Source of the DNA: Asparagopsis taxiformis
Lineage: Eukaryota > Rhodophyta > Florideophyceae > Bonnemaisoniales > Bonnemaisoniaceae
Reading direction: 5' to 3'
NCBI GenBank assembly: GCA_030407315.1
Contig: JALQPE010001972.1
Span: 1-64,000, forward strand
DNA length: 64,000 bases
The notes under the pieces were generated by a model, which worked only from the letters and a program-made list of their open reading frames with translations, had not been told where the DNA came from and ran no database searches. The stretch's first letter is position 1; each line of letters starts with the position of its first letter. A program made the position numbers and the translations under genes. Below, piece after piece: positions 1 through 64,000 of the stretch.

Positions 1-249
1 GAACCTAGAAAATCCGAAGATCCATTGTAGTACGTGCAATCCGCGATATCCGTCCGGGGCAGGAGCTCTACGTTCTTATGGGACAGCGTTTAGAGCATGG
101 AATTAGGGTCACGAAAGATGTTTCATTTCGACTACAAATAAAGCTACGTTCCAGAGTTGAAGTATATCATATAATGCAGAATGTCCAGCCACCATTAGTC
201 CAGGGTGAAACCTATTCGGCAGTACTCGCCTGTCAAAAACCAATCGTTC

Positions 250-1440
250 ACACTCTAGGTGCACTTCGTCCGAGCAGTGAACCTGACTGCTTGGTTGCTG
301 TTATGCGTGCAGATGCAAAATACAAGACCAAGTTGAAATGGACGCCCGTGTGGATTTCCAGCTCAGTTGCTTGCTGTCCAGCCCAAAATTCTACAATTCA
401 GGGCAGAAAAAAACATGGCAAAAAAACATCGATTTCAGCGGTCGATTGTGCCGTACGGCACACCCCCCTCTCAAAACATGTTCACATGGTGCATGTTTTT
501 GAGAATAGCCCGATAATTCAATTTTAATTCAAATCAGGGTGTCTAATTTGGCCACAACGCGCACCGCCCAGGACCCGCCGCCGCCCCGAGTGGGTTTCAC
601 TGGCTTCTGTAGCACTAACTGTAAGGCTAAATGGCGTCTGACAAAGGGTCAATTTCAGGCTCAATACGCCAGGGACAGGTCTTGGTCCTTGTTCCATCAT
701 GGTCCCCACCCCACTCTCTCACGACCAACCTGAAATGCACGTCCGTGGATGTCCAGCTCGATTGCACTGCTGGCCAGCCCGGAAATTTCAAAATTTCGGG
801 CACAAAAAAATTGTAAAAATCAACGATTTCAGCGGGTCGTTTGTGGACGTACGGCACACCCCCATTTCAAAAAACTGTTCACATGTGCATGTTTTTGAGA
901 ATAGCCCAAATTTTAATTCAAATCAGGGTGTCTAATTTGGCCACAACGGCCCAGGAACGGCCGCCGCCCCGAGCGGGGTCATCACTGGCTTCTGTAAGCA
1001 CTAACTTGTGAGGCTAAATGGCGCCGAAAGATGGGCCGATTGCAGGCTTCAAGCCTAAGTTATGCTAGGGAGAAATCTTCTTCCGTGTTTCTCATGGCCG
1101 TCCTGGACCCGCCTTACTCCCTCAACGCAAACTACTCACCATCACGTTTACTCATATTCCGTGCACTTTATAATTAGTAGTGAACCCGCCTGCTTAGTTT
1201 GCTGCAATGCGTGGATGTAGGCAGCCACGACCAACCTGAAATGGACGTCCGGTGGATGTCCATCTCAGATGCACTGCTGGCCAGCCCAAAATTCTAAAAT
1301 TCGGGCACAAAAATCTTGCAAAAATCAACGATTTGGGGCGGGTCGATTGTGCCGTACGGCACACCCCCATCTCAAAAACATGTTCACATGTGCATGTTTT
1401 TTGAGATAGCCCAAATTTTAACTCAAATCAGGGTGTTCCC
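250..1440. repeat. Satellite array, left copy
   Basis: Three diverged copies of a unit that begins near GAAATGGACGTCCGGTGG (about 336, 732 and 1238) and contains GCCGTACGGCACACCCCC followed by a stem-loop. The loop arms are CTCAAAAACATG and CATGTTTTTGAG around TTCACATGTG. Spacing alternates, about 396 then 506 bp. The small ORFs across it have the same frames in every copy because the DNA is repeated; I see no sign that they are genes. The same unit recurs at 5.9-7.4 kb on the other side of the ParB/dioxygenase remnant. Confidence 0.85.
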
Positions 1441-1780
1441 CGGATAAAGGGGTGCTCGCAGCCGCCCCAAAGCCGCCTAGCTTGACAGCTGTAATTTTAA
1501 CACATTACACATCAGGACCTGCCTGCTTCACGCACACCTCGTCAGGTTTCGAGAGCCCGACTCGGGCCCGTTCTGAACGGACACTCACATCTCGATTGCC
1601 TGTCTTGCATTCCAGCGGTCACGATAGGTGTGTACCTAACAAAATTTCGGTTGTATTGTGTTATTATTTCCAGCGATTGGCGTTCACGACCATCACTTCT
1701 TCAACTTAACGTGAACATACCATCCACATCACTCGAATACGTCAACGTCAACCATCTCTTTTCCTTTCAACTCACAACCA
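1441..1780. other. Non-coding leader between satellite and gene
   Basis: About 340 bases join the end of the satellite array to the first plausible start codon at 1781. The stretch is pyrimidine-rich near the start codon, as a eukaryotic 5' untranslated region may be. No TATA box or other promoter element could be placed with confidence. Confidence 0.3.
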
Positions 1781-4700
1781 TGGCGGATACGCATTTCAGC
1801 AGTTTGTTTTCAACGGTTTGCGGCGATCAAGTGAGCGGCGTCAGCGAGTCGCGCGGACTCAAGCGCGGCGTCGATGTCGACTTGTTTGCGGACGTGGACG
1901 GTGCGGCTGTGCATATTGGGACGGCTTCGGTGAGCACTGCTGGTGGCGATGTGGCCTTCCGCGCACGCTGCACAACCACAAGCTGCCGGAAACCGACGAG
2001 GCCGACTATATCGTCGTGCGCACATTGCGACTAAGGACAAGTTCAAGGACCTCCCGTTCCCGTACATGTTTGATGGCGCCGAGGGACCGCCGGAGACGAT
2101 GGGTGGAGCATACGCCGCGGCGTTTTACCCTTGGGATACTCGGATGATGCGCCCCGCTGCGGAGGATGGCTCTAGCGACATTCGTACCCCTGCTGCAGCG
2201 TCAAACTTCAACGCAGCGACGAACCAGCCAGCTCGGGACGGATGCCCAGTACCGGTCCAGCAGGCGAAATCACTGGTTCGGGGGGTACGAAGCATCCAGC
2301 ACGCTCCGTCCCGTTTCGGGAGGCACGAAGCGCCCTGCTCGCTCTGCCAGCCTCCAGTGGAGGCACGAAGCACCCTGCTCGCTCCAACGTCACCGAAGCT
2401 ACTACGCAGGACGTAACCGAGGTGGACGACGAACCGGAGGTGGCGGAAAGCATTCGTGAGCAGCAGGGGACGCAAATTATGGTGCCCAAGTTTGTGACGT
2501 CGGATTACGTCGGAGAAGGAGCGACTGTGTTGGTGAGGCAGCTAGTGGAACCGGCCGTGACCCTTCGCGATGTCAAAGAAGACCACGTGGAGGACCTGCG
2601 CAACAATATGTTGGCGGTGGGGGTATGTGAGCTCTTCGCGTATCACTGTGACGGTGCTGAGGTCGCAGAACACGCATTTGTCCGCCGACACGCGTCTGTT
2701 CCAGAATGGCAAATTCCATGCCAATGCGAACGTGACCGTGATCGACGGACTGCATCGTCTCAATGCTATGCATAGCATTGCGGATGACTTCACGCGCCTC
2801 ACCCGTATGCACAGAACCAAGCTGCCACAGGAGGCAAACCGCTTGCGCTGGGTTACTCAGCCTCTGGATGTGTACTACCTTCGCCGCAAGGAACGACAGT
2901 GATCTCCAGCCTCATGAGATCATCCACAAGAGTGCAGAGTCGAACCATACGACTGGGACGCAACTGACGGAGCGCTCCCTGGTTCGAATCTTGTCGTCCA
3001 TCCAGCAGTTCATCCGTACGATTGCTGTTGCAAACAACGTGGAAAACTGGCGACTTGCGTGAGTCTGATGTCATCCGAACATTGTTCGAGGCGCAGTTCA
3101 TGGGGATGATGAATTCGACGAACACGGCTCGGCGGTGGACGCGTTTGGCTATAGCAACGCTGAAGCATCCTGTTCTCGACGACGTGTTGCGTGAGCTGAA
3201 CAATTCCGAGCGCCGCAACGAGATTGGGATAACGCACCTGGACCACAGATAGTGCGCGAGTTGCTGGAAGAAAACTTTGTCTTCGTCTTGCGTGGTCTTT
3301 CGGAGTACTTGAACCCTGCTCATGGCGGACGTCCGGATGGACGCTTTGACGTGAACGACTTCTATACATACGTCCGTCGCGTGACTGCAATAGCAAATTC
3401 TCTGTACGCTGCGTTTGGGCGCCCAAAGAGTATTATGCGCAAGTCATTTCTGAGCACAGAGATGGCAATTGGGTCGGTTAAGCAGCCGAAGGAGTTGCAA
3501 TGGCATCTCACCAATGCCATTGCAATGTATAGAGGGGACGACCGGAGCAGTGAGGTTCGAATGCGACGGAGAACCACGCGTTTACAGGATTTGGAAACGA
3601 ACTTGAAAGAGTTTTTCAATCCGACATTGAAGAAGAAGACTAAGGCTCGACGCAAACGCCGCCCTTCTGCTGCCAATGTGAGACTCACTCACAAGAAGCA
3701 GCGGAATGTCGAACATGAGCCTGCTTCGCATGGCATCCGCCGCCGTTCACAGCGACTTCGCTCGACGGGGAGCACACGCCTCGAGGAAGAAGAGCCGGTT
3801 GTGGTACAACAATCCGCCGGGGAAGAAGAGCAGGCCGTTGTTGATAAACCCACCGATCAACAACAAGCCACTGCTTCCGGTGATGAGGTTGACGAAGACT
3901 CCGCCCGTTCCCCCGATTCTGCCGTTGAGATTGTCCCCCAAGATAACCAACGTGCTGGTGCGACTCCCTCCAACCAAGAATCTGTCCATACCGCTTCGGA
4001 CGAGGAAGACAAACAGGGTGCAGACGAGGGCCAAGTCGAAAGCAAGGGGGTCCGCGAAGTGACAATTACATTCACTGTTCCGGAAGGAGTGGAAGTCGAT
4101 GAAGACGGTTACATCGTTCGTGACTCTCCTTCTGAAGACGACCTCCTCTTCGACGACCGTATGCCGTCTCTTCCTGACGATTTCGAAGACCGAGCCGAAG
4201 GGCATCATCTGGCGCAGCGTCCCGCGGATGTCATCGCATCGGTGAGGGTTGGCTGTCTGCCCCCGATTGAGCTCAGGTTGTTATTGGAGAGTGTGGAAAT
4301 CGATGAGGAGGGCAGAGAGGTGAGGTATTTGAAGCAAGTGGCGATGGACCCTGTGTTTGAGGGGCTGCATATTCCGGAAGAACATCGGGCTCGTGTGCTA
4401 TTCGAAATCGATCACGTCTATCCGATGTTCTTCGCAGCGTGGAAGATGGCTGCCAAGGCGATGTGTGAGCCTACATCGACGTTTCTACCCTCGAGGCTGG
4501 ACTTCGCTCAGGTTGCGCGAATGTCTACAAGCTGGAAGGATTCGTATGAGGCCGGCACTGGTATGGCGTACTTCCACAATTGCCGAACGGAAATCAACGA
4601 GCGAGGGTATACGGTGATGCACAATTTCGCGGATGTAAGCTACCTAGATGCGTCGGACAAGTTCCCATTTGACTTGGGTCTCATGGAAGAAATTCCTAAC

Positions 4701-5701
4701 CAGGAATTGTTTCGGTACTTTTGGGAACGTGGGAGGGGGAGCAGGTGCACAAGGACCCTGGGAACCGGCAGCTGTGGAGTCCCATTGTCATACGGGGACG
4801 ATGAAACAGACGAGAAGAACCGGAATGAGGGGAGGGCTCGCTTCACGTCTACGCGCCACTGCCTGGTTGACTATGCCGAGAACGATGAGACGCATATCGA
4901 CCGGTTCAAGTTTGTGACGCGGCGAGCCCTGCTGGATGTGTGGTTGGGAATCCTTGTCCGGCTGACAGGGCTGGAGGAGTGCGGTTTACCGGGAGAAAAA
5001 CTTGTCATGCCGGCATCTGGGGGACGGTTTTTGATAACGGGAAAGGGTGTCCTCGGCAGGTCCCACACAATGATTTCCCTGTTCCTCCTCGCGACCGCAA
5101 AGATCAACTTCCGGGTTACTTTGTTATTGCCAACGGAGATGACCCATTCCCTATCTGGGTGTGTCCAGGGTCCCACAAGTACGTCTTTTCCAAAGCGCTG
5201 GAATTAGATATGTACGCCAAGACGATGAAGCTGAAGAAGGTAATCGTTCCGCCACGTTCAGTCTTCATCGGTCACGGCCATGTACAACATGCCGGGGCAG
5301 GGCATGTCGACAGAGTTGTGTCACACACGACAACGAGGTATCACACGTATTTCAGGAATGCGTCGTATCCGATTCCCGACAATGTTTCGTTTGGTTTCAT
5401 CAGGCGGTTGGGATTCGAAGAAGAAGTCATCGCCAATGCTCCGCGCCGGTCTGCAAGGCAAAGTCAACCGGCACCTGTCAATGTTCGCCACAAGACAGTT
5501 GTTCCCATCCCGGTCAAGAAAGATGGTAGGCCGAAGACAGGGCAGCTCCGAATGATGCGGATGAAGACGACAGAACCTCGCAAGGATGTAATGCACACAC
5601 CGAGTGTGGCCCCGGTAGTGCCTCTTCTGCCGGGACAACCTGGATATCTAGTTCACTATCATAGTGAGGACGAAGAGGAAGAACAGTTTTCCGACGGCTA
5701 G
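1781..5701 (+). pseudogene. ParB-like / 2-oxoglutarate dioxygenase fusion gene, frameshifted
   Basis: Homologous to the intact gene at 35000-38542 on the other strand. The probable start is ATG 1781 (ACAACCATGG context). A ParB/Srx-like strand-turn with the motif VIDGLHRLNA is encoded at 2738-2770. After a helical region and an acidic low-complexity linker (3650-4200) comes a dioxygenase-like domain with PHNDF (His codon 5066, Asp 5072), a PGSH segment, and a distal His in VQHAGAGH near 5288. This is the HxD...H iron site of the PhyH-like 2OG-Fe(II) fold. A 46-bp GT-AG intron (2623-2668, GTATGT donor) joins two frames exactly. Other frame changes near 1950-2030, 2890, 3060, 3245 and 5045 have no fitting intron, so I call it a decayed copy. 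Substrate unknown; by family, a modified base or protein side chain is possible. Satellite lies on both sides. Confidence 0.75.
2623..2668 (+). other. Spliceosomal intron, 46 bp
   Basis: The donor is GTATGT and the acceptor GTCGCAG. It falls at phase 0 after a GGG codon, and removing it moves the reading frame exactly from the segment ending NNMLAVG to the segment starting NTHLSAD, restoring a continuous ParB-like domain. The very short length suits compact fungal or protist introns. Confidence 0.6.
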
Positions 5702-5889
5702 ATATCTTAACAACAACTACTTTAGCAAACAATTATCGAGAATATAATCATCTCCTTTATCACTTTCAATCTATGAACCTACTATAATGCACTTCCGTTC
5801 CATGCTTTCAAACTAGATTGTCCATTCCCTAGTGGGTTGGAGCATGATTCCAGGACGATTCCCTCACATCTCTAGACTCGATGGTCTAT
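5702..5889. other. Gene 3' flank
   Basis: An AT-rich stretch follows the stop codon at 5701, with CTTTATCACTTTCAATC-like sequence and no ORF or recognisable repeat before the satellite resumes near 5890. Confidence 0.3.
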
Positions 5890-7390
5890 GCTAGAAATAG
5901 CAGAACAATTGGGTTTATACGTGCTTCATCGCCAACTTGCTTCTGGTAATGGCTGGACGTGCACGATACACGATCACCTGAAATGGACGTCCGGTGGATG
6001 TCCAACTCAGATGCATTCCTGGCCGGCCCAGAAATTCTACAATTTCGGGCACAAAAAAATATTGCAAAAAACATCGATTTGGGCGGTCGATTGTGCCGTA
6101 CGGCACACCCCCATCTCAAAAACATGTTCACATGTGCATGTTTTTGAGAATAGCCCAAATTTTAATTCAAATCAGGGTGTCTAATTTGGCCACAACGGCC
6201 CCAGGCACCGGAACCGCCGCCCCGAGCGGGGTCATCACTGGCTTCTGTAAGCACTAACTGTAAGGCTAAATGGCGCCTAACGATGGGTCGATTCCAGGCT
6301 TCAAGCCTAAGTTATGCTAGGGTGACATCGTTTCCCCTGTTCCATCATGGTCCTGCCTTACTCCTCCACGACAAACACTACTCACCCATCACGTTACTCG
6401 TATTCCGTGCACTTTGTATGAGTAGTGAACTCGCCTGCTTAGTTGCTGCAATGCGTGGATGTAGGCAGCACACGACCAACCTGAAATGGACGTCCGGTGG
6501 ATGTCCATCTCAGATGCACTGCTGGCCAGCCCAGAAATTCTACAATTTCGGGCACAAAAAATCTTGCAAAAATCAACGATTTGGGAGGGTCGATTGTGCC
6601 GTACGGCACACCCCCATCTCAAAAACATGTTCACATGTGCATGTTTTTGAGAATAGCCCAAATTTTAATTCAAATCAGGGTGTCTAATTTGGCCACAACG
6701 GCCCCAGGCACCGGCCACCGGCCCCGATCGGGGCTATCACTGGCTTCTGTAAGCACCAACTGTAAGGCTAAATGGCGTCTGACGAAGGGTCAATTTCAGG
6801 CTCAATACGCCAGGGACAGGTCTTGGTCCTTGTTCCATCATGGTCCCGCCGCTCTCTCACGACCAACCTGAAATGGACGTCCGGTGGATGTCCAGCTCGA
6901 TTGCATTGCTGGCCAGCCCAGAAATTCTAAAATTTCGGGCACAGAAAAATATTGCAAAAAACATCGATTTGGGCGGTCGATTGTGCCGTACGGCACACCC
7001 CCATCTCAAAAACATGTTCACATGTGCATGTTTTTGAGAATAGCCCAAATTTTAATTCAAATCAGGGTGTCTAATTTGGCCACAACGGCCCCAGGAACCG
7101 ACCGCCGGCCCCGATCGGGGGCTATCACTGGCGTCTGTAAGCACCAACTGTAAGCCGGAGCCGGCTGCCGCCCCGATCGGGGCTATCACTGGCTTCTATT
7201 AGCACCAACTGTAAGCCAAAATCGCGTCTCACGAAGGGTCGATTTCAGGCTCAACACGTCAGAGAAAGGTCTCGGTCCTTGTTTCATCATGGTCCCGCCC
7301 CACCCTCTCGCGACCAACCTGAAATGGACGTCCGGTGGATGTCCAGCTCGATTGCATTGCTGGCCAGCCCAGAAATTCTAAAATTTCCGA
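5890..7390. repeat. Satellite array, right copy
   Basis: Four unit starts (about 5979, 6483, 6870 and 7321), spaced about 504, 387 and 451 bp. This is the same family as 250-1440 and in the same orientation. The 451-bp spacing comes from an extra short duplication of the CCCCGATCGGGGCTATCACTGGC segment near 7100-7190. The last unit breaks off near 7390, after its AAATTTC segment. The stem-loop around ACATGTTCACATGTGCATGT is present in the first three units. Confidence 0.85.
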
Positions 7391-7690
7391 AAAAATCAAT
7401 TTGGTGGCCCAGCATCTCCTGTGCCGAAAATTCCCGCACTCAGTTCTGATATACGTCTAGACGTGTTTCCCACTTGTACGCATCAGGGAAGGCGTCACGG
7501 AAGGTTGACACTACGCTACTTGTGTACCGCGTCGTCTGAAATAGCGAGTAGTGTTTGTTGTATAGTTGTGGAGTATGCGTCTAGTGGTTTGTAAAGCTTG
7601 CAGAACGGGATAGGGATGTGGGTGGCCCTATTTTATGAATACATGAGTACCAATATTCAGGGTTGACAAAGCGGAAAGGCATAGGCTCAT
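7391..7690. other. Unassigned non-coding sequence
   Basis: Sequence of mixed composition without a supported ORF, tRNA-like box or repeat that I recognise. It separates the broken end of the satellite from the purine-rich block. Confidence 0.3.
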
Positions 7691-8680
7691 ACATGTTTGA
7701 GATTGCATAGTAGAGAAAATATTTTCATCGAAATTTACATGGAGCTGATGGAGGTTTTAAGGATGAGGTATGAGAGGAAGAAAATTCTTCTGTGGTATGA
7801 GGATGTGTTCTGTGGGGGGATGGAATCTTGGGATGGTACAGGGGGAGGTGGAAATGTACGGAGTGCGGGTTTAGAATGGATTGTGATTCGGAGAGGAGTG
7901 CCGACAAGCATATTATGGGGATTGGGGAGACGCTGCGGGGTGTTGGGGTAGTGAGGGCGGAGGAGGTGTTTAGGTGGGACCGTAGGAGGGTGCGGTTGAA
8001 GGCGCCGAGAGGAGGGGTTTTTAGGAAAGTGAGGAGAAAGAAGGGGAGGGGGTGGCGTCTGTTCTGGCTGTGGTGAGTGGGGATGTGATGGAGAAGAAGG
8101 GGGTTATTGTATTTGGGGAGGGAGGGGAGTGGGAGGAAGGGTGCGAAGTGGGGGGTTGATATGTGTTCAGAGCGGGGAGGTTTCTGGGGATACGGCGGGG
8201 GAGCCACCCCGCAGTGCGGGAGCGTGGGCCGGTGGTGGTGGTGTATACGGTATCGAAGATGCGGATGGCGTGGGGGCATGGAGCAGCTGAGGGAGGGAGG
8301 GGTGGAGCAGGTCGGGTACGGGATGGGGAGTGAGAGGTTTTGGAAGAGTAAGCTGCAGGGGAAGTTTGTGTAGAGGGCGAAGGAGAGGGGTTGAGGGTAG
8401 AGGAGAGAGGGTACTGAAGAACAATACGTTTCAAAGGTGATGGGGGAGAGCATGGTCGAGGAGATAGGGGGTGTTTTGCCCTATTCTGAGGTAGTATGAG
8501 GACTGGTTATACGAAATCTGTACGGTAGAGCAGAAAAGTAGGTATGGAATGGAGGTGTGCACCGTGGAAGCGGGGATAGGTATCTGAAAATGCGTGCTAG
8601 AGTGGTATTGGGGGTGTTTGAGGTACAGTACGGGGGAGGTGAGCACCAACAGGAAGGGGGTGTGAGCGAGAGGATGAAAA
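7690..8680. other. Purine-rich (G-rich plus strand) non-coding block
   Basis: The plus strand is dominated by GGAGG, GGGGA and GGTGGG runs, so the complement is C/T-rich and reads as a 242-codon proline/serine/histidine-rich frame (7725-8453, minus). That frame has no domain, no membrane segment and no recognisable family. Its length follows from the low T content of the plus strand, so I do not call it a gene. Many G-runs lie close enough together to allow G-quadruplex folding. Confidence 0.5.
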
Positions 8681-8734
8681 AATTAAAGACGAAATTGGAG
8701 TCGACCGACAAGGAAAAATAGAGTGGTCGCCGTG

Positions 8735-9015
8735 ATGGATGCGGACATCCATGTCGAGCACGGCGGCAGAAATTTCTGGGGTCGAAATTTTTGAATTTCT
8801 GAACCGGCGCCCGTCCTAGGTGGACATAGACATGGCGGAAGTCCATCCCGAGGGGGACATCCGTGGTACTAGAAACAATGAATGTCGCCCTAGTAATACT
8901 AGACGTACTAGACCGCATGGACGTCCGGTTCTAGGCGGACATCCAAAAATACTGGAGAACATGGACGTCCGCCTAGTAATACTAGGTGTACTAGAGGTTG
9001 TGGACGTCCGCGTCC
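8735..9015. repeat. GGACGTCC-type clustered short repeats
   Basis: Repeated ATGGACGTCCG, GCGGACATCC and CCTAGTAATACTAG modules, several of them palindromic, stand at the 5' edge of Gypsy element 1. The GGACGTCCGGTGGATGTCC core of the satellite at both sides of the dioxygenase remnant is similar, so the two repeat types may share an origin. Confidence 0.6.
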
Positions 9016-9774
9016 ATTTCCGAGAACACAGACGTAGTCTCTATGGCGCAGAGCCACGGGGACACGCACCGAGCGATGACGCCGACGACGAGCGCGCGAC
9101 CGCTATTACGGCGAACGCCTGCGCTCTACGTGGAAGAGGAGGAGACACCAACGATGCAAGCGCTGACCGTGGGGCATACCCCGCCATCAGGCTTCTCATC
9201 GCCAAACGTCTCAACCTCCGCCGCGACGCCGCACGCTCCGCGCGAACGGAAGTTCTCGACCCCGAGCCCCATGCGAAGTCCAACCTCGCTTGGCACCCCT
9301 TCGTCGAATTATCGCACGCCACGCTCTCGCGACGCATCGCCCGCCGACCGCTCGCGACGCTTTGCGCATAACGACGACCGAGAACGCGAACGCGCGGGAC
9401 CGTACACGGCGCACATACCGCGCGCAACTTACCCACCGCCTATCGTGAGACAGACGGCACCGGCCGACACGTCTCGCACAGCGGCGTTCCGCTGTCTGAT
9501 ATGCCGGAAGTTTGGGCACCCCATGGTAAGCTGCCCGCTGCTCTCATCCGAGCAACAGGCCGCGATTCGCGAGATGCATAGCCACGCGCGCCTAACGCCC
9601 GAAGAACTGAACCTGCAGCGTAACGTTCAGGTTTTCGAAGTTTCCGCGGACGATGACGCACGCGAACGCGAAAGCGAACGCACGCGCGAAGACGACGCGC
9701 ACGACGGCGAGCAGCTCACGCCCCACTCGGTTCGCTTCGCAGAAGACCCGGGAAACGCCTACGAGGAGTCGTAG
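8998..9774 (+). CDS. Gypsy element 1: 3' part of gag (nucleocapsid)
   Basis: This reading frame has a basic, Arg/Ser/Pro-rich body and one CCHC zinc knuckle of the form C-x2-C-x4-H-x4-C (CLICRKFGHPMVSC, near 9500). It ends in an acidic tail. The knuckle and the next 30 residues match the second element's gag at 53340-53420. No capsid-like region precedes it: the sequence upstream is the GGACGTCC repeat block, so the element is 5'-truncated or the capsid part was replaced. Codons are strongly GC-rich with many CpG. Confidence 0.7.
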   Translation: MWTSASISENTDVVSMAQSHGDTHRAMTPTTSARPLLRRTPALYVEEEETPTMQALTVGHTPPSGFSSPNVSTSAATPHAPRERKFSTPSPMRSPTSLGTPSSNYRTPRSRDASPADRSRRFAHNDDRERERAGPYTAHIPRATYPPPIVRQTAPADTSRTAAFRCLICRKFGHPMVSCPLLSSEQQAAIREMHSHARLTPEELNLQRNVQVFEVSADDDARERESERTREDDAHDGEQLTPHSVRFAEDPGNAYEES

Positions 9775-9818
9775 CGGGTGGGCCGACTCCTCCCCACTCA
9801 ACGGACACGCGACGCGCG

Positions 9819-12455
9819 ATGACGCAACCGCCGCGCGAAAGACCGCCTCCGTTACCCCCCGAAACAGTGGTCCTGTTTCAGACCCCTACCGCGAACTACA
9901 AACTCGAGATTCGCGTCGGATATAATCTACGCACGGCCACCGCGGTGACCGCTGTGCTTGATACCGGCGCGGGCCCGAGCCTCATTCGCGAGAACGTATT
10001 AGGCGCTGATTGGAAGCGCCACGCTACGCCGCCGACGCTGCGTTGCGCGATTATCGACGCGAATAGACGACGCCTCGCGCCGAACGCGTCGTTGCGACTT
10101 AGCGTTCTTCTAGGTGCCCGCGCGCACCTTCAAACTTTCCTGGTGATGCCGCGCCTATCCGTCTCTTGCATTCTGGGAGCAGACTTCATCGACCGCGTGG
10201 TTCGGATGATCTATACTGGGCCGCAGCGCGCGTTGCGAACCCGCTATGGAGACCACGTTCCGATGCTCCCACGCACGCCGACGAAACCGCGCCGCGCACC
10301 GACCCCCAAGACTACCCGACCAACAGATTTCGCACCAATCCGCGTTGCGCGCCGCACGTCAATTCCGCCGCACGCGACGCAAGCTATCGAAGTCACCACG
10401 GGCGCCGACGGACGCTGCATCACGATACCCGCGACCGACCTCTACGGACAGAAGTTGTTGCGTCTAGCCAATGGTGAAACGCAGGTTAAAAGGAACGTGC
10501 CCTTCAGTGTGCATGTGCACAACGCCGGCACCCGCCTACAGGTATTGCCCAAAGGCATGAAGGTGGGCGCCGCAGTGCCCAACCCCGTAGGTTGCCTACA
10601 AGTTGCACAAGAAGCGCCGACCCCGCAAGACCGACCGCCCGACGATGCGACGCCATGCAACGCGACGAACCCGCCGCACCCGCGGGAAGCCGACGGAATT
10701 GCGAACGCGACGCCGCACTGGGAAGATCTCTTACGCGCGACGCTACGCGATGAGCGAGTAGACGACGACCTACACGCGCGAATTATCGAAATGCTGCGAA
10801 AGCACGAGCGCATGTGGAATGGCACGCTCGGAGCCATCCACGCGACAGAACACCGCATCGAACTGGTTCCGGGGGCGACCCCCGTCAACCAACCGCCGTA
10901 CCGCGCCGGACACGCGTCGCGCGAAATTATCCGTACGCAAGTGGATAAGATGCTCCACGCTGGAGTGATCGAACCTGCTACACCGAAATGGGCGAGCCCG
11001 GTCGTAGTCGTGCCTAAGAAGGACGGGACTTCCCGCTTCTGCATCGACTACCGCCGCTTAAACGCCGCCACCGTCAAGGACGCGTATCCGATTCCGCGCA
11101 TGGACGATTGCGTCGATTCGCTTGGTAACGCGACGGTTTTCACTACGCTGGACTGCAACTCGGGATACTGGCAGATCCCAGTAGCGCACGCCGACCGCGA
11201 CAAGACTACGTTTACGTCGCATGTTGGTACGTATCGCTTCCGCCGTATGCCCTTCGGACTATCGAACGCGCCCGCGACGTTTCAGCGCGCGCTCGATATC
11301 GTGCTCGCGAACGTGAAATGGCAGCACTGCCTTGTCTACCTGGATGACGTAATTATCTTCTCCGCCGACGCGAATGCACACGTGCATCACGTCGACGAGA
11401 TACTGGGAATCCTCGGACGCGCTGGCGTTTCGCTTAAATTCGCAAAGACCGAGTTCTTCAAACGCTCAGTGTGTGACTACCTGGGACATACTATTTCGCC
11501 GGGGAAGCTATCCGTACCGACGACGAAATGCGACGCGCTACGCGATGCGACGTACCCGACGACGAAAACGCAACTGCGCAGCTTCCTGGGGACGTGCAAC
11601 GTATACCGCCGATTCGTTGAAAAATTCGCGTTCGTAGCAGCGCCGCTTACGCAGCTGCTGAAGAAGGACCAAGGAGATAACCTACCCGCGCCGACGCCCG
11701 AGCAAACGCGCGCGTTCGAGTCATTGCGACAAGCGATGCTATCTCCACCTATCCTTCGACTACCGCGCGAAGGGCACCCGTATGTGCTCGACACCGACGC
11801 GTCGCAAGGTCAAATCGGGTGCGCGTTACTACAGTTAGACGCCGACGACGACGTATTACATCCAGTCGGATACTGGTCGCGCACGCTTAACGACGCGGAG
11901 CGTAATTACTCGACGACGGAACGCGAATGCCTCGCAGTGGTATGGGCTGTGTTACTATTACGCGCATATCTAGAAGGACGGAAGTTCACGGTTCGCACGG
12001 ACCATAATTCGCTGCGCTGGATTCTAAATATGACCTCCGCGGAAGGACGACTCGCGCGCTGGCGTTTGCGACTCGCCGAGTTCGAGTTCGACGTCGAATA
12101 TAAAAAGGGTAAACGCCATGTTATCGCCGACGCGCTCTCGCGAATGGCCACGCGAAGCGGCGACGAGACGGAAATACCGGACGAGATACCCTGCTTCGGC
12201 GCCGCGAACATCGTCGAACCGCACGCGGACGCTTACGTTCGAGCCGACGCCGCGCTACTATGCGACTACGCCGAATATTATCCTAGTCTGGATTGTCTGC
12301 TGACATCTCGAGCATGTATCGAACCACCCGTATCCGCTGACGAGTGGATAGGATACGCGAGCAGGCTACGGACGAGTTCTGCCAGAACGCAAAACGCGAC
12401 GTCGAAACCGCGCCGCGATCGCGTTTTCACCTATCCCCCGATGGGATTCTCATGA
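9819..12455 (+). CDS. Gypsy element 1: protease, reverse transcriptase and RNase H
   Basis: An aspartic protease carries VLDTGAGPSLI (near 9955). The reverse transcriptase follows, with FCIDYRRLNAATVKDAYP (near 11040), LDCNSGYWQI and the catalytic YLDDVIIF (near 11340). The RNase H has DTDASQGQIGCALLQ and RTDHNSLRWIL (11790-12030). The order is that of Metaviridae-type LTR retrotransposons. The frame runs out at 12455 shortly after the RNase H, while the integrase continues in another frame from about 12344. A single indel near 12350-12360 breaks the pol polyprotein, since the related element at 53.5 kb is continuous across this point. Confidence 0.9.
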   Translation: MTQPPRERPPPLPPETVVLFQTPTANYKLEIRVGYNLRTATAVTAVLDTGAGPSLIRENVLGADWKRHATPPTLRCAIIDANRRRLAPNASLRLSVLLGARAHLQTFLVMPRLSVSCILGADFIDRVVRMIYTGPQRALRTRYGDHVPMLPRTPTKPRRAPTPKTTRPTDFAPIRVARRTSIPPHATQAIEVTTGADGRCITIPATDLYGQKLLRLANGETQVKRNVPFSVHVHNAGTRLQVLPKGMKVGAAVPNPVGCLQVAQEAPTPQDRPPDDATPCNATNPPHPREADGIANATPHWEDLLRATLRDERVDDDLHARIIEMLRKHERMWNGTLGAIHATEHRIELVPGATPVNQPPYRAGHASREIIRTQVDKMLHAGVIEPATPKWASPVVVVPKKDGTSRFCIDYRRLNAATVKDAYPIPRMDDCVDSLGNATVFTTLDCNSGYWQIPVAHADRDKTTFTSHVGTYRFRRMPFGLSNAPATFQRALDIVLANVKWQHCLVYLDDVIIFSADANAHVHHVDEILGILGRAGVSLKFAKTEFFKRSVCDYLGHTISPGKLSVPTTKCDALRDATYPTTKTQLRSFLGTCNVYRRFVEKFAFVAAPLTQLLKKDQGDNLPAPTPEQTRAFESLRQAMLSPPILRLPREGHPYVLDTDASQGQIGCALLQLDADDDVLHPVGYWSRTLNDAERNYSTTERECLAVVWAVLLLRAYLEGRKFTVRTDHNSLRWILNMTSAEGRLARWRLRLAEFEFDVEYKKGKRHVIADALSRMATRSGDETEIPDEIPCFGAANIVEPHADAYVRADAALLCDYAEYYPSLDCLLTSRACIEPPVSADEWIGYASRLRTSSARTQNATSKPRRDRVFTYPPMGFS

Positions 12456-14056
12456 GGACCGCTCCGCTCGACAACGCCACGCAGATAGTCGTTCCCGAAG
12501 CGATTAAGGGGCGTATTCTGCGAGCTAACCACTACGCGGTAACTGCAGGACACCCGGGCGCGCGACGCATGTACGACGCAATTCGACGTGCATACTACTG
12601 GCCGATGATGAGCGTAGACGTCTACACTACAGTGAGACAGTGCGACGCGTGCGCACGTAATCTCGTTACGCAGTATCGCCACACGAACGCCCTGAAGCTC
12701 TTTCCCGCAACGCGCCCGCTCGAAGACGTCGCCATCGATATTCTGGGTCCGCTACCCGAGACTCCGCGCCAACGCCGCTTCGTACTCGTAATCGCCGATC
12801 GCTATAGCAAGCTTTGCCGACTCATCGCGCTCGGACGCGTATCTGCGCTCGCCGTCGCGAAGGCCTTTTGCAGAGACTGGGTCTTTGTATACGGACCGCC
12901 GCGCACGCTGCTTTCTGACAACGGACCGCAGTTTCGCTCGAAGTTATTTCAGGAAACGTGCGCGCTTATGGGAACGCGAAACATATTCACGACGACGTAT
13001 CATCCGCAATCGAACGGACAAGTCGAGCGAATGAATCGTACCATCGTCGCGACGCTGCGCCATTACGTCGACGAAGAGCGAAAGGATTGGGATGAGCATT
13101 TGGATGCGCTAGCGTACGCCTACAACCGCGCGATACACCGCTCGACGAATACGTCGCCGTTCGAGCTTACGCTCACGCGCTACCCTGTGTCGCTGGGAAC
13201 GGAACAAGTGGACACGATTCGCAGTACGCCATTCCTTCGTATGGAATTCCTAGCGCGGCTATCAGACGCCTACGCGCGCGCGGCGAGCGGGTTGAAGAAG
13301 GCGCAAGCGCGATATAAGCGGGACTTCGACCGCAGTGTACGCGCGGTGAATAAGGATATTAAGGTGGGTGACCAAGTGTACTTGGATACCCGCGCGGGAG
13401 CGACGACGCAAGCGCAGCGAAGTGAAGAGACGCGGGCATCGAAACTGGATTACCCCGTCTCTGGCCCTTTCCCCGTAATAGGTTGTCATGGCCATACTTA
13501 CGAAATCGTAATAGACGGCGTACCCGAACTCGTTAGCTCCGATCGTATCCGCTTCGCGCCGCGTGATGCGACAAGCGCGCCTGATTCGCCCGGCGGCGAG
13601 GAAGATACCAACGACGCGGAGAACGCCGACGACGCGACACGGCGGGACGAACGCGACTTCGATAACACGCGCAAGGTCAACCCGGAGTCAGAGTACGGGG
13701 CGCGCGAATTTATGATCGACAAACTAACGGCCGAAGGCATCGATGACGCTGGCGCGTCCGTCTTTCGCGTAAGGTGGAAAGGATATTCGCCGCGCGACGA
13801 TACGTGGGAGCCCGAGAGCTCGCTGCCCGCGCCGTTGGTCGCACGTTTCCGAAAGGACCTGAACCGACGCACGCCTAGGGCCCCCGCGCACGATATCGCG
13901 AGCCAGCCTGCAACGCCGCACAACCGTCGAAAGAACCCGCCGAAGGTACCCGCCCGCAGGGAGAAGCGCGATGACGCGCAGCGAACCGCACCGCCCAGCC
14001 GCGCGAGCGCGCGACTCAGGAACCGTAGGATGCAATCCCGCACGCCACGCAATTGA
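12344..14056 (+). CDS. Gypsy element 1: integrase with C-terminal chromodomain
   Basis: This is the continuation of pol in the shifted frame. An HHCC zinc-binding region (HYAVTAGHPG...CDACARN, near 12530-12660) precedes the DDE core: IDILGPLP with the first Asp (near 12735), LLSDNGPQF with the second (near 12910) and NGQVERMNRT with the Glu (near 13015). A chromodomain follows at 13690-13860 (FRVRWKGYSPRDDTWEPE). That module is known in chromoviruses to direct integration to marked chromatin. The tail is basic. Stop at 14056. Confidence 0.9.
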   Translation: MDRIREQATDEFCQNAKRDVETAPRSRFHLSPDGILMRTAPLDNATQIVVPEAIKGRILRANHYAVTAGHPGARRMYDAIRRAYYWPMMSVDVYTTVRQCDACARNLVTQYRHTNALKLFPATRPLEDVAIDILGPLPETPRQRRFVLVIADRYSKLCRLIALGRVSALAVAKAFCRDWVFVYGPPRTLLSDNGPQFRSKLFQETCALMGTRNIFTTTYHPQSNGQVERMNRTIVATLRHYVDEERKDWDEHLDALAYAYNRAIHRSTNTSPFELTLTRYPVSLGTEQVDTIRSTPFLRMEFLARLSDAYARAASGLKKAQARYKRDFDRSVRAVNKDIKVGDQVYLDTRAGATTQAQRSEETRASKLDYPVSGPFPVIGCHGHTYEIVIDGVPELVSSDRIRFAPRDATSAPDSPGGEEDTNDAENADDATRRDERDFDNTRKVNPESEYGAREFMIDKLTAEGIDDAGASVFRVRWKGYSPRDDTWEPESSLPAPLVARFRKDLNRRTPRAPAHDIASQPATPHNRRKNPPKVPARREKRDDAQRTAPPSRASARLRNRRMQSRTPRN

Positions 14057-15400
14057 CGCCCGACAGGGCTTGACCAGAGACGCGCTCCGACAAATCACCG
14101 CCAGCCGCGGGCTCCGTAAGAGCTGCTGCCGACAGGTGAACCACGGCAAAAGTGATGACGCGATCAAGCGCACTCCTGCGCGCACGCGGGGCCACACATC
14201 ACGAACTAAAAACGTGGCGACGCACCGGAAGAACAAGCGAGACGCCAAGCGGATGCCGCTGCGCCCCGCATAACTGGCCATCGCCGCTGCATACTCTATA
14301 CCCCCGCGGTGCAGGGCGAATCGATGTCGCTCATGGCGCGACGTTTATTGGAATGACACGCGCGCATCTGTACAATGGGTCGCCCTAGGTTTAACTTAGG
14401 CACTGAGCGCCAGCGCCACGCGTCACGGGATACGCGAACTACCGCGCTCGATTTGACGGCCGTCTACATTTGTATTTGCACACGCGTCTGAGTCGCCCCA
14501 CGAGCGCTCGCAACGCCTGCCGCGTAAGTGTTTTTGGCGCGCCTTCATGGCATCCTACCCCCGCTCACGTTTGGGCCGCCACTTATTGCGCCACGCAAGA
14601 ATCGTCGCTATCGCGCCACGCAAGTTTTTGTTTCCGTTTCGCCACGCAATACTCGACGTCCGCGCCCGGTTATTTTTCGCCGCATTCGCGCCACGCGCCG
14701 CCACGTCGTCGCCCACGCAATATCGTCGCACGCGCAAGTCAATGCAGGCCTCCCGAAGTTCGAGAAGGGTCTGGCCTAGCGCAATGGAGCGCTGCCTATC
14801 TGGCTTTCGACTACCTCTGGGACCGCGGAGTGCGCTGGAACCAGCGACATATTTTCGCGCGAAAAAGGGGAGCGACGCTGACATCGCGAAGGCGGGCTGG
14901 CCCGGCTAGCTAGCAATTCGGCCGTCCCACGGAAACTGCCCCTCAGAAAGGCACCATGGAATGGGACACCTGTATCGCGCCGCCGCCAAGCTGAGCCCTC
15001 GCGCCGTGACGGGTTGTACCTCGCTGTCGTCACCTGATTGGTCGATCACACGCCCGGCTTGGCAGCGGAACGTATGGACTTGGTGGAAGGACGCCAGCCC
15101 CTGGAAGGACGCGGGTCTCTACTGGGAATGAAATGCTACCTACGCGCATGCCTCCCCCTCTAGCGAAAGGACGAAGACGAAAGACGGAGGCATGCTACTA
15201 AAAACGTAGCCCCCGCATAAACCCCCAAGTAGAACCCGCCGACCCGCGCTAGTCACAAGAAGCGCACGACGAATCCGCCCAGCGAAGCGACGAGCGCTGT
15301 AGTGCGAAACGAATAGGCGACAAAGCTAGCGAGCGACGAAGGGAATCACGCACGGCGAGCTGACGGCGCAAGCGAACGGCGACGAACCTCCCCTCACAGC
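14057..15400. other. Downstream untranslated region of Gypsy element 1
   Basis: CpG-rich DNA without a supported gene. The decamer CGCCACGCAA occurs at 14043 (end of pol), 14589, 14614 and 14640, with near copies at about 14710 and 14410. Open frames here are short and follow from the lack of A/T. It lies between the stop of pol and the stop of the antisense gene, as an internal spacer of the element might. Confidence 0.45.
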
Positions 15401-18400
15401 TTACCGCACTCCCTCCTTTGTCCTTCGCCCCTTCTCATCGGACGAAAGATGCACGTTGCGATTCCTCCCTTTCGCCAACCTTCCTTGCCAAAACGTACGA
15501 GCGCTGCGCTGCCGCCGCAAGAGACCGCCCGCCGTCTCATGCGCCCCGACTCCGCACGCGTACAATAGGCGCGTCGTACATGTGTCCCCCGAACGGCGAC
15601 GCAGACATCTGGCAAGTACGGTTTCAAGCCGCGGCCCGCGCGCCCTTACTGTGACGTGGTAGCGCACCAGCCGTACGCAACGATGCTTCGGCCGCGCCGC
15701 CGCGCGAAGGATTCGCGATTCGAGGAAAGCGACAAGGGTAAAGGATCGAAAGGCGAACACAAAGCAAGACAAGTTTATTCTAAGAAGGAGGTGCAGCGAA
15801 GCAGCCGACGAAGCGGAACGAGAACTAAGACGGTGGTGCGCGCGTGTCCCGTCCCGACGCGTGCGACGGCTCGACGAACTACCCGCAGTACCGCGCGAAC
15901 GAGCACGGCTTGAAGCCGTATCTGCCTGGTGACCGCGTCGCCGCTCGGGATTCAACACCCGAACGACGCGCCCATCATGTACGCCAATTCGAAGTGGAGG
16001 GATGCTTGCCCGACCCGCCGAGGCTGCAGCCGCACGCGAACGCGTCGTAGGGCGAGCGCCGCCGCGCCCCACGCCAACGCCCTCGGAGGCGCCACGCACC
16101 GATGCTTCCGCGCGCAGCCCACTCACAGACTGCGTTTCACCGGCCGATTCTTGTTCGTCAACCGACCCCGCGGGGGACCGCTGCAGGTAACCTACGACGT
16201 TATTCAACGCCGTACCCAAACGGTGCGCGCGCTCGATAGTATCTTGGACTTGTCGTACGGTCTCCCGCTCGCGCGCTTGGTACTCATCGCGCACCGCGGT
16301 AAGGCGACTAGCCGCTCGCTCCCTCTCGGCCCCAAGGTTAGTTTCGACTTCGACAAGCGCCCGTTCCGCCGTTTCGCGCGCCACCGAAGCCGCGTCGCAG
16401 CTAGTTTGAAGTTCCGTCACCTTAGCGCGAAGGTCTTCTTCGCTTCTCCTGTGCGCGCCCGCCCGACCCATCATCGTATTGATGTCTTTCTGCATGCGTT
16501 CGATACGCACCGCATCTTCGTCGACCTTGCGTTTTAACGCCACCTCGCGGACCTCGGTCTTTGTAAGCGCCTCCCTCACCCCTTGCAAAAGCGACAGAGC
16601 CTCGTCTCGCGTCTTGTGCGCGGCGTCGCGCGCCCGATTCGCCTCGTCGAGGCGGACTAAGGCGTCGTCGCGAGCTTGCGCAATGGACGTCACGCGCGAC
16701 AACGCTTCTTCGCCTGCTCGTTCGGCCTCAGCCAGTCGAGTTCGCAGTTCAGCCGCATCCGGTGCAATTGATGCCACGCCTTCAGCGACCGCGGCCGCAC
16801 TTGCTATCGCGTCGTCAACCACGGCCGAAACTACGTTGGCTGCAGCACCCGCCGCGGCCCCACTAGCGCTCGCTTCGCCTGACGCCGCCGCAGTACTTTG
16901 ACCCTGAGTGGCCTTCTTCAGTTCCTGCAGTTCGTTGTATACCTTGACGTACTCCGCCCGCAGCGCTGCGTCAAGCTGAGTAACGTCGATCGGAGCTCGA
17001 GGTGCCTCCGAAAATAGCGAATACCGACCGTCTCGAAAGCGCCGACGCTCTACGGCAAGCAACGCCTCCATGCCGAGGTATTGCGCGTACTCTCGCGAGT
17101 TGGTCGCACGCATCACGTGTAGCTCGTTGGTTGATAACGCGGACAATACGGCATCCACGGTCACGACGTCATGGGCTTCTAGATGCGCGAACGCGCTGCG
17201 CGACGGGTTTCGCGGCGATTTTAACAGAAGATGCGGAATCTCTGTGTGACGATGGACACCGAGCGAACCGTGCGCCCAGTCCACACTGCCGCGTTCCGCG
17301 TTCCACGGCAACCATTGGCCGCCTTCGTTGAAATCGATACCCGGCGCGACGTCGAAGACGGGCGTTTCGTCCCATGCGCAAGCGCGATGTTCCGATAGAA
17401 GACTTTCCAAGTGTGCCGTAGAATACGAACCGCCGCGCACGACCGCCGACGCGCTCGATCCCAGCGATAAGTTTATCGCTTAAACGCACTATGCGACGCT
17501 CGACGTAAGCGATATGGAGCCACGCACAGGCTATCATCACGACCCATTCGCTTAAAGCAACAGCCCAGAAGTACGAGCGCGCTTCGACGGGGACATTAAG
17601 ACCAAGGAGGACAGACGGCGCGTAATGGAAAACGCAAGGCAAAGGAACCGACAAGGATTCGGGCGCTTCAGGCCAGTCGCGCGCGTCGTAACGAGGGAAG
17701 AAAGCGCCGATACGATCTTCGGGGAATTCACGGAACTCGACGTCGCGGTGCGTGACGAAGTATCCGGACGTGCGACGCAAGCGTAATTCGCGGCGCGCCT
17801 CGGGGCGCATACTCGCGTCGAGAAACCAAGGTTCGCTCGTTGCCCCCTCGTGTTCCACGTCGTTCCACGGAACGTCCCCGTCTAATAAGAAGCCAGCGCT
17901 TGGCGCTGCCGCCCACGGATCGAGATGCGCGAATTCGTCGCGACGCATTGTACGGAGCCTCGCCAAGTGGCGTACGAGCCGTTCGTCAGCAGCGTCTTCG
18001 AGGAAATAGGCATCGCATGGCAGGTTCGCGGGTACGGCCAAATCGCACAACGCCGATTCACGTCGCGCGTCCCATACCGTTTGCGCATTTCAATGACCGG
18101 GCAGGACGGCGTAGCGATTAACGTCGGCGATGCGGTCCCATTGAAAGCGGCGCGGATAATACTGTAGCCGACTTAGCTCCGACCACGTTGGTAGCGTACG
18201 CGGCAGAAAGCGAAACGCGGACGGATCTTCGTAACGAGCGCGCGGCGTCGGGATGGGAGCGTTCTGCGCGGCCGACGGAATGGATACGGAGGAAGGAGCG
18301 GGTATGGAGCGGAGAGGAACGCCGATAGAAGAATGACCGCCAGTCACCGACGCCGGCGTGCCCGTGACGTCCACGGTCTCGACGACGTTTGGTGTCGCAT

Positions 18401-18620
18401 CGACGCTGTTCGCATCGGAACCGCTCGCGACCGCCGGAACAGGCGCATTGATGGACGATGCCTGGGCTAAGGGAAGGTAGAACGGGCTCTCAGGACTTGC
18501 CGGCAAAGGAGTTGCGAAGCGCGGAGCGGCAGTCGGCGTGTGTGTAGGCGTCGTCATTTCGTCACCGGGAGCGACGCCGGCACGGAGCCAGCCAGGAAGA
18601 GATTCGTCGTCGTGCGCCAT
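15401..18620 (-). pseudogene. Antisense coiled-coil gene next to Gypsy element 1, frameshifted
   Basis: A coding trace on the minus strand runs in three frame segments: 18620 to about 18090, 18050 to about 17400, and about 17440 to 15401. The probable start is Met 18620 (MAHDDESLPGW). A Ser/Thr/Pro/Ala-rich N-terminus is followed by a folded middle part. That part contains PCVFHYAPSVLLGL and the hydrophobic helix WAVALSEWVVMIACAW, and resembles the middle of the antisense protein at 49770-51161. A long charged coiled coil (about 16900-16200) ends it, with alanine-rich stretches. The last 150 or so codons are arginine-rich and may be out of frame. I know no function; antisense ORFs of this general kind accompany some fungal Gypsy elements. 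Confidence 0.6.
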
Positions 18621-19575
18621 CGCGAGGAAGGAGCGGGCAACGATGGCGAAACGGAGGACGTGAGTAGAGGAGAGAGAACGAAAGAGGAAGGAAAGTGGCA
18701 GCGAAGGAGAAGAACGAGGAAAGAGAAAAGCAGACGCGAGAAGAAGCAACGGAAGGTACGCGTGAGAGGATGACGCGCGAGGACGCGCTGTGGAGTTAGT
18801 CGGGGGGAGTGTGGTGCAATTTATTTGGTCGACGCGCGCGCGCTCGTAATGACTGCGTCTGGCTGAGTCCGCATGCATCCGCGAACTAGTTAGTAAGCGA
18901 GCGTACGCGTAGCGATCCGATTACGTGTCACGGCGCGCCTGAGCGAACGCGTGCGCGCGAACGAACCTGCGAGCTTGGCGCCACGTGTAGCGCCTTTTGC
19001 GAATTTCCCTTTATTTTCCCTTTTTGGGTTTTTTATGACGAAAGTCTTTTTCCCAAATATTTCCCTTTTTGCGTGCGAGCGAGCGGCCGCCGGCCGGCCG
19101 CGCAAGGACAACCTGTCCTAGGTAGTTAGCTACTAATGGTTGTTCTGCTTCGCACCTTACCAATAAACAGCCAGCATCTTCGCAGCTACGAGTTAAGCGT
19201 TTAGCGAATCGCGAGGACCGATTGCGTTACAACGTTGCGTGCGGGTTGCTCACGATCGCCGACGTTCGCGTGCGCGCTGCGCATAAACCGATCGTCGAAC
19301 GGCGTCGCACCGCGATAGCGCGCGTTGTGTCGCACGCCACTAGGCCAGGGATTTACGACCCCTGTGTGGATCGCGTTGTGCTCGAGTTTACTCGGTGATC
19401 TCACCCTGAGATCACGGCTTGCGCCGGCCCGCGAATCCCGTGTTGCGATCGTTCCCTACGCGTTCTGCCGTTGTACCACCCGTTCGCCAGCGCGACCGAG
19501 CGACGCGCGAACGCAAGTTCAACCAGCGCGTTACGGTTCACCTCGCCCTGACACGGCTGCAATTCTAGAACTCCC
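18621..19575. other. Possible LTR and promoter zone, Gypsy-related
   Basis: This non-coding stretch lies upstream of the antisense start. It holds a T-rich run (TTTCCCTTTATTTTCCC near 19003), a NotI/FseI-like GC palindrome region (GCGGCCGCCGGCCGGCCGC near 19083) and TCCTAGGTAGTTAGC near 19116. It occupies the position of the zone at 51306-52446 beside element 2, but I could not match the two base by base, so the LTR call is weak. Confidence 0.3.
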
Positions 19576-20235
19576 TTAGCGATCGCCACCCCGGCTGGTC
19601 CTACAGTGGGGAGAAGGGAAGTGTGGTGGGTGCGGTGATGTGAATGTTGTGGCATGGTGTGCTGTACGGGCTTCTATATTGGCTTGTGCTTTGCGAAGAT
19701 GGGTAGAGAGCTCTGCGATAGAGGATGGAGGGGTTTGTGTAAGTATCTCGTGGGTGATGGCGTAATTGTGGTTTGAGCGAATTCCGTCTATCATGAATCG
19801 GAGGGCTGTCTCCTCTTCATCGATGCGTTGGTAGGAAGCATTGCGCATCATGATACGCATGTTGGCGTGCTGGGCAAGGTATTCGTCGATTTTCAAGTTA
19901 TGTTGAAGTGTTATATTGCGGGCACGGGCTTCAAGTAGTTGATGATCCGCAGCTGTGAGTTGGGTAACAGAGTGGAGAATGTTTTGGACGAGGAGGTGTG
20001 GGGGGAGCTCGAGCTGCGTGGGGGATAGGTGAACGCGGATGTGTTTGGAGAGGGTGAGTAGAGTCAGTTTTTCCTGATCGCGTTTGAATTTTGCGAATGC
20101 GTTCGATTCGGATGGTGCCGTTGTGGAGGGGTTGAGGCGGATGTCTAGCTCGAGGTTAGATGCCACAGCTCGGAGGGTGAGGAGCCAGAAGTGGTGGTTA
20201 TCGAGATCGAGCTGCGGTAAATGTGTGAGATCCAT
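19576..20235 (-). pseudogene. Copia-type gag fragment
   Basis: 219 codons begin MDLTHLPQLDLDNHHFWLLT, the aromatic NxxFWxL start seen in Ty1/Copia gag (UBN2/gag-polypeptide family). The segment RIDEEETALRFMIDGIRS, about two thirds along, is the usual YxRIDEExLARxxIxGL-like helix. No zinc knuckle, protease or polymerase follows before the frame meets the GC-rich Gypsy-related DNA at about 19575, so this is a truncated remnant. It may have been cut by the neighbouring retroelement. Confidence 0.65.
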
Positions 20236-20650
20236 CGTGGATGGGCGAGGTGATCGTTGTGCAGTGGGGCGGCGAAAAGGCCTATAACCTGTTAGAGGAT
20301 GATTCTTTCCTGACTTCTTTATTCTGTTCTTCCGTGATCTCTAGTTTATATCTTGTGATCGACGTCGTCGGCCACTGTGCTGGTTAGGACAGCTGTCATT
20401 GGTTTAGCATCCTGACAGCTCCCTGTGTGTGCCCTTTTAAATAGCTATTGTCTATGTAGAGGCCTATTTTTACACGCTCTGCTGCGCTCCTTGTGAGCCG
20501 TCAGATGAGCTCACTGCCGCGCTCCTCGTGAGCTGCCGGCTAAGCCATCAGTGGGTGATTCAATGCTATGATGCTGATAATACCGGGGTAGCCGATGCCT
20601 ATGAACGGCGTCATCGTTCTGGATTCTATTGGTGTTGGGCGGCGCCGACT
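20236..20650. other. Unassigned flank of the piggyBac-like element
   Basis: AT-moderate sequence with no supported gene. A short internal similarity (CTCCTTGTGAGC and CTCCTCGTGAGC, near 20490 and 20520) is the only structure noticed. Confidence 0.3.
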
Positions 20651-20831
20651 CTAGTGTCTATCGGACATTAAAATTTCCTCATATGAGGTCAACCCTGGCC
20701 TCATATGAGGCAGAAAAAAAATCTACTAGAAATTATTAGAATTTAGCATTCCCTCTTTATATCGCTTTTATAAAACTTCTAACGCAAGCATTGCATTGTA
20801 TAAAGCATTGCTTGCCTTTCGGACACATGTC

Positions 20832-20905
20832 CTCACATGGCTGAGTGGTTGGCACCTCTCGGGAAAGCCAGAGGGCGGAGGTTCGACTCCTCGCTGAGTT
20901 GCTTG
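20832..20905 (+). repeat. tRNA-derived sequence (SINE head or tRNA pseudogene)
   Basis: Contains a polymerase III A box TGGCTGAGTGG and a perfect B box GGTTCGACTCC 42 bases apart, with a fair T-arm stem. The outer acceptor arms do not pair properly, and the anticodon cannot be read with confidence. It lies between the left inverted repeat and the transposase of the piggyBac-like element, so it either inserted there or was captured. Confidence 0.5.
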
Positions 20906-21165
20906 GGCAGCTCGAAAATTCTCTTCGGAGAACTCGCCGATTCTTAGTTGCAACTTCTGCTTTAGGATGCTTACGCGCCCACTTGAACATGAGACAGTAT
21001 AAGGTGATATTTCATAAAGGGGAATTCCGCCATAAGCAGAAGTTTACTGAGCAAGTCGAGAACGCCAGTCAGAATCGGAGGGGGCTAAATGAGTATCTCA
21101 TTTTTCTATTTTGGATATCAATGCGAGACTAAAGGGCGTTTAAAGCACCCATAGAGAGATCAAAC

Positions 21166-23383
21166 CTAGTAAAAAGGACCTTCGTAGGAAAGATCGAGAC
21201 ACATCTCGACATGCTTTTTAAAGCAATCACGACCTGTCTGATGGTGACAGATAAAGACATCCTTTCGGTATAGTCGTTTGCAAGTGGAGCATACGAACTT
21301 CGACTTCTTCGTTCCCTTGCAAATATCGCAACGACTTTGATAGATGGCATTGCTATCCCTACCATTGGAAGTCCTGCGAGTGCGAGTAGTCGGCGTCAAA
21401 TGAGTTCCAATGCCACTACCGCTCTCCATCTCTTCCACATCAGGTGCATCTGATCATCAGATGCACCTGATGTGGACAATGATTGTCGCTTACGTAATCC
21501 AATTGCATCCATGGAGTTATCAATCAATCCTTCAGCCAATTGGGTATAGAACTGATGAGGTGTCATCCTACCCCTGTTATGCATGGCTCCACAGTACAGC
21601 TTCCATGCATCCACGACGCATATGGCCAGAAGTGACGTGTTGACACGTACCGACCATTCTTTGACCTCAAATTTCTTCTCCAGCATAAGGTCATCTTGTC
21701 GACATCGGTTGTGACGGTCCACCTGCGAACACGTCCCATAATATGTTTCACATACTTGTGGGATCTGAATTTCAATTTCCTCCTTCCATGTCCTGCCATT
21801 CCTGATTCGATAACGCTCTCGGAATATTGGCGTCCCAGGCTGAGTAGTACCGGCTGTACTAATAAAGTACCTTCTGTCACGGCCTATCCACATCACTGTC
21901 ATGAGATCCGGACCATCTCTGTCTTTAGCAACCATAGACACCTGTTCACCCTTTCCAGTGACTTCCAAGTGGGACAAATGCTGGATCGGGTATCCCTTTG
22001 TAGCATTCTTGACGACACCATTGAAACGTAGTCCATGCTTGAAGAGTATTTCTGCCGTTTCAACAGAGGAACAGTATTAATCAGCACACACGAAGCAGTG
22101 TGTATAAAACCATGGTTCGACGAGCCTTAATGTGACGGCAGCACCATGCGTCGTTTCGGACTCGAATGATTTTCCACATGTCTCCTCAGCTGACATCACA
22201 ACATCCATCCTGAGAATGAGGCCACTATTGCCACGTGATGCAGTTTTCAGCTCACATCCATTCTCAGGCTTACGGTCCATCGCGACGTAATGTGGGAGTC
22301 CGATGTCGATCCAGTCACCTCCCAGACCATACCACCTTGATATACTCTCATCCACACATATAGAATCTGAAGGGAATACCTGAGAGCTTCTGTGGTCATT
22401 GATGGCGGTGATAAACTCAGATATGACACCCCACCGGTCAGTTTCGTCACGAACCTTGGAGTATGTCACGTACTGCCTCAGCTCTTCAAACTGTTTGCGT
22501 CACATGATGAGCCTGAGCATTGGTGTGGGGATTTATTTAGTCCCGGATTGACTACTCCAGAGAGAGCGCCTACCACTGAACTCAAATCGTGACATGAGTA
22601 CAATGACTCCAAAATACTTCAAAATCTCTCCTAGCGAGGTCGATTTGAGATTCTGCTTTTCCAGCTCGTAATTGGAGTATGACACGATAGTACTCAAAAT
22701 CCCATCGGAAACATCCACTGGAAATATTCATATGTTGTCATATCTGATGGACCGTGCCCCTCAGATATTATCTCATCCAATGGCCCAATCACCCTCCACG
22801 ACCGATTGGGGCGCAAACCATTCATTTGCATAGATACATCACATACAATCCATTCCACGTCATTGCATATGACAACTGGCTCATCGGTTGACCCAGTGTC
22901 ACATGGCTGAGTATTAACACTCGTACTCAAGTCACGCTCTTGCGGCGTGACTGAATCTGATTTTTCGGCCTCATTCCCGTCACTCCCGGTGTCTTGAGCT
23001 TGATCTCCTCCTTCGGTCACACGGTCTTCTTCATCACCTGCAGGTTCCTTCACACTGCAGAGACGCAGGGATGTCACCTTGTTACCATCGGCCAGCTCCC
23101 ATTCAGCCTTGATAGATGTCATCATTCGCTTGTTGCCTCTCTCCTTAGTGACTCGAATGACAGTTCCGGATATCATCTTTGTCTTCCATCCGGCGCCATA
23201 CATCCTGCGACATTTGGAGATAGATGTCAGTTGTCTGGCAGGGGTGAGAACCCTGTTTCCGACAATTTGGCGACAATCAACTGGTTTCACCATTTTTTGT
23301 GATTTCAGGATCGAGATTGAGTTGACGTAGTTTGCTGATGGAAGGATTAAAATTTCAGCATTCACTCTGCCCTGCCATATCAT
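21166..23383 (-). pseudogene. piggyBac-type transposase, multiply frameshifted
   Basis: Segments in order on the minus strand are 23383-22694 (N-terminal, acidic), 22718-22533, 22469-22077, 21977-21396 and 21438-21166. The catalytic DDE_Tnp_1_7 fold is recognisable. SICVDESISRWYG (near 22360) carries the first Asp, AKDRDGPDLMTVMWIGRD (near 21915) the second and QVDRHNRCRQDD (near 21710) the third. The C-terminal end is a cysteine-rich domain (CDICKGTKKSKFVCSTCKR, near 21290), as in piggyBac proteins that bind their ends. A 41-bp palindrome at 21435-21475 sits at the junction of two frames. The frame breaks indicate an inactive copy, though some could be introns. Confidence 0.75.
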
Positions 23384-23753
23384 TAATCTCGCCGGCGAGT
23401 CTTCTAGTGGTAAAATTGGAGCTATTCGTTTATTTTTTCAATTTAAACTACAGTGGTAAAAAGTGGCCTCATATGAGGCCACTTGTCCGATAGACACTAG
23501 GTGCTGAGCGTATAAGCTCCAGTAATCTGCATATGCTGACTTGCTGATAATAAAGTCATCAATCGTGCCCGCTTGAATATAAGCACACTGACAGAGCCCG
23601 TATGTCAGTCGTGTAGTCACTCGGCGGCGACAGGCATATAATAATATAAGCTCCCATACAGCGATGGGCACACACGTGTGGTGAGTTCACAAACGGTGGC
23701 GAGTTAACACGTGTGACATAGCACACGTGTAGATATAGAACCTTCTATTTACA

Positions 23754-24038
23754 GTGATGTCTCTCATACTAAGCCAGTTTATCACAACTGTAATTGTTAG
23801 AGTCATGATTTCACGGGCAGCAGAGCGTGCCCTCATGACTGATTCGCTGTCTGGTATCCAAGTCGCATCAAGGTTTCCATTTCCAAAACGCTGCAAATTT
23901 GAGGACTTGCGGTACAACCATCTGTGGAACTATATAACAGCAATGGTGGATAACACCGAGACACTTTCTATTGCTCAAATGCCAACAGATTTGTTCACCA
24001 AACCGCTATGTCGACGATCATTCGCCAAATTAGCATAA
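23754..24038 (+). pseudogene. Copia pol 3' end fragment (RNase H tail)
   Basis: The end of this 94-codon frame, MPTDLFTKPLCRRSFAKLA, matches the terminal ADxLTKPL motif of Ty1/Copia RNase H. The preceding RYNHLWNYITAMV is the usual HHxIRD-type strand. No upstream polymerase is seen, because the piggyBac-like element ends 254 bases before it. It is a fragment only. Confidence 0.65.
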
Positions 24039-24840
24039 ACCGCTCCGCTTCTTCCCAGCACCAGACAACACTATCTCTGATTTGATGAACTCACTTCCCT
24101 ACTGCAGCAGGATGCTGGCTCGAATGAAACGATGTCAAGCACCGACCTGCATGTTCAGATGTTGGCTTAATCATAACATAAAATTTTATATCAACGCATT
24201 ACTGACAGCCCGACATGACGCGGACACTATTGTTACAGGGACGTGAGCGACCCATGCGTAGAGGGTTCACGATCAGGGACGAACATAGATATCTGAATTT
24301 GCTTCCATAGGTAGATGTATGAACGTATATTCTGTCGGCCTCCTGGTTGACAACACAATGCAGCACAACTGCTCAGAAAACCCCAAAAGTACTCCTGAAG
24401 GTACTTTCCCAATTTCTCTATCCCAGAAATATATTATATACAGCGCGGAAATGTATACAATGTGCATCAATATATCATAAAATTGGACCGATTTCTGACA
24501 TTGTGTTTCTACGTATCGCTCGATTAAGTGAAATGGAGCAGAAATACCCAGCAGCGATCACCATCCACGCTTTACTATGAATATTTTTTGTCCTCGATTC
24601 CGGTGAATCACCCATCAATTCAATAATCTAGCCCTCTCAACATCTTTTCTTTCATCTATCATTATTCTTCCGATGTTACACCATTCGTTCCACAGTCTAT
24701 TCGATGGCCCCTTCGGAGTAGATGCAAAAACGCAACTAAGAGTCGCGTGATAAAGCCCTTATATCGAGGATTACATATGAAGCCACTTGTAACGAACTGA
24801 AGCTGGTGCCAGGTAACTAAGGGCCTACAGGAGGGACTGT
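24039..24840. other. Unassigned AT-rich sequence
   Basis: No supported ORF longer than about 75 codons and no recognised repeat. It could include the long terminal repeat of the Copia fragment upstream, but no paired copy is present to prove it. Confidence 0.3.
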
Positions 24841-24848
24841 AAGTGGTC

Positions 24849-24928
24849 AACCCGAGGGCAGGAGAGCCGGGTTGTACCTGAGGGCAGGAGGGCCAGGTGG
24901 TGTCTGAGGGCTGGAGAGCCAGACATCC
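24849..24928. repeat. Short tandem repeat, about 27-28 bp x 3
   Basis: Three imperfect copies of a CTGAGGGCAGGAGAGCC-like unit (starting CCCGAGGGC, CCTGAGGGC and TCTGAGGGC). They lie in the leader region upstream of the Gypsy gag remnant at 25.4 kb. Confidence 0.7.
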
Positions 24929-25425
24929 CACTTACAGAACCTAGATCGGAAGTCTAGCTTCCTGGAGGGATTCTTGATTCTCAAGACTATCCTCTGACCA
25001 GTCCTGTGCTGTCGCCAATTGTATTCCCTATACATCCTATTCCACTTGTTGGCTGTTAGCTAGGTGGACCGACAGGGTCACGGATACGGGTAACGCAGGC
25101 TTGATAGGGGTAAGGACTTGGACTAAGAGGGGTGGAGAGGAGATAGGAAAACTTGAGGAAAGTTGGGTACGGTCGACTCGCGAAACTTTCTTATAGGGTA
25201 AGGACACCGAAGGGTTTACATCGTAAACTGGTGGGGATATCCCGAACGGATCGTTGAACCACATTCCCTGGGGTGGGTGTGATCAGAGTGCTGAAATTCC
25301 TCTCTCCGCGGGTAGAGGACCCGTCGTCAAAGGACGAATCCTTTCAAAAATTGGAAACTGGAAATTTGTTGTTGAAGAAGAAAGAAGTTTTTTAAGGTTT
25401 TAAGTTTGGGAAGAACACTGTCATT

Positions 25426-26194
25426 ATGTCGTTATTGAAGCCCAATAAGCCCCCGACATTCGATGGAACGCGTGAGGCGTTTACTGTTCGGACGTGGCTA
25501 CACTCTGTTGGAAGGTACATTTCTCTCATTCAGGTAGGCTCGGATGCAGAAATATCCGATAAACAAGCTATTGATTTCGCTTCGACGTTCATGACAGGGG
25601 TGGCTGCCAACTGGTGGTTTACCGTTGTCAACGGAGCGAAAATGCCTGATTCTTTGGGAGGCCTTCTCAAACCTGGTTATTCAAGAGTTTGTTCCTCAAG
25701 ATAGTGCTGTTAGAGCTCGCGATAAGCTCAGCAAGTTGAAACAGAAAACAAGCGTTTCTGCCTATCTTTCCGAGTTTAGGAACATCGTAATCAATATCCA
25801 GGATATGAGTGAGGGTGAGAAGTTGGCACGTTTCTGTGAAGGTCTCAAGTCTCATATTCTTCTAGATGTTCGCAAGAACAATCCATCGGACCTTGATGCC
25901 GCTGCAAACATTGCTCTTAGCGTTGATGGTACTTATTACGGAGCTGGGTTCTATACAGGAAAAGTTGTTCCTTCAAGTTATTCTGGGTACGCTCCCATGG
26001 AAATCGGCAACTTCGAGAAAAGCCATTCCATGAATGCCCAGAAGAGGAAGGATATTCGTGAGAACCTATGCTTTGTATGTCACAAGCCCGGTTGCAGAGC
26101 GTATAGGCACAAAGGGGAAATCAAGAAGAGGCTTAATACGAACAATACTCAGGTTCATTGGGGTGCACCGAGTTCCTTTCCACAGGAAAACTAG
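25426..26194 (+). pseudogene. Gypsy element 3 gag, frameshifted
   Basis: Two overlapping frames, 25426 to about 25690 and about 25640-26194. The capsid starts MSLLKPNKPPTFDGTREA and has the WLxxVxxY and NWWF signatures of Ty3 gag. The second frame continues with the KLKQKTSVSAYLSEFRNIV helix typical of the retrotransposon gag family. It ends in a basic region with ENLCFVCHKPGCRAYRHKG, an atypical knuckle with a shortened cysteine spacing. The frame change near 25660-25690 is a simple indel. Confidence 0.75.
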
Positions 26195-27108
26195 TCGGTC
26201 CTCCTAAAAACAAGTTGTACGCTCAGGATGGACCTGAAAGGAGTGTGAATGTTCGATGCGCTGATGCGCAAGTTAAGAGACCAGAAAAGCCAGGAAGGGC
26301 TGTTCCAAGGCAGGAGAAGGGCCGTGTAGAGCCGAGAGTCTTGGAAGCTGAATCAAGTACTATTGTTGGGAAAGAAAGCATCACTACAGATGACCCTATA
26401 CCAGTAGATCCATTATTGGTTTTCCATGGAAAGTTGAACGGATTACCAGTCAAAGTATTGAAAGATGATGGATGCAATACCAACGTAGTAGGGGCCGAGT
26501 TTCTGAGGAAGCAGAAATCTCGAGGAAATTTCATGATTCAGAAAGAGAAAATACAAGTCTCACACTCTCGAAAAGGTTCCACGGAAGAAGCATCTGAAGT
26601 AATCATCAAAGGAACATTGAATATGGGTTCACATACCTATACATCAAATTGGGTTGTTGCCAATTGTAGGTATGATGTTCTTTTGGGGATGCCATGGCAT
26701 GTCGCCCACAATCCAGTTATCGATTACAAAAAAAGGATTGTGAAATGTGGCCATCAGTTGCTTCACGCCTGTAAAAATCCTGATGATCCAAGGATTCATG
26801 TGACGAATCTTGGAGTGAGAAAATTCAGAAAAATGTTACGGAACAGGAAGAACAGTAATGACTTTGAAGTGTATCAAGTGTTCGAAAAGGAAAATATTCA
26901 GGGAATGAAAGGTTCCAAACACAGTGAGAGGTTGGGGAAGTTACTGACAAAGTACCAGGAAGTGTTCAGAAGTGATCTTCCAGATGGACTTCCTCCCAAG
27001 CGAACAGTAGATCACGCGATCGATGTTCAGAAAGATGCTAAACCTCCACTGAGACCTCTATTTCAGCTGTCTCCCGCGGAACTAAGACCACAGGATAAGC
27101 AAAAATAG
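26158..27108 (+). pseudogene. Gypsy element 3 protease and start of reverse transcriptase, truncated
   Basis: A retropepsin-like domain (26400-26760) runs from VFHGKLNGLPVKVLKDDGCN to DVLLGMPWHVAHNPVIDY. The usual D-S/T-G triad is replaced by DDG. A linker then enters the pre-reverse-transcriptase motif SDLPDGLPPKRTVDHAID (near 26970). Nothing of the polymerase palm follows: the frame stops at 27108 and the DNA turns into non-coding sequence. This abrupt loss may mark the left edge of a later insertion. Confidence 0.75.
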
Positions 27109-27860
27109 AGAATATTCCATGGAAAATGCCGTATTGTACAGTAGAACTAGTCACCATATTTTAGCGGAACGCCCATCCCCAAGGTTTGGATAAGGCCCAT
27201 CGAAAAAAATGTAAAAAATCATGGGCTGAGACCAGCACGGCGATTTTGTTTTACAGTAGGCAGGAACCAGGCAGAACTATGGTGTGGCCGTGAGGTGATG
27301 GCTGAACCATGTACGGAAGGACACGTAGGGATGGAAATGAACCACGTCCATATATGAGCAGGACGGCGGGTTGACTAGAACGGGCCAAGTCACGCAGGCA
27401 CGGACTGTTGGAATGGAACCAGTACTGTATATGGGTATAGTTAGATATGGGGTGCACCGTGACTGCGATATGTGGTGGAAGGTGCAGAGCGATTCGTAGA
27501 AATAAACTATAAAATATAATGGGCACACCGTGACGGTCCGGTGTCTGAAACCAGGCGTAAGCAGCACTCGCTGAATGGACGGTGACCAAACTATAATTAT
27601 TGTATTCATTGGAACAATTCCAGAGTAGGTGACTTTTTGCTTATGGGACGTGACCAAGCTGACTTGTGGAACTGGCCAAACGATAATCTGGAAAGGGACC
27701 ATTGACTGGGCATGTACGGCCCAAGGCAAAGCGCGGTTAGTTTCCAAACTACAGTACTGTGTAAAGCCCGGATATATTCTATTATAACACCTGCTCGTGA
27801 CACTGGTATTATTCCACCGTGGAGCACTGTAATGGGTACGGTTCACTTCCACTGGATGTA

Positions 27861-27980
27861 GTGGTTGTACCGTCGGGTTGGCGTGGACCATGTTCACTGG
27901 GTAGAGTAGTTGTACCGTCGGGTGGGCGTGGACCATGTCCACTGGGTAGAGTGGTTGCACCGGTGGGCGCTCTGGGTAGA
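27861..27980. repeat. 45-bp tandem repeat
   Basis: Unit starts are at 27861, 27906 and 27951; the third copy is partial. The core is TTGTACCGTCGGGTGGGCG followed by TGGACCATGT. The period divides by three, which keeps a minus-strand frame open. Confidence 0.8.
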
Positions 27981-28324
27981 AACTGAAAGGTAGAATGGGC
28001 GGCACATCGCACTTTTGCGGAGAAACTGCAGGACGGATAGGTCTGACTGAAACGATATCTAGGTAGAATGGAAATCGGCATAGGGACGATGAATTAGACT
28101 AGGTTGCAGCCAGTGCCGGGTACGCAAGATTTACGATATGGTGTAGTGGATATGGAATAGGTAAATGGGCAGCTAACGCCAAAAGTTTAACGACATGAAG
28201 ATCATCTGTACACTGCACTACGGAACTATGAACTATGCCACCATGGCAGATACTAAACGGCAAAACACCAGCTCTACATAAAGTAACTACAAATACATAT
28301 AGGCATGAAAAGAGAGGTGAGGGG

Positions 28325-28560
28325 AAGCCAGAAATTTCTGTTGGCACCTGGAAGGAAAAGAATAGATGAATCAATGGTTAGTGCTAGGAATGTAATTTCA
28401 TCAACGCTAGAAGCATGACTAGAAGCGAGAGAACATACCGTTGATAGTGGAGCCAGAGCTTGAGTAAGCGGATTGTAGAGAACCCAGAAACTTCTGCTGG
28501 CACAGAGATGGAAAGAAGTGGATGACACAGTGGTTAGTGCTGGAAACGGTATGCCAAAAG
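28325..28560. repeat. Imperfect direct duplication, period about 153 bp
   Basis: The segment CCAGAAATTTCTGTTGGCAC...TGGTTAGTGCTAGGAA (28329-28393) recurs as CCAGAAACTTCTGCTGGCAC...TGGTTAGTGCTGGAA (28482-28545). Similarity is clear but not perfect, so the duplication is old. Confidence 0.7.
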
Positions 28561-28727
28561 CTCGATTAGAAGTGAGAAAACGTAGTAATGACAGTAGCCC
28601 TGGAGAAAGACGAAACAGAAAGTAGGAAAGGCAGAAAAGTATGTTAGCAGAAGAACAACGAAGAACCGCAGAAAAAGACAATGGGAGGAATGGCTAAAAG
28701 ACTAAATGAGCTGGAAAACCTTATCGT

Positions 28728-28797
28728 AGGATGGAGGCGGCGGGGCACAATCACATCCGCAGGGATGTGGTTGCACTCCGCCGCCCCATCCTGCGTA
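28728..28797. repeat. GC-rich inverted repeat
   Basis: AGGATGGAGGCGGCGGGGC and its reverse complement (GCCGCCCCATCCT) flank CACATCC/GGATGTG arms with a GCAG loop. The result is a near-perfect hairpin of about 70 bases. Confidence 0.7.
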
Positions 28798-28961
28798 GGT
28801 GGTGTGCTCCATGCGACAGGCGATGACGATGGCGCTTAGCGTGACGCAAGCCTTAAATACTGCTGCAGAGTGAGCCCAGAGGTCGCGTATTTCACTTGCG
28901 TAGTGAGAAAGCGCGCGCTTTTCGTACTGACAAATCAGAAACAAATCATCGATGATCTATG

Positions 28962-29050
28962 AACACGTCATGGACACGTCATGGACTCGAGATGGACTCG
29001 TCATGAAAACGTAATGAAATAGAACACTAGGTAGTGTTCTATTTCATTAC
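28962..29050. repeat. GACTCGTCATG micro-repeats and 40-bp palindrome
   Basis: Four to five copies of a 10-12 base unit (ACACGTCATGG, ACTCGAGATGG, ACTCGTCATG) run from 28962 to 29005. A palindrome follows at 29011-29050: arms GTAATGAAATAGAACACTA and its reverse complement around a central GG. This is the first strong symmetric structure left of the transposase gene and may be a terminal or regulatory site. Confidence 0.7.
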
Positions 29051-29137
29051 AGCTGGTGTGGAGCTGCACGCGTGTGAGCGGAAACGTGTATTGCAGGCTG
29101 AGGAGCCAATGATGAAAAATTAGAAAAAAATGACTAG

Positions 29138-29199
29138 TTACTGCAGTAAAAAGTGATCTAGGAAGATGCATTTGGTAGATCAGTTTTTACTGCAGTAAA
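29138..29199. repeat. Hairpin repeat H1 (short form)
   Basis: TTACTGCAGTAAAAAGTGATC and its reverse-complement arm flank a 16-18 base loop. It has the same core as H2-H8 but lacks the outer AAATTTGGTAATTTTT arms. It lies 294 bases past the stop of the transposase gene. Confidence 0.8.
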
Positions 29200-29492
29200 A
29201 GAAACCTAATTTTACTTTAATTTTATTGTGGTACGTTCCGCCCTGAGGATGCTGGTTCATGCTTGAGGCAGTTCAAGGAAAGGATAAGCTCTGGAAGAAG
29301 CATGAATGGTATAGACGAGGAATTAGAGATGGTTACATAGAATAGAACATAGTGTCTCACAGGTTTTGGGACAAGGGACATAAGTATGGCCAATGTCAAG
29401 GTGGATGTATGTGACGGAAACGCTACAATATGAGGAAGTTTGTTTACGGGAAGTAATATGGTAGAAAAGCTTATGTACTAGACCCTAGAGTA

Positions 29493-32400
29493 TCATGCAG
29501 TCCTTGGCGGATATCCATCTGCTCTTGCAAAAATAGAGAAGGAACCACCATCCATAAACGAAGGACCTCCATGCGTAATTCCTCCATTCGAAGTGCCTTG
29601 CTCCACAGAACATAATGAAGGGCTACAATTGTGGAGGAGACCAACCTTACGAACCCCTGAAGTGAGAGGGAGAAACCAGGAGCCGGAATCGGTGTTCGGA
29701 GCAAACGTAGTGGGGGAGGACTTCTGCTTGATAACTGGAAGAACAGTAGCGTGTGGTGGAGACAGGTTTTCCTGGTGAGATTCGTCTATGCAAACGTTTC
29801 CAGGTGAAGCAATGTTTCCATCAATAGTCAGGTCAAATACAGTGGTAACAGCCCAAAAAGAAGGTGAACAGGTCTTCTGTAGAATTCTAGAAGACGGGGA
29901 AGCTGAGTAGCAAGCTTGTACTACACAGCCAGAAGCTATTTCTTGTGGCTTTGAAAAGTCCCGAGACGCAGCAGAGGGCGAAGCTGCAAAGGCAGGGTGG
30001 GCAGAACTGAGACGTGCTCCCTTGCAAGGTTTTCCACGAAGCATGACTGCATCCGAATTCTGCCCACAGGAAAAATCCTGCTGTGGTAATGAAGAGGGAA
30101 CTCCTGTCCACGAGTAATATGAATATGGAGAAGAGAAGAATGGTAAAGAAGACCTATTCAAATGTTCGAGAAGGGGTTCTTGACAGAGGTCATGCAGCGT
30201 ACTAGCCGGGAGGTTCTCCATGGATTTACAGTGCTCCCGTCCGAATAGAACACGAAGGAGAAACCGTTTAGAACGTTGTCTCTCCACAGATGCTGGAGTA
30301 GAATTGGAGAAACTTTTCAAAGCAAGATGGAGGCTTCCTTTCCAATAGTTTCCGAGTGCCGCTAACATAGCATCCAACTGTCTGTCAGCACCTCCGGAAT
30401 GCTCTAGACCTCGTTTCATTTGTTGATGTGTTGCTTCGAATGATAGCTCAGCTACCTGGCGAGCGTGTCCGAGCAGAGGAACAGTGTGTTCAAATGCCTC
30501 AATGAGACGGTGCAAGTTTGGCTTATTGTCAAGAATCTTCCTTGCCCGGAATCCAGCAGTCTTGTTTTCCATCTCAATGTGGTCATTATCATTCGTTACT
30601 ATACCTTCTGTCTGCATCTTCCGTTTCTTCGAGACCGCTGTGCTCCGCTGTCTGGTAGGAACAGTCTTGAGCAGGTCATCCACTAGAGTAGCATATTCTT
30701 TCGATAGCTGCTGCAGACGACGGAGACTGTTGTGCGCAGAATTCCCTGTAGCTCTCTGTACTGCCTCAGAACCGTCGATATTTTTTCGTGGTAGGAAGTA
30801 TGTAGCTGCAGATATAGAGGACAGGAGACGAACAAGTTCGAGAGACAGATGGCGTTGCTCTTCAGAAGCCTGGAGTGACCTTGAACCGCTACCTTCGGAT
30901 GACCTTGTAGTCTGCGATTGGAATTTCAGAGAAGACCTGAAGCAGTGTTCGGCGACGAGGAGAACTGCAAATCTGTCCGAGATTCCCATTGTATGAGTTT
31001 CACCTGCGTTGAAGTTATATATCTTGTTCTGATTTGCGAGACCCAATACACGGAGGGCATCCACCATGAACCTGTCGGCCAGCCTTCTCACACCATCATT
31101 AGGCAAGCTTGAAAAAGCATTGTCCAGAGCATCCTTTGCCAGTCCGTGGAGGAGATGGTCAATTCCAACAAACGTCGAACGGTATGGGTCCAGAATAGCA
31201 GGCACGACAGGGATTCGTAGACCATCGTTTCCGAGTGGTGTCCCGGTTGGAACCAGCCCTTTGGACCTAGCTTCATGAAGTAGTCTTTCAATGAGATGCA
31301 ATGGAGTGTCTGTGATATTTTGCACTGTTCTCAAACCCAGATACTTCAAGATGTTTGCAGAACTTTCCGATGACTGAACAGCAGCTGTTCGCTCGGATGT
31401 GCGAAAGTGTGTATCAGAGCTCGAATGTAAACGGGTGTCGTAGCCAAACTGCGAGTTCTTCCCATATTTCCCCCCTCTTACAAAGAAACACAAATGGCAT
31501 GGGCAGTCTGCGTTGTGCCCCATGACATCCAGCACATGAGAACAGGCAGGATAATCCGATACGAAACCAATAAAGTCCAGGAAAATTAGACATTCATTGC
31601 CGTCTGGATCGACATCACGAAACCCCGACGTACATCCTTGAATAATGTCTCTAGAGATATGTCGAAGGATATGGTTTGTACTAACACCAGGACCTGTGAC
31701 ACCGATAACGCGCACAGCAGAACTGTTCCGGCGACAGTCCAGCGGAAGACCCATTGGGAGCATATAGCATCCTCCAGCACTCCCTTTCTTACCAGAGGCT
31801 TCATTGAAGTCATCGCAGTATAAAAGAAATGGATAGACGTAGTATGTGGTACCGCAGCTGAGAACCCCACGGAGATGTGTAGGATGAAAGGGGCTGGAGC
31901 TCGTGCCTGGTTTCAATAACTTGACATTATTGATTGCACGAGTTCCGCCGACAACTTTGTAATGCCCTTCAGAGTTGACGAGAAAGAGCAGTTTTTGTGA
32001 TGGGCCTGGCGGTCCGGGAGAGCTGACGACAAGCCCAATGAAGAACTGTATACCACAATTTTGAGTAGGGTTGCACTCAGGACTGGGTGATAAAACTGTC
32101 AGGTGATCACCCGGCCGAGCATATTCCCGGAACGACTCTTTCTGAAGGATGAAGGCGGACCCATATGAATGCGGGGAGACCGAAAGCCTGCTATGAAATG
32201 CGGCACCAGAGTTAATCCACGAAGAAGATGTGAGAGCTTTGAACGACTCATGGCTGGAAGATAGTGATTCCTGTTGGAAAAGGGAACTGAGAGTAGGATC
32301 TAGAGGAGAGGCGTGCCGCCCTGATATCACTCGAAGCTCCACAATACTACCCCCGAAAGCAGGAACCGGAGAGCCATCCTTATCCTCCTCTGCCCTCAGA

Positions 32401-33539
32401 GTATAGTTTTGTCCTTTCAAAGAGTACTCTCTGAATTTTCCTATCCTGGATGTACACACATTACCATGGAAACTTAGTAACTCATCCGAGTCGGAAGCAT
32501 CCAATTGTGTGTTATCACGCCACGCAAGGTCGAATATTTGTGGCGTAGTAATGTCTGCTCGTGCATATTCGCTTGGTGGAACGATAAGTACAGGTGCTGA
32601 TTGGCCTGTTGTTGCTCGTTCGACCCGGCTTCTTCGTAGAATTGCGGAGGAAGCTACACGGGCTGCACTGCGCTCTACGTTTACAGGAAAATAAACGGTT
32701 TCTGAACGCAACCATGCATTGTAGAATAGCCACGGTCTCACCTTACGCACTATTGTCGAATAATGAGGCAGACCTTGCTGAACATGTTTATTCGTTGAGC
32801 CTTTTCTCGCGAAATCGAACAAAACACGATCTTCCTGCAAGCTAGCGGCAGTACTTTTTGTGGAGCCTGTCAGCTTTGCGACAGTATACAGCGTAGTCCA
32901 TTGTGTCATGTAATTGCGAGCTTTGTCTGGATTGGACGTGTTCATGATAAAGGGAGAAGAGATTAGGAGCTTCGCTTCTGCCTCCTCCTGTAGTAGCAGG
33001 TCTTTATCATTCGACACGGTATCATGTTCTGAGAATACATCATCGGGTTCGTCAGAACTATCGTGATGGAATTCAGTAGGAACTGTCGCAACAGCAGAAG
33101 CAGGTTCACTCCTAGAAGGAAGTATCATATCACAATGGTCGGGAATGGTGGATAGGTTTTCAACTGCTGGAGGTGGCAGGGTGTTTCCCTCTTCGCTTTT
33201 GGCGTACTCCATAGAGACAGTGGTATCCATGGGTACCAGAGCAATAGAATGCAAGCTATTGTTCCCAGTTGTAGACGTATCCAGGACAGGGGAGGAAGGG
33301 GGTGTTGCATCTGGGAGCCGGTGGTTGATAGCATTTGGATTCTGGGGAATGTTCAAAGTGCTGTCATGGTCTATTTGTGGGGGAGGAAGAGGGTTTTGCA
33401 TTGGTCTCCAGCCCATGTGATGGACGGAGAAAGGGTCAGAAACTGTTCTGGTAGTCGAACGCCGAGCCCGATTACGACCAGGGTATACATTGTTGTATCG
33501 TAGTCGTAGGCCAGTCCTAGACTTTCTCGGTCTTGCCAT
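29493..33539 (-). CDS. Plavaka/CACTA-like DDE transposase
   Basis: A long uninterrupted frame; Met 33539 (MARPRKSRTG, with a basic AT-hook-like start) is the likely start, giving 1,348 residues, and an upstream in-frame Met lies at 33629. The N-terminal 250 residues are acidic and disordered. The core resembles EnSpm/CACTA and Plavaka transposases. YCDDFNEASGKKGS (near residue 574) has the first acidic residue. FLDFIGFVSDYPACSHVLDVMG then leads into a CPCHLC zinc-type pair (near 680). AELSFEATHQQMKR (near 1035) has the probable catalytic Glu. These enzymes cut and paste elements with inverted ends. Hairpin H1 lies beyond the stop and H2 upstream of the start, so the gene sits between two copies. 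The intact frame suggests recent activity. Superfamily by motif only. Confidence 0.75.
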   Translation of the reverse strand: MARPRKSRTGLRLRYNNVYPGRNRARRSTTRTVSDPFSVHHMGWRPMQNPLPPPQIDHDSTLNIPQNPNAINHRLPDATPPSSPVLDTSTTGNNSLHSIALVPMDTTVSMEYAKSEEGNTLPPPAVENLSTIPDHCDMILPSRSEPASAVATVPTEFHHDSSDEPDDVFSEHDTVSNDKDLLLQEEAEAKLLISSPFIMNTSNPDKARNYMTQWTTLYTVAKLTGSTKSTAASLQEDRVLFDFARKGSTNKHVQQGLPHYSTIVRKVRPWLFYNAWLRSETVYFPVNVERSAARVASSAILRRSRVERATTGQSAPVLIVPPSEYARADITTPQIFDLAWRDNTQLDASDSDELLSFHGNVCTSRIGKFREYSLKGQNYTLRAEEDKDGSPVPAFGGSIVELRVISGRHASPLDPTLSSLFQQESLSSSHESFKALTSSSWINSGAAFHSRLSVSPHSYGSAFILQKESFREYARPGDHLTVLSPSPECNPTQNCGIQFFIGLVVSSPGPPGPSQKLLFLVNSEGHYKVVGGTRAINNVKLLKPGTSSSPFHPTHLRGVLSCGTTYYVYPFLLYCDDFNEASGKKGSAGGCYMLPMGLPLDCRRNSSAVRVIGVTGPGVSTNHILRHISRDIIQGCTSGFRDVDPDGNECLIFLDFIGFVSDYPACSHVLDVMGHNADCPCHLCFFVRGGKYGKNSQFGYDTRLHSSSDTHFRTSERTAAVQSSESSANILKYLGLRTVQNITDTPLHLIERLLHEARSKGLVPTGTPLGNDGLRIPVVPAILDPYRSTFVGIDHLLHGLAKDALDNAFSSLPNDGVRRLADRFMVDALRVLGLANQNKIYNFNAGETHTMGISDRFAVLLVAEHCFRSSLKFQSQTTRSSEGSGSRSLQASEEQRHLSLELVRLLSSISAATYFLPRKNIDGSEAVQRATGNSAHNSLRRLQQLSKEYATLVDDLLKTVPTRQRSTAVSKKRKMQTEGIVTNDNDHIEMENKTAGFRARKILDNKPNLHRLIEAFEHTVPLLGHARQVAELSFEATHQQMKRGLEHSGGADRQLDAMLAALGNYWKGSLHLALKSFSNSTPASVERQRSKRFLLRVLFGREHCKSMENLPASTLHDLCQEPLLEHLNRSSLPFFSSPYSYYSWTGVPSSLPQQDFSCGQNSDAVMLRGKPCKGARLSSAHPAFAASPSAASRDFSKPQEIASGCVVQACYSASPSSRILQKTCSPSFWAVTTVFDLTIDGNIASPGNVCIDESHQENLSPPHATVLPVIKQKSSPTTFAPNTDSGSWFLPLTSGVRKVGLLHNCSPSLCSVEQGTSNGGITHGGPSFMDGGSFSIFARADGYPPRTA

Positions 33540-33754
33540 GTCTCGATGACAGACAATATGCAGGCTCTGATATGTGTGTGAGGGACCGCGTGTAGGCCTT
33601 GCTGTAGTGAGCATAGAAACGAAACACACAGATGTAAAGCTGTAGAAAGGGAGAACATGAATAAGTCGACCGTTACAGTCTAATAGTTTAACTATGACCT
33701 TGCTCAGTTGAACATACGACTATACTACCCATAAACAGAAATCATTCATGGAAC

Positions 33755-33894
33755 GGGAGATGTTGAAATTTGATAATTTTTTTCGCTCCGAAATTACTGC
33801 AGTAAAAAGTGATCTAGGTTGGTGCACTTTGCTAGATCACTTTTTACTGCAGTAATTTCGGAGTGAAAAAAATTACCAAATTTCAACATCTCCC
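33755..33894. repeat. Hairpin repeat H2
   Basis: An almost perfect 140-base palindrome with arms from GGGAGATGTTGAAATTTG through the ATTACTGCAGTAAAAAGTGATCTAG core; the loop is GTTGGTGCACTTTG-like. It lies about 215 bases upstream of the transposase start and may hold its promoter. It is preceded by CATGGAACGGGAGATGT, shared with H3. Confidence 0.9.
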
Positions 33895-34653
33895 TGAGCT
33901 TCCGGGCGCCGAACTTGGGCTTTTCCAACAACCTGCACCGGAATTAGCCCCATATGCAGCGCTTGAGTTCCCTGGGGCGCTCGGGACATCACCTCCTCGG
34001 AGGCTGTTATACACGCACGTTCACTTCCCAACCTTGGAGAGGAAGTTATGCGAGCACATTGAACGCGTTAACATCAAGGTGTATGCTGTACTTTGTACTC
34101 AGTGGGCATCATTTATCCTTTTCTGTAATCATAGTTGTAGGTTTAGTCGTATACGACTCTAATGTGTTATATCGAGAGGGGAAGGTACGTACAGGATAAT
34201 CTCAATAGGTCATTAGGAGTATTATTGTCATAGGACCCATTCCGCGGTATACTACATGTCTATATATAGATGATCTAGGAAGTGAAGTCGACGAGACAAA
34301 CTACCAGGTAAAATAGACCAAACTTCTTTAAAGCTTCACTTCATGTACCCTACGTATGGGATAGCCCCTATTTGGAAAGACTTGGATAGTGCATATTGCA
34401 TTCCAGCCGCAGCAGGAATTCAAAAGTCTTACACGTATGTTTAGTGGCTGCTATGTCTAGTCAGAATTCGGAATGGGTCGTTTACCTATGGGAATGTTGT
34501 ACAAACTAGTGATTTCAAAATAATGTTGTGCTCTGTGAAGTGCTGCAACATGACTAACTTTGTTGAAACAGTGATAGCTCAACCGTGCTTACGTGGCCAG
34601 GTTCCCTGGTTTGAGCACCTCTGTCAACGCGGTGTCCATGGAACGGGAGATGT
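33895..34653. other. Spacer between hairpins H2 and H3
   Basis: Mostly non-coding. A plus-strand frame to 34162 (99 codons, starting inside H2) reads protein-like over about 33900-34090 (GLFQQPAPELAPYAALEFPG). It may be the last exon or remnant of a lost gene. I recognise no family. The rest, 34163-34653, holds nothing that I can name. Confidence 0.3.
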
Positions 34654-34775
34654 AAAAAATTGGTAATTTTTTTCGCTCCGAAATTACTGCAGTAAAAAGT
34701 GATCTAGGTTGGTGCACTTTGCTAGATCGCTTTTTACTGCAGTAATTTCGGAGCGAAAAAAATTACCAAATTTTA
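34654..34775. repeat. Hairpin repeat H3
   Basis: The arms include TTGGTAATTTTTTTCGCTCCG and the ATTACTGCAGTAAAAAG core, closing at AAATTACCAAATTTT. One arm reads GTGATCTAG and the other CTAGATCGC, a single mismatch. It is closest to H2. Confidence 0.9.
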
Positions 34776-34999
34776 GGACCTCAACGCCAGGGGTCCAGCG
34801 CCCTTCGCGACTTGCGAAGGCACACTGGTTGCAACTAGTATACTACCATTCTTTACCTTGCCATGCACGAGAAGGGGAGAGGGCAGAGGACTATCAACGG
34901 AAGGAGATTCTGACAAACTACAAGTAGACTATAGGAATGTGGGAGAACATGGAAACAAGAGAAATATCAGTTTAGAGCATGTTATAGTTAATATGCTAT

Positions 35000-37900
35000 C
35001 TATTCAACTGTAATATACTCTTCGCTACTACTTTCCTCTTCCTTATCACTATCCGACACGTAGTCGTGATCGAAATCGTAGGGCTCCGGCAGAGCATTGG
35101 GGTCGTCACCCAGCCCTGGCGCATAAACTAGGTCGTTGACGAGCTCGGAGGAGACACGCGCAGCCATTGTGTGGACCCGAATATGGTGACCATACGGCAT
35201 TCCAGTGTTGGAAAGCCTGGTCTTCACGAAATCGTGGTCCTGCCATCCTGGACCTGCATGTTCCAAGTCTCCACGAGAGACAAAAACAGAGAAGGGAGGT
35301 ATCCAGACCAACTTGGGAACGAGGTGGGGCCAGACGTCCAGGAAGGCCTTGCGTGGGGAGTTGAGGAAGGTATGGCTGCGAGGTCGTACCAGAATCGGGG
35401 AACCCACTGCACCAGTTGCAATGAATGCATAGTCAGGATCTGGTGCAGGTTTACCGTAGTATCGGTTGGGTTCCCCTGGCGGTGGACCGGGGTATGTGAA
35501 GTCCAGATGAGGTATCTGACGATCACAGCCCGACCCTGTGAGCAGCATCCGAAGACCTGTTCTACCGAACCTGAGCTTGGAGCCTTCCTTGAATCCCTTC
35601 AATGACGAAACGGAATCTTCTAAGTGGAGCTTTTCTGCTATAATAGCGAGCAGAACATCCACAGAGACCTTATCGTGAGCTATTGGACCAGACGCAAGCG
35701 TGTCCAGGTCTTCGACAACGGCCTTGCAGGGGGTCATGTACCGCTGCCGAGACGGCCCCCCTTCTGCATCCTTACCTCGAGAACCGGAATTCAGAATCGA
35801 AATCCACGCACCTTCCTCGTCTTCCGAGAACTTCTTCGCAAAGGCTGCCAGAAGGTCGTGGATACTAGACCGCACTTCCTTAGCTCCTAGTATGTTCTCC
35901 AGGACAACATATCCATCAGAATCAATACTAGCCCTTGCCCGCTCGAAATACACAGCCCTCTCGATGGACGAAGAACCAGCCATGGAGTCAATATCCTCCC
36001 TCAGTTCCTCCACCTCCCCTTCCGTCAAGTAGAACCCAGAGCGGTGTTCAGGATGAAGTAGGCTCGAAACTGAACGGACGAACGATTCAGCTTCGGCCAC
36101 GGAAGTATTCTCGAGGAGGTGGGGAGGTGGACTCGGCTGTTCGTCCTCGTACCGGTGGACCAGAAACCCCTTCGAAGTCACCTTCGATTTCGTGGGGGTT
36201 TCTTCCTCCTCCTCACTCTCACCTTCATTGTCACGCTCCTTCTCACCCGAAGACGGGGGTTGACCAGGAAGCGGAAGGGAGGGAGGAGGGGAAGAAGTGC
36301 TGCCAAGAGCGATGAGCTGCTCTGCAACGGCAGCACTTCTGGTCTTCGACCGAGTAACCCGGGCCGGAAGCGGACTAAAGGTATCGTCCCTTTTCCTCTT
36401 TTCCCCTCGGCGGGTACTCTTGGAGGGCTTCTTGACCTTGCCCAGAGATATGGGAGTCTTCTCTCCTACGGTGCTCCTCTTGTCCTTGACACCCGCTTCA
36501 CCCTTGTCCTGTTCCACCGACTCGGTCGTTGAGCCTCCTTTGCGAAAAGGATTGAACTCATCCCCATCCCACGCTTCTTGTAACGTGACCCCTGCAGGAG
36601 GGGTCCAAGAAGGGGGGTCATTGGGTTGACGACCATCATAGCACCGACGGGAGCAGACGAAGACCATGTCTCGCTCACCTTGATTCAGGTACTTGATGGG
36701 GATGAGATGGTGGACGCGGGGATAGTCGCACAGGTTGTGAACTGGCTTAGAGTTGCACGCTGTGCATTTGTGCACAGCGGCAGAGCCGGGAAAGCGACAG
36801 TGCGGTCCAAGAGAGCAAGGGAAGGGGCGTGGAGTAGTTTCGTCGGCCGGAATGCGAATGGCACGCGAAACGGGATACTCCGCACCACCCCCCAGCGGTT
36901 CAGAGACTTCCGCAGTTTCGGGGTTCTGCTGTTCCCCCATAGGAGTGGGGGGAACTGGAGCAGGGGAGGGTGGTGACACAGCCATAGGAGACTTGGGGGG
37001 AGAAGATGGAGCCCGGGCAGCGGAGGGTGTTGAGACAGCCATGGGAGACTGAGCAGGAGAGGGATGAGGAGAAGGGGTGGTGGGATTGGCAGGAGGGGTG
37101 GTGGGATTGCCTGAGGACCCGGGAGCATTCTGCTGCGTTTGTTCAGGTGGAACAGCAGCAGAAATGTCCAAGGGACCAGTTTCATCCTCTGGGAGGGGCT
37201 CAGAGGGAAGGGGGACAGGGAGAGGCTCGATGATAGTTTCTCCGAACTGTGTCGGAGAACGATCCTTGCCAGGCACTTGCGATGGTGATCCTGGCGGAGG
37301 GACAGGTGCAGGAGGAGCACTCGTTGAAGCCCTCGCACCCTCCTCCATTACCACGTCATTGGCGGGAGTGGTATTCGCAGCAGAGTCCAACGGCTCAGTA
37401 CGAGGAGGAGTCTGTTGCTTCGGTGCAACATTGAAACGATGCTGGATGACCGAACGGAAATCTTCTATACGAAGATCTTGGTTCTCCGTTCTCTTCGGCA
37501 CCGGCTCCTCCTCGTACTGAACCATACGCTTGAACACGGATTTCCAGGTCGGGATCATTTCCTTTCCATCCGGTTCAAGGTCTTCCAGGTCTGCCAATTG
37601 CTCCGTACTGAGGTCAACCATGGGTGCTAGTTCACGGATGACCTCGTAGAAATCTCTAACGTAATTGAGATATGTACGGAGCTGGAGACCTGGGATACGT
37701 CCAAACGAATGCATCAGCAGCACAGACCGGTAGTGAAGGCATTTGACCATCAATTCACTAGCACGGTCTTCAGCCTTCGTGAATGCTGTGTCTTTTAGGA
37801 CCAGAAGGCTGATGCCGACCTCGTTCTCCTTCCTCCCGGAAGCCATCTTGTAGGCTGCGTACGTGCGAGGCGAACGTCGCATATTCATAGCTACATTGAC

Positions 37901-38542
37901 GATGGACGTCACGGTACTCTTCCGGAGGATGCCAGAAAAATGACGTTGGAAGAACCAATTAGACAGCTGCGAAGCCGTCATGTTGGCCAGATTCCTATCC
38001 CCAGGTTGAGCGTACTTGAGGTTGCAATTGTATATGCTAATGATAGCATGTATACGATCCCGGATGGTGGTTGGCAAAACAGTGTGAACAAGCTCATTCA
38101 ACCGCTGACTGAGGTAAAGGACATCCTCCATAGTCATTGGCGCACCATCCGGCCTCAAGGCTTCCTGGACAGGAACGTTGTCCACAACGGAAGCTAAACG
38201 CTCAACCTGTTCCTCCTTCGCCCGCACCAGAGCTCCACGACGATGAAGACCGTCCGCTATGTAGTAGCGTGTTCCATCGGGCCCAAATGGTAGATTTACC
38301 ACAGTCATGGAGCCCACAGAAGAGGTCTGAAAGCCTTCGAGAACCATCTTCTGGAACAGCACTTCAACATGAGAGACATCAACCTCGCGGGATGTTTCTT
38401 CCGTGACATGAATGTCAGCGATCGGAAGTTTCGTTTCCCTGAACAGGTAGTTCGAAAGCGAGGTGCCAGTGCGGGACATGGCAGGGATGGTGAGCTCTCG
38501 AGCTGCACTGGTGGTCGACAGAGGGATAGTACGCGGAGGCAT
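35000..38542 (-). CDS. ParB-like / zinc-finger / 2-oxoglutarate dioxygenase protein
   Basis: One open frame of 1,180 residues from Met 38542. An N-terminal ParB/Srx-like domain (residues 35-130) contains YYIADGLHRRGAL near residue 95, followed by a helical segment to about 320. A proline/serine-rich linker (380-560) leads to a Cys/His cluster (570-635: CSLGPHCRFPG, HKCTACNSK, VCSRRCYD) that probably binds zinc. Basic, nuclear-signal-like stretches follow (STRRGEKRKRDD). The C-terminal dioxygenase domain (about 880-1140) has PHLDF (His/Asp near 1012) and LEHAGPGW (His near 1095) as the HxD...H iron ligands; a later Arg (IRVH) may bind 2-oxoglutarate. The tail is acidic. The decayed gene at 1.8-5.7 kb has the same layout. 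Predicted: a nuclear oxidase guided by DNA- or chromatin-binding modules. Substrate unknown. H3 follows the stop and H4 lies upstream. Confidence 0.75.
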   Translation of the reverse strand: MPPRTIPLSTTSAARELTIPAMSRTGTSLSNYLFRETKLPIADIHVTEETSREVDVSHVEVLFQKMVLEGFQTSSVGSMTVVNLPFGPDGTRYYIADGLHRRGALVRAKEEQVERLASVVDNVPVQEALRPDGAPMTMEDVLYLSQRLNELVHTVLPTTIRDRIHAIISIYNCNLKYAQPGDRNLANMTASQLSNWFFQRHFSGILRKSTVTSIVNVAMNMRRSPRTYAAYKMASGRKENEVGISLLVLKDTAFTKAEDRASELMVKCLHYRSVLLMHSFGRIPGLQLRTYLNYVRDFYEVIRELAPMVDLSTEQLADLEDLEPDGKEMIPTWKSVFKRMVQYEEEPVPKRTENQDLRIEDFRSVIQHRFNVAPKQQTPPRTEPLDSAANTTPANDVVMEEGARASTSAPPAPVPPPGSPSQVPGKDRSPTQFGETIIEPLPVPLPSEPLPEDETGPLDISAAVPPEQTQQNAPGSSGNPTTPPANPTTPSPHPSPAQSPMAVSTPSAARAPSSPPKSPMAVSPPSPAPVPPTPMGEQQNPETAEVSEPLGGGAEYPVSRAIRIPADETTPRPFPCSLGPHCRFPGSAAVHKCTACNSKPVHNLCDYPRVHHLIPIKYLNQGERDMVFVCSRRCYDGRQPNDPPSWTPPAGVTLQEAWDGDEFNPFRKGGSTTESVEQDKGEAGVKDKRSTVGEKTPISLGKVKKPSKSTRRGEKRKRDDTFSPLPARVTRSKTRSAAVAEQLIALGSTSSPPPSLPLPGQPPSSGEKERDNEGESEEEEETPTKSKVTSKGFLVHRYEDEQPSPPPHLLENTSVAEAESFVRSVSSLLHPEHRSGFYLTEGEVEELREDIDSMAGSSSIERAVYFERARASIDSDGYVVLENILGAKEVRSSIHDLLAAFAKKFSEDEEGAWISILNSGSRGKDAEGGPSRQRYMTPCKAVVEDLDTLASGPIAHDKVSVDVLLAIIAEKLHLEDSVSSLKGFKEGSKLRFGRTGLRMLLTGSGCDRQIPHLDFTYPGPPPGEPNRYYGKPAPDPDYAFIATGAVGSPILVRPRSHTFLNSPRKAFLDVWPHLVPKLVWIPPFSVFVSRGDLEHAGPGWQDHDFVKTRLSNTGMPYGHHIRVHTMAARVSSELVNDLVYAPGLGDDPNALPEPYDFDHDYVSDSDKEEESSSEEYITVE

Positions 38543-38762
38543 GTTGTTTTTGCCGAGTGGGTAGCGCGGAAGTGTAGTGAGAAAGAGAGGGGGATAGGAG
38601 AATAGAGATGGTTGAGGAGAGATAGACTGTCGCTTTAGAGAGACAGTGGGAGGGAGAGTGTGGTGGATAGTGCCAGAGAGATTGGCAATGAAGTGGTAGA
38701 GAGGATCCCTGAAAGGTTGGCAGAGAGAGGTAGGTAGAGGTGGAGAGATTGGTGTAGGGAGT

Positions 38763-38791
38763 GAAAGAGAGAAAGAGAGAGAGAGAGAGCG
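38763..38791. repeat. GA simple repeat
   Basis: GAAAGAGAGAAAGAGAGAG-type run in the region upstream of the ParB/dioxygenase start (38542, minus strand). It lies within a purine-rich plus strand of about 350 bases that would be the gene's C/T-rich 5' untranslated or promoter DNA. Confidence 0.85.
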
Positions 38792-39047
38792 GAACAGTGC
38801 GTCTCGTAGGGGGAAGTCCTCGATCGGGATTGCTTTTCAGGTGCAGAAGAAGCAGAGAGAGTAGCAGATGAGTAGGAGCCGAGAAAGAAGAAGTGGATGG
38901 TCGTGTAAGGTATGCACTTGAAGGTTGTCCAAACAGGACCGTGGGACAGCGCAATATAACAACTAATGCGCATAATATCCGCCGGTTGCGTCCTAATCAA
39001 TCAGAACTCATATTGAACGGTCATGGAGAGAATGGAGGATGGGCATT

Positions 39048-39167
39048 AAATTTGGTAATTTTTTTCGCTCTGAAATTACTGCAGTAAAAAGTGATCTAGC
39101 TTTGTGCACTTAGGTAGATCACTTTTTACTGCAGTAATTTCAGAGCGAAAAAAATTTCCAAATTTTA
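39048..39167. repeat. Hairpin repeat H4
   Basis: Arms TTAAATTTGGTAATTTTTTT and its reverse complement with slight decay (AAATTTCC in place of AAATTACC). The core is ATTACTGCAGTAAAAAG with GTGATCTAG. It lies about 500 bases upstream of the ParB/dioxygenase gene. Confidence 0.9.
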
Positions 39168-39551
39168 AGCGCATCTTGAGCTGACCCGTGGCGCCTTTTC
39201 GGCGACTGCTCTAGCCTGCACTAAACGCGACCGTTGCTTCGATGATTTTATTGAGCAAAACAGAATGGCTTACGTTTACTTTCTACAATAAACGGTCTTT
39301 GACGCAGCTTGACTGTGTCTATCAAGTTGTATGCGTCACTGCCAATGTGCCCATTTCAGCTGGCTCAGAGTAATTCATCGAGTACGGACACGAAATACTG
39401 TTCTGTGTAACCAGCACCCTGTCAGGAGAAATGTTGAGAAGTAAATGTTTTCCCATCTTCCTTTACACCCTGTTCATAGAATTCAAATAAGTGTATGCGA
39501 GACAGGATGTAAATCCTTGCACAGGTCCCCTAAACGACGTAAAATACGAGC
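39168..39551 (+). pseudogene. Inverted duplicate of methyltransferase-SET gene end
   Basis: From about 39330 to 39440 the plus strand repeats the 3' end of the methyltransferase-SET gene (40414 to about 40510, minus strand). The frame reading VCVTANVPISAGSE is visible, followed by a stop mutation and a slipped FIEYGHE. The adjoining 39175-39325 matches, inverted, the spacer at 40000-40143. The piece is a by-product of rearrangement and encodes nothing intact. Confidence 0.7.
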
Positions 39552-39674
39552 GTAAAATTTGGTAATTTTTTTGGCTGTGAAATTACTGCAGTAAAAAGCG
39601 ATCTAGCTTGTGCACTTAGGTAGATCGCTTTTTACTGCAGTAATTTCAGAGCCAAAAAAATTACCAAATTTTAC
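39552..39674. repeat. Hairpin repeat H5
   Basis: Outer arms GTAAAATTTGGTAATTTTTT and AAATTACCAAATTTTAC; core TTACTGCAGTAAAAAGCGATC. The complete 123-base sequence appears identical, in reverse orientation, to H6. Confidence 0.9.
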
Positions 39675-39965
39675 AGTCTAGCTTGTGGCGCCTGTGGCAC
39701 TTGCCTTGCACATCTCCCCTCATACCGCGGACCAATACCCTCTGTTTCGGGCATCTCAACCATCGGAACGGAAGCCAGCGAGCAATGCAATGTAGTTGTT
39801 CCTCTACTTTTCCATCGCTATATTCACCCGGATGTACATGAACTAATCTAAATGCACCGTATGGTAATGCACGAAGCATGACCACGAATACATGTTCTGG
39901 TCTGTCCCTCCCTTAGTGGAGCTACTTGCGCTTGCGAGCAAACAATCGTGACACCCACAAGGTGT
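39675..39965 (-). pseudogene. Fragment resembling the dioxygenase C-terminus
   Basis: A short minus-strand stretch reads RPEHVFVVMLRALPYGAFRL and then VHVHPGEYSDG. It resembles the last strand of the dioxygenase at 35.2 kb (HDFVKTRLSNTGMPYGHHIR) in the H-x-F-V, PYG and R-x-H positions. No iron-ligand region is present. It may be the tail of a third, diverged copy. The similarity is short, so the call is tentative. Confidence 0.35.
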
Positions 39966-40143
39966 GGTACAGAACCATCATACACAGTCGAGCTGCGTCA
40001 AAGACCGTTTATTGTAGAAAGTAAACGTAAGCCATACCATTTTGCTTAATGACATCATTGAAGCAACGGTCGTGTTGAGTGCAGACTAGAGCTCAGACTA
40101 GAGCAGTCGCCGAAAAGGCACCACAGGCGCCACAAGCTATACT

Positions 40144-40266
40144 GTAAAATTTGGTAATTTTTTTGGCTCTGAAATTACTGCAGTAAAAAGCGATCTACCT
40201 AAGTGCACAAGCTAGATCGCTTTTTACTGCAGTAATTTCACAGCCAAAAAAATTACCAAATTTTAC
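40144..40266. repeat. Hairpin repeat H6
   Basis: The reverse complement of H5, apparently identical over its length. It begins about 150 bases beyond the stop codon of the methyltransferase-SET gene. Confidence 0.9.
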
Positions 40267-40413
40267 GCTCGTATTTTACGTCGTTTAGGGGACCTGTGCA
40301 AGGATTTCCCTCCTGGCTCACATACACGTACTTGAACTACAATTCTATGAACAGAGTTTAAAGGAAGATGGGAAAACATTTACTTCTCAACATTTCTCCA
40401 GACAGGGTACTGG

Positions 40414-43400
40414 TTATACGGAAAAGTATTCGTGTCCGTACTCGATGAATAACTCTGAGCCAGCTGAAATGGGCACATTGGCAGTGACGCATACAACTTG
40501 ATAGGTTGATACAGAGGTCTCATCAAGAACTTCTTGTATGGGGGAAGAGAAACTAACATTAGCAGAACGCGACGGACGCTCAGTTCCCTCCGCTGGGTCC
40601 ACAAACGTTGGGTCGTTGATTTTCGATGCCGCACAATACTCGAATGGAACAATGAAGATTGGACTTGCAGACGTGGATGGCATCAGACATTTCACATTTG
40701 CATCCTTAATTTGAACAGCGTACTTCTGGAAACGCTCAATCGAGAAGGAAGTAGGTCCAGTACCGAAAGTCTTCAACTTCGCCTTGTACAAATCCTTGTA
40801 AACCACAGACCCGAAATAGTACCCTACGATATCTCCAGGATCAATATCCACTCTTGCAAACAGACCGTCACCAGCCGAAGGAATCGTTGACGCTGCGACG
40901 TATACATTGTGTGCCATCGCGTCTATTGACAGCAGGGTTTTAATATCCACGGTAGACAACAAACCCAGCAGCGATTGTGGCCACTTATCAATGGGTTGGT
41001 CTGTCAACTCCTTGTGCTGGTCCGGAATGCACCAGATGCCAGTAAGAAAGCTGATGAGGTGGGGCGGAAGTTTGGTTGAAATGGGCACTTTTGAGGTTGT
41101 CTTCAATGATGAACTCTCTTCCGAAGTTCCCAGACGAGCAGAAGCCAGCTGCTGTAGGGCAGTCGTGGACTGCTGGGCAAAGTTCCCAATAGAGACCTGG
41201 TGGAGAAATGCGACGTTGACTCTAGGAAGAGACAGTTCGTAGCAATCCTTGAACTTCTCACACCCGACAAACCTCCTGTACTGACCATGGTGCATTGTCA
41301 GGCATGCAACAGCAGTGGAGAAAGTTCCAGCAAACATGTCAACAACCAGGTCGCCCTGGTTTGAGAAACGCCCAATGAGCTCTTGCATGAGAGCGACGGT
41401 CTTCTGCTCGGGGCGCAACGTAACCTTCTTCTTGTCCTTGTCCATATATTTCACCGTCTCCGACGCAGTGATCCGCGGGATGTTGTCGATGACATTTGTC
41501 CAAGCCTTGAATCTAGAAGGTATGTATCCGGCATTTCGGTAATTAACCATCCCCCAGCCTTCTCTCCCCTTGCCGAGCTTGGTGGCATGTACGACCAACT
41601 CCACCATATTCAACAAACTTGTCGTGATACGATACGGGGGGATGTGAAATGTGTCGGACTCCGAGTACACACAATAGGCTGCGAATCAACGGCAAACATA
41701 GGATAGCCGGCAGAGTACTTCACTTTGCGGAGCTCGTAAACCCAATTGTAGAACAGAGCAGCAGATGTGAATATGAGAACATGACCACCCTTGCGCGTCA
41801 CCTTGGAAATTTCAGCTACCGTGTCTTCGATTTCTTCCTGACGGAGGACATCGTAACCAGAGTTTCCTCTGCCGGACATACGCCTAGTATTGTACGGCGG
41901 GTCAGTGAGGACCAACTGAGCACCTTCCCGGATTTGCGGCTTACCAGGATTGTCAACGGCGTCGTAGTTTTTCAGAAGGTCTCGGAAACTACAGTTGAAT
42001 GTATGTAGGAAACATCCTTTCATGTCCTCCAGTTCCGCAGGAATTAACACTTCCTCTTCGACCCGCATGGAGTTCACATCAGCTTCGTTTGGACCGGTGC
42101 TGCTGCTAGCCGGGTTAGCCCCTGAGCTTGCTGCACCGATCGTACTGACCTCTAGACGCCTACGCTTATTCGGGTTCGCGGCCACGGCTTCCGACACCTG
42201 TCGGGTTACCGAAGATTCCCGCACTGGAGAAGCTGTCGTCTCCATTTCTCTGAACAGCTCCTCATTTGGGTCGGGCGTTGATTGCGGCTCTTCTGTGAGG
42301 CTGAACGCTGTGAGCTGCCTTTCCACCATCGCCAGTGCCGGAATAGTCGTGAACCTCCCGGAAACCGGGGAACCGGGGGACGGCTGGAAGCTCTGTATGA
42401 ACGGTATATCTTGCGGAGCCGAGACAGATAGGTCGAACAATTTGTCATTGCGACATATTGCCATTAAGTGTTCCCAGAATGACTTTGCACAGAGGCGCAT
42501 CTGAGCGTCTTGCAGCAGCGTACGATGGACAGCAGCACTTGAAATGCTTGCCGAGTGTTGCACTCTTCGAACAGCTCCTCTGCCATGCAACAAGGTCTTC
42601 AGCTCTCGAAGCGGTGAAAAGCCCCTATTTTCCGAGTCCAGGACGTGGTACGTAAACAGTCTCTGGTCGTAAAGAAGGTAAGGTTGTAGGAGCTCTTCTG
42701 CACCGCCTGACCCCAAGGATTTTGCCAACTCATCCCATGCTGCCAGAACCTGATGAACCCCATATCCCAGACGCTGTGCCGTAAAAGGACTGTCCTTTTT
42801 GATTAGCGCTGTCAATCTAGCCGCAGACCTGGTTCTTGTCCGTTGTCGTGGGCGCGTTTCTACTCGCAACTTCCAGTCTCGATCCATCTGAATCAATCCC
42901 ATGAGAAATACAACTTTCCGGAAAGACGGGGAATATCTTGGAGTTGCCCAGTTACCATGATCTGTAGCCCTTTCCTGAACGTGTGAAACAAAGAATTGAC
43001 AAGCCAGAGTTTGCCTGGAGTACGCATCTCGTCCAATAGCTGTCCTTTCCTGTGTGTTATGGTTTTGGTATTCATAGAACACTGGACCTGAGGGACGAGG
43101 ACTCTGGGAGGTTTTCGTTGAAATTTCTACACCCCTTGGCTCATCACGCTCATTGATGTACACCGGAATAAAGAACGATACCGACAAATCCTGCATCCCA
43201 CAGCTGGTAAGAAACAGATCCCATACTCTAGTATCAAGCTCTGTATTGCCATCATCACCAGTACTCGTGAAGTTCCGCACTGATTGCACAATGTTAAACG
43301 TGTGGCGGTGGTACGCATATGAAAACCACCTGTCAACGATTACGATGGCTTCTAGAGATGGTAGATTGAATCTGTACAGACTGCCCACAGCCCTTCGGAA

Positions 43401-43898
43401 CGCTGAGAGTGAACGTTCTTCGAGTGGAACGTTATCTTCGTCCTTCTCTCTATTATGCCAGCAGTCCCGCATGTAAGCTACAATTGACACACTTTCGTAG
43501 AACGGAATTGTCCTTTCGCTCTCCAGAATGTGATACAGAATCAAGGCAAGCGTATGCGGTTTCGTGGAAATAGACTCATAGCACATGCGGAGTAAATACC
43601 TTGAAGTCTTGGTTCGGGGGCGTGACAATACCTCTTCGCACACGTCCATACCTCCAACCAGGGTAACGTCCCCGTTTTCCGCTATGGTACCGTACAGATA
43701 GAGAGCATCGAAGTTTAGGTGCGTTCCGCGGGGAATATCAGAGGCAGGAGTGGCAGCCCCTTCAATCGCTGGAATTGAAACAACGCGCGCCGGATCCACC
43801 CAGAGAATTGTTCCGTCTCCGTACAAATCATGCGGTTCTGTTGGTCCATTTTCGCTGCGTGTTACGACGAGCCCATGTCGCCGTCGTACTTCCGCCAT
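40414..43898 (-). CDS. Beta-class DNA amino-methyltransferase fused to a SET domain
   Basis: Likely start Met 43898 (MAEVRRRHG; an upstream in-frame Met lies at 44009). About 600 N-terminal residues have no family that I recognise, with a basic NKRRRLEVS segment. The methyltransferase has motif IV LVLTDPPYNTRR (41880-41915) before motif I DLVVDMFAGTFSTA (near 41340). This IV-then-I order defines the beta class of N6-adenine/N4-cytosine enzymes. The frame shifts once at a GTGTGTAC run near 41660-41675, where no intron fits. The second part runs on to a C-terminal SET-like domain (about 40915-40420): GDGLFARVDIDPGDIVGYYFG, a KINDP/SANVSF pair in place of the usual NHS motif, and SAGSELFIEYGHEYF. 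Predicted: a nuclear enzyme that methylates DNA and perhaps a protein lysine. A split or damaged gene cannot be excluded. Confidence 0.75.
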
Positions 43899-44255
43899 TA
43901 CTTGTGAGGTGAAGAGAAAAGGGAGAGCAGGGAGAATGGAAAAAGATGAGTGGGGAAAGTTTTCGACGATCAAAGGGCGGACTGGAAGTCCACGCCCTCC
44001 AAAGTCCACGCGGCGCCAATAAATTCGAAATCGGAAATTCTGGAACCGACACGCCGCCGATATCTCGCGAGGGGACGTGAGGATGGCGACAGAAGCCAGA
44101 GTTGTATTGCAGGGATTAGAGTAGGGGTTTGTACTAGTTTGGAAGGGGTGCGTAAGTCGCTTGCACTCTGTGCCAGTAAACTAACTTCAACGAGCGCGAA
44201 TGGCAAGGAGATAGTAGAGAAATAATAGTAGCAAGACTCGTTCTCGATTCACAAT

Positions 44256-44373
44256 TGAAATTTGGTAATTTTTTTCGCTCTGAAATTACTGCAGTAAAAA
44301 GTGATCTAGCAAAGTGCACTTGGCTAGATCACTTTTTGCTGCAGTAATTTCAGAATGAAAAATTTCCAAATTT
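44256..44373. repeat. Hairpin repeat H7
   Basis: Arms AAATTTGGTAATTTTTTTCG and a decayed partner (AATGAAAAATTTCCAAATTT). One core arm has CTTTTTGCTGCAG instead of CTTTTTACTGCAG. It lies about 360 bases upstream of the methyltransferase-SET start. Confidence 0.9.
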
Positions 44374-44917
44374 AAAGCACCGCTCTAATCGTTCATGCTT
44401 TATTCCAGAACTAACCAACTGAAACGTCTGACTAGTTTATGGAACGATAATCATCAGATTCTTCTTTTACGAATAAATCTTGCTGGGAATTCCTAGTTTT
44501 GGATATCGATCGTTAAACTAGTCTAGACTTTTAACTAACTTCGCGGACGTCCTACGATACATTCCAGCGCATGATGATGGCGTCGTACTGCTGTTCAGCA
44601 TGCTGACAAGTGCACTAGTGTGTAAAATTGCGCAATGTTATACATGTGTGCTGCAGAGTAAGGGGGCTATCACTTGCTCTGCTTATTGCACTCTGCGCAT
44701 ATTGGAATGCACAGAGCAAAAAAGTTAGCTTTGCTGTCGTTAACATTGCGGGGCACCAATGTGCTCTGCTACGTACAAATTCCCGGTCGTGTATTACCAA
44801 AGTATACGGCCGAAAAGCTCACCGAGTTTCCCAGTGCCGCACCTTCACAGTCTCTGAGCAGAATAAGCGGTGGTAAAATACTACGTCATGTATTGTTGGC
44901 CGTCATGGTTTGTACAG
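44374..44917. other. Spacer between hairpins H7 and H8
   Basis: No gene is supported. Two overlapping frames of about 80 codons (44628-44931) show no motif. The composition is like that of the spacer between H2 and H3. Confidence 0.3.
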
Positions 44918-45040
44918 TTGAAATTTGGTAATTTTTACGGCCTGAAATTACTGCAGTAAAAAGCGATCTAGCAAAGTGCACAATGGTAGATCGCTTTTTA
45001 CTGCAGCAATTTCAGACCATAAAAATTACCAAATTTCAAC
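44918..45040. repeat. Hairpin repeat H8
   Basis: Outer arms GTTGAAATTTGGTAATTTTT and AAATTACCAAATTTCAAC, with core TTACTGCAGTAAAAAGCGATC. A single base differs in one arm (CTGCAGCAATTTC). It stands 230 bases before the start of the next gene. Confidence 0.9.
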
Positions 45041-45269
45041 TCGAGCCTACATTGCTGGTTTCACTGCTTCTCAGTATGCCGAGGACCGTTACAGCCCTCA
45101 TATTTCGTAACGGCACTACCATTGCACTTGTCCGTTACATGATTGGTCTGCTTACGACAGACATTTCCCTCGAGTCTTTCTATTTATCTTTCCCGTTGGA
45201 TAATCAATTTGCTCGTGCACCTCAATTCTCCTCTCCCGGACGTGGAACATCCCATCATTTCGAGCTGAA

Positions 45270-46951
45270 ATGCGAGATGAATTATCATTGTCAAGGTTTG
45301 CAAAGTTTGAGGAACAGTTTGCATCCCTCGAACAGTATATGCGCGACTCCCTTTCGTCCATTGAAATGGAGCTTGCTTGCATTCGGTACATGACCTCGGC
45401 TGCTGCAGGGACAAACACTGTACCTTCAGTAGTTCTCGAGGAGAGATCAAGAAGATCAGGTCAAATTACCACTCTAGTGTCCTCTTTGTTCAACAATAGG
45501 CATGTGACATCTAGATTCGTCGCTTTCCGAACCGTTGCAGAGCTTACCAAAACTTCAGTGGATCCCAGTTTGTTCAGGAACTTGAATGCAAGGTCTGACG
45601 AAACCGCGCAAGTGAAGTCCTGTACAACATTGCTACTTGCTGCATTGTCGTTTTCGCAGACTTCCAGTTCTAATGCAGAGGTAAGACAATCCAAGAAATC
45701 TCTAATTGGCACTGCGGTTGGGAAACGGCATATATTCTTAAAACGCTCTATTGTCGGAACAGCATTTATTTCGATGGCGAATGACAGAATTGTACGATGG
45801 AAGGACTCGGCCACCAGGAATGCCGGCATCCTGGACCCCGGCGAAGAAGAGGACTTGAACAGCAATACTATCTCGAGAGATTATGCACTACGGAATGCAA
45901 CAATTGTGCCCATCGATAAACCATCTTGGCTGCACATTTCGCAGCGCGCTCTTTTGCATGCTATGGATATTTCGATGCCCACGGAGGCGGAACGCAACAT
46001 AGAACAGACCACGAGTTTGCAGGTTGGATCTTCGAAGCGTCGGCGACTGTCTGGTTCAAAAGGAGAAGCACGCCGTGCATCTACGTCCTCCTCTTCGTCT
46101 TCCGCTATGCCCAACCTGTCACCGTCTGATATACAATCCATTCCGATCATTACCTCTGCTCTACGGCAGCTCACCCAGTTCTTCAACAGTTCCCGTAAGC
46201 AAATGAAAATGGAATTGGTCAAGCAAGCATTCTTCCTCATCCACCGAGATATGAAGGCAACTATTGCTGTTCCACTCGACTCTGATGTGTCAACGTCGGA
46301 CATGTGTCCACCTGACTCGATTCCGACAACGTCGAAAGCTTACGGAACAGGAGAAGACGCTCTGAAAGTGTATTCAAAAATGATTCCATCTTCTCAAATT
46401 TCATTCTCAGCCGTCCCGAGCTCCACGTTCAGGTTACTTACAAAGTTCAGGTAAGCGGCGGTATCGGTAATGGAAACATTACAACTGCGCAGAATCCGGT
46501 GGAGAAATTGGCTGTATGTTCATTCTCTTTTCTTACTTTAGCTATGATATTGTTATGCAGTTTCTGTCAATGCACACAACTGGAGATGCTTTGTCATGAG
46601 CCCCATGCCATTCAAGCTTGTTATCAGATAGCAATATGTCTCCAAGGTTTATTCAATGCGGCCCTCAGCAAGTTACCTACACCTCAATTCGGGAAAGATG
46701 GATTCCCTTTGCGAGTTGCATGGGGGCATCTAGAGCTGCGGGACTACCTCATGGGAGGTGATTGCCTGTTCGGAATCATCAGAAAGAAGAGAAATCTCAC
46801 TGCTGAAGAATATGAGTCTGTACGTTTCGATTCAAGCATCGTACAAACCGAACTTTCCTTTGAAAACACGGCAGACAGGCGCGTTTCCAATCCTGATTGC
46901 GTCCCTCTACAGGAGGATGACGAGCTTGGTATTTCTCTAATTGATGTGTAG
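45270..46951 (+). CDS. Two-exon gene of unknown family (523 aa)
   Basis: Exon 1 is 45270-46450 and exon 2 46561-46951. The 110-bp intron has a GTAAGC donor and TATGCAG acceptor and joins the frames at phase 2. The start at 45270 is the first Met after an in-frame stop at 45201. The N-terminus is a short coiled coil (FAKFEEQFASLEQYMRDSL). A mixed helical region, a basic patch (SSKRRRLSGSKGEARR, a likely nuclear signal) and a serine-rich linker follow. The C-terminal part, including a cysteine-rich exon-2 start and RVAWGHLELRDYLMGG, may fold separately. I recognise no domain. Its place beside hairpin H8 and between the methyltransferase-SET and Tudor-like genes suggests it belongs to the same cluster. 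The next gene converges on it, 275 bases away. Confidence 0.65.
46451..46560 (+). other. Spliceosomal intron, 110 bp
   Basis: GTAAGC donor, TATGCAG acceptor and a CTTAC branch-like site about 25 bases before the acceptor. Of the nearby AG sites, this acceptor keeps the second exon open to 46951, whereas the earlier TTTAG at 46541 gives an early stop. Confidence 0.65.
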
Positions 46952-47225
46952 TACTGCTTTGATTAGAAACTTTATATCGGTATGGTTCATTAGTAGTTCT
47001 AGGAAAAGTCCCAACGCTCAACTAGTTCTGCTTTGCAATGCATGCATCATCTGCATTAAAGTATTTCTGATTCATCCAACTGCTGGCATCATTTAATGTA
47101 CTCCTCTGCCTTTTTCTCTGACGCACTATACCCTACCACGTCGTTCACTACATCTTCTGTTATCAACTTGTCTATACGACAAGGTTCTTCCACACCACGG
47201 AATACGACGTACGGCATATGAACTC

Positions 47226-48782
47226 TCAGAGATCCCCACAGTACATCCCCGCCTTTCCTCGCTTTCTTTGCATCGCAGGCTCCCATTCTATACGGAAACA
47301 TTTCTTTCCTTCGCTTTTCCACCCTTCCAGACTCCCTTCACCGTCGCTCCTCCCGTGCACATCACATGTCAAAGGACATTTCTGCAGCTCCATTCCGTGC
47401 ACGTATTCACCTTGGACCACAGCACTACTTTTTCGAATTAGACACCACACGTTTGATGTTGTTTCCGCACTGCAGAATGAGCTACTGCCAATTGCAACAG
47501 ATGTCGACTGTGCTTCCATCATTCCCGAGCACAATATCGTACCAAACAACCGCAAACCACATGACCTCGCCGAACCGTTCATGTAACTACACTCTTCATT
47601 GTCCTCCACTTCCGAGTTGCTGATGTTACGCCTTTGAACCAGACACTCGGTTCGCCATCGGTGCCCCAATCCTAGCAGATCTGATAGTGTTGCAAAACTG
47701 GAACACGTAATGTTCAAAGCTTCCCCACCAGTTCCAGCTACTGCCGCGTGAAGCCCTGGGTACACTTTGTAATACCCCCCTCCATAGATTTCTGCTGTTC
47801 CCTTTAGCATTTCCCGGAATAACTCAGTGCTCAATGAGATGGGAATCTGCACCGGTCCGCTAATAGCCGTTCCACTTGTACATGCACCGTCAATCTCACT
47901 ATGTGGGTAGCCGCCACCTGAGTTTGACAAAGTGCTTCGATTAACCTGTTCCACAACTTTCTCTACCGCACGCTGTAAGAGCATCAATAAAACCTTACCA
48001 GCTGATACTGTTGATCCACAATTTCGAACCATTCCGCTCCAACCAAGCCGACACTCGCTACCATTTCCAGAAAGCATTATATTTTCTAGTGTTCTCAGCC
48101 TTGTCTCCATACTACCGTATGTGTTGGCGTCAAGTGCTGATTCCACTTTTTGCTTCTTCCTATGCGGTGATATCGCTTCAGATTCTCCATCTGATTGTTC
48201 ATGAAATTCTACTCCCACCGCTTCGTAGTCCACAACCTCTCTGTTGCTCCTTCGCCACTGTGTCGGTGGCTGACCCCCGGACATTAACTTACTTCCCATC
48301 AGAAATTTTACATGTTCGTAGGAAACACAAGGGTAATTCCTTTCAGGGATAGCATCATATAACAATCTGCCTTCCGCAACCACCATTTCATCGTGCCTTG
48401 GCTTCACAGCATCCGAGTACCGCCACTTTGATACTTCCATCACTGCAATATCCTTTTCCTCCGTCGTCAACCTCACAATTGCATCACCCACATCCTGTCC
48501 ATTGTGCTCCACCACACCAGGCGTGTACACGCCATCTCCTCTGTCTACATCGATGCGGTCTCCCACTGACGGCTTACCACTGCAGACAGGATACTGCTCA
48601 GGAAGTTTGATTTCCACAACAGTAGCCTTCCACCATATTGCGTCATCACCCACTTGGAACCATACGTCTATTTGCGAGCCGACACAGGGAAGTGCATCTA
48701 CGGCCGCTGCTCGCTCACGCTCACGGCCAGCTTTCGCTTTTTCGCTCTGTCGCCTAATTCGCAATGATTCACGCCTAGTCAT
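47226..48782 (-). CDS. Tudor/Agenet-like reader protein (518 aa)
   Basis: An open frame from Met 48782 (MTRRESLRIRRQSEKAKAG), with a basic first helix. Residues 33-145 look like two small barrels of the Tudor/Agenet type. The first has DVWFQVGDDAIWWKATVVEI and the second GDRIDVDRGDGVYTPGVVEH, the usual W-x-A and D-G-x-x-x-x-G-x-V patterns. In plants and animals such barrels bind methylated lysine or arginine. A basic patch follows (SPHRKKQKVES, nuclear-signal-like), then a short coiled coil. The remaining 300 residues, rich in Gly, Ser and Cys, have no family that I know. The gene converges on the two-exon gene. Domain assignment is by eye; the order of genes supports a chromatin role. Confidence 0.55.
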   Translation of the reverse strand: MTRRESLRIRRQSEKAKAGRERERAAAVDALPCVGSQIDVWFQVGDDAIWWKATVVEIKLPEQYPVCSGKPSVGDRIDVDRGDGVYTPGVVEHNGQDVGDAIVRLTTEEKDIAVMEVSKWRYSDAVKPRHDEMVVAEGRLLYDAIPERNYPCVSYEHVKFLMGSKLMSGGQPPTQWRRSNREVVDYEAVGVEFHEQSDGESEAISPHRKKQKVESALDANTYGSMETRLRTLENIMLSGNGSECRLGWSGMVRNCGSTVSAGKVLLMLLQRAVEKVVEQVNRSTLSNSGGGYPHSEIDGACTSGTAISGPVQIPISLSTELFREMLKGTAEIYGGGYYKVYPGLHAAVAGTGGEALNITCSSFATLSDLLGLGHRWRTECLVQRRNISNSEVEDNEECSYMNGSARSCGLRLFGTILCSGMMEAQSTSVAIGSSSFCSAETTSNVWCLIRKSSAVVQGEYVHGMELQKCPLTCDVHGRSDGEGSLEGWKSEGKKCFRIEWEPAMQRKRGKAGMYCGDL

Positions 48783-49769
48783 AGTTGCTCCACAAAATAA
48801 AGATACTACAACGCACTATCTGCAATTTTGTTTAGGACAAGTCTTCGTCGACTTCTTCACTAGATACTACTTCACCCATGTCTGTAACGTCCAATTTTTT
48901 CATTTTTATAGTATGATACGAAATCACTACCTTGTTCCCTACTGCCATACAAGTTGTCAAACACTCTACTACTGCGTTCAAGATACTAGTCACGCTTAAA
49001 GCCAGGCCGGAACTCACTATTCAGGTCAATCTTGTGTATGCAGGAGTGACTTTATTACAAAATTTAGCGACTTTGATAATAACTATGCTGTAGTATCTGT
49101 GCTAAAAATCTACATAGATGGTGCCATTCTTTACTAAGTAATACTAGAAAAACTAAACTCAAGTACAATTATCTACTCTTTCGACCGTACCCTACCTATG
49201 GTACAACAATGGCCATATCGAGATTAGCTAGTTAACGTCATACACTCTGCATTTCGCCTCTTCCATATGATATATTATTCCTCATGGACGCCCAAAACGT
49301 GACGCTATCGAAGGGTATGGCGCGTTGGAACAGTCAGTACCAGTCCATCACTCTAGCCTCACTACACTGCTACGAATGCCATCTGTACTACAGACCGGCG
49401 TAACCATCCAAGTTCATGGTTCGAGTCCAACATGGTACTGTCACACATATGGTTCCCTCGTTTCGTCATTCCAGCATGGAAATTATAAAAATCGTGGAAT
49501 ATGCCACCTCCGGTCACTGTCATGACCAACGCGACGTGTCCTTGTCCTTTCCATTGTTATTTTTCCGTACAGTACTGGAAAATTCCACCATGTCACGGTG
49601 ATTATACCCACTCCCACGGCGCAGTTTCATTCCACTATATTCTTTACGGTATTTCCACTACTTATCTATGGCACGGCGCCGGTAATTTCTGGGATTTTTT
49701 GATGGTTTGTCATTCCACTAATTTCTAATGGTCCAGACCATGAAATTTGCTGGTTTTTCAAAAAATTGC
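48783..49769. other. Non-coding right flank of the chromatin gene cluster
   Basis: A 61-codon minus-strand frame at 48832-49017 is the only short candidate and has no support. From about 49290 to 49740 the sequence carries repeated words (GGAAATTATAAA, ACCATGTCACGGTG, TTCCACTA), read in reverse, like those of 27.2-27.6 kb. It ends beside the antisense Gypsy gene and may contain the right end of the large element. Confidence 0.35.
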
Positions 49770-51161
49770 TTATCCTGTGATAACCCGATACTCCGGCCCC
49801 AACGCAAGGGCGCCGCGAACCTCAGCCAACGCGCTGGTAACGGAGACGAACGTGTCGGAACCGTCCACCGGGATTGCACGAAGCATCTCGTAGTCGGCCA
49901 GGAAGTCCAACGTGGACTCCGGCAGTAGGCACGCGCGCCCGAACACACGACGTTCCACGAACAGCGAGCATGCGAGCATCGCTGCGTGTTCGATATCCAC
50001 GGCCATGAGGAATCGTTCCTTCACGGGGGCAGGCGCGTCCTTCACGGCATCGGTAAAGTAGTGCACCACGCGTGGTAGCAACGTGGACGACCCACGGGGG
50101 TACGGAAACTCCTCTACTACGTCCGGCAACGGCGGGAAGTAGAGCTCGCTCGGGACGACCCACGGAGCCGACGCGTGCGACACACGGTAGTCGTCCGCGT
50201 TCACGTGGCGGAGAGCGAAGTGGTCATCGTACGACACGACGCTTTTGGAGATGACGCTCAACGAAAGAGCAGTCTTCCATTCGGCACGTTGCCTTTCGGA
50301 AAGTGTCCGCGGACATACGAATACGGACGCCACCGAGATGAACGGCGGTTCCTCGGGCGTCCCCTTCCACAGGAAGGCGTCCATACGATCGACGTAGATC
50401 GCGTCGTTGACGTCACGCAACCACGAGCGGTCGCAACGTATCGACGCCGGGATCTGGTAACGTTCCGATCCCGGTGGCCCGTTGGCGAAACGACGCCCGG
50501 CTGCCCGCCCCCACGTATCTTCGGCGGAACGCATATAGTCGACGACCGCGCGGGCGTCCAGACGATCTCTGGCCAACGTGGCGAGATCGTCATCCGTGAT
50601 ACCCACGCGAGGCAACGCAGCCCACGCGTGGGTCAGGACGCCTACGTTGAGCGCCGCACCGCCACGTGAGGCGGTGCCGACCGTCCCAACGGGGTCACCA
50701 CCCTCCGGCGAGGGATCCTGGTGAGGGGAGCGCGGCGAGCCACCACGACGAGGCGCGCCCGTGCGGGCCGCCGCCACAGCACGACGCGAACGAGCGGCCG
50801 CTGCCATCGCGGCTACCCCCATCGACGGGGCCGCGGCATCCGGAATGACGGGTGACGAATTCCCCGAGTCGGACGCCGTTGCGTCATCATCACGTGGGGC
50901 GACGGCCCTAGCAGCCTCGGCAGGCGTCACGGAAGCCACCAGGCGAGACGGAGCCATGGGGCGAGACGAAGAGGCGACGGCCTGAGGAGCAACGGCTTCT
51001 CCCGCCCTAACGGATGGGGCGGGCGCGACAGACGCTTCCGTCGCTGGCGGCGCACCGGCCCCGACGAGGGAGGGAGCGCCCTGCGAAGGGTTCCTCGCTC
51101 CACCTCCAGCAGAGCCGGCGGGCCGCGGGGTGTTAGCATCGGTACTACGAGTCGTAACCAT
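49770..51161 (-). CDS. Antisense gene next to Gypsy element 2
   Basis: Likely start Met 51161 (MVTTRSTDANTPRP). The frame is open further upstream to 51305, but that part encodes a hydrophobic stretch and is probably untranslated. The first 190 residues are Ala/Pro/Gly-rich and disordered; the rest is folded. It contains WVVPSELYFPPLPDVVEEF, a VVHYFTDAV segment and VKERFLMAVDIEHAAMLACS. The spacing of HY, PV/APV, the AV helix and the AC/ERR end resembles the antisense protein at 15.4-18.6 kb. No coiled coil follows here, and the frame stops at 49770 next to unrelated DNA, so the C-terminus may be lost. Function unknown. Confidence 0.6.
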   Translation of the reverse strand: MVTTRSTDANTPRPAGSAGGGARNPSQGAPSLVGAGAPPATEASVAPAPSVRAGEAVAPQAVASSSRPMAPSRLVASVTPAEAARAVAPRDDDATASDSGNSSPVIPDAAAPSMGVAAMAAAARSRRAVAAARTGAPRRGGSPRSPHQDPSPEGGDPVGTVGTASRGGAALNVGVLTHAWAALPRVGITDDDLATLARDRLDARAVVDYMRSAEDTWGRAAGRRFANGPPGSERYQIPASIRCDRSWLRDVNDAIYVDRMDAFLWKGTPEEPPFISVASVFVCPRTLSERQRAEWKTALSLSVISKSVVSYDDHFALRHVNADDYRVSHASAPWVVPSELYFPPLPDVVEEFPYPRGSSTLLPRVVHYFTDAVKDAPAPVKERFLMAVDIEHAAMLACSLFVERRVFGRACLLPESTLDFLADYEMLRAIPVDGSDTFVSVTSALAEVRGALALGPEYRVITG

Positions 51162-51305
51162 CGTGGTTACGCTGTACACGATAATTACGATGAGTGCAAC
51201 GAGCACGACGACGAGAGCCACGCGGGCTAGACGAAACAAGAGAACGAAAGGAACGGAGGAAGTAGTACCCAGCGGGGGAAAGAGGTAAGGGATAACGAAA
51301 GGCAA

Positions 51306-52446
51306 CGGCCTGGATGACGATGGTGAGACGAAGGGTGAGCGACGATCGCTATCACGTTAAGCCGCCGCTTAAATATCCTTCGGTCGACCGTTGTCGACAT
51401 GCCCGCTGGCAGATTCACGAAAAGGCCGCGGCCTGCGCACGTATCGCGCTGAATTGAAGCACACCCGCGTGGTGGAATTGGACACTGCATCCGTTGCAGG
51501 GAGACGCCTAAGCGAGGCATTGACGTACGACGCCAACGGGCGGGCCGCGATGATTACGAAAGAGCCGGAGCGCACGCGCGCGCTCCGGCGCCGTGGCGAT
51601 TCGATCAGCCAACCGGGCCATGTACGTTTCAACGAGATTTTTCGGGACAACTGCCATGTCCGCAGTTGTACCCGAAAAGGCGCCACGGCCCCGTGTCTCA
51701 GGCGCGTCCTGACAGGCCTCGCGTGGCCGGGACGTCCACGTGTGGGGGTGGGGCTGTGTAGTATACGTGGCAATTCCGAAATTGCAAATATTTACGTTTT
51801 CCGCGGAATTCGAATTTCGGCGGATACGACCGGCGACAGCAATGCACGAACATTGCTGGCGCATGCGCGCGCGCAACCGGCACACGTGTGCAACGAACGT
51901 ATTGGCAACGGCCAACGGACCAACGGGTCCCTACGTGTGACCCACAAGGTCCTTTCCCATTCGGGGACGTTACGAGCAGTGTTTACACTGTAAAGCGATG
52001 CCATCGTGGCTATATAGGTATTGGCATCGTGCCGGGAGGGAAAGGGGAGAAGACAACGATCGAGCAACGGCTCTAGTCTACGACTGACTTCTACGTTTTA
52101 CGTTTACGTTTTGCCTAGCGAGGCTTCGTCTCCGTCGAGCTGCGTACTCCCTACCCATCGCCGCACGTAAGGCTGATTGCGTGTAGTGCCTCCGGGCTTG
52201 GTTGAGAGCGCCTCCGGTGACGTACCACCTCGTTTGCTAACGTAATCCTCGCGTGGATTGTTGCGTCGTGACGCTCGTGTCTACTCGCTAACCACTCTAC
52301 CTTCTACCGTCTAACAATACAGTCAAACACCAGCGGGTGGACTGCTCGTTTCGTTTCGTAAGGACAGCGTGTCCGTGGCTCGTACCAGCTACTTCTAGAA
52401 CTAACGTTGTTCCACATCCAAGACAGCTCGCCAACTCAAGCATGTC
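51306..52446 (+). promoter_or_regulatory. Probable 5' LTR and leader of Gypsy element 2
   Basis: A non-coding stretch between the divergent antisense gene and gag. A TATATA box lies at 52011-52016 (GGCTATATAGG), about 430 bases before the gag start, a normal U3 promoter place. The zone also holds GC-rich palindromic words (CATGCGCGCGCG near 51862). The exact LTR ends cannot be fixed, because no second copy is visible downstream of pol. Confidence 0.45.
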
Positions 52447-53506
52447 ATGACGGTACCCATATTTACCGGTGAGGACCCGATCGCCGTACTAGCTTTCCTC
52501 AAAAACTTTAAATTCGCATGTGACGAAACGGGCGTGGCCGAGGGTGCTGCCCTGCCCCTCATGAAATACTTCATGGGAGGCGAAGCCCGGGAGACAATGC
52601 TATCATATGTGGGCCGTGGCACTGGCTTCGAAGACGCCCGCCCCGGGGTGGATGTGATCTACTCTTACCCCGAGGCCGTTAACTGGCTACTTCTCGCTTA
52701 TGCGAAGGAATCGGTCCTGCAGGCATCTTTCCGAGAAGTCACGCAAATGCGTCAGGTTGTCGGTGAAAGCGAAGACCAATTTGCTTTCCGCCTCAGGAAA
52801 GCGGCACTCCGTTGCGGGGACGCATTCCAAGAACGTTCACTGATGGCCGCATATATCGACGGGCTTTCGTCATATTCGCAGCACGTGGTCCGCGACGATG
52901 TCGCGAGGAACCCCCGCATGTCATTTCAAGATGTAAGAATGAGAGCCCAGAGTCTCGGCGACACCGCTCGGGAAACTCACCGCATTCATAACCGTTTTCG
53001 GACGAACTTGCCGCCAGTCAAAAGCGCAAGGCGAGTTAACACCATTTCGCTGGACTCCGAGGACTATCCCATGGGTAACGAAAATGCGATACTAACAGTA
53101 GGCATGGGTACCGGCACTCCGGCATCGTCGGAGTCGCCGCCCGACAACGGCACCTAGGGACCCGGGAGACAACGAGTTACGCCAAGACGAGATACCCGCA
53201 AGACAGCCGAAGCCCGTGAATTTCGCCGAACAGGGCGGGGCTTATAATGGCGTGAGTTTCGCGCGTCGCCCAAGCCAGCAAAAGGAACACGCTCGCCCGG
53301 GCTACCCGCCGAAACCGCAAGGGGGCGCCACCAGGCCGCCGTTAAAGTGTCTCATTTGCCGCAAGATGGGCCACGTGATGACCCAATGTCGGATGTTGCC
53401 ACAAGAGTTACGCATGGCAATAAGAGATGCACAGGAGAACTTCAGTAGCGGGTCCTCCTCCGACTCTATCGCGTTGACGGAAAACGACCAGCCGGAGAAC
53501 CAGTAG
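52447..53506 (+). pseudogene. Gypsy element 2 gag, one frameshift
   Basis: The first frame (52447-53157, 236 codons) is the capsid: MTVPIFTGEDPIAVLAFLKN, a small-helix region, SVLQASFREVTQMRQVVGES and the FAFRLRKAALRCG helix of retrotransposon gag proteins. A one-base shift near 53150 moves to the frame ending at 53506. That frame carries the CCHC knuckle CLICRKMGHVMTQC (near 53350) and an acidic end. The shift could be a mutation or a programmed frame change, since pol is otherwise intact. Pol starts 18 bases after the gag stop. Confidence 0.75.
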
Positions 53507-53523
53507 GGGAGGGGGCTCCGGCT

Positions 53524-56500
53524 ATGGTGACTCAGGAAGAGATAGGGGTCACCGAGGGGGACGAGGATTCGCCGGCGACTCGTCCTCCTATCCCCACCAC
53601 ACAGGACCAAGAGGTTGCCATCTCATCCGATGCATCGCCTCGGACTGATGTTCCTGTCCTAGCCGTCGGAACAAAGAACTACCGCGTGGACGTCCTTTTC
53701 GCTCTCAAGAGTGAAAAATACGCACACGTACCAGCAATTCTGGACACTGGTGCTAGCTTGAGCGTGTTCAAGGAGTCATGCCTACCGGCAGACTGGAAAG
53801 AACGCTATCCGTTGGATTTATTACCCGCAGGGGTGCACGTCCTGGACGCTAATGGGAAGCGCATGCCGCCGATCGCGTTAGCAACAATACCAATCCAAGT
53901 CGGAAGATCGTCTCTGCGTCAACGTTTTATCGTAGTGGAGCAGCTATCGGTGTCCTGCATCCTAGGCTGCGACTTCATTAACGCAGCTGTCGAAGCCATA
54001 CTACCAAAACAGAAGGTAATGGTACTGCAGCGGACTCAAGAACGGGTGCCGATAGGGTGGACGAAGCGCCCAGAACGGCTAAGGCCCAATACCGCAAGGA
54101 CGAGAAACGACGGTGTTGACAGGGCAATACGAATCGCCAAGAGGACTCTCCTGCGCCCTGGAACCGCCACAAGAGTACCAGTTGTTGCCCGTACGCAGGG
54201 ACTCCAAGTCATGGTGCCCTATAAGGAATTATCGGATATCCGCCAAGTACAAATGCTGAATGGCATCGCAACCATCCGGCCATTGGTGCCCTTTGGAGTG
54301 CAGGTTATGAACTTCGGCGGCCGCGACGTATGGCTACCGAAAGGGATGGTCATGGGACATACTGATGGTCCACCACCTGCCATACTCACCCTACAGGGCC
54401 AGAAACCCAAAGGAAATCCAGCGCCAGACGAGCAGCCGAAGGAAACCTCTAGGCTAGGAAAGCCGAATGATGCAGATGACTGGGAACAGAACCTACTCAC
54501 CGACATGAAACTGAAGGACAAATCATTGAAGAACCGTATCCTCCAAATGCTGCGGCGGCACTCTACCATGTGGAGCGGCCACCTGGGAGAAATAGCCGCC
54601 ACGGAGCACCGCATTCAGCTCCACGCCGGTGTCCGCCCAATTCGCCAGGCACCTTACCGAGCCGGTCACAAAAACCGGGAGGTGATTTCCGCCCAGATAC
54701 AAGAAATGCTCGATGCCGGAGTCATCGAACCGGCGCAATCAGAATGGGCTAGCCCGGTGGTAGTGGTGCCCAAAAAGGATGGATCCTCCCGCTTTTGCGT
54801 CGATTACCGGAAACTAAACTCCGTTACGGTGAAAGATGCATACCCCATACCCCGGATGAATGACTGCATCGATTCGCTTGGAGAAGCATGCATTTTCACA
54901 ACCTTGGATTGCAATAGCGGCTATTGGCAAATCCCTGTCGCGCCGGAAGACCGTGAGAAGACTACCTTCACGGCCCACGTTGGGTCCTACCAGTTCCTCC
55001 GAATGCCTTTCGGACTAACTAACGCACCTGCGACCTTCCAAAGAGCGCTGGATATACTGCTCTCGGCGGTAAAATGGCGCTTTTGTTTGGTCTATCTGGA
55101 TGATGTTATCATCTTCTCCCGCTCAGAGGAAGAGCACCTGACTCATGTAGACGAGATACTAACGATATTACGAAAAGCGGGAGTGACCTTGAAGTTCAAG
55201 AAGAGCGAATTCTTCAGGCGCAAGGTCGACTACCTAGGCCATCGCATCCGACCCGGACGCCTAGAAGTCTTGTCACAGGGCTTGAATGCGATACAAGGGG
55301 CAGAGTACCCCACCACGCAGACTCAACTGAGAAGTTTCCTGGGTTCTTGTAATGTATATCGCAGATTCGTGAAGTCTTTCGCTAAACTCGCCGCCCCGCT
55401 GACAGAATTGCTGAAGAAGGGAGCTCCAACTAGCCTAGGGGTCCCATCGGTCGAACAGCAATGTGCGTTCAACGCACTGAAGGAAGCGCTAATATCCCCG
55501 CCGATACTATGTTTACCGAAACCGGGAATGCATTACACCCTCGACGTGGATGCTTCGGATTACCAGTTGGGTTGCGCGCTACTCCAGGAGCAAGAAGACA
55601 AGGTTCTCCACCCGGTTGGTTACTGGAGTAAAACCATGAATGACGCGCAAAGAAGATACTCTACAACGGAGAAGGAGTGTCTGGCGGTATTCTGGGCCAT
55701 ATCACTACTGCGCCCGTACCTCAAGGGGACAAGGTTCACCGTCAGAACGGATCACAACGCCCTGACGTGGATCCTATCTATCACCCCCTCAGAGGGGAGG
55801 CTCACTCGATGGAGGTTACGCCTAGCCGAATTCGACTTTGACATCGAATACCGTCCAGGCGTCAAGAAGGTAGTCCCCGACTCACTCTCGCGCTTACGGA
55901 CAACCGGAACGGATAAGTACCCCATCGAAGAGGAGATTCCAACCTTCCTGATCGACGAGCAGTTGGACGCAGGTGCGTCCAACAGCGAAGAATGGGGAGA
56001 AGAGATGTATCCCGCACTGTTTCGTGAATCCGTTCCGTGTTTTGTAAATCTCACAGAGGCCCTACCAATCGCTATTTCACGCGACGAATGGGTAGTCGAG
56101 CAAAGCAGAGACGACCTATGCCAGACCATCCAGGGAAGGATGGAACGGGGAGAACAAACCGAATACGCTTTGACGACAGAAGGGGTGCTGGTTCGCACCC
56201 ACCCGAGGACCCGAAGCGTTCAAGTCGTGGTCCCAGAATCACTTCGCCCTCGCTTACTCAAGGCATACCATTTTTCGGCCATTGCAGGACACCCTGGGAT
56301 ACGGCGAATGTACGAAACCCTTAAGCAAAACCTCTATTGGCCGTCAATGATCGTTGACGTGTATGCGACAGTGAGGGGTTGCGAGACCTGCGCAAAAGAC
56401 CGTATCCAATTGTCGCGTCATACCAATCCGCTGCAGTTATTTCCAGCGACGTATCCCTTAGAGGAGATCGCAATTGACATACTAGGACCTCTGCCTAGGA

Positions 56501-58095
56501 CCGCAAAGGGAAGGGTGCACGTCCTTTTCATAACGGACCGATTCTCGAAATTGTGCCGCCTGGTACCGATGGCGTCCATCAAGTCTCATCTAGTGGCGAA
56601 AGACTTTGTGGAGGAATGGGTGTTTGTATACGGAGCGCCGAAATCCATTTTATCCGATAACGGCCCGCAGTTCACGTCTAAACTATTTTTGGACATGTGC
56701 CGCATGCTGAATATCAAGCCGATAACCACGACTACCTACCACCCGCAGACAAACGGGCAGGTAGAGCGGTTTAACCGCACGCTCGCATCAATGTTACGAC
56801 ATTACGTTTCAGAAGATCAGAAAAACTGGGACGAGTATCTCGCTATACTCGCATATGCGTACAACCGATGCGTTCATCGGGCAACAAATACTACTCCCTT
56901 CGAGTTGACGCTAACACGAGCCCCACCGAGTCTGGGTGTGGAGGACCTCCAATTGGAGGAGGACCGCAACGCTTGGACGAGAGAAACCTGGAGGGGGCGT
57001 TTCGGAACTATGCTGGCAAAAGCAAATCGCTCTCTGAACAAGGCTCAGGAACGCTACAAGAAGGACTTCGACAAAAACGTCCGCTCACCTAATCGGAATT
57101 TACGCGCAGGGGATCAAGTGTATCTAGACCTGAAAGGAACCTCGCAGGAGATAACTATTCTGGGACGCGCTCGCAACAAATTGGACTTCCAGTCATTCGG
57201 TCCATATCCGGTGATAACCAACAACGGTCATACGTTGGACATTCTCATAGACGATATCCCGGGACGGGTCAGTTCCGACCGCGTGAGGCCAGCCCCGAAT
57301 CCCCTTACAGACGCAAAGGTTACGGAGCCTGAGAGGGACGAGGTAACGAATCCCACAAGGAATGAGGCGGACAAGAAACCGGAGAGCGCTGTGGATATCG
57401 ACCATGGCCCAAATGGCATTACGCACGAAGAACTGAGCCCAAAAGGCTTGAACAAAGCGGAGGGCCCAAATGACTTTTCTATGGGCTCGGGAGATCACCA
57501 GCATTTTACCACCTTGGGAGCGTCGCGGGTAAACAGCCGAGCCGAACGAGAAACCATAATGGATAAGGAGATTGCGGAAGTACCTATCCCTACATGCCCA
57601 TCTTTTACCACAATGGGGGAAGAATTGTCCAAAACCTCGAAGGGTAACTTAAGCTCCGAACTCGAGCGCTCGCAGGCCAACCAACACGAAGAAGGCAGCG
57701 TACGGCGAAGCCCTCGGAATATTGTGCGACAGAACACACCGTTGCGCCGGAGCGCCCGCACAGGCAAGTCGAAAAAGAGGGTGGCGCAGCCCACACAAGG
57801 TGTAAGTAAGACACAGACGGGTCGCAGCGGAAGCCGTCGCACGGAAACCGAATATCCTATAGAGAGGCTCTTGGAAGAGAGAAAGGGGGAACAAGGTGAA
57901 ACCCTGTTCAAGGTGCGGTGGTACGGTTACACGAAAGCTGATGATACCTGGGAACCCGCAGCTAGCATCCCACCGGCATTTGGGGCTCGCTTTCGGCACA
58001 AAAAGCGTAATCAAGAAAAGTCGCGCCAAAAACTGCGAGGCGAGAATAAGCGAAAAGTTGGGTTTTCTCTCGTTTCGACGATGACAGAGGCGTAA
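53524..58095 (+). CDS. Gypsy element 2 pol polyprotein with chromodomain
   Basis: One intact frame of 1,523 residues. Protease: ILDTGASLSVF (residues 72-82). Reverse transcriptase: FCVDYRKLNSVTVKDAYP, LDCNSGYWQI and the catalytic YLDDVIIF (near 522). RNase H: DVDASDYQLGCALLQ and RTDHNALTWIL (about 675-745). Integrase: HHCC finger (HFSAIAGHPGIRRM to CETCAKD), then IDILGPLP, LSDNGPQF (near 1042) and NGQVERFNRT as the D, D and E of the core. A long, disordered linker (1260-1435) leads to a chromodomain (1441-1500, FKVRWYGYTKADDTWEP) and a basic tail. The intact frame suggests recent movement. About 60% of readable positions match element 1, by eye. Confidence 0.95.
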   Translation: MVTQEEIGVTEGDEDSPATRPPIPTTQDQEVAISSDASPRTDVPVLAVGTKNYRVDVLFALKSEKYAHVPAILDTGASLSVFKESCLPADWKERYPLDLLPAGVHVLDANGKRMPPIALATIPIQVGRSSLRQRFIVVEQLSVSCILGCDFINAAVEAILPKQKVMVLQRTQERVPIGWTKRPERLRPNTARTRNDGVDRAIRIAKRTLLRPGTATRVPVVARTQGLQVMVPYKELSDIRQVQMLNGIATIRPLVPFGVQVMNFGGRDVWLPKGMVMGHTDGPPPAILTLQGQKPKGNPAPDEQPKETSRLGKPNDADDWEQNLLTDMKLKDKSLKNRILQMLRRHSTMWSGHLGEIAATEHRIQLHAGVRPIRQAPYRAGHKNREVISAQIQEMLDAGVIEPAQSEWASPVVVVPKKDGSSRFCVDYRKLNSVTVKDAYPIPRMNDCIDSLGEACIFTTLDCNSGYWQIPVAPEDREKTTFTAHVGSYQFLRMPFGLTNAPATFQRALDILLSAVKWRFCLVYLDDVIIFSRSEEEHLTHVDEILTILRKAGVTLKFKKSEFFRRKVDYLGHRIRPGRLEVLSQGLNAIQGAEYPTTQTQLRSFLGSCNVYRRFVKSFAKLAAPLTELLKKGAPTSLGVPSVEQQCAFNALKEALISPPILCLPKPGMHYTLDVDASDYQLGCALLQEQEDKVLHPVGYWSKTMNDAQRRYSTTEKECLAVFWAISLLRPYLKGTRFTVRTDHNALTWILSITPSEGRLTRWRLRLAEFDFDIEYRPGVKKVVPDSLSRLRTTGTDKYPIEEEIPTFLIDEQLDAGASNSEEWGEEMYPALFRESVPCFVNLTEALPIAISRDEWVVEQSRDDLCQTIQGRMERGEQTEYALTTEGVLVRTHPRTRSVQVVVPESLRPRLLKAYHFSAIAGHPGIRRMYETLKQNLYWPSMIVDVYATVRGCETCAKDRIQLSRHTNPLQLFPATYPLEEIAIDILGPLPRTAKGRVHVLFITDRFSKLCRLVPMASIKSHLVAKDFVEEWVFVYGAPKSILSDNGPQFTSKLFLDMCRMLNIKPITTTTYHPQTNGQVERFNRTLASMLRHYVSEDQKNWDEYLAILAYAYNRCVHRATNTTPFELTLTRAPPSLGVEDLQLEEDRNAWTRETWRGRFGTMLAKANRSLNKAQERYKKDFDKNVRSPNRNLRAGDQVYLDLKGTSQEITILGRARNKLDFQSFGPYPVITNNGHTLDILIDDIPGRVSSDRVRPAPNPLTDAKVTEPERDEVTNPTRNEADKKPESAVDIDHGPNGITHEELSPKGLNKAEGPNDFSMGSGDHQHFTTLGASRVNSRAERETIMDKEIAEVPIPTCPSFTTMGEELSKTSKGNLSSELERSQANQHEEGSVRRSPRNIVRQNTPLRRSARTGKSKKRVAQPTQGVSKTQTGRSGSRRTETEYPIERLLEERKGEQGETLFKVRWYGYTKADDTWEPAASIPPAFGARFRHKKRNQEKSRQKLRGENKRKVGFSLVSTMTEA

Positions 58096-58325
58096 TAGGC
58101 AGAGTCGCCTGCCAAGGAAGAAACCGCTGGTACCCCACCTTTCAGTCATTCCCACGACCGTCGGGTAGGTCGCCGCTTTTGCTTCCTCGATGCTGAGAAA
58201 TGAAGAAACATTCAAACGAAGCTTGATCTGCTACATCCTGGTGGTCGAGGCCAGAAAACTGCTGTCAGATGCTCCGTTTAATGTCTCTGTAATTGATTTC
58301 TTTATCTCTCCAGATCCGTCCCGTG
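58096..58325. other. Downstream flank of Gypsy element 2
   Basis: No copy of the 51.3-52.4 kb zone is seen here, so the 3' LTR is missing or too diverged to recognise. Short frames only. Confidence 0.3.
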
Positions 58326-60790
58326 TCACGCGTTCCGCATCGCCTGTTTGATATCGCACTGCCCTAGTGTTTTGATGCCCAGATTGGAACACCCTAGTAC
58401 TGGCCGGTGATTGGATAGACTCCACACTTTTTCTTTTGTTTTTATTTGTTGTTTTGCGGTTGCCACTGTCACGCCCGTATCACTAGTGGACCGCAATACG
58501 TCATCCAATTCGCGTCTACTCATACCTCGTTTCGGAAGCACAGACTCTTCATACGTTTCAAGTCTATCGAGTTGCGCGGCCTCAAATCCCGCAGGACCGA
58601 TGAACGCCGAATTAACCCTCCCTTGTCTTCTTGCTAGACCCTTTGTTTCCACAGAGGGTTCAGAAAATATGGGCGCCTGCTTCGGAGGCGTTTCTTCAGA
58701 TGTGTTGCTTACCAAGTCTATCCTATGACCTCTACCATCATGTCTTCCCCACATTCACATGGTTGCAATGCAGCGCCATACGACGATGCGGCGGGGTGCC
58801 GTTCCAATGTACCGACGGCATGTGCATTGCCCCGATCCTGAAGAACGACACGGAAGGTTCATCGTTTCCCCTGTAGACTATGCGAGTCGCAGGCAAGATT
58901 TCACCGTCACCGTCGAAACTCTTTCCGAGTCGCTCTGTATCTGCTGAAAACTTTTGATCCCCTGTCAATGTACTCCATGCAAAATCCCCGACCCGATCAG
59001 TCTTGAAATTCATCACTTTCGCAACCAAGCATGTTCCATCATGATTGAAGCGCACTGCGGTTGCACGAAGTGGCTCAGCTGATTGCTCGTCCTGGCCTGC
59101 TTTCACTGCTTGCAACTGATTGTTCAACATTTGTAGACGCTGAGCTGTCCCTCCGTTGCATACATCCACGACGTAGATCGCTGAGTTCTCGAAGCTGCGT
59201 TCGCCGGGCAAATACAATATCGCTGGGATGTGAGAATTGGAACGGCTCGGATTCATCTTCGCTAAGTAACAGCGAAACTACTCTGGTCATGAGACGATCC
59301 CGTAATGAATACATGAGATCGGCGCCGTTTGACAGGTTGCTCACACTCCAGACGTTGATGACATGGAGTCCACCCGGATAGAGCACTGTCCCGTCTCTTC
59401 TGAATACGAGAGAATCCATCCATCCCGAGTTTGGAGCTTCCAGCGAATGGTATTATATGAGGCGGAAGCGATTAACTTCTCTGTACCTTCTGTCGCCAGA
59501 TTTAGTATAACTCGGTCACCAGAAGATATACTCCTTATAATTGTACCACTGTCGATGTTCAATATCTTCTGCTGCCCCAGACTGGTACCAAGCACGATAG
59601 TCCCCTGCTTCTGCAACAGCTACATACAGGTAATCTCGCAGGCAGCACTGTTCCTTGACTGTTCAACACCATCAGATATGACCCGTACTACCCGCTCGCA
59701 TACGTAATCTTTCCACAAGATCAACCCGCGCTGCAAAAATGCATTTTTCTCGAACTAGTGTCAACACAGATGCCGACCATATGGTCGTCATGTCCGTTGA
59801 AGTCATGAATTTCCGACGCATACCTTCTGTCAATAACAAGACGTTTTATCCTGCTCTATTGAAATGCCTCGTCTTGGCAAACGAATCGAGGTTCAAATGT
59901 CCTTGGTACATCTCTGTACCCAATTCGCGACAATATTTTTCAACAATCATTGCATGCCAATGACGGTGCCTTCGTTCTCCACGGCTGGAACTGTGCAAAC
60001 CTTTTGCATTGCCATCATCGCTAAACTCGCATGAACAAAGGTTATTATCAGCAAGAAGATCGATCTGCTCGATCGAGGATGCTCTCCGCACGCGAGTGAT
60101 CGACCTGCTACATTGTGGCGAGATCATCCAACGGGATCCACATTTGCTTCTGGAGTACACATGGCGACGAGACGACTTGTCGAATTGCGAATTCTACACC
60201 GCCGCATTTGGTGGCCAGAAACTGCACGCTGGATTTGAGCGATGCGAACAATTCATCATGATCGGGTCCAACGCCATTTCCAAGTTGTGCAATGTTTCTT
60301 CGCAGACTGGAACATTATTGCACCCAGAAGTTCTGTTCGTGTTTTTGTGCTGCTGTGTGATTGCCAGACGAACAGAGGTTCCAGCAACTGCAAGCGCGAG
60401 TGGGAGACAGTGGCATCTGGCTATAATGTATTGAATTGCTTCGCTGATTGTTGGAGAAAAATCGCCAGTGGCAGATATGTCAATCGCAGTAGAATGGCAG
60501 AGGATTTTCCTGGCGGTCTCGTGACCCACTGGCGCATTGACGTATACAATCTTATCGTGGATAGTGTTGAGAATGACTTGAACGGATCTGGTAGGTGTGA
60601 GAACTTTGAAACGATTTGTGCGTAATGAGCACACCTGCGAGCAGAACTTGGCCACGAGTTTTTAAACGCAGTTTCGGTCATCGGCGACATTATCGAAGAT
60701 GACTAGAAAATGCTTGGCTGATAGACGGTCGACTAGGTCGATGAGCAGGGTGTCGTGCTGCTCCTCCGACGTGTACATTTGTTCAAAATG
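58326..60790 (-). pseudogene. NB-ARC / beta-propeller (STAND-type) gene remnant
   Basis: Minus-strand traces run in order from the right. A Walker B-like HFLVIFDNVADD (60689-60712) comes first, then FKVLTPTRS, the usual strand before the sensor motif. CHCLPLALAVAG (60381-60414) corresponds to the GLPLA motif of NB-ARC ATPases. Further left, WD-like blades are legible (59616-59341: NIDSGTIIRSISSGDRVI; 59256-58738: ATAVRFNHDGTCLVAKV). The Walker A loop is missing beyond 60790. The frames change several times, partly perhaps through introns, so the gene is either broken or poorly resolved. Such proteins act in fungi and plants as signal or self-recognition switches. Confidence 0.55.
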
Positions 60791-61510
60791 TGGAAACCAG
60801 CATGGGAAGGTACGCTAGACTTGTGCACGGAAATGAAGAAGAAAAATGACGAGACGGCCATGATGACGCTGGTTGAGATCTTCCTAAGTGGAGCCCCAGG
60901 TATCGAACGAAACGTTGATCGCGCGATAGACTTGTGTGAAAAGTCATTGAGCCTGGGATTCGGGGTATTCCAATCCTGTCATGATATAATTGGTCTTGCG
61001 AAGATATTGATCTACAAAAGATTCGGTACAAGTGAAGATATGGCTGCTGCATTGCAATTATGTGAGGTGTGTATCGAGAAGACGAATGAAACTGATGCGA
61101 TGCTGTTGCTAGCTGAGCTGCTATCGACGCAATGTTAATGTTGAAAACATGAATAATCGTGTGATTAGTCTGTGTCAGAAGTATCTGTAAATAGACAGAT
61201 CCTGCTACGGGTTGGCTGCTCTCGTGAAGAAGAAGTTGACGGAAATAACTTGCAGAGAACCCAATAGCGCGATTCTCCGGTCCGGAACCGGCGATGACGA
61301 AGCGAACGTTTTTTTTGCTTTCATGGTGCGAAGTGTTTCGCGGTGGGCTCTTGTTGCTGTGGCAGTACGGACTGCTATCAGTGTTATGGTATCGTAATTT
61401 TCAAAGCGGGATGCGGAAAACGCTAGGTGGTGTGAATCCAGAGTATCTATTGATGGCATTGTTGCGACATACATTGGGTTTCCAGCTGTGGTTGTTGAAG
61501 TTGCGATAGC
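60755..61510 (+). pseudogene. Sel1-like repeat gene fragment
   Basis: A 127-codon frame (60755-61138) holds about three repeats of the Sel1/TPR kind (VDRAIDLCEKSLSLGFGV, MAAALQLCEVCIEKTNETDA). A further trace follows in other frames after the stop (NNRVISLCQKYL and YGLAALVKKKL, to about 61260). Such repeats form helical scaffolds. The start overlaps the NB-ARC remnant head to head, so one of the two was joined by rearrangement. Confidence 0.55.
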
Positions 61511-62628
61511 TTTTTTATTTCATAAATGCGCATCGAGAGATCGCACTTAAGTACTGATTCTGGAGTACCAAATGAACGTGCCGCCACTGACGGCACTACT
61601 AGTTGGTGTACGTGAAGAGAATTGACTGACACATTTGCTTGCAGGGTGTCGTCACTGTAGGTAGATACAAGCGCTACAGCAATGACAGAAAGTCAATATC
61701 GTTCTTGCCAAAATTACTTCAAGCCGCTGCATCTATTACCGTTACAATAAAATGCAAGCTGGCTACACCAGCGTTTATGCTACTTGGTTTTTTTTGTGTG
61801 CAAGCAGCATACATCTCAATGTAATCCCTTCTCAGCGACCTACTTAACCACCAATCCCACACCGGCCTCAGCTGAACCAACAATCCATCACCGTACATGC
61901 ACACACCTACAGGAAATTCCTCCAAATACTCTTCCCTGTGCTGCTGCTCCACGCCGTTCACGCGGCATCCATCCCGAACCTAAGCCGGAGTGTGCAATGT
62001 CCCGTCATACACCTGATTGACCAACCAGCCAATGCCACGGCTTCACGCCAAATCCGCGCCGACTAAAAGCTTGCATCTGTAGCAAATCTTTGTTCCTCTC
62101 TTCGCAATATCCTGTGACCTTTCTTGACAATGTTCGATACACTGTGGAGTTAGTTTAATTTTTGTTTATGACCAGAGTTTTTTGATCCTGGTCAAAGTTG
62201 ATCATTTCAGATGATGATCTGATATTGCCTCCTCTGATGATCGCTCTCTCTCTATTAGAGGGCATTTCATCTCCACTTAAATGTTGTTTGTGGAGTCAAT
62301 GTTGATTGTTCTCAACATTATCTATCCGTTTGTGATATGTCTGAAGTATTCTATCTAATTATTTCAACGGTAGTTCAAGTTGTCTGTTATTTGCATTCTG
62401 CAAATATTTTGTAGCTTGTATCGCTTCAAGCCACAAATGGCTACACCGCCCCATGCTCTGGGACAGAGTATCATTATGTCATTTGCTTTGATCAAGTTGT
62501 CTGATGGCTTCCTTGGCGGTCTTCGTCCGATGTTTTGATAGGAATGTTTTCAACATTTCAGGAACGTCTTGATGTATGTTTTGTAGTGGCTCCCATGTGT
62601 GATCTTTTTGATCAGGTAGTCCATCCCA
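61511..62628. other. Unassigned sequence, possible LTR of the right-hand Gypsy element
   Basis: No supported gene. From about 62130 to 62600 AT-rich DNA (TGTTCGATACACTGTGGAG onward) lies directly beyond the integrase stop. It would be the expected place for the 3' LTR of the minus-strand element, but no partner copy is present. Confidence 0.3.
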
Positions 62629-63999
62629 TTAAACATAAATGTAGAATCTTCCCATTCTTTTCTTCACGTCCTTGAGATGTTTTATGTCCTCATATTCTGC
62701 CTCTGTATGTGATGCATGTCGTATGAGGTCTGGTGATGCATCAACACCATCCATATCATTTCTGTATAGCATGAGCCTTACAGCGTGTACTCGTTGAGTT
62801 TTGTTATTAGTGAGGCTTGTTACTTCATATACCCAATCGCTAATTATTCTGGTGATCCTTTGTGGTCCTTGCCATTTGAAAGATAGCTTATGACCTTTCT
62901 TCTGTGCTCGATGCACTAAAACAAAGTCTCCAGTAGTAAATGTGGGTGTGACAAGTTTCGTTTGCTTGTTATGTTCTATGATATGCCGTTCCCTGTTTTC
63001 TCTGACAAGTTTTTCCACATCTTGGTGCATCTTGTCGATACATCTTTGTAGTTCGTCAATGTTGACAACTTGTCTGCAGCGAGTGTATGTCATTCTGTCT
63101 CCTGTATCTTTCATATAACCAATTGTTCCTCTGTTTGGTTTTGTCCCTGTCATAACTTCCAGAGGGGACCTGTATGTTCCGTCCTCTCTTCTTCCGAGTC
63201 TTTGCAGTGGAGATTCGTTCATGACACGTTGTATGATGTGTACAATCGTCGGCCAGTCTTGAGGTGCAAGACGTAATTCGGAAAGCAGTGCAGATGCTGC
63301 TCGTAATACTTCTTTGCAACATCTCTCCACAGAACCGTTACTCCATGGGGAGTATGCAGTAGTGAAATGATGCTTGATACGATATTCTCTGGTCAAATGT
63401 CGTATGACCTTGTTTTTGAAGTGGGAACCTCTGTCGGATACAAATACATCCATCGTTGAGAATGTCTTTATCCACGACAGGATTTGTTCAGCAACGTGTT
63501 CAGCCTCAGCTACTTTTGCAGGGCAAAGCCAGACGTAGCTTGATAGATTGTCCTTCAATATGAAAATGTACTTCAATTCATCTATTCCTCTTCCCATGTA
63601 GAGGTAGTCAAAGTGCAGGACTTGATTCGGTATTTTTGCCATTATGCTATGTCCTAGTGGTCTGGGAACTCTTTCACCGCTTCTTGATAGGATGCAGTGT
63701 ACACAGTTCTGTACAAATACCTTGGTGTCATTGGTCATGTTATTCCAAAAGTACTGTTCTTTGAGTGTGCTCTCAGTGGCAGCAGCACCTCTGTGACCTC
63801 CAGTACCGCAGTGTGAAATGACAAGTAGTTTCATCTGCAATTCAATGTCATCGTCAGGAATCCATAATTTCTTCCTTATTGTCACCATTCCATCATTGTC
63901 TGCATGAACATGTTGTGGTGCATGTTTTCTGTAGTGTATTTGTGATTTACGAATGGTTGAAATGTCAGGCCAGGTGAATGTTTCCTTGAATGGTGATTC
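62629..63999 (-). CDS. Gypsy-type integrase, partial (runs off the window)
   Basis: The open frame continues to the right edge, so this is the 3' end of a pol gene. An HHCC zinc region (HCGTGGHRGAAATES to CVHCILSRS) precedes the core. The three acidic residues lie in HFDYLYMGRGIDELKY, VFVSDRGSHFKNKV and YSPWSNGSVERCCKE. A C-terminal SH3-like region (FTTGDFVLVHRAQKKG, FKWQGPQRITRII) ends the protein; there is no chromodomain. It differs clearly from elements 1 and 2, and by memory resembles integrases of oomycete Gypsy elements. The intact frame suggests limited decay. Confidence 0.85.
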   Translation of the reverse strand, partial: ESPFKETFTWPDISTIRKSQIHYRKHAPQHVHADNDGMVTIRKKLWIPDDDIELQMKLLVISHCGTGGHRGAAATESTLKEQYFWNNMTNDTKVFVQNCVHCILSRSGERVPRPLGHSIMAKIPNQVLHFDYLYMGRGIDELKYIFILKDNLSSYVWLCPAKVAEAEHVAEQILSWIKTFSTMDVFVSDRGSHFKNKVIRHLTREYRIKHHFTTAYSPWSNGSVERCCKEVLRAASALLSELRLAPQDWPTIVHIIQRVMNESPLQRLGRREDGTYRSPLEVMTGTKPNRGTIGYMKDTGDRMTYTRCRQVVNIDELQRCIDKMHQDVEKLVRENRERHIIEHNKQTKLVTPTFTTGDFVLVHRAQKKGHKLSFKWQGPQRITRIISDWVYEVTSLTNNKTQRVHAVRLMLYRNDMDGVDASPDLIRHASHTEAEYEDIKHLKDVKKRMGRFYIYV

Positions 64000-64000
64000 C

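Follow-up and report, generated by a model that had tools for sequence, protein, structure and literature searches.

A multicopy five-gene DNA transposon in Asparagopsis taxiformis with a predicted DNA-amino-methyltransferase–SET fusion

The window, meaning the whole stretch of 64,000 nucleotides of Asparagopsis taxiformis analysed here, contains a whole DNA transposon at 27089–49779, a single copy of 22,691 bp that spans all five genes of interest. Judged by comparison of its copies, the cluster is one DNA transposon, multicopy and with defined ends, and not a set of separate elements that landed together. In general, epigenetic marks are directed at transposons. The present multicopy element carries, under purifying selection, a predicted DNA-amino-methyltransferase–SET fusion together with likely partners, in a host with no detected C5-cytosine methyltransferase, and a genomic parasite may thus manage its own epigenetic state. 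If the enzymes work, it would be a natural and testable case of a parasite that writes its own marks. The features of the window copy are as follows.

27089–49779, plus strand: whole transposon copy (14-bp inverted ends; copy-to-copy homology stops there; full copy C1986)
27089–27102, plus strand: left terminal inverted repeat CACAGGATAAGCAA (end comparison; genome matches of the 14-mer)
27103–29120, plus strand: left subterminal non-coding region (short words in common with the right end, in inverted orientation)
29134–29201: palindrome, short copy, 3' of the transposase gene (arm-match search)
29493–33719, minus strand: CACTA/Plavaka-like transposase, 1,408-codon open frame (open frame, alignment, weak Plavaka match in a relative)
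33747–33894: palindrome 5' of the transposase gene (this and the next two by palindrome comparison across subfamilies)
34637–34782: palindrome 3' of the ParB/2OG gene
39029–39175: palindrome 5' of the ParB/2OG gene
35000–38836, minus strand: ParB-like, Cys-rich and 2OG-dioxygenase-like protein (motifs, alignment)
39319–40504: inverted duplication, arms 39319–39697 and 40121–40504, 94% (also in C1986)
39552–39674: palindrome in the inverted duplication, between the ParB/2OG and methyltransferase-SET genes (subfamily comparison)
40144–40266: palindrome 3' of the methyltransferase-SET gene (this and the two palindromes below by palindrome comparison across subfamilies)
40414–44180, minus strand: class-beta amino-methyltransferase (DPPYN)–SET fusion, frame broken near 41.63 kb (Pfam, relatives)
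44239–44384: palindrome 5' of the methyltransferase-SET gene
44901–45046: palindrome 5' of the 45.2-kb gene
45204–46951, plus strand: nuclear-looking protein of unknown family, frame broken here (565–584 codons in open-frame copies)
47226–48815, minus strand: Tudor/Agenet-like protein, last codons lost here (motifs, comparison with copies)
48821–49765, minus strand: right subterminal non-coding region (inverted short words in common with the left end)
49766–49779, minus strand: right terminal inverted repeat (inverted match to the left end; copy ends)

The edges had been predicted at 27109 and 49769, which was nearly right, and the termini moved them to 27089 and 49779. The 14-bp terminal inverted repeat has 225 matches in the host genome, against about one expected and none for the reversed control. 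Taken alone, the inverted match lies inside the shuffle range, and we accepted it because the genome search supported it. Homology among the genome copies stops at these termini, and one full copy (C1986; 22,752 bp) is 99.3% identical to the window copy. The subterminal regions have 65 inverted 8-mers in common (at most 55 in 100 shuffles), while the numbers of common 9- and 10-mers merely equal the shuffle maximum. Target duplications of 2 bp flank six of the eight insertions read at both ends, and the chance probability of at least six among eight is about 1.5e-6; the duplication is absent from the window copy and from one of the other seven. Moreover, empty sites were found for three of the six insertions tested. 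Target duplications and empty sites together show insertion as one unit. As evidence of insertion the empty sites are indirect, and the element's own transposase is predicted to carry out both excision and insertion. A right end was sought in two further stretches, C1956 and C405, and none was found.

As the original prediction had expected of a genome search, the cluster recurs in the same order. The four full copies read in this one genome, from three of the at least three subfamilies, all carry the transposase, ParB-like/2OG-like, amino-methyltransferase-SET, unknown nuclear-looking and Tudor-like genes in identical order. The genes are multicopy, not the single-copy genes that would have spoken against a mobile unit. 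For 37 of the 53 scored methyltransferase-SET matches listed, the 45.2-kb gene lies no more than 6 kb away, and only two geometries occur. The 45.2-kb and Tudor-like genes form 59 pairs (59 of 100 and 59 of 82 matches listed), with a single geometry throughout, and the 29 linked methyltransferase and Tudor-like matches listed show three geometries (23, 5 and 1). Unlinked matches are to be expected because the contigs are broken and only the matches listed were counted. The linkage count used 36 of the 52 scored genome stretches listed for the ParB/2OG protein (second pieces of a gene were excluded) and 82 of 83 for the Tudor-like protein. A separate count used 33 of the 34 stretches listed for the transposase.

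The long open frames lie where they had been placed. The frames had been described as mostly open, and long frames are indeed present; compared with other copies, the methyltransferase-SET frame (about 41.63 kb) and the 45.2-kb gene (about 46.4 kb) are broken, and the end of the Tudor-like gene is lost. An intron at the methyltransferase break was considered and dropped, since relatives read through that point in one frame. The same broken frame occurs in 22 of the 27 near-full-length methyltransferase matches listed, and therefore the protein is dispensable in cis for the spread of copies; intact copies exist elsewhere in the genome.

The best characterized protein is the methyltransferase-SET fusion, for which the predicted beta-class assignment was confirmed with both domains above the Pfam cut-offs. 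Frame 40417–41685 (minus strand) matches N6_N4_Mtase (PF01555) with 41.3 bits (cut-off 26.7) and SET (PF00856) with 26.5 bits (cut-off 22.4). Both families also exceed the cut-offs in all three long relatives, SET narrowly (25.9, 23.6 and 22.6 bits against 22.4). DPPY precedes the SAM-binding FxG-type motif, which is the class-beta N6/N4 order, and the closest solved structures are DpnA for the methyltransferase and SETD7 for the SET domain. NHxC is the canonical SET motif, and no clear instance was found in this domain. No relative of the fusion, the only one of the five proteins searched there, was found in bacterial and archaeal genome contigs.

The window transposase has no Pfam match. One of the seven relatives scanned matches Plavaka (PF18759) at best with 12.2 bits and E 0.1, below the cut-off of 26.3. 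An alignment of 10 sequences shows invariant D residues and an invariant C-x2-C, with an E and an H late in the sequence. CMC/CMCT transposases are defined by DDE plus two motifs, C(2)C and H(3-4)H, the second of which was not located precisely in this alignment. The group's 5'-CA..TG-3' terminal inverted repeats are present in the ends, and the 2-bp target duplication falls within its 2–5 bp. Plavaka termini are 5'-TGT..ACA-3' (type A) or 5'-CATCA..TGATG-3' (type B), as given in the terminus definition of PMC12730594, and neither matches the ends CACAG..CTGTG. We place the element by sequence features in the CACTA/EnSpm-Mirage-Chapaev-Transib (CMC) group, as Plavaka-like but not filed as Plavaka.

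The ParB, 2OG and Tudor/Agenet assignments are motif-level, with no match above the Pfam cut-offs. The ParB-like part has a GLHRR motif, with ParBc_2 at E 0.14 on a cropped piece, below the cut-off. 2OG-Fe(II) dioxygenases are defined by an HxD..H..R triad on a double-stranded beta-helix fold. In the 2OG-like part, H, D, H and an R are invariant across four aligned sequences; the cropped piece has no Pfam match, no Tet_JBP match appeared at E up to 10 in the whole proteins or the cropped piece, and two structure predictions (pLDDT 28.7 and 30.0) are too low for fold assignment. The whole Tudor-like protein has no Pfam match, and a cropped piece reaches Agenet at E 0.17, below the cut-off.

The dN/dS ratios (ratios only) between subfamilies are mostly 0.09–0.26 for all five genes, with outliers of 0.44 in one low-divergence transposase pair and 0.36 in one near-identical ParB/2OG pair; 4 of the 21 comparisons are saturated. 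These values show all five genes to be under apparent purifying selection between subfamilies. One hairpin family separates the genes, as predicted: the window has 15 arm matches, all at 29134–45013, against none in each of 100 shuffles. A palindrome scan gave 7 inside the element, none in each of 20 shuffles and none in the remaining 41 kb of the window. Palindromes are thus largely confined to the element. The near-perfect ones sit in gene gaps, and both arms have changed together within each subfamily.

We consider it reasonably probable, although far from assured, that this five-gene, roughly 22-kb cut-and-paste CMC-group transposon gives itself its own chromatin state through its enzymes. 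The 14-bp ends, along with the subterminal words, would be where the transposase acts. The fusion would place an amino-methyl mark on element DNA, probably N6-methyladenine because of the DPPY motif, and a methyl mark on a nearby chromatin protein. The Tudor-like protein may read such marks, and the ParB-like/2OG-like protein may recognise element DNA, perhaps the palindromes, and remove or limit marks. Combined, they would set up a chromatin state in which the element stays expressible or resists non-5mC host silencing; self-marking or resistance to silencing is what we infer. No DNA_methylase (C5-cytosine methyltransferase) match was found in the host genome, where an intron-split gene could escape detection, and therefore escape from 5mC is an unlikely target. 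The same genome has one Chitin_synth_1 match. A bolder version is rather doubtful. It would have an adenine and a histone mark coupled in one polypeptide and a ParB-like partner targeting the element's own palindromes, so that the parasite would set up, erase and pass on a chromatin domain of its own where the host lacks 5mC, as a self-contained epigenetic regime, while palindromes and proteins co-evolve and block cross-marking between subfamilies.

The strongest competitor, itself unlikely, gives two of the proteins, methyltransferase-SET and ParB/2OG, a role in transposition: they would mark or recognise the element's own ends or palindromes, for telling self from host, for replication licensing or for blocking repeated cutting, and not against silencing. 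A DNA methyltransferase with a ParB-like neighbour resembles phage and plasmid DNA modification; the palindrome versions also track subfamily, and no C5-methyltransferase to escape from was detected in the host. However, a SET domain and a Tudor-like protein indicate chromatin and not DNA alone. The accessory genes might instead be passengers without a role for the element, kept by hitch-hiking. The amplified copies with broken methyltransferase frames would suit this, but dN/dS well under 1 in every gene across subfamilies makes it improbable.

Much less probable still is that these are the remains of a large DNA virus or virus-like element. The intron-poor genes and intergenic hairpins resemble those of giant viruses, but Pfam scans of the five proteins gave no capsid, polymerase or packaging family, and the 2-bp target duplications and CMC-like transposase point to a transposon. 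We rejected a viral origin, as a search of viral contigs with two of the five proteins, ParB/2OG and methyltransferase-SET, gave no relative of either, and the palindrome motif was absent there too. That several unrelated elements landed side by side, the alternative raised in the original prediction, is almost certainly wrong. The window copy lacks a target duplication, its surroundings are repeat-rich and its flanks differ: the left one is a piece of Gypsy gag/protease, whereas the right one holds a frame of unassigned kind. Yet the termini, like the gene order, are identical in all four full copies, and the common ends, target duplications and empty sites across the genome led us to reject it. 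The left flank had been taken for a Gypsy pol gene, and the piece identified there is gag/protease; the right-flank frame 49773–51356 (minus strand), described as Gypsy-linked, had no match in the Pfam scan.

Both giant CACTA-like elements and individually captured epigenetic enzymes have precedents (the latter are described in PMC12730594 and PMC8885841), and the present combination looks new. The giant CACTA-like elements cited in PMC6431247 are alike in size class, CACTA-like transposase group and several frames; their description there, the sole basis for comparing gene content, mentions neither a methyltransferase-SET fusion nor palindromes. The fungal TET/JBP-carrying transposons including PlavakaB, as described in PMC12730594, are likewise CMC-group transposons with a dioxygenase and a proposed escape from silencing, and 2-bp target duplications occur in Plavaka too; the present element differs from them in having no Tet_JBP match, 5'-CACAG termini, five genes and the amino-methyltransferase-SET protein. 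The HarbingerS and MuDR elements of Phytophthora, as cited in the same source, are DNA transposons with a SET methyltransferase, but belong to another transposase superfamily, and a fused DNA methyltransferase is unmentioned in that account. Amoebidium Plavaka giant repeats (PMC11244446) also combine a Plavaka transposase with very large clusters of intron-poor genes, but have tyrosine recombinases and lie in highly methylated DNA, whereas the five proteins here have no Pfam recombinase match and no C5-methyltransferase was detected. In the bdelloid N4CMT (PMC8885841), too, a permuted N6_N4 methyltransferase of bacterial type is fused with a chromatin domain, and the hosts have no C5-methyltransferases; it is a host gene marking transposons, with SPPY and a chromodomain, in contrast to the transposon-borne DPPY and SET. 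With near-identical copies, empty sites and subfamily-specific palindromes at hand, native long reads could directly answer which DNA is marked, at which places and by which agent.

The methyltransferase gene is turned in 8 of the 37 linked matches listed, and these 8 belong, by eye, to a subfamily of 74% identity. We rejected the idea that gene cassettes still flip actively from one palindrome to another, as the turned copies are confined to this subfamily, and the flips look fixed per subfamily and not ongoing. The inverted duplication at 39319–40504 takes in 25 codons that come from where the SET domain ends.

Sequence comparison supports the candidate giant DNA transposon (hereafter the element, window 27089-49779) as a unit that inserted whole, has defined ends, carries five genes with retained function and contains palindromes that change in concert. 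All five genes named in the original prediction are present in the window:

29493-33719, minus strand, transposase
35000-38836, minus strand, ParB/2OG gene
40414-44180, minus strand, methyltransferase-SET gene
45204-46951, plus strand, the 45.2-kb gene
47226-48815, minus strand, Tudor-like gene

We first consider the termini. Comparing the two edges with each other gave a single perfect 14-bp inverted match, CACAGGATAAGCAA, whose arms lie at 27089-27102 and 49766-49779. Alone it is within chance (best scores of 12-14 in 10 shuffles); the inner 1-2 kb of the two ends have 65 inverted-orientation 8-mers in common (maximum of 100 shuffles, 55); their common 9- and 10-mers do no more than equal the shuffle maximum. 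The genome-wide search settled the question, and the 14-bp ends were therefore accepted as genuine: the 141.5-Mb assembly contains 225 occurrences of the 14-mer, where about 1 is expected, and 0 of its reversed control. With a left query of 412 bases, 38 of the 40 scored matches (219 candidates) start at base 1 and the remaining two at base 2, both at contig starts; with a right query of 400 bases, all 40 scored matches (193 candidates) reach the last base. In 34 ends read directly, similarity is seen inside the repeat and none outside, save for contig pairs that resemble two versions of one locus. The right end was not found in two further fetched stretches, C1956 and C405. Thus the shared ends that were to be sought among copies do exist, with the same 14-bp termini genome-wide, at which the copies stop.

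Both ends were read for eight distinct insertions, namely those of the window and of contigs C1986, C86, C635, C1000, C1844, C348 and C98/C384 (C98 and C384 carry one locus, counted once). Those of C1000, C635 and C98/C384 span 26-38 kb from end to end, so that further insertions inside them are likely. The target duplications also looked for are 2 bp long and match in 6 of the 8 insertions (C1986 TC, C86 TG, C635 TC, C1000 TG, C1844 TG, C348 CC); no matching duplication was read at the two ends of the C98/C384 locus or of the window copy (AC/AT), and the latter may have arisen by recombination between copies or reflect an assembly joint. The joined flanks of the six duplication-bearing insertions were used as queries for empty sites. 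Among the 40 matches listed (1,398 candidates), uninterrupted homologous flanks were found for C1986 in 2 places (98-99%), for C635 in 1 place (99%) and for C86 in 37 of the 40, its flank being a high-copy repeat; none of the 40 was an empty site for C1000, C1844 or C348. As judged from these sites, the element inserted as one unit. Two frames run into the ends of the window copy, at 25595-27108 and 49770-51356; the predicted Gypsy identity held for the left one, a gag/protease piece, and the right, supposedly Gypsy-linked frame matches no Pfam family.

Four full copies were read: the window copy, C1986, C134 (22,098 bp, its left end being the first base of the contig) and C348 (21,174 bp). 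Over 22.7 kb, the window and C1986 copies share 99.3% identity. In all four the genes follow one another as transposase, ParB/2OG, methyltransferase-SET, 45.2-kb gene and Tudor-like, so the search for copies in the same gene order that was proposed with the original prediction came out positive; both middle genes are inverted in place in C134, and only the methyltransferase-SET gene in C348. Genome-wide, we found at least 53 matches to the methyltransferase-SET gene (42 with at least 97% identity, 9 with 74%), at least 100 scored matches to the 45.2-kb gene, at least 83 to the Tudor-like gene, and at least 52 and 34 stretches with the ParB/2OG gene and the transposase, respectively; some of these may represent a single locus assembled in two versions. 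Near the 53 methyltransferase matches lie the 45.2-kb gene (within 6 kb of at least 37, of which 29 have the geometry of the window and 8 the turned one), the Tudor-like gene (no more than 9 kb from at least 29; three geometries of 23, 5 and 1) and the ParB/2OG gene (within 8 kb of at least 19; two geometries of 15 and 4). The 45.2-kb and Tudor-like genes are paired within 5 kb in at least 59/100 and at least 59/82 of their matches, in a single geometry. Since these counts are lower bounds and contigs are broken, unlinked matches do not count against linkage. The C134 copy is 92.5% like the window over the left 6.5 kb, 76-80% in the two middle genes and 85% in the right part; because of these differences the subfamilies look mosaic, with left parts exchanged.

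Between subfamilies, dN/dS (Nei-Gojobori, without significance test; 21 comparisons, including 4 with saturated silent sites and one that entered twice) is 0.17-0.18 for the transposase, 0.16-0.20 for ParB/2OG, 0.09-0.23 for methyltransferase-SET, 0.13-0.15 for the 45.2-kb gene and 0.25-0.26 for the Tudor-like gene. All five genes therefore look kept for function. Higher values were obtained in one recent transposase pair (0.44) and in one pair of nearly identical ParB/2OG genes (0.36). Two of the four full copies have all five frames open. The methyltransferase-SET frame of the window copy is interrupted within a short C tract near 41.63 kb. This 856-codon broken frame recurs in 22 of 27 matches of near-full length; copies are therefore able to spread without producing the protein themselves.

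The gaps between genes hold near-perfect palindromes of about 120-145 bp, seven plus a short eighth in the window copy, with none in 20 shuffles or in the rest of the window. Their arm motif has 638 exact genome matches; of the first 100 listed, 96 (16 of 18 contigs) lie on contigs also bearing element genes or ends, by eye. In most gaps, most arms show a version specific to the subfamily: C348 has CTCGAG where other copies have CTGCAG, and C134 and C348 have AAAAACTGATC where the window has AAAAAGTGATC or AAAAAGCGATC. Individual palindrome arms in C134 are exceptions. Arm pairing is maintained (39 to 50 of 50 bases) despite sequence change, and the gaps change together. This would fit either recognition of the palindromes by an element protein or their homogenisation through recombination. 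A further repeat in this region is:

39319-40504, inverted duplication with 25 codons from the SET domain end, also in the full C1986 copy

As for the proteins, the N6_N4 methyltransferase and SET domains of the fusion both exceed Pfam cut-offs, and DPPYN precedes the SAM-binding motif, a permuted beta order; DPPY is given for bacterial N6-adenine enzymes and SPPY for most bacterial N4-cytosine enzymes in excerpts of PMC8885841. By sequence, its closest solved structures are DpnA and SETD7. The ParB/2OG protein conserves the ParB-like motif GLHRR and an HxD..H..R pattern, and a distant relative at 4889-5701 shows the HxD..H..R pattern as well; neither of its two regions has a Pfam match above cut-off, the Tudor/Agenet assignment is similarly weak (no match above cut-off), and the Pfam search gave no credible match for the 45.2-kb protein. 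With about 8,000 candidates scored per protein search, databases hold at least 1 ParB/2OG, 4 methyltransferase and 9 transposase relatives, some of them copies from the host genome itself (one has 99.7% identity to the C134 gene).

The element would encode a DNA and histone writer enzyme along with a reader and an eraser, all directed at the element itself. A DNA_methylase (C5) gene was not found in the 141.5-Mb host assembly by six-frame search (positive in 10 of 14 control genomes); therefore evasion of 5mC, put forward for TET-bearing fungal elements (PMC12730594), is not likely to be the purpose. A closer model is the amino-methyl DNA mark paired with histone methylation in bdelloids (PMC8885841), which here would be wielded by the parasite. 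Two tests for Plavaka proper were negative, and the element was placed in the wider CMC group (CACTA/EnSpm-Mirage-Chapaev-Transib). Related cases appear in the excerpts consulted: the enlarged CACTA elements of a red alga have 4-5 frames (cited in PMC6431247), Amoebidium has giant repeats linked to Plavaka (PMC11244446), and other transposons carry SET or TET genes (PMC12730594); titles and abstract openings, mostly outside subscription papers and Repbase Reports, yielded no transposon with a methyltransferase-SET fusion.

Outside the element, another gene (3195-5701) also has a 2OG-like region; it is split over two frames and is perhaps part of a different mobile element. Its 2OG-like region is related to the ParB/2OG protein (32-40% identical over about 105 residues), and a PGSH stretch in the 4889-5701 part is reminiscent of PhyH-type enzymes. 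A repeat family at 259-7397 lies on both sides of this gene (for example 720-1436 against 5969-6683, 89%, direct). Other features are:

9657-14053 and 53449-58092, two Gypsy pol genes with chromodomains, about 47-49% alike
21399-22076, minus strand, remnant with a DDE_Tnp_1_7 match (Pfam description: Transposase IS4)
62677-63840, minus strand, third integrase-like fragment
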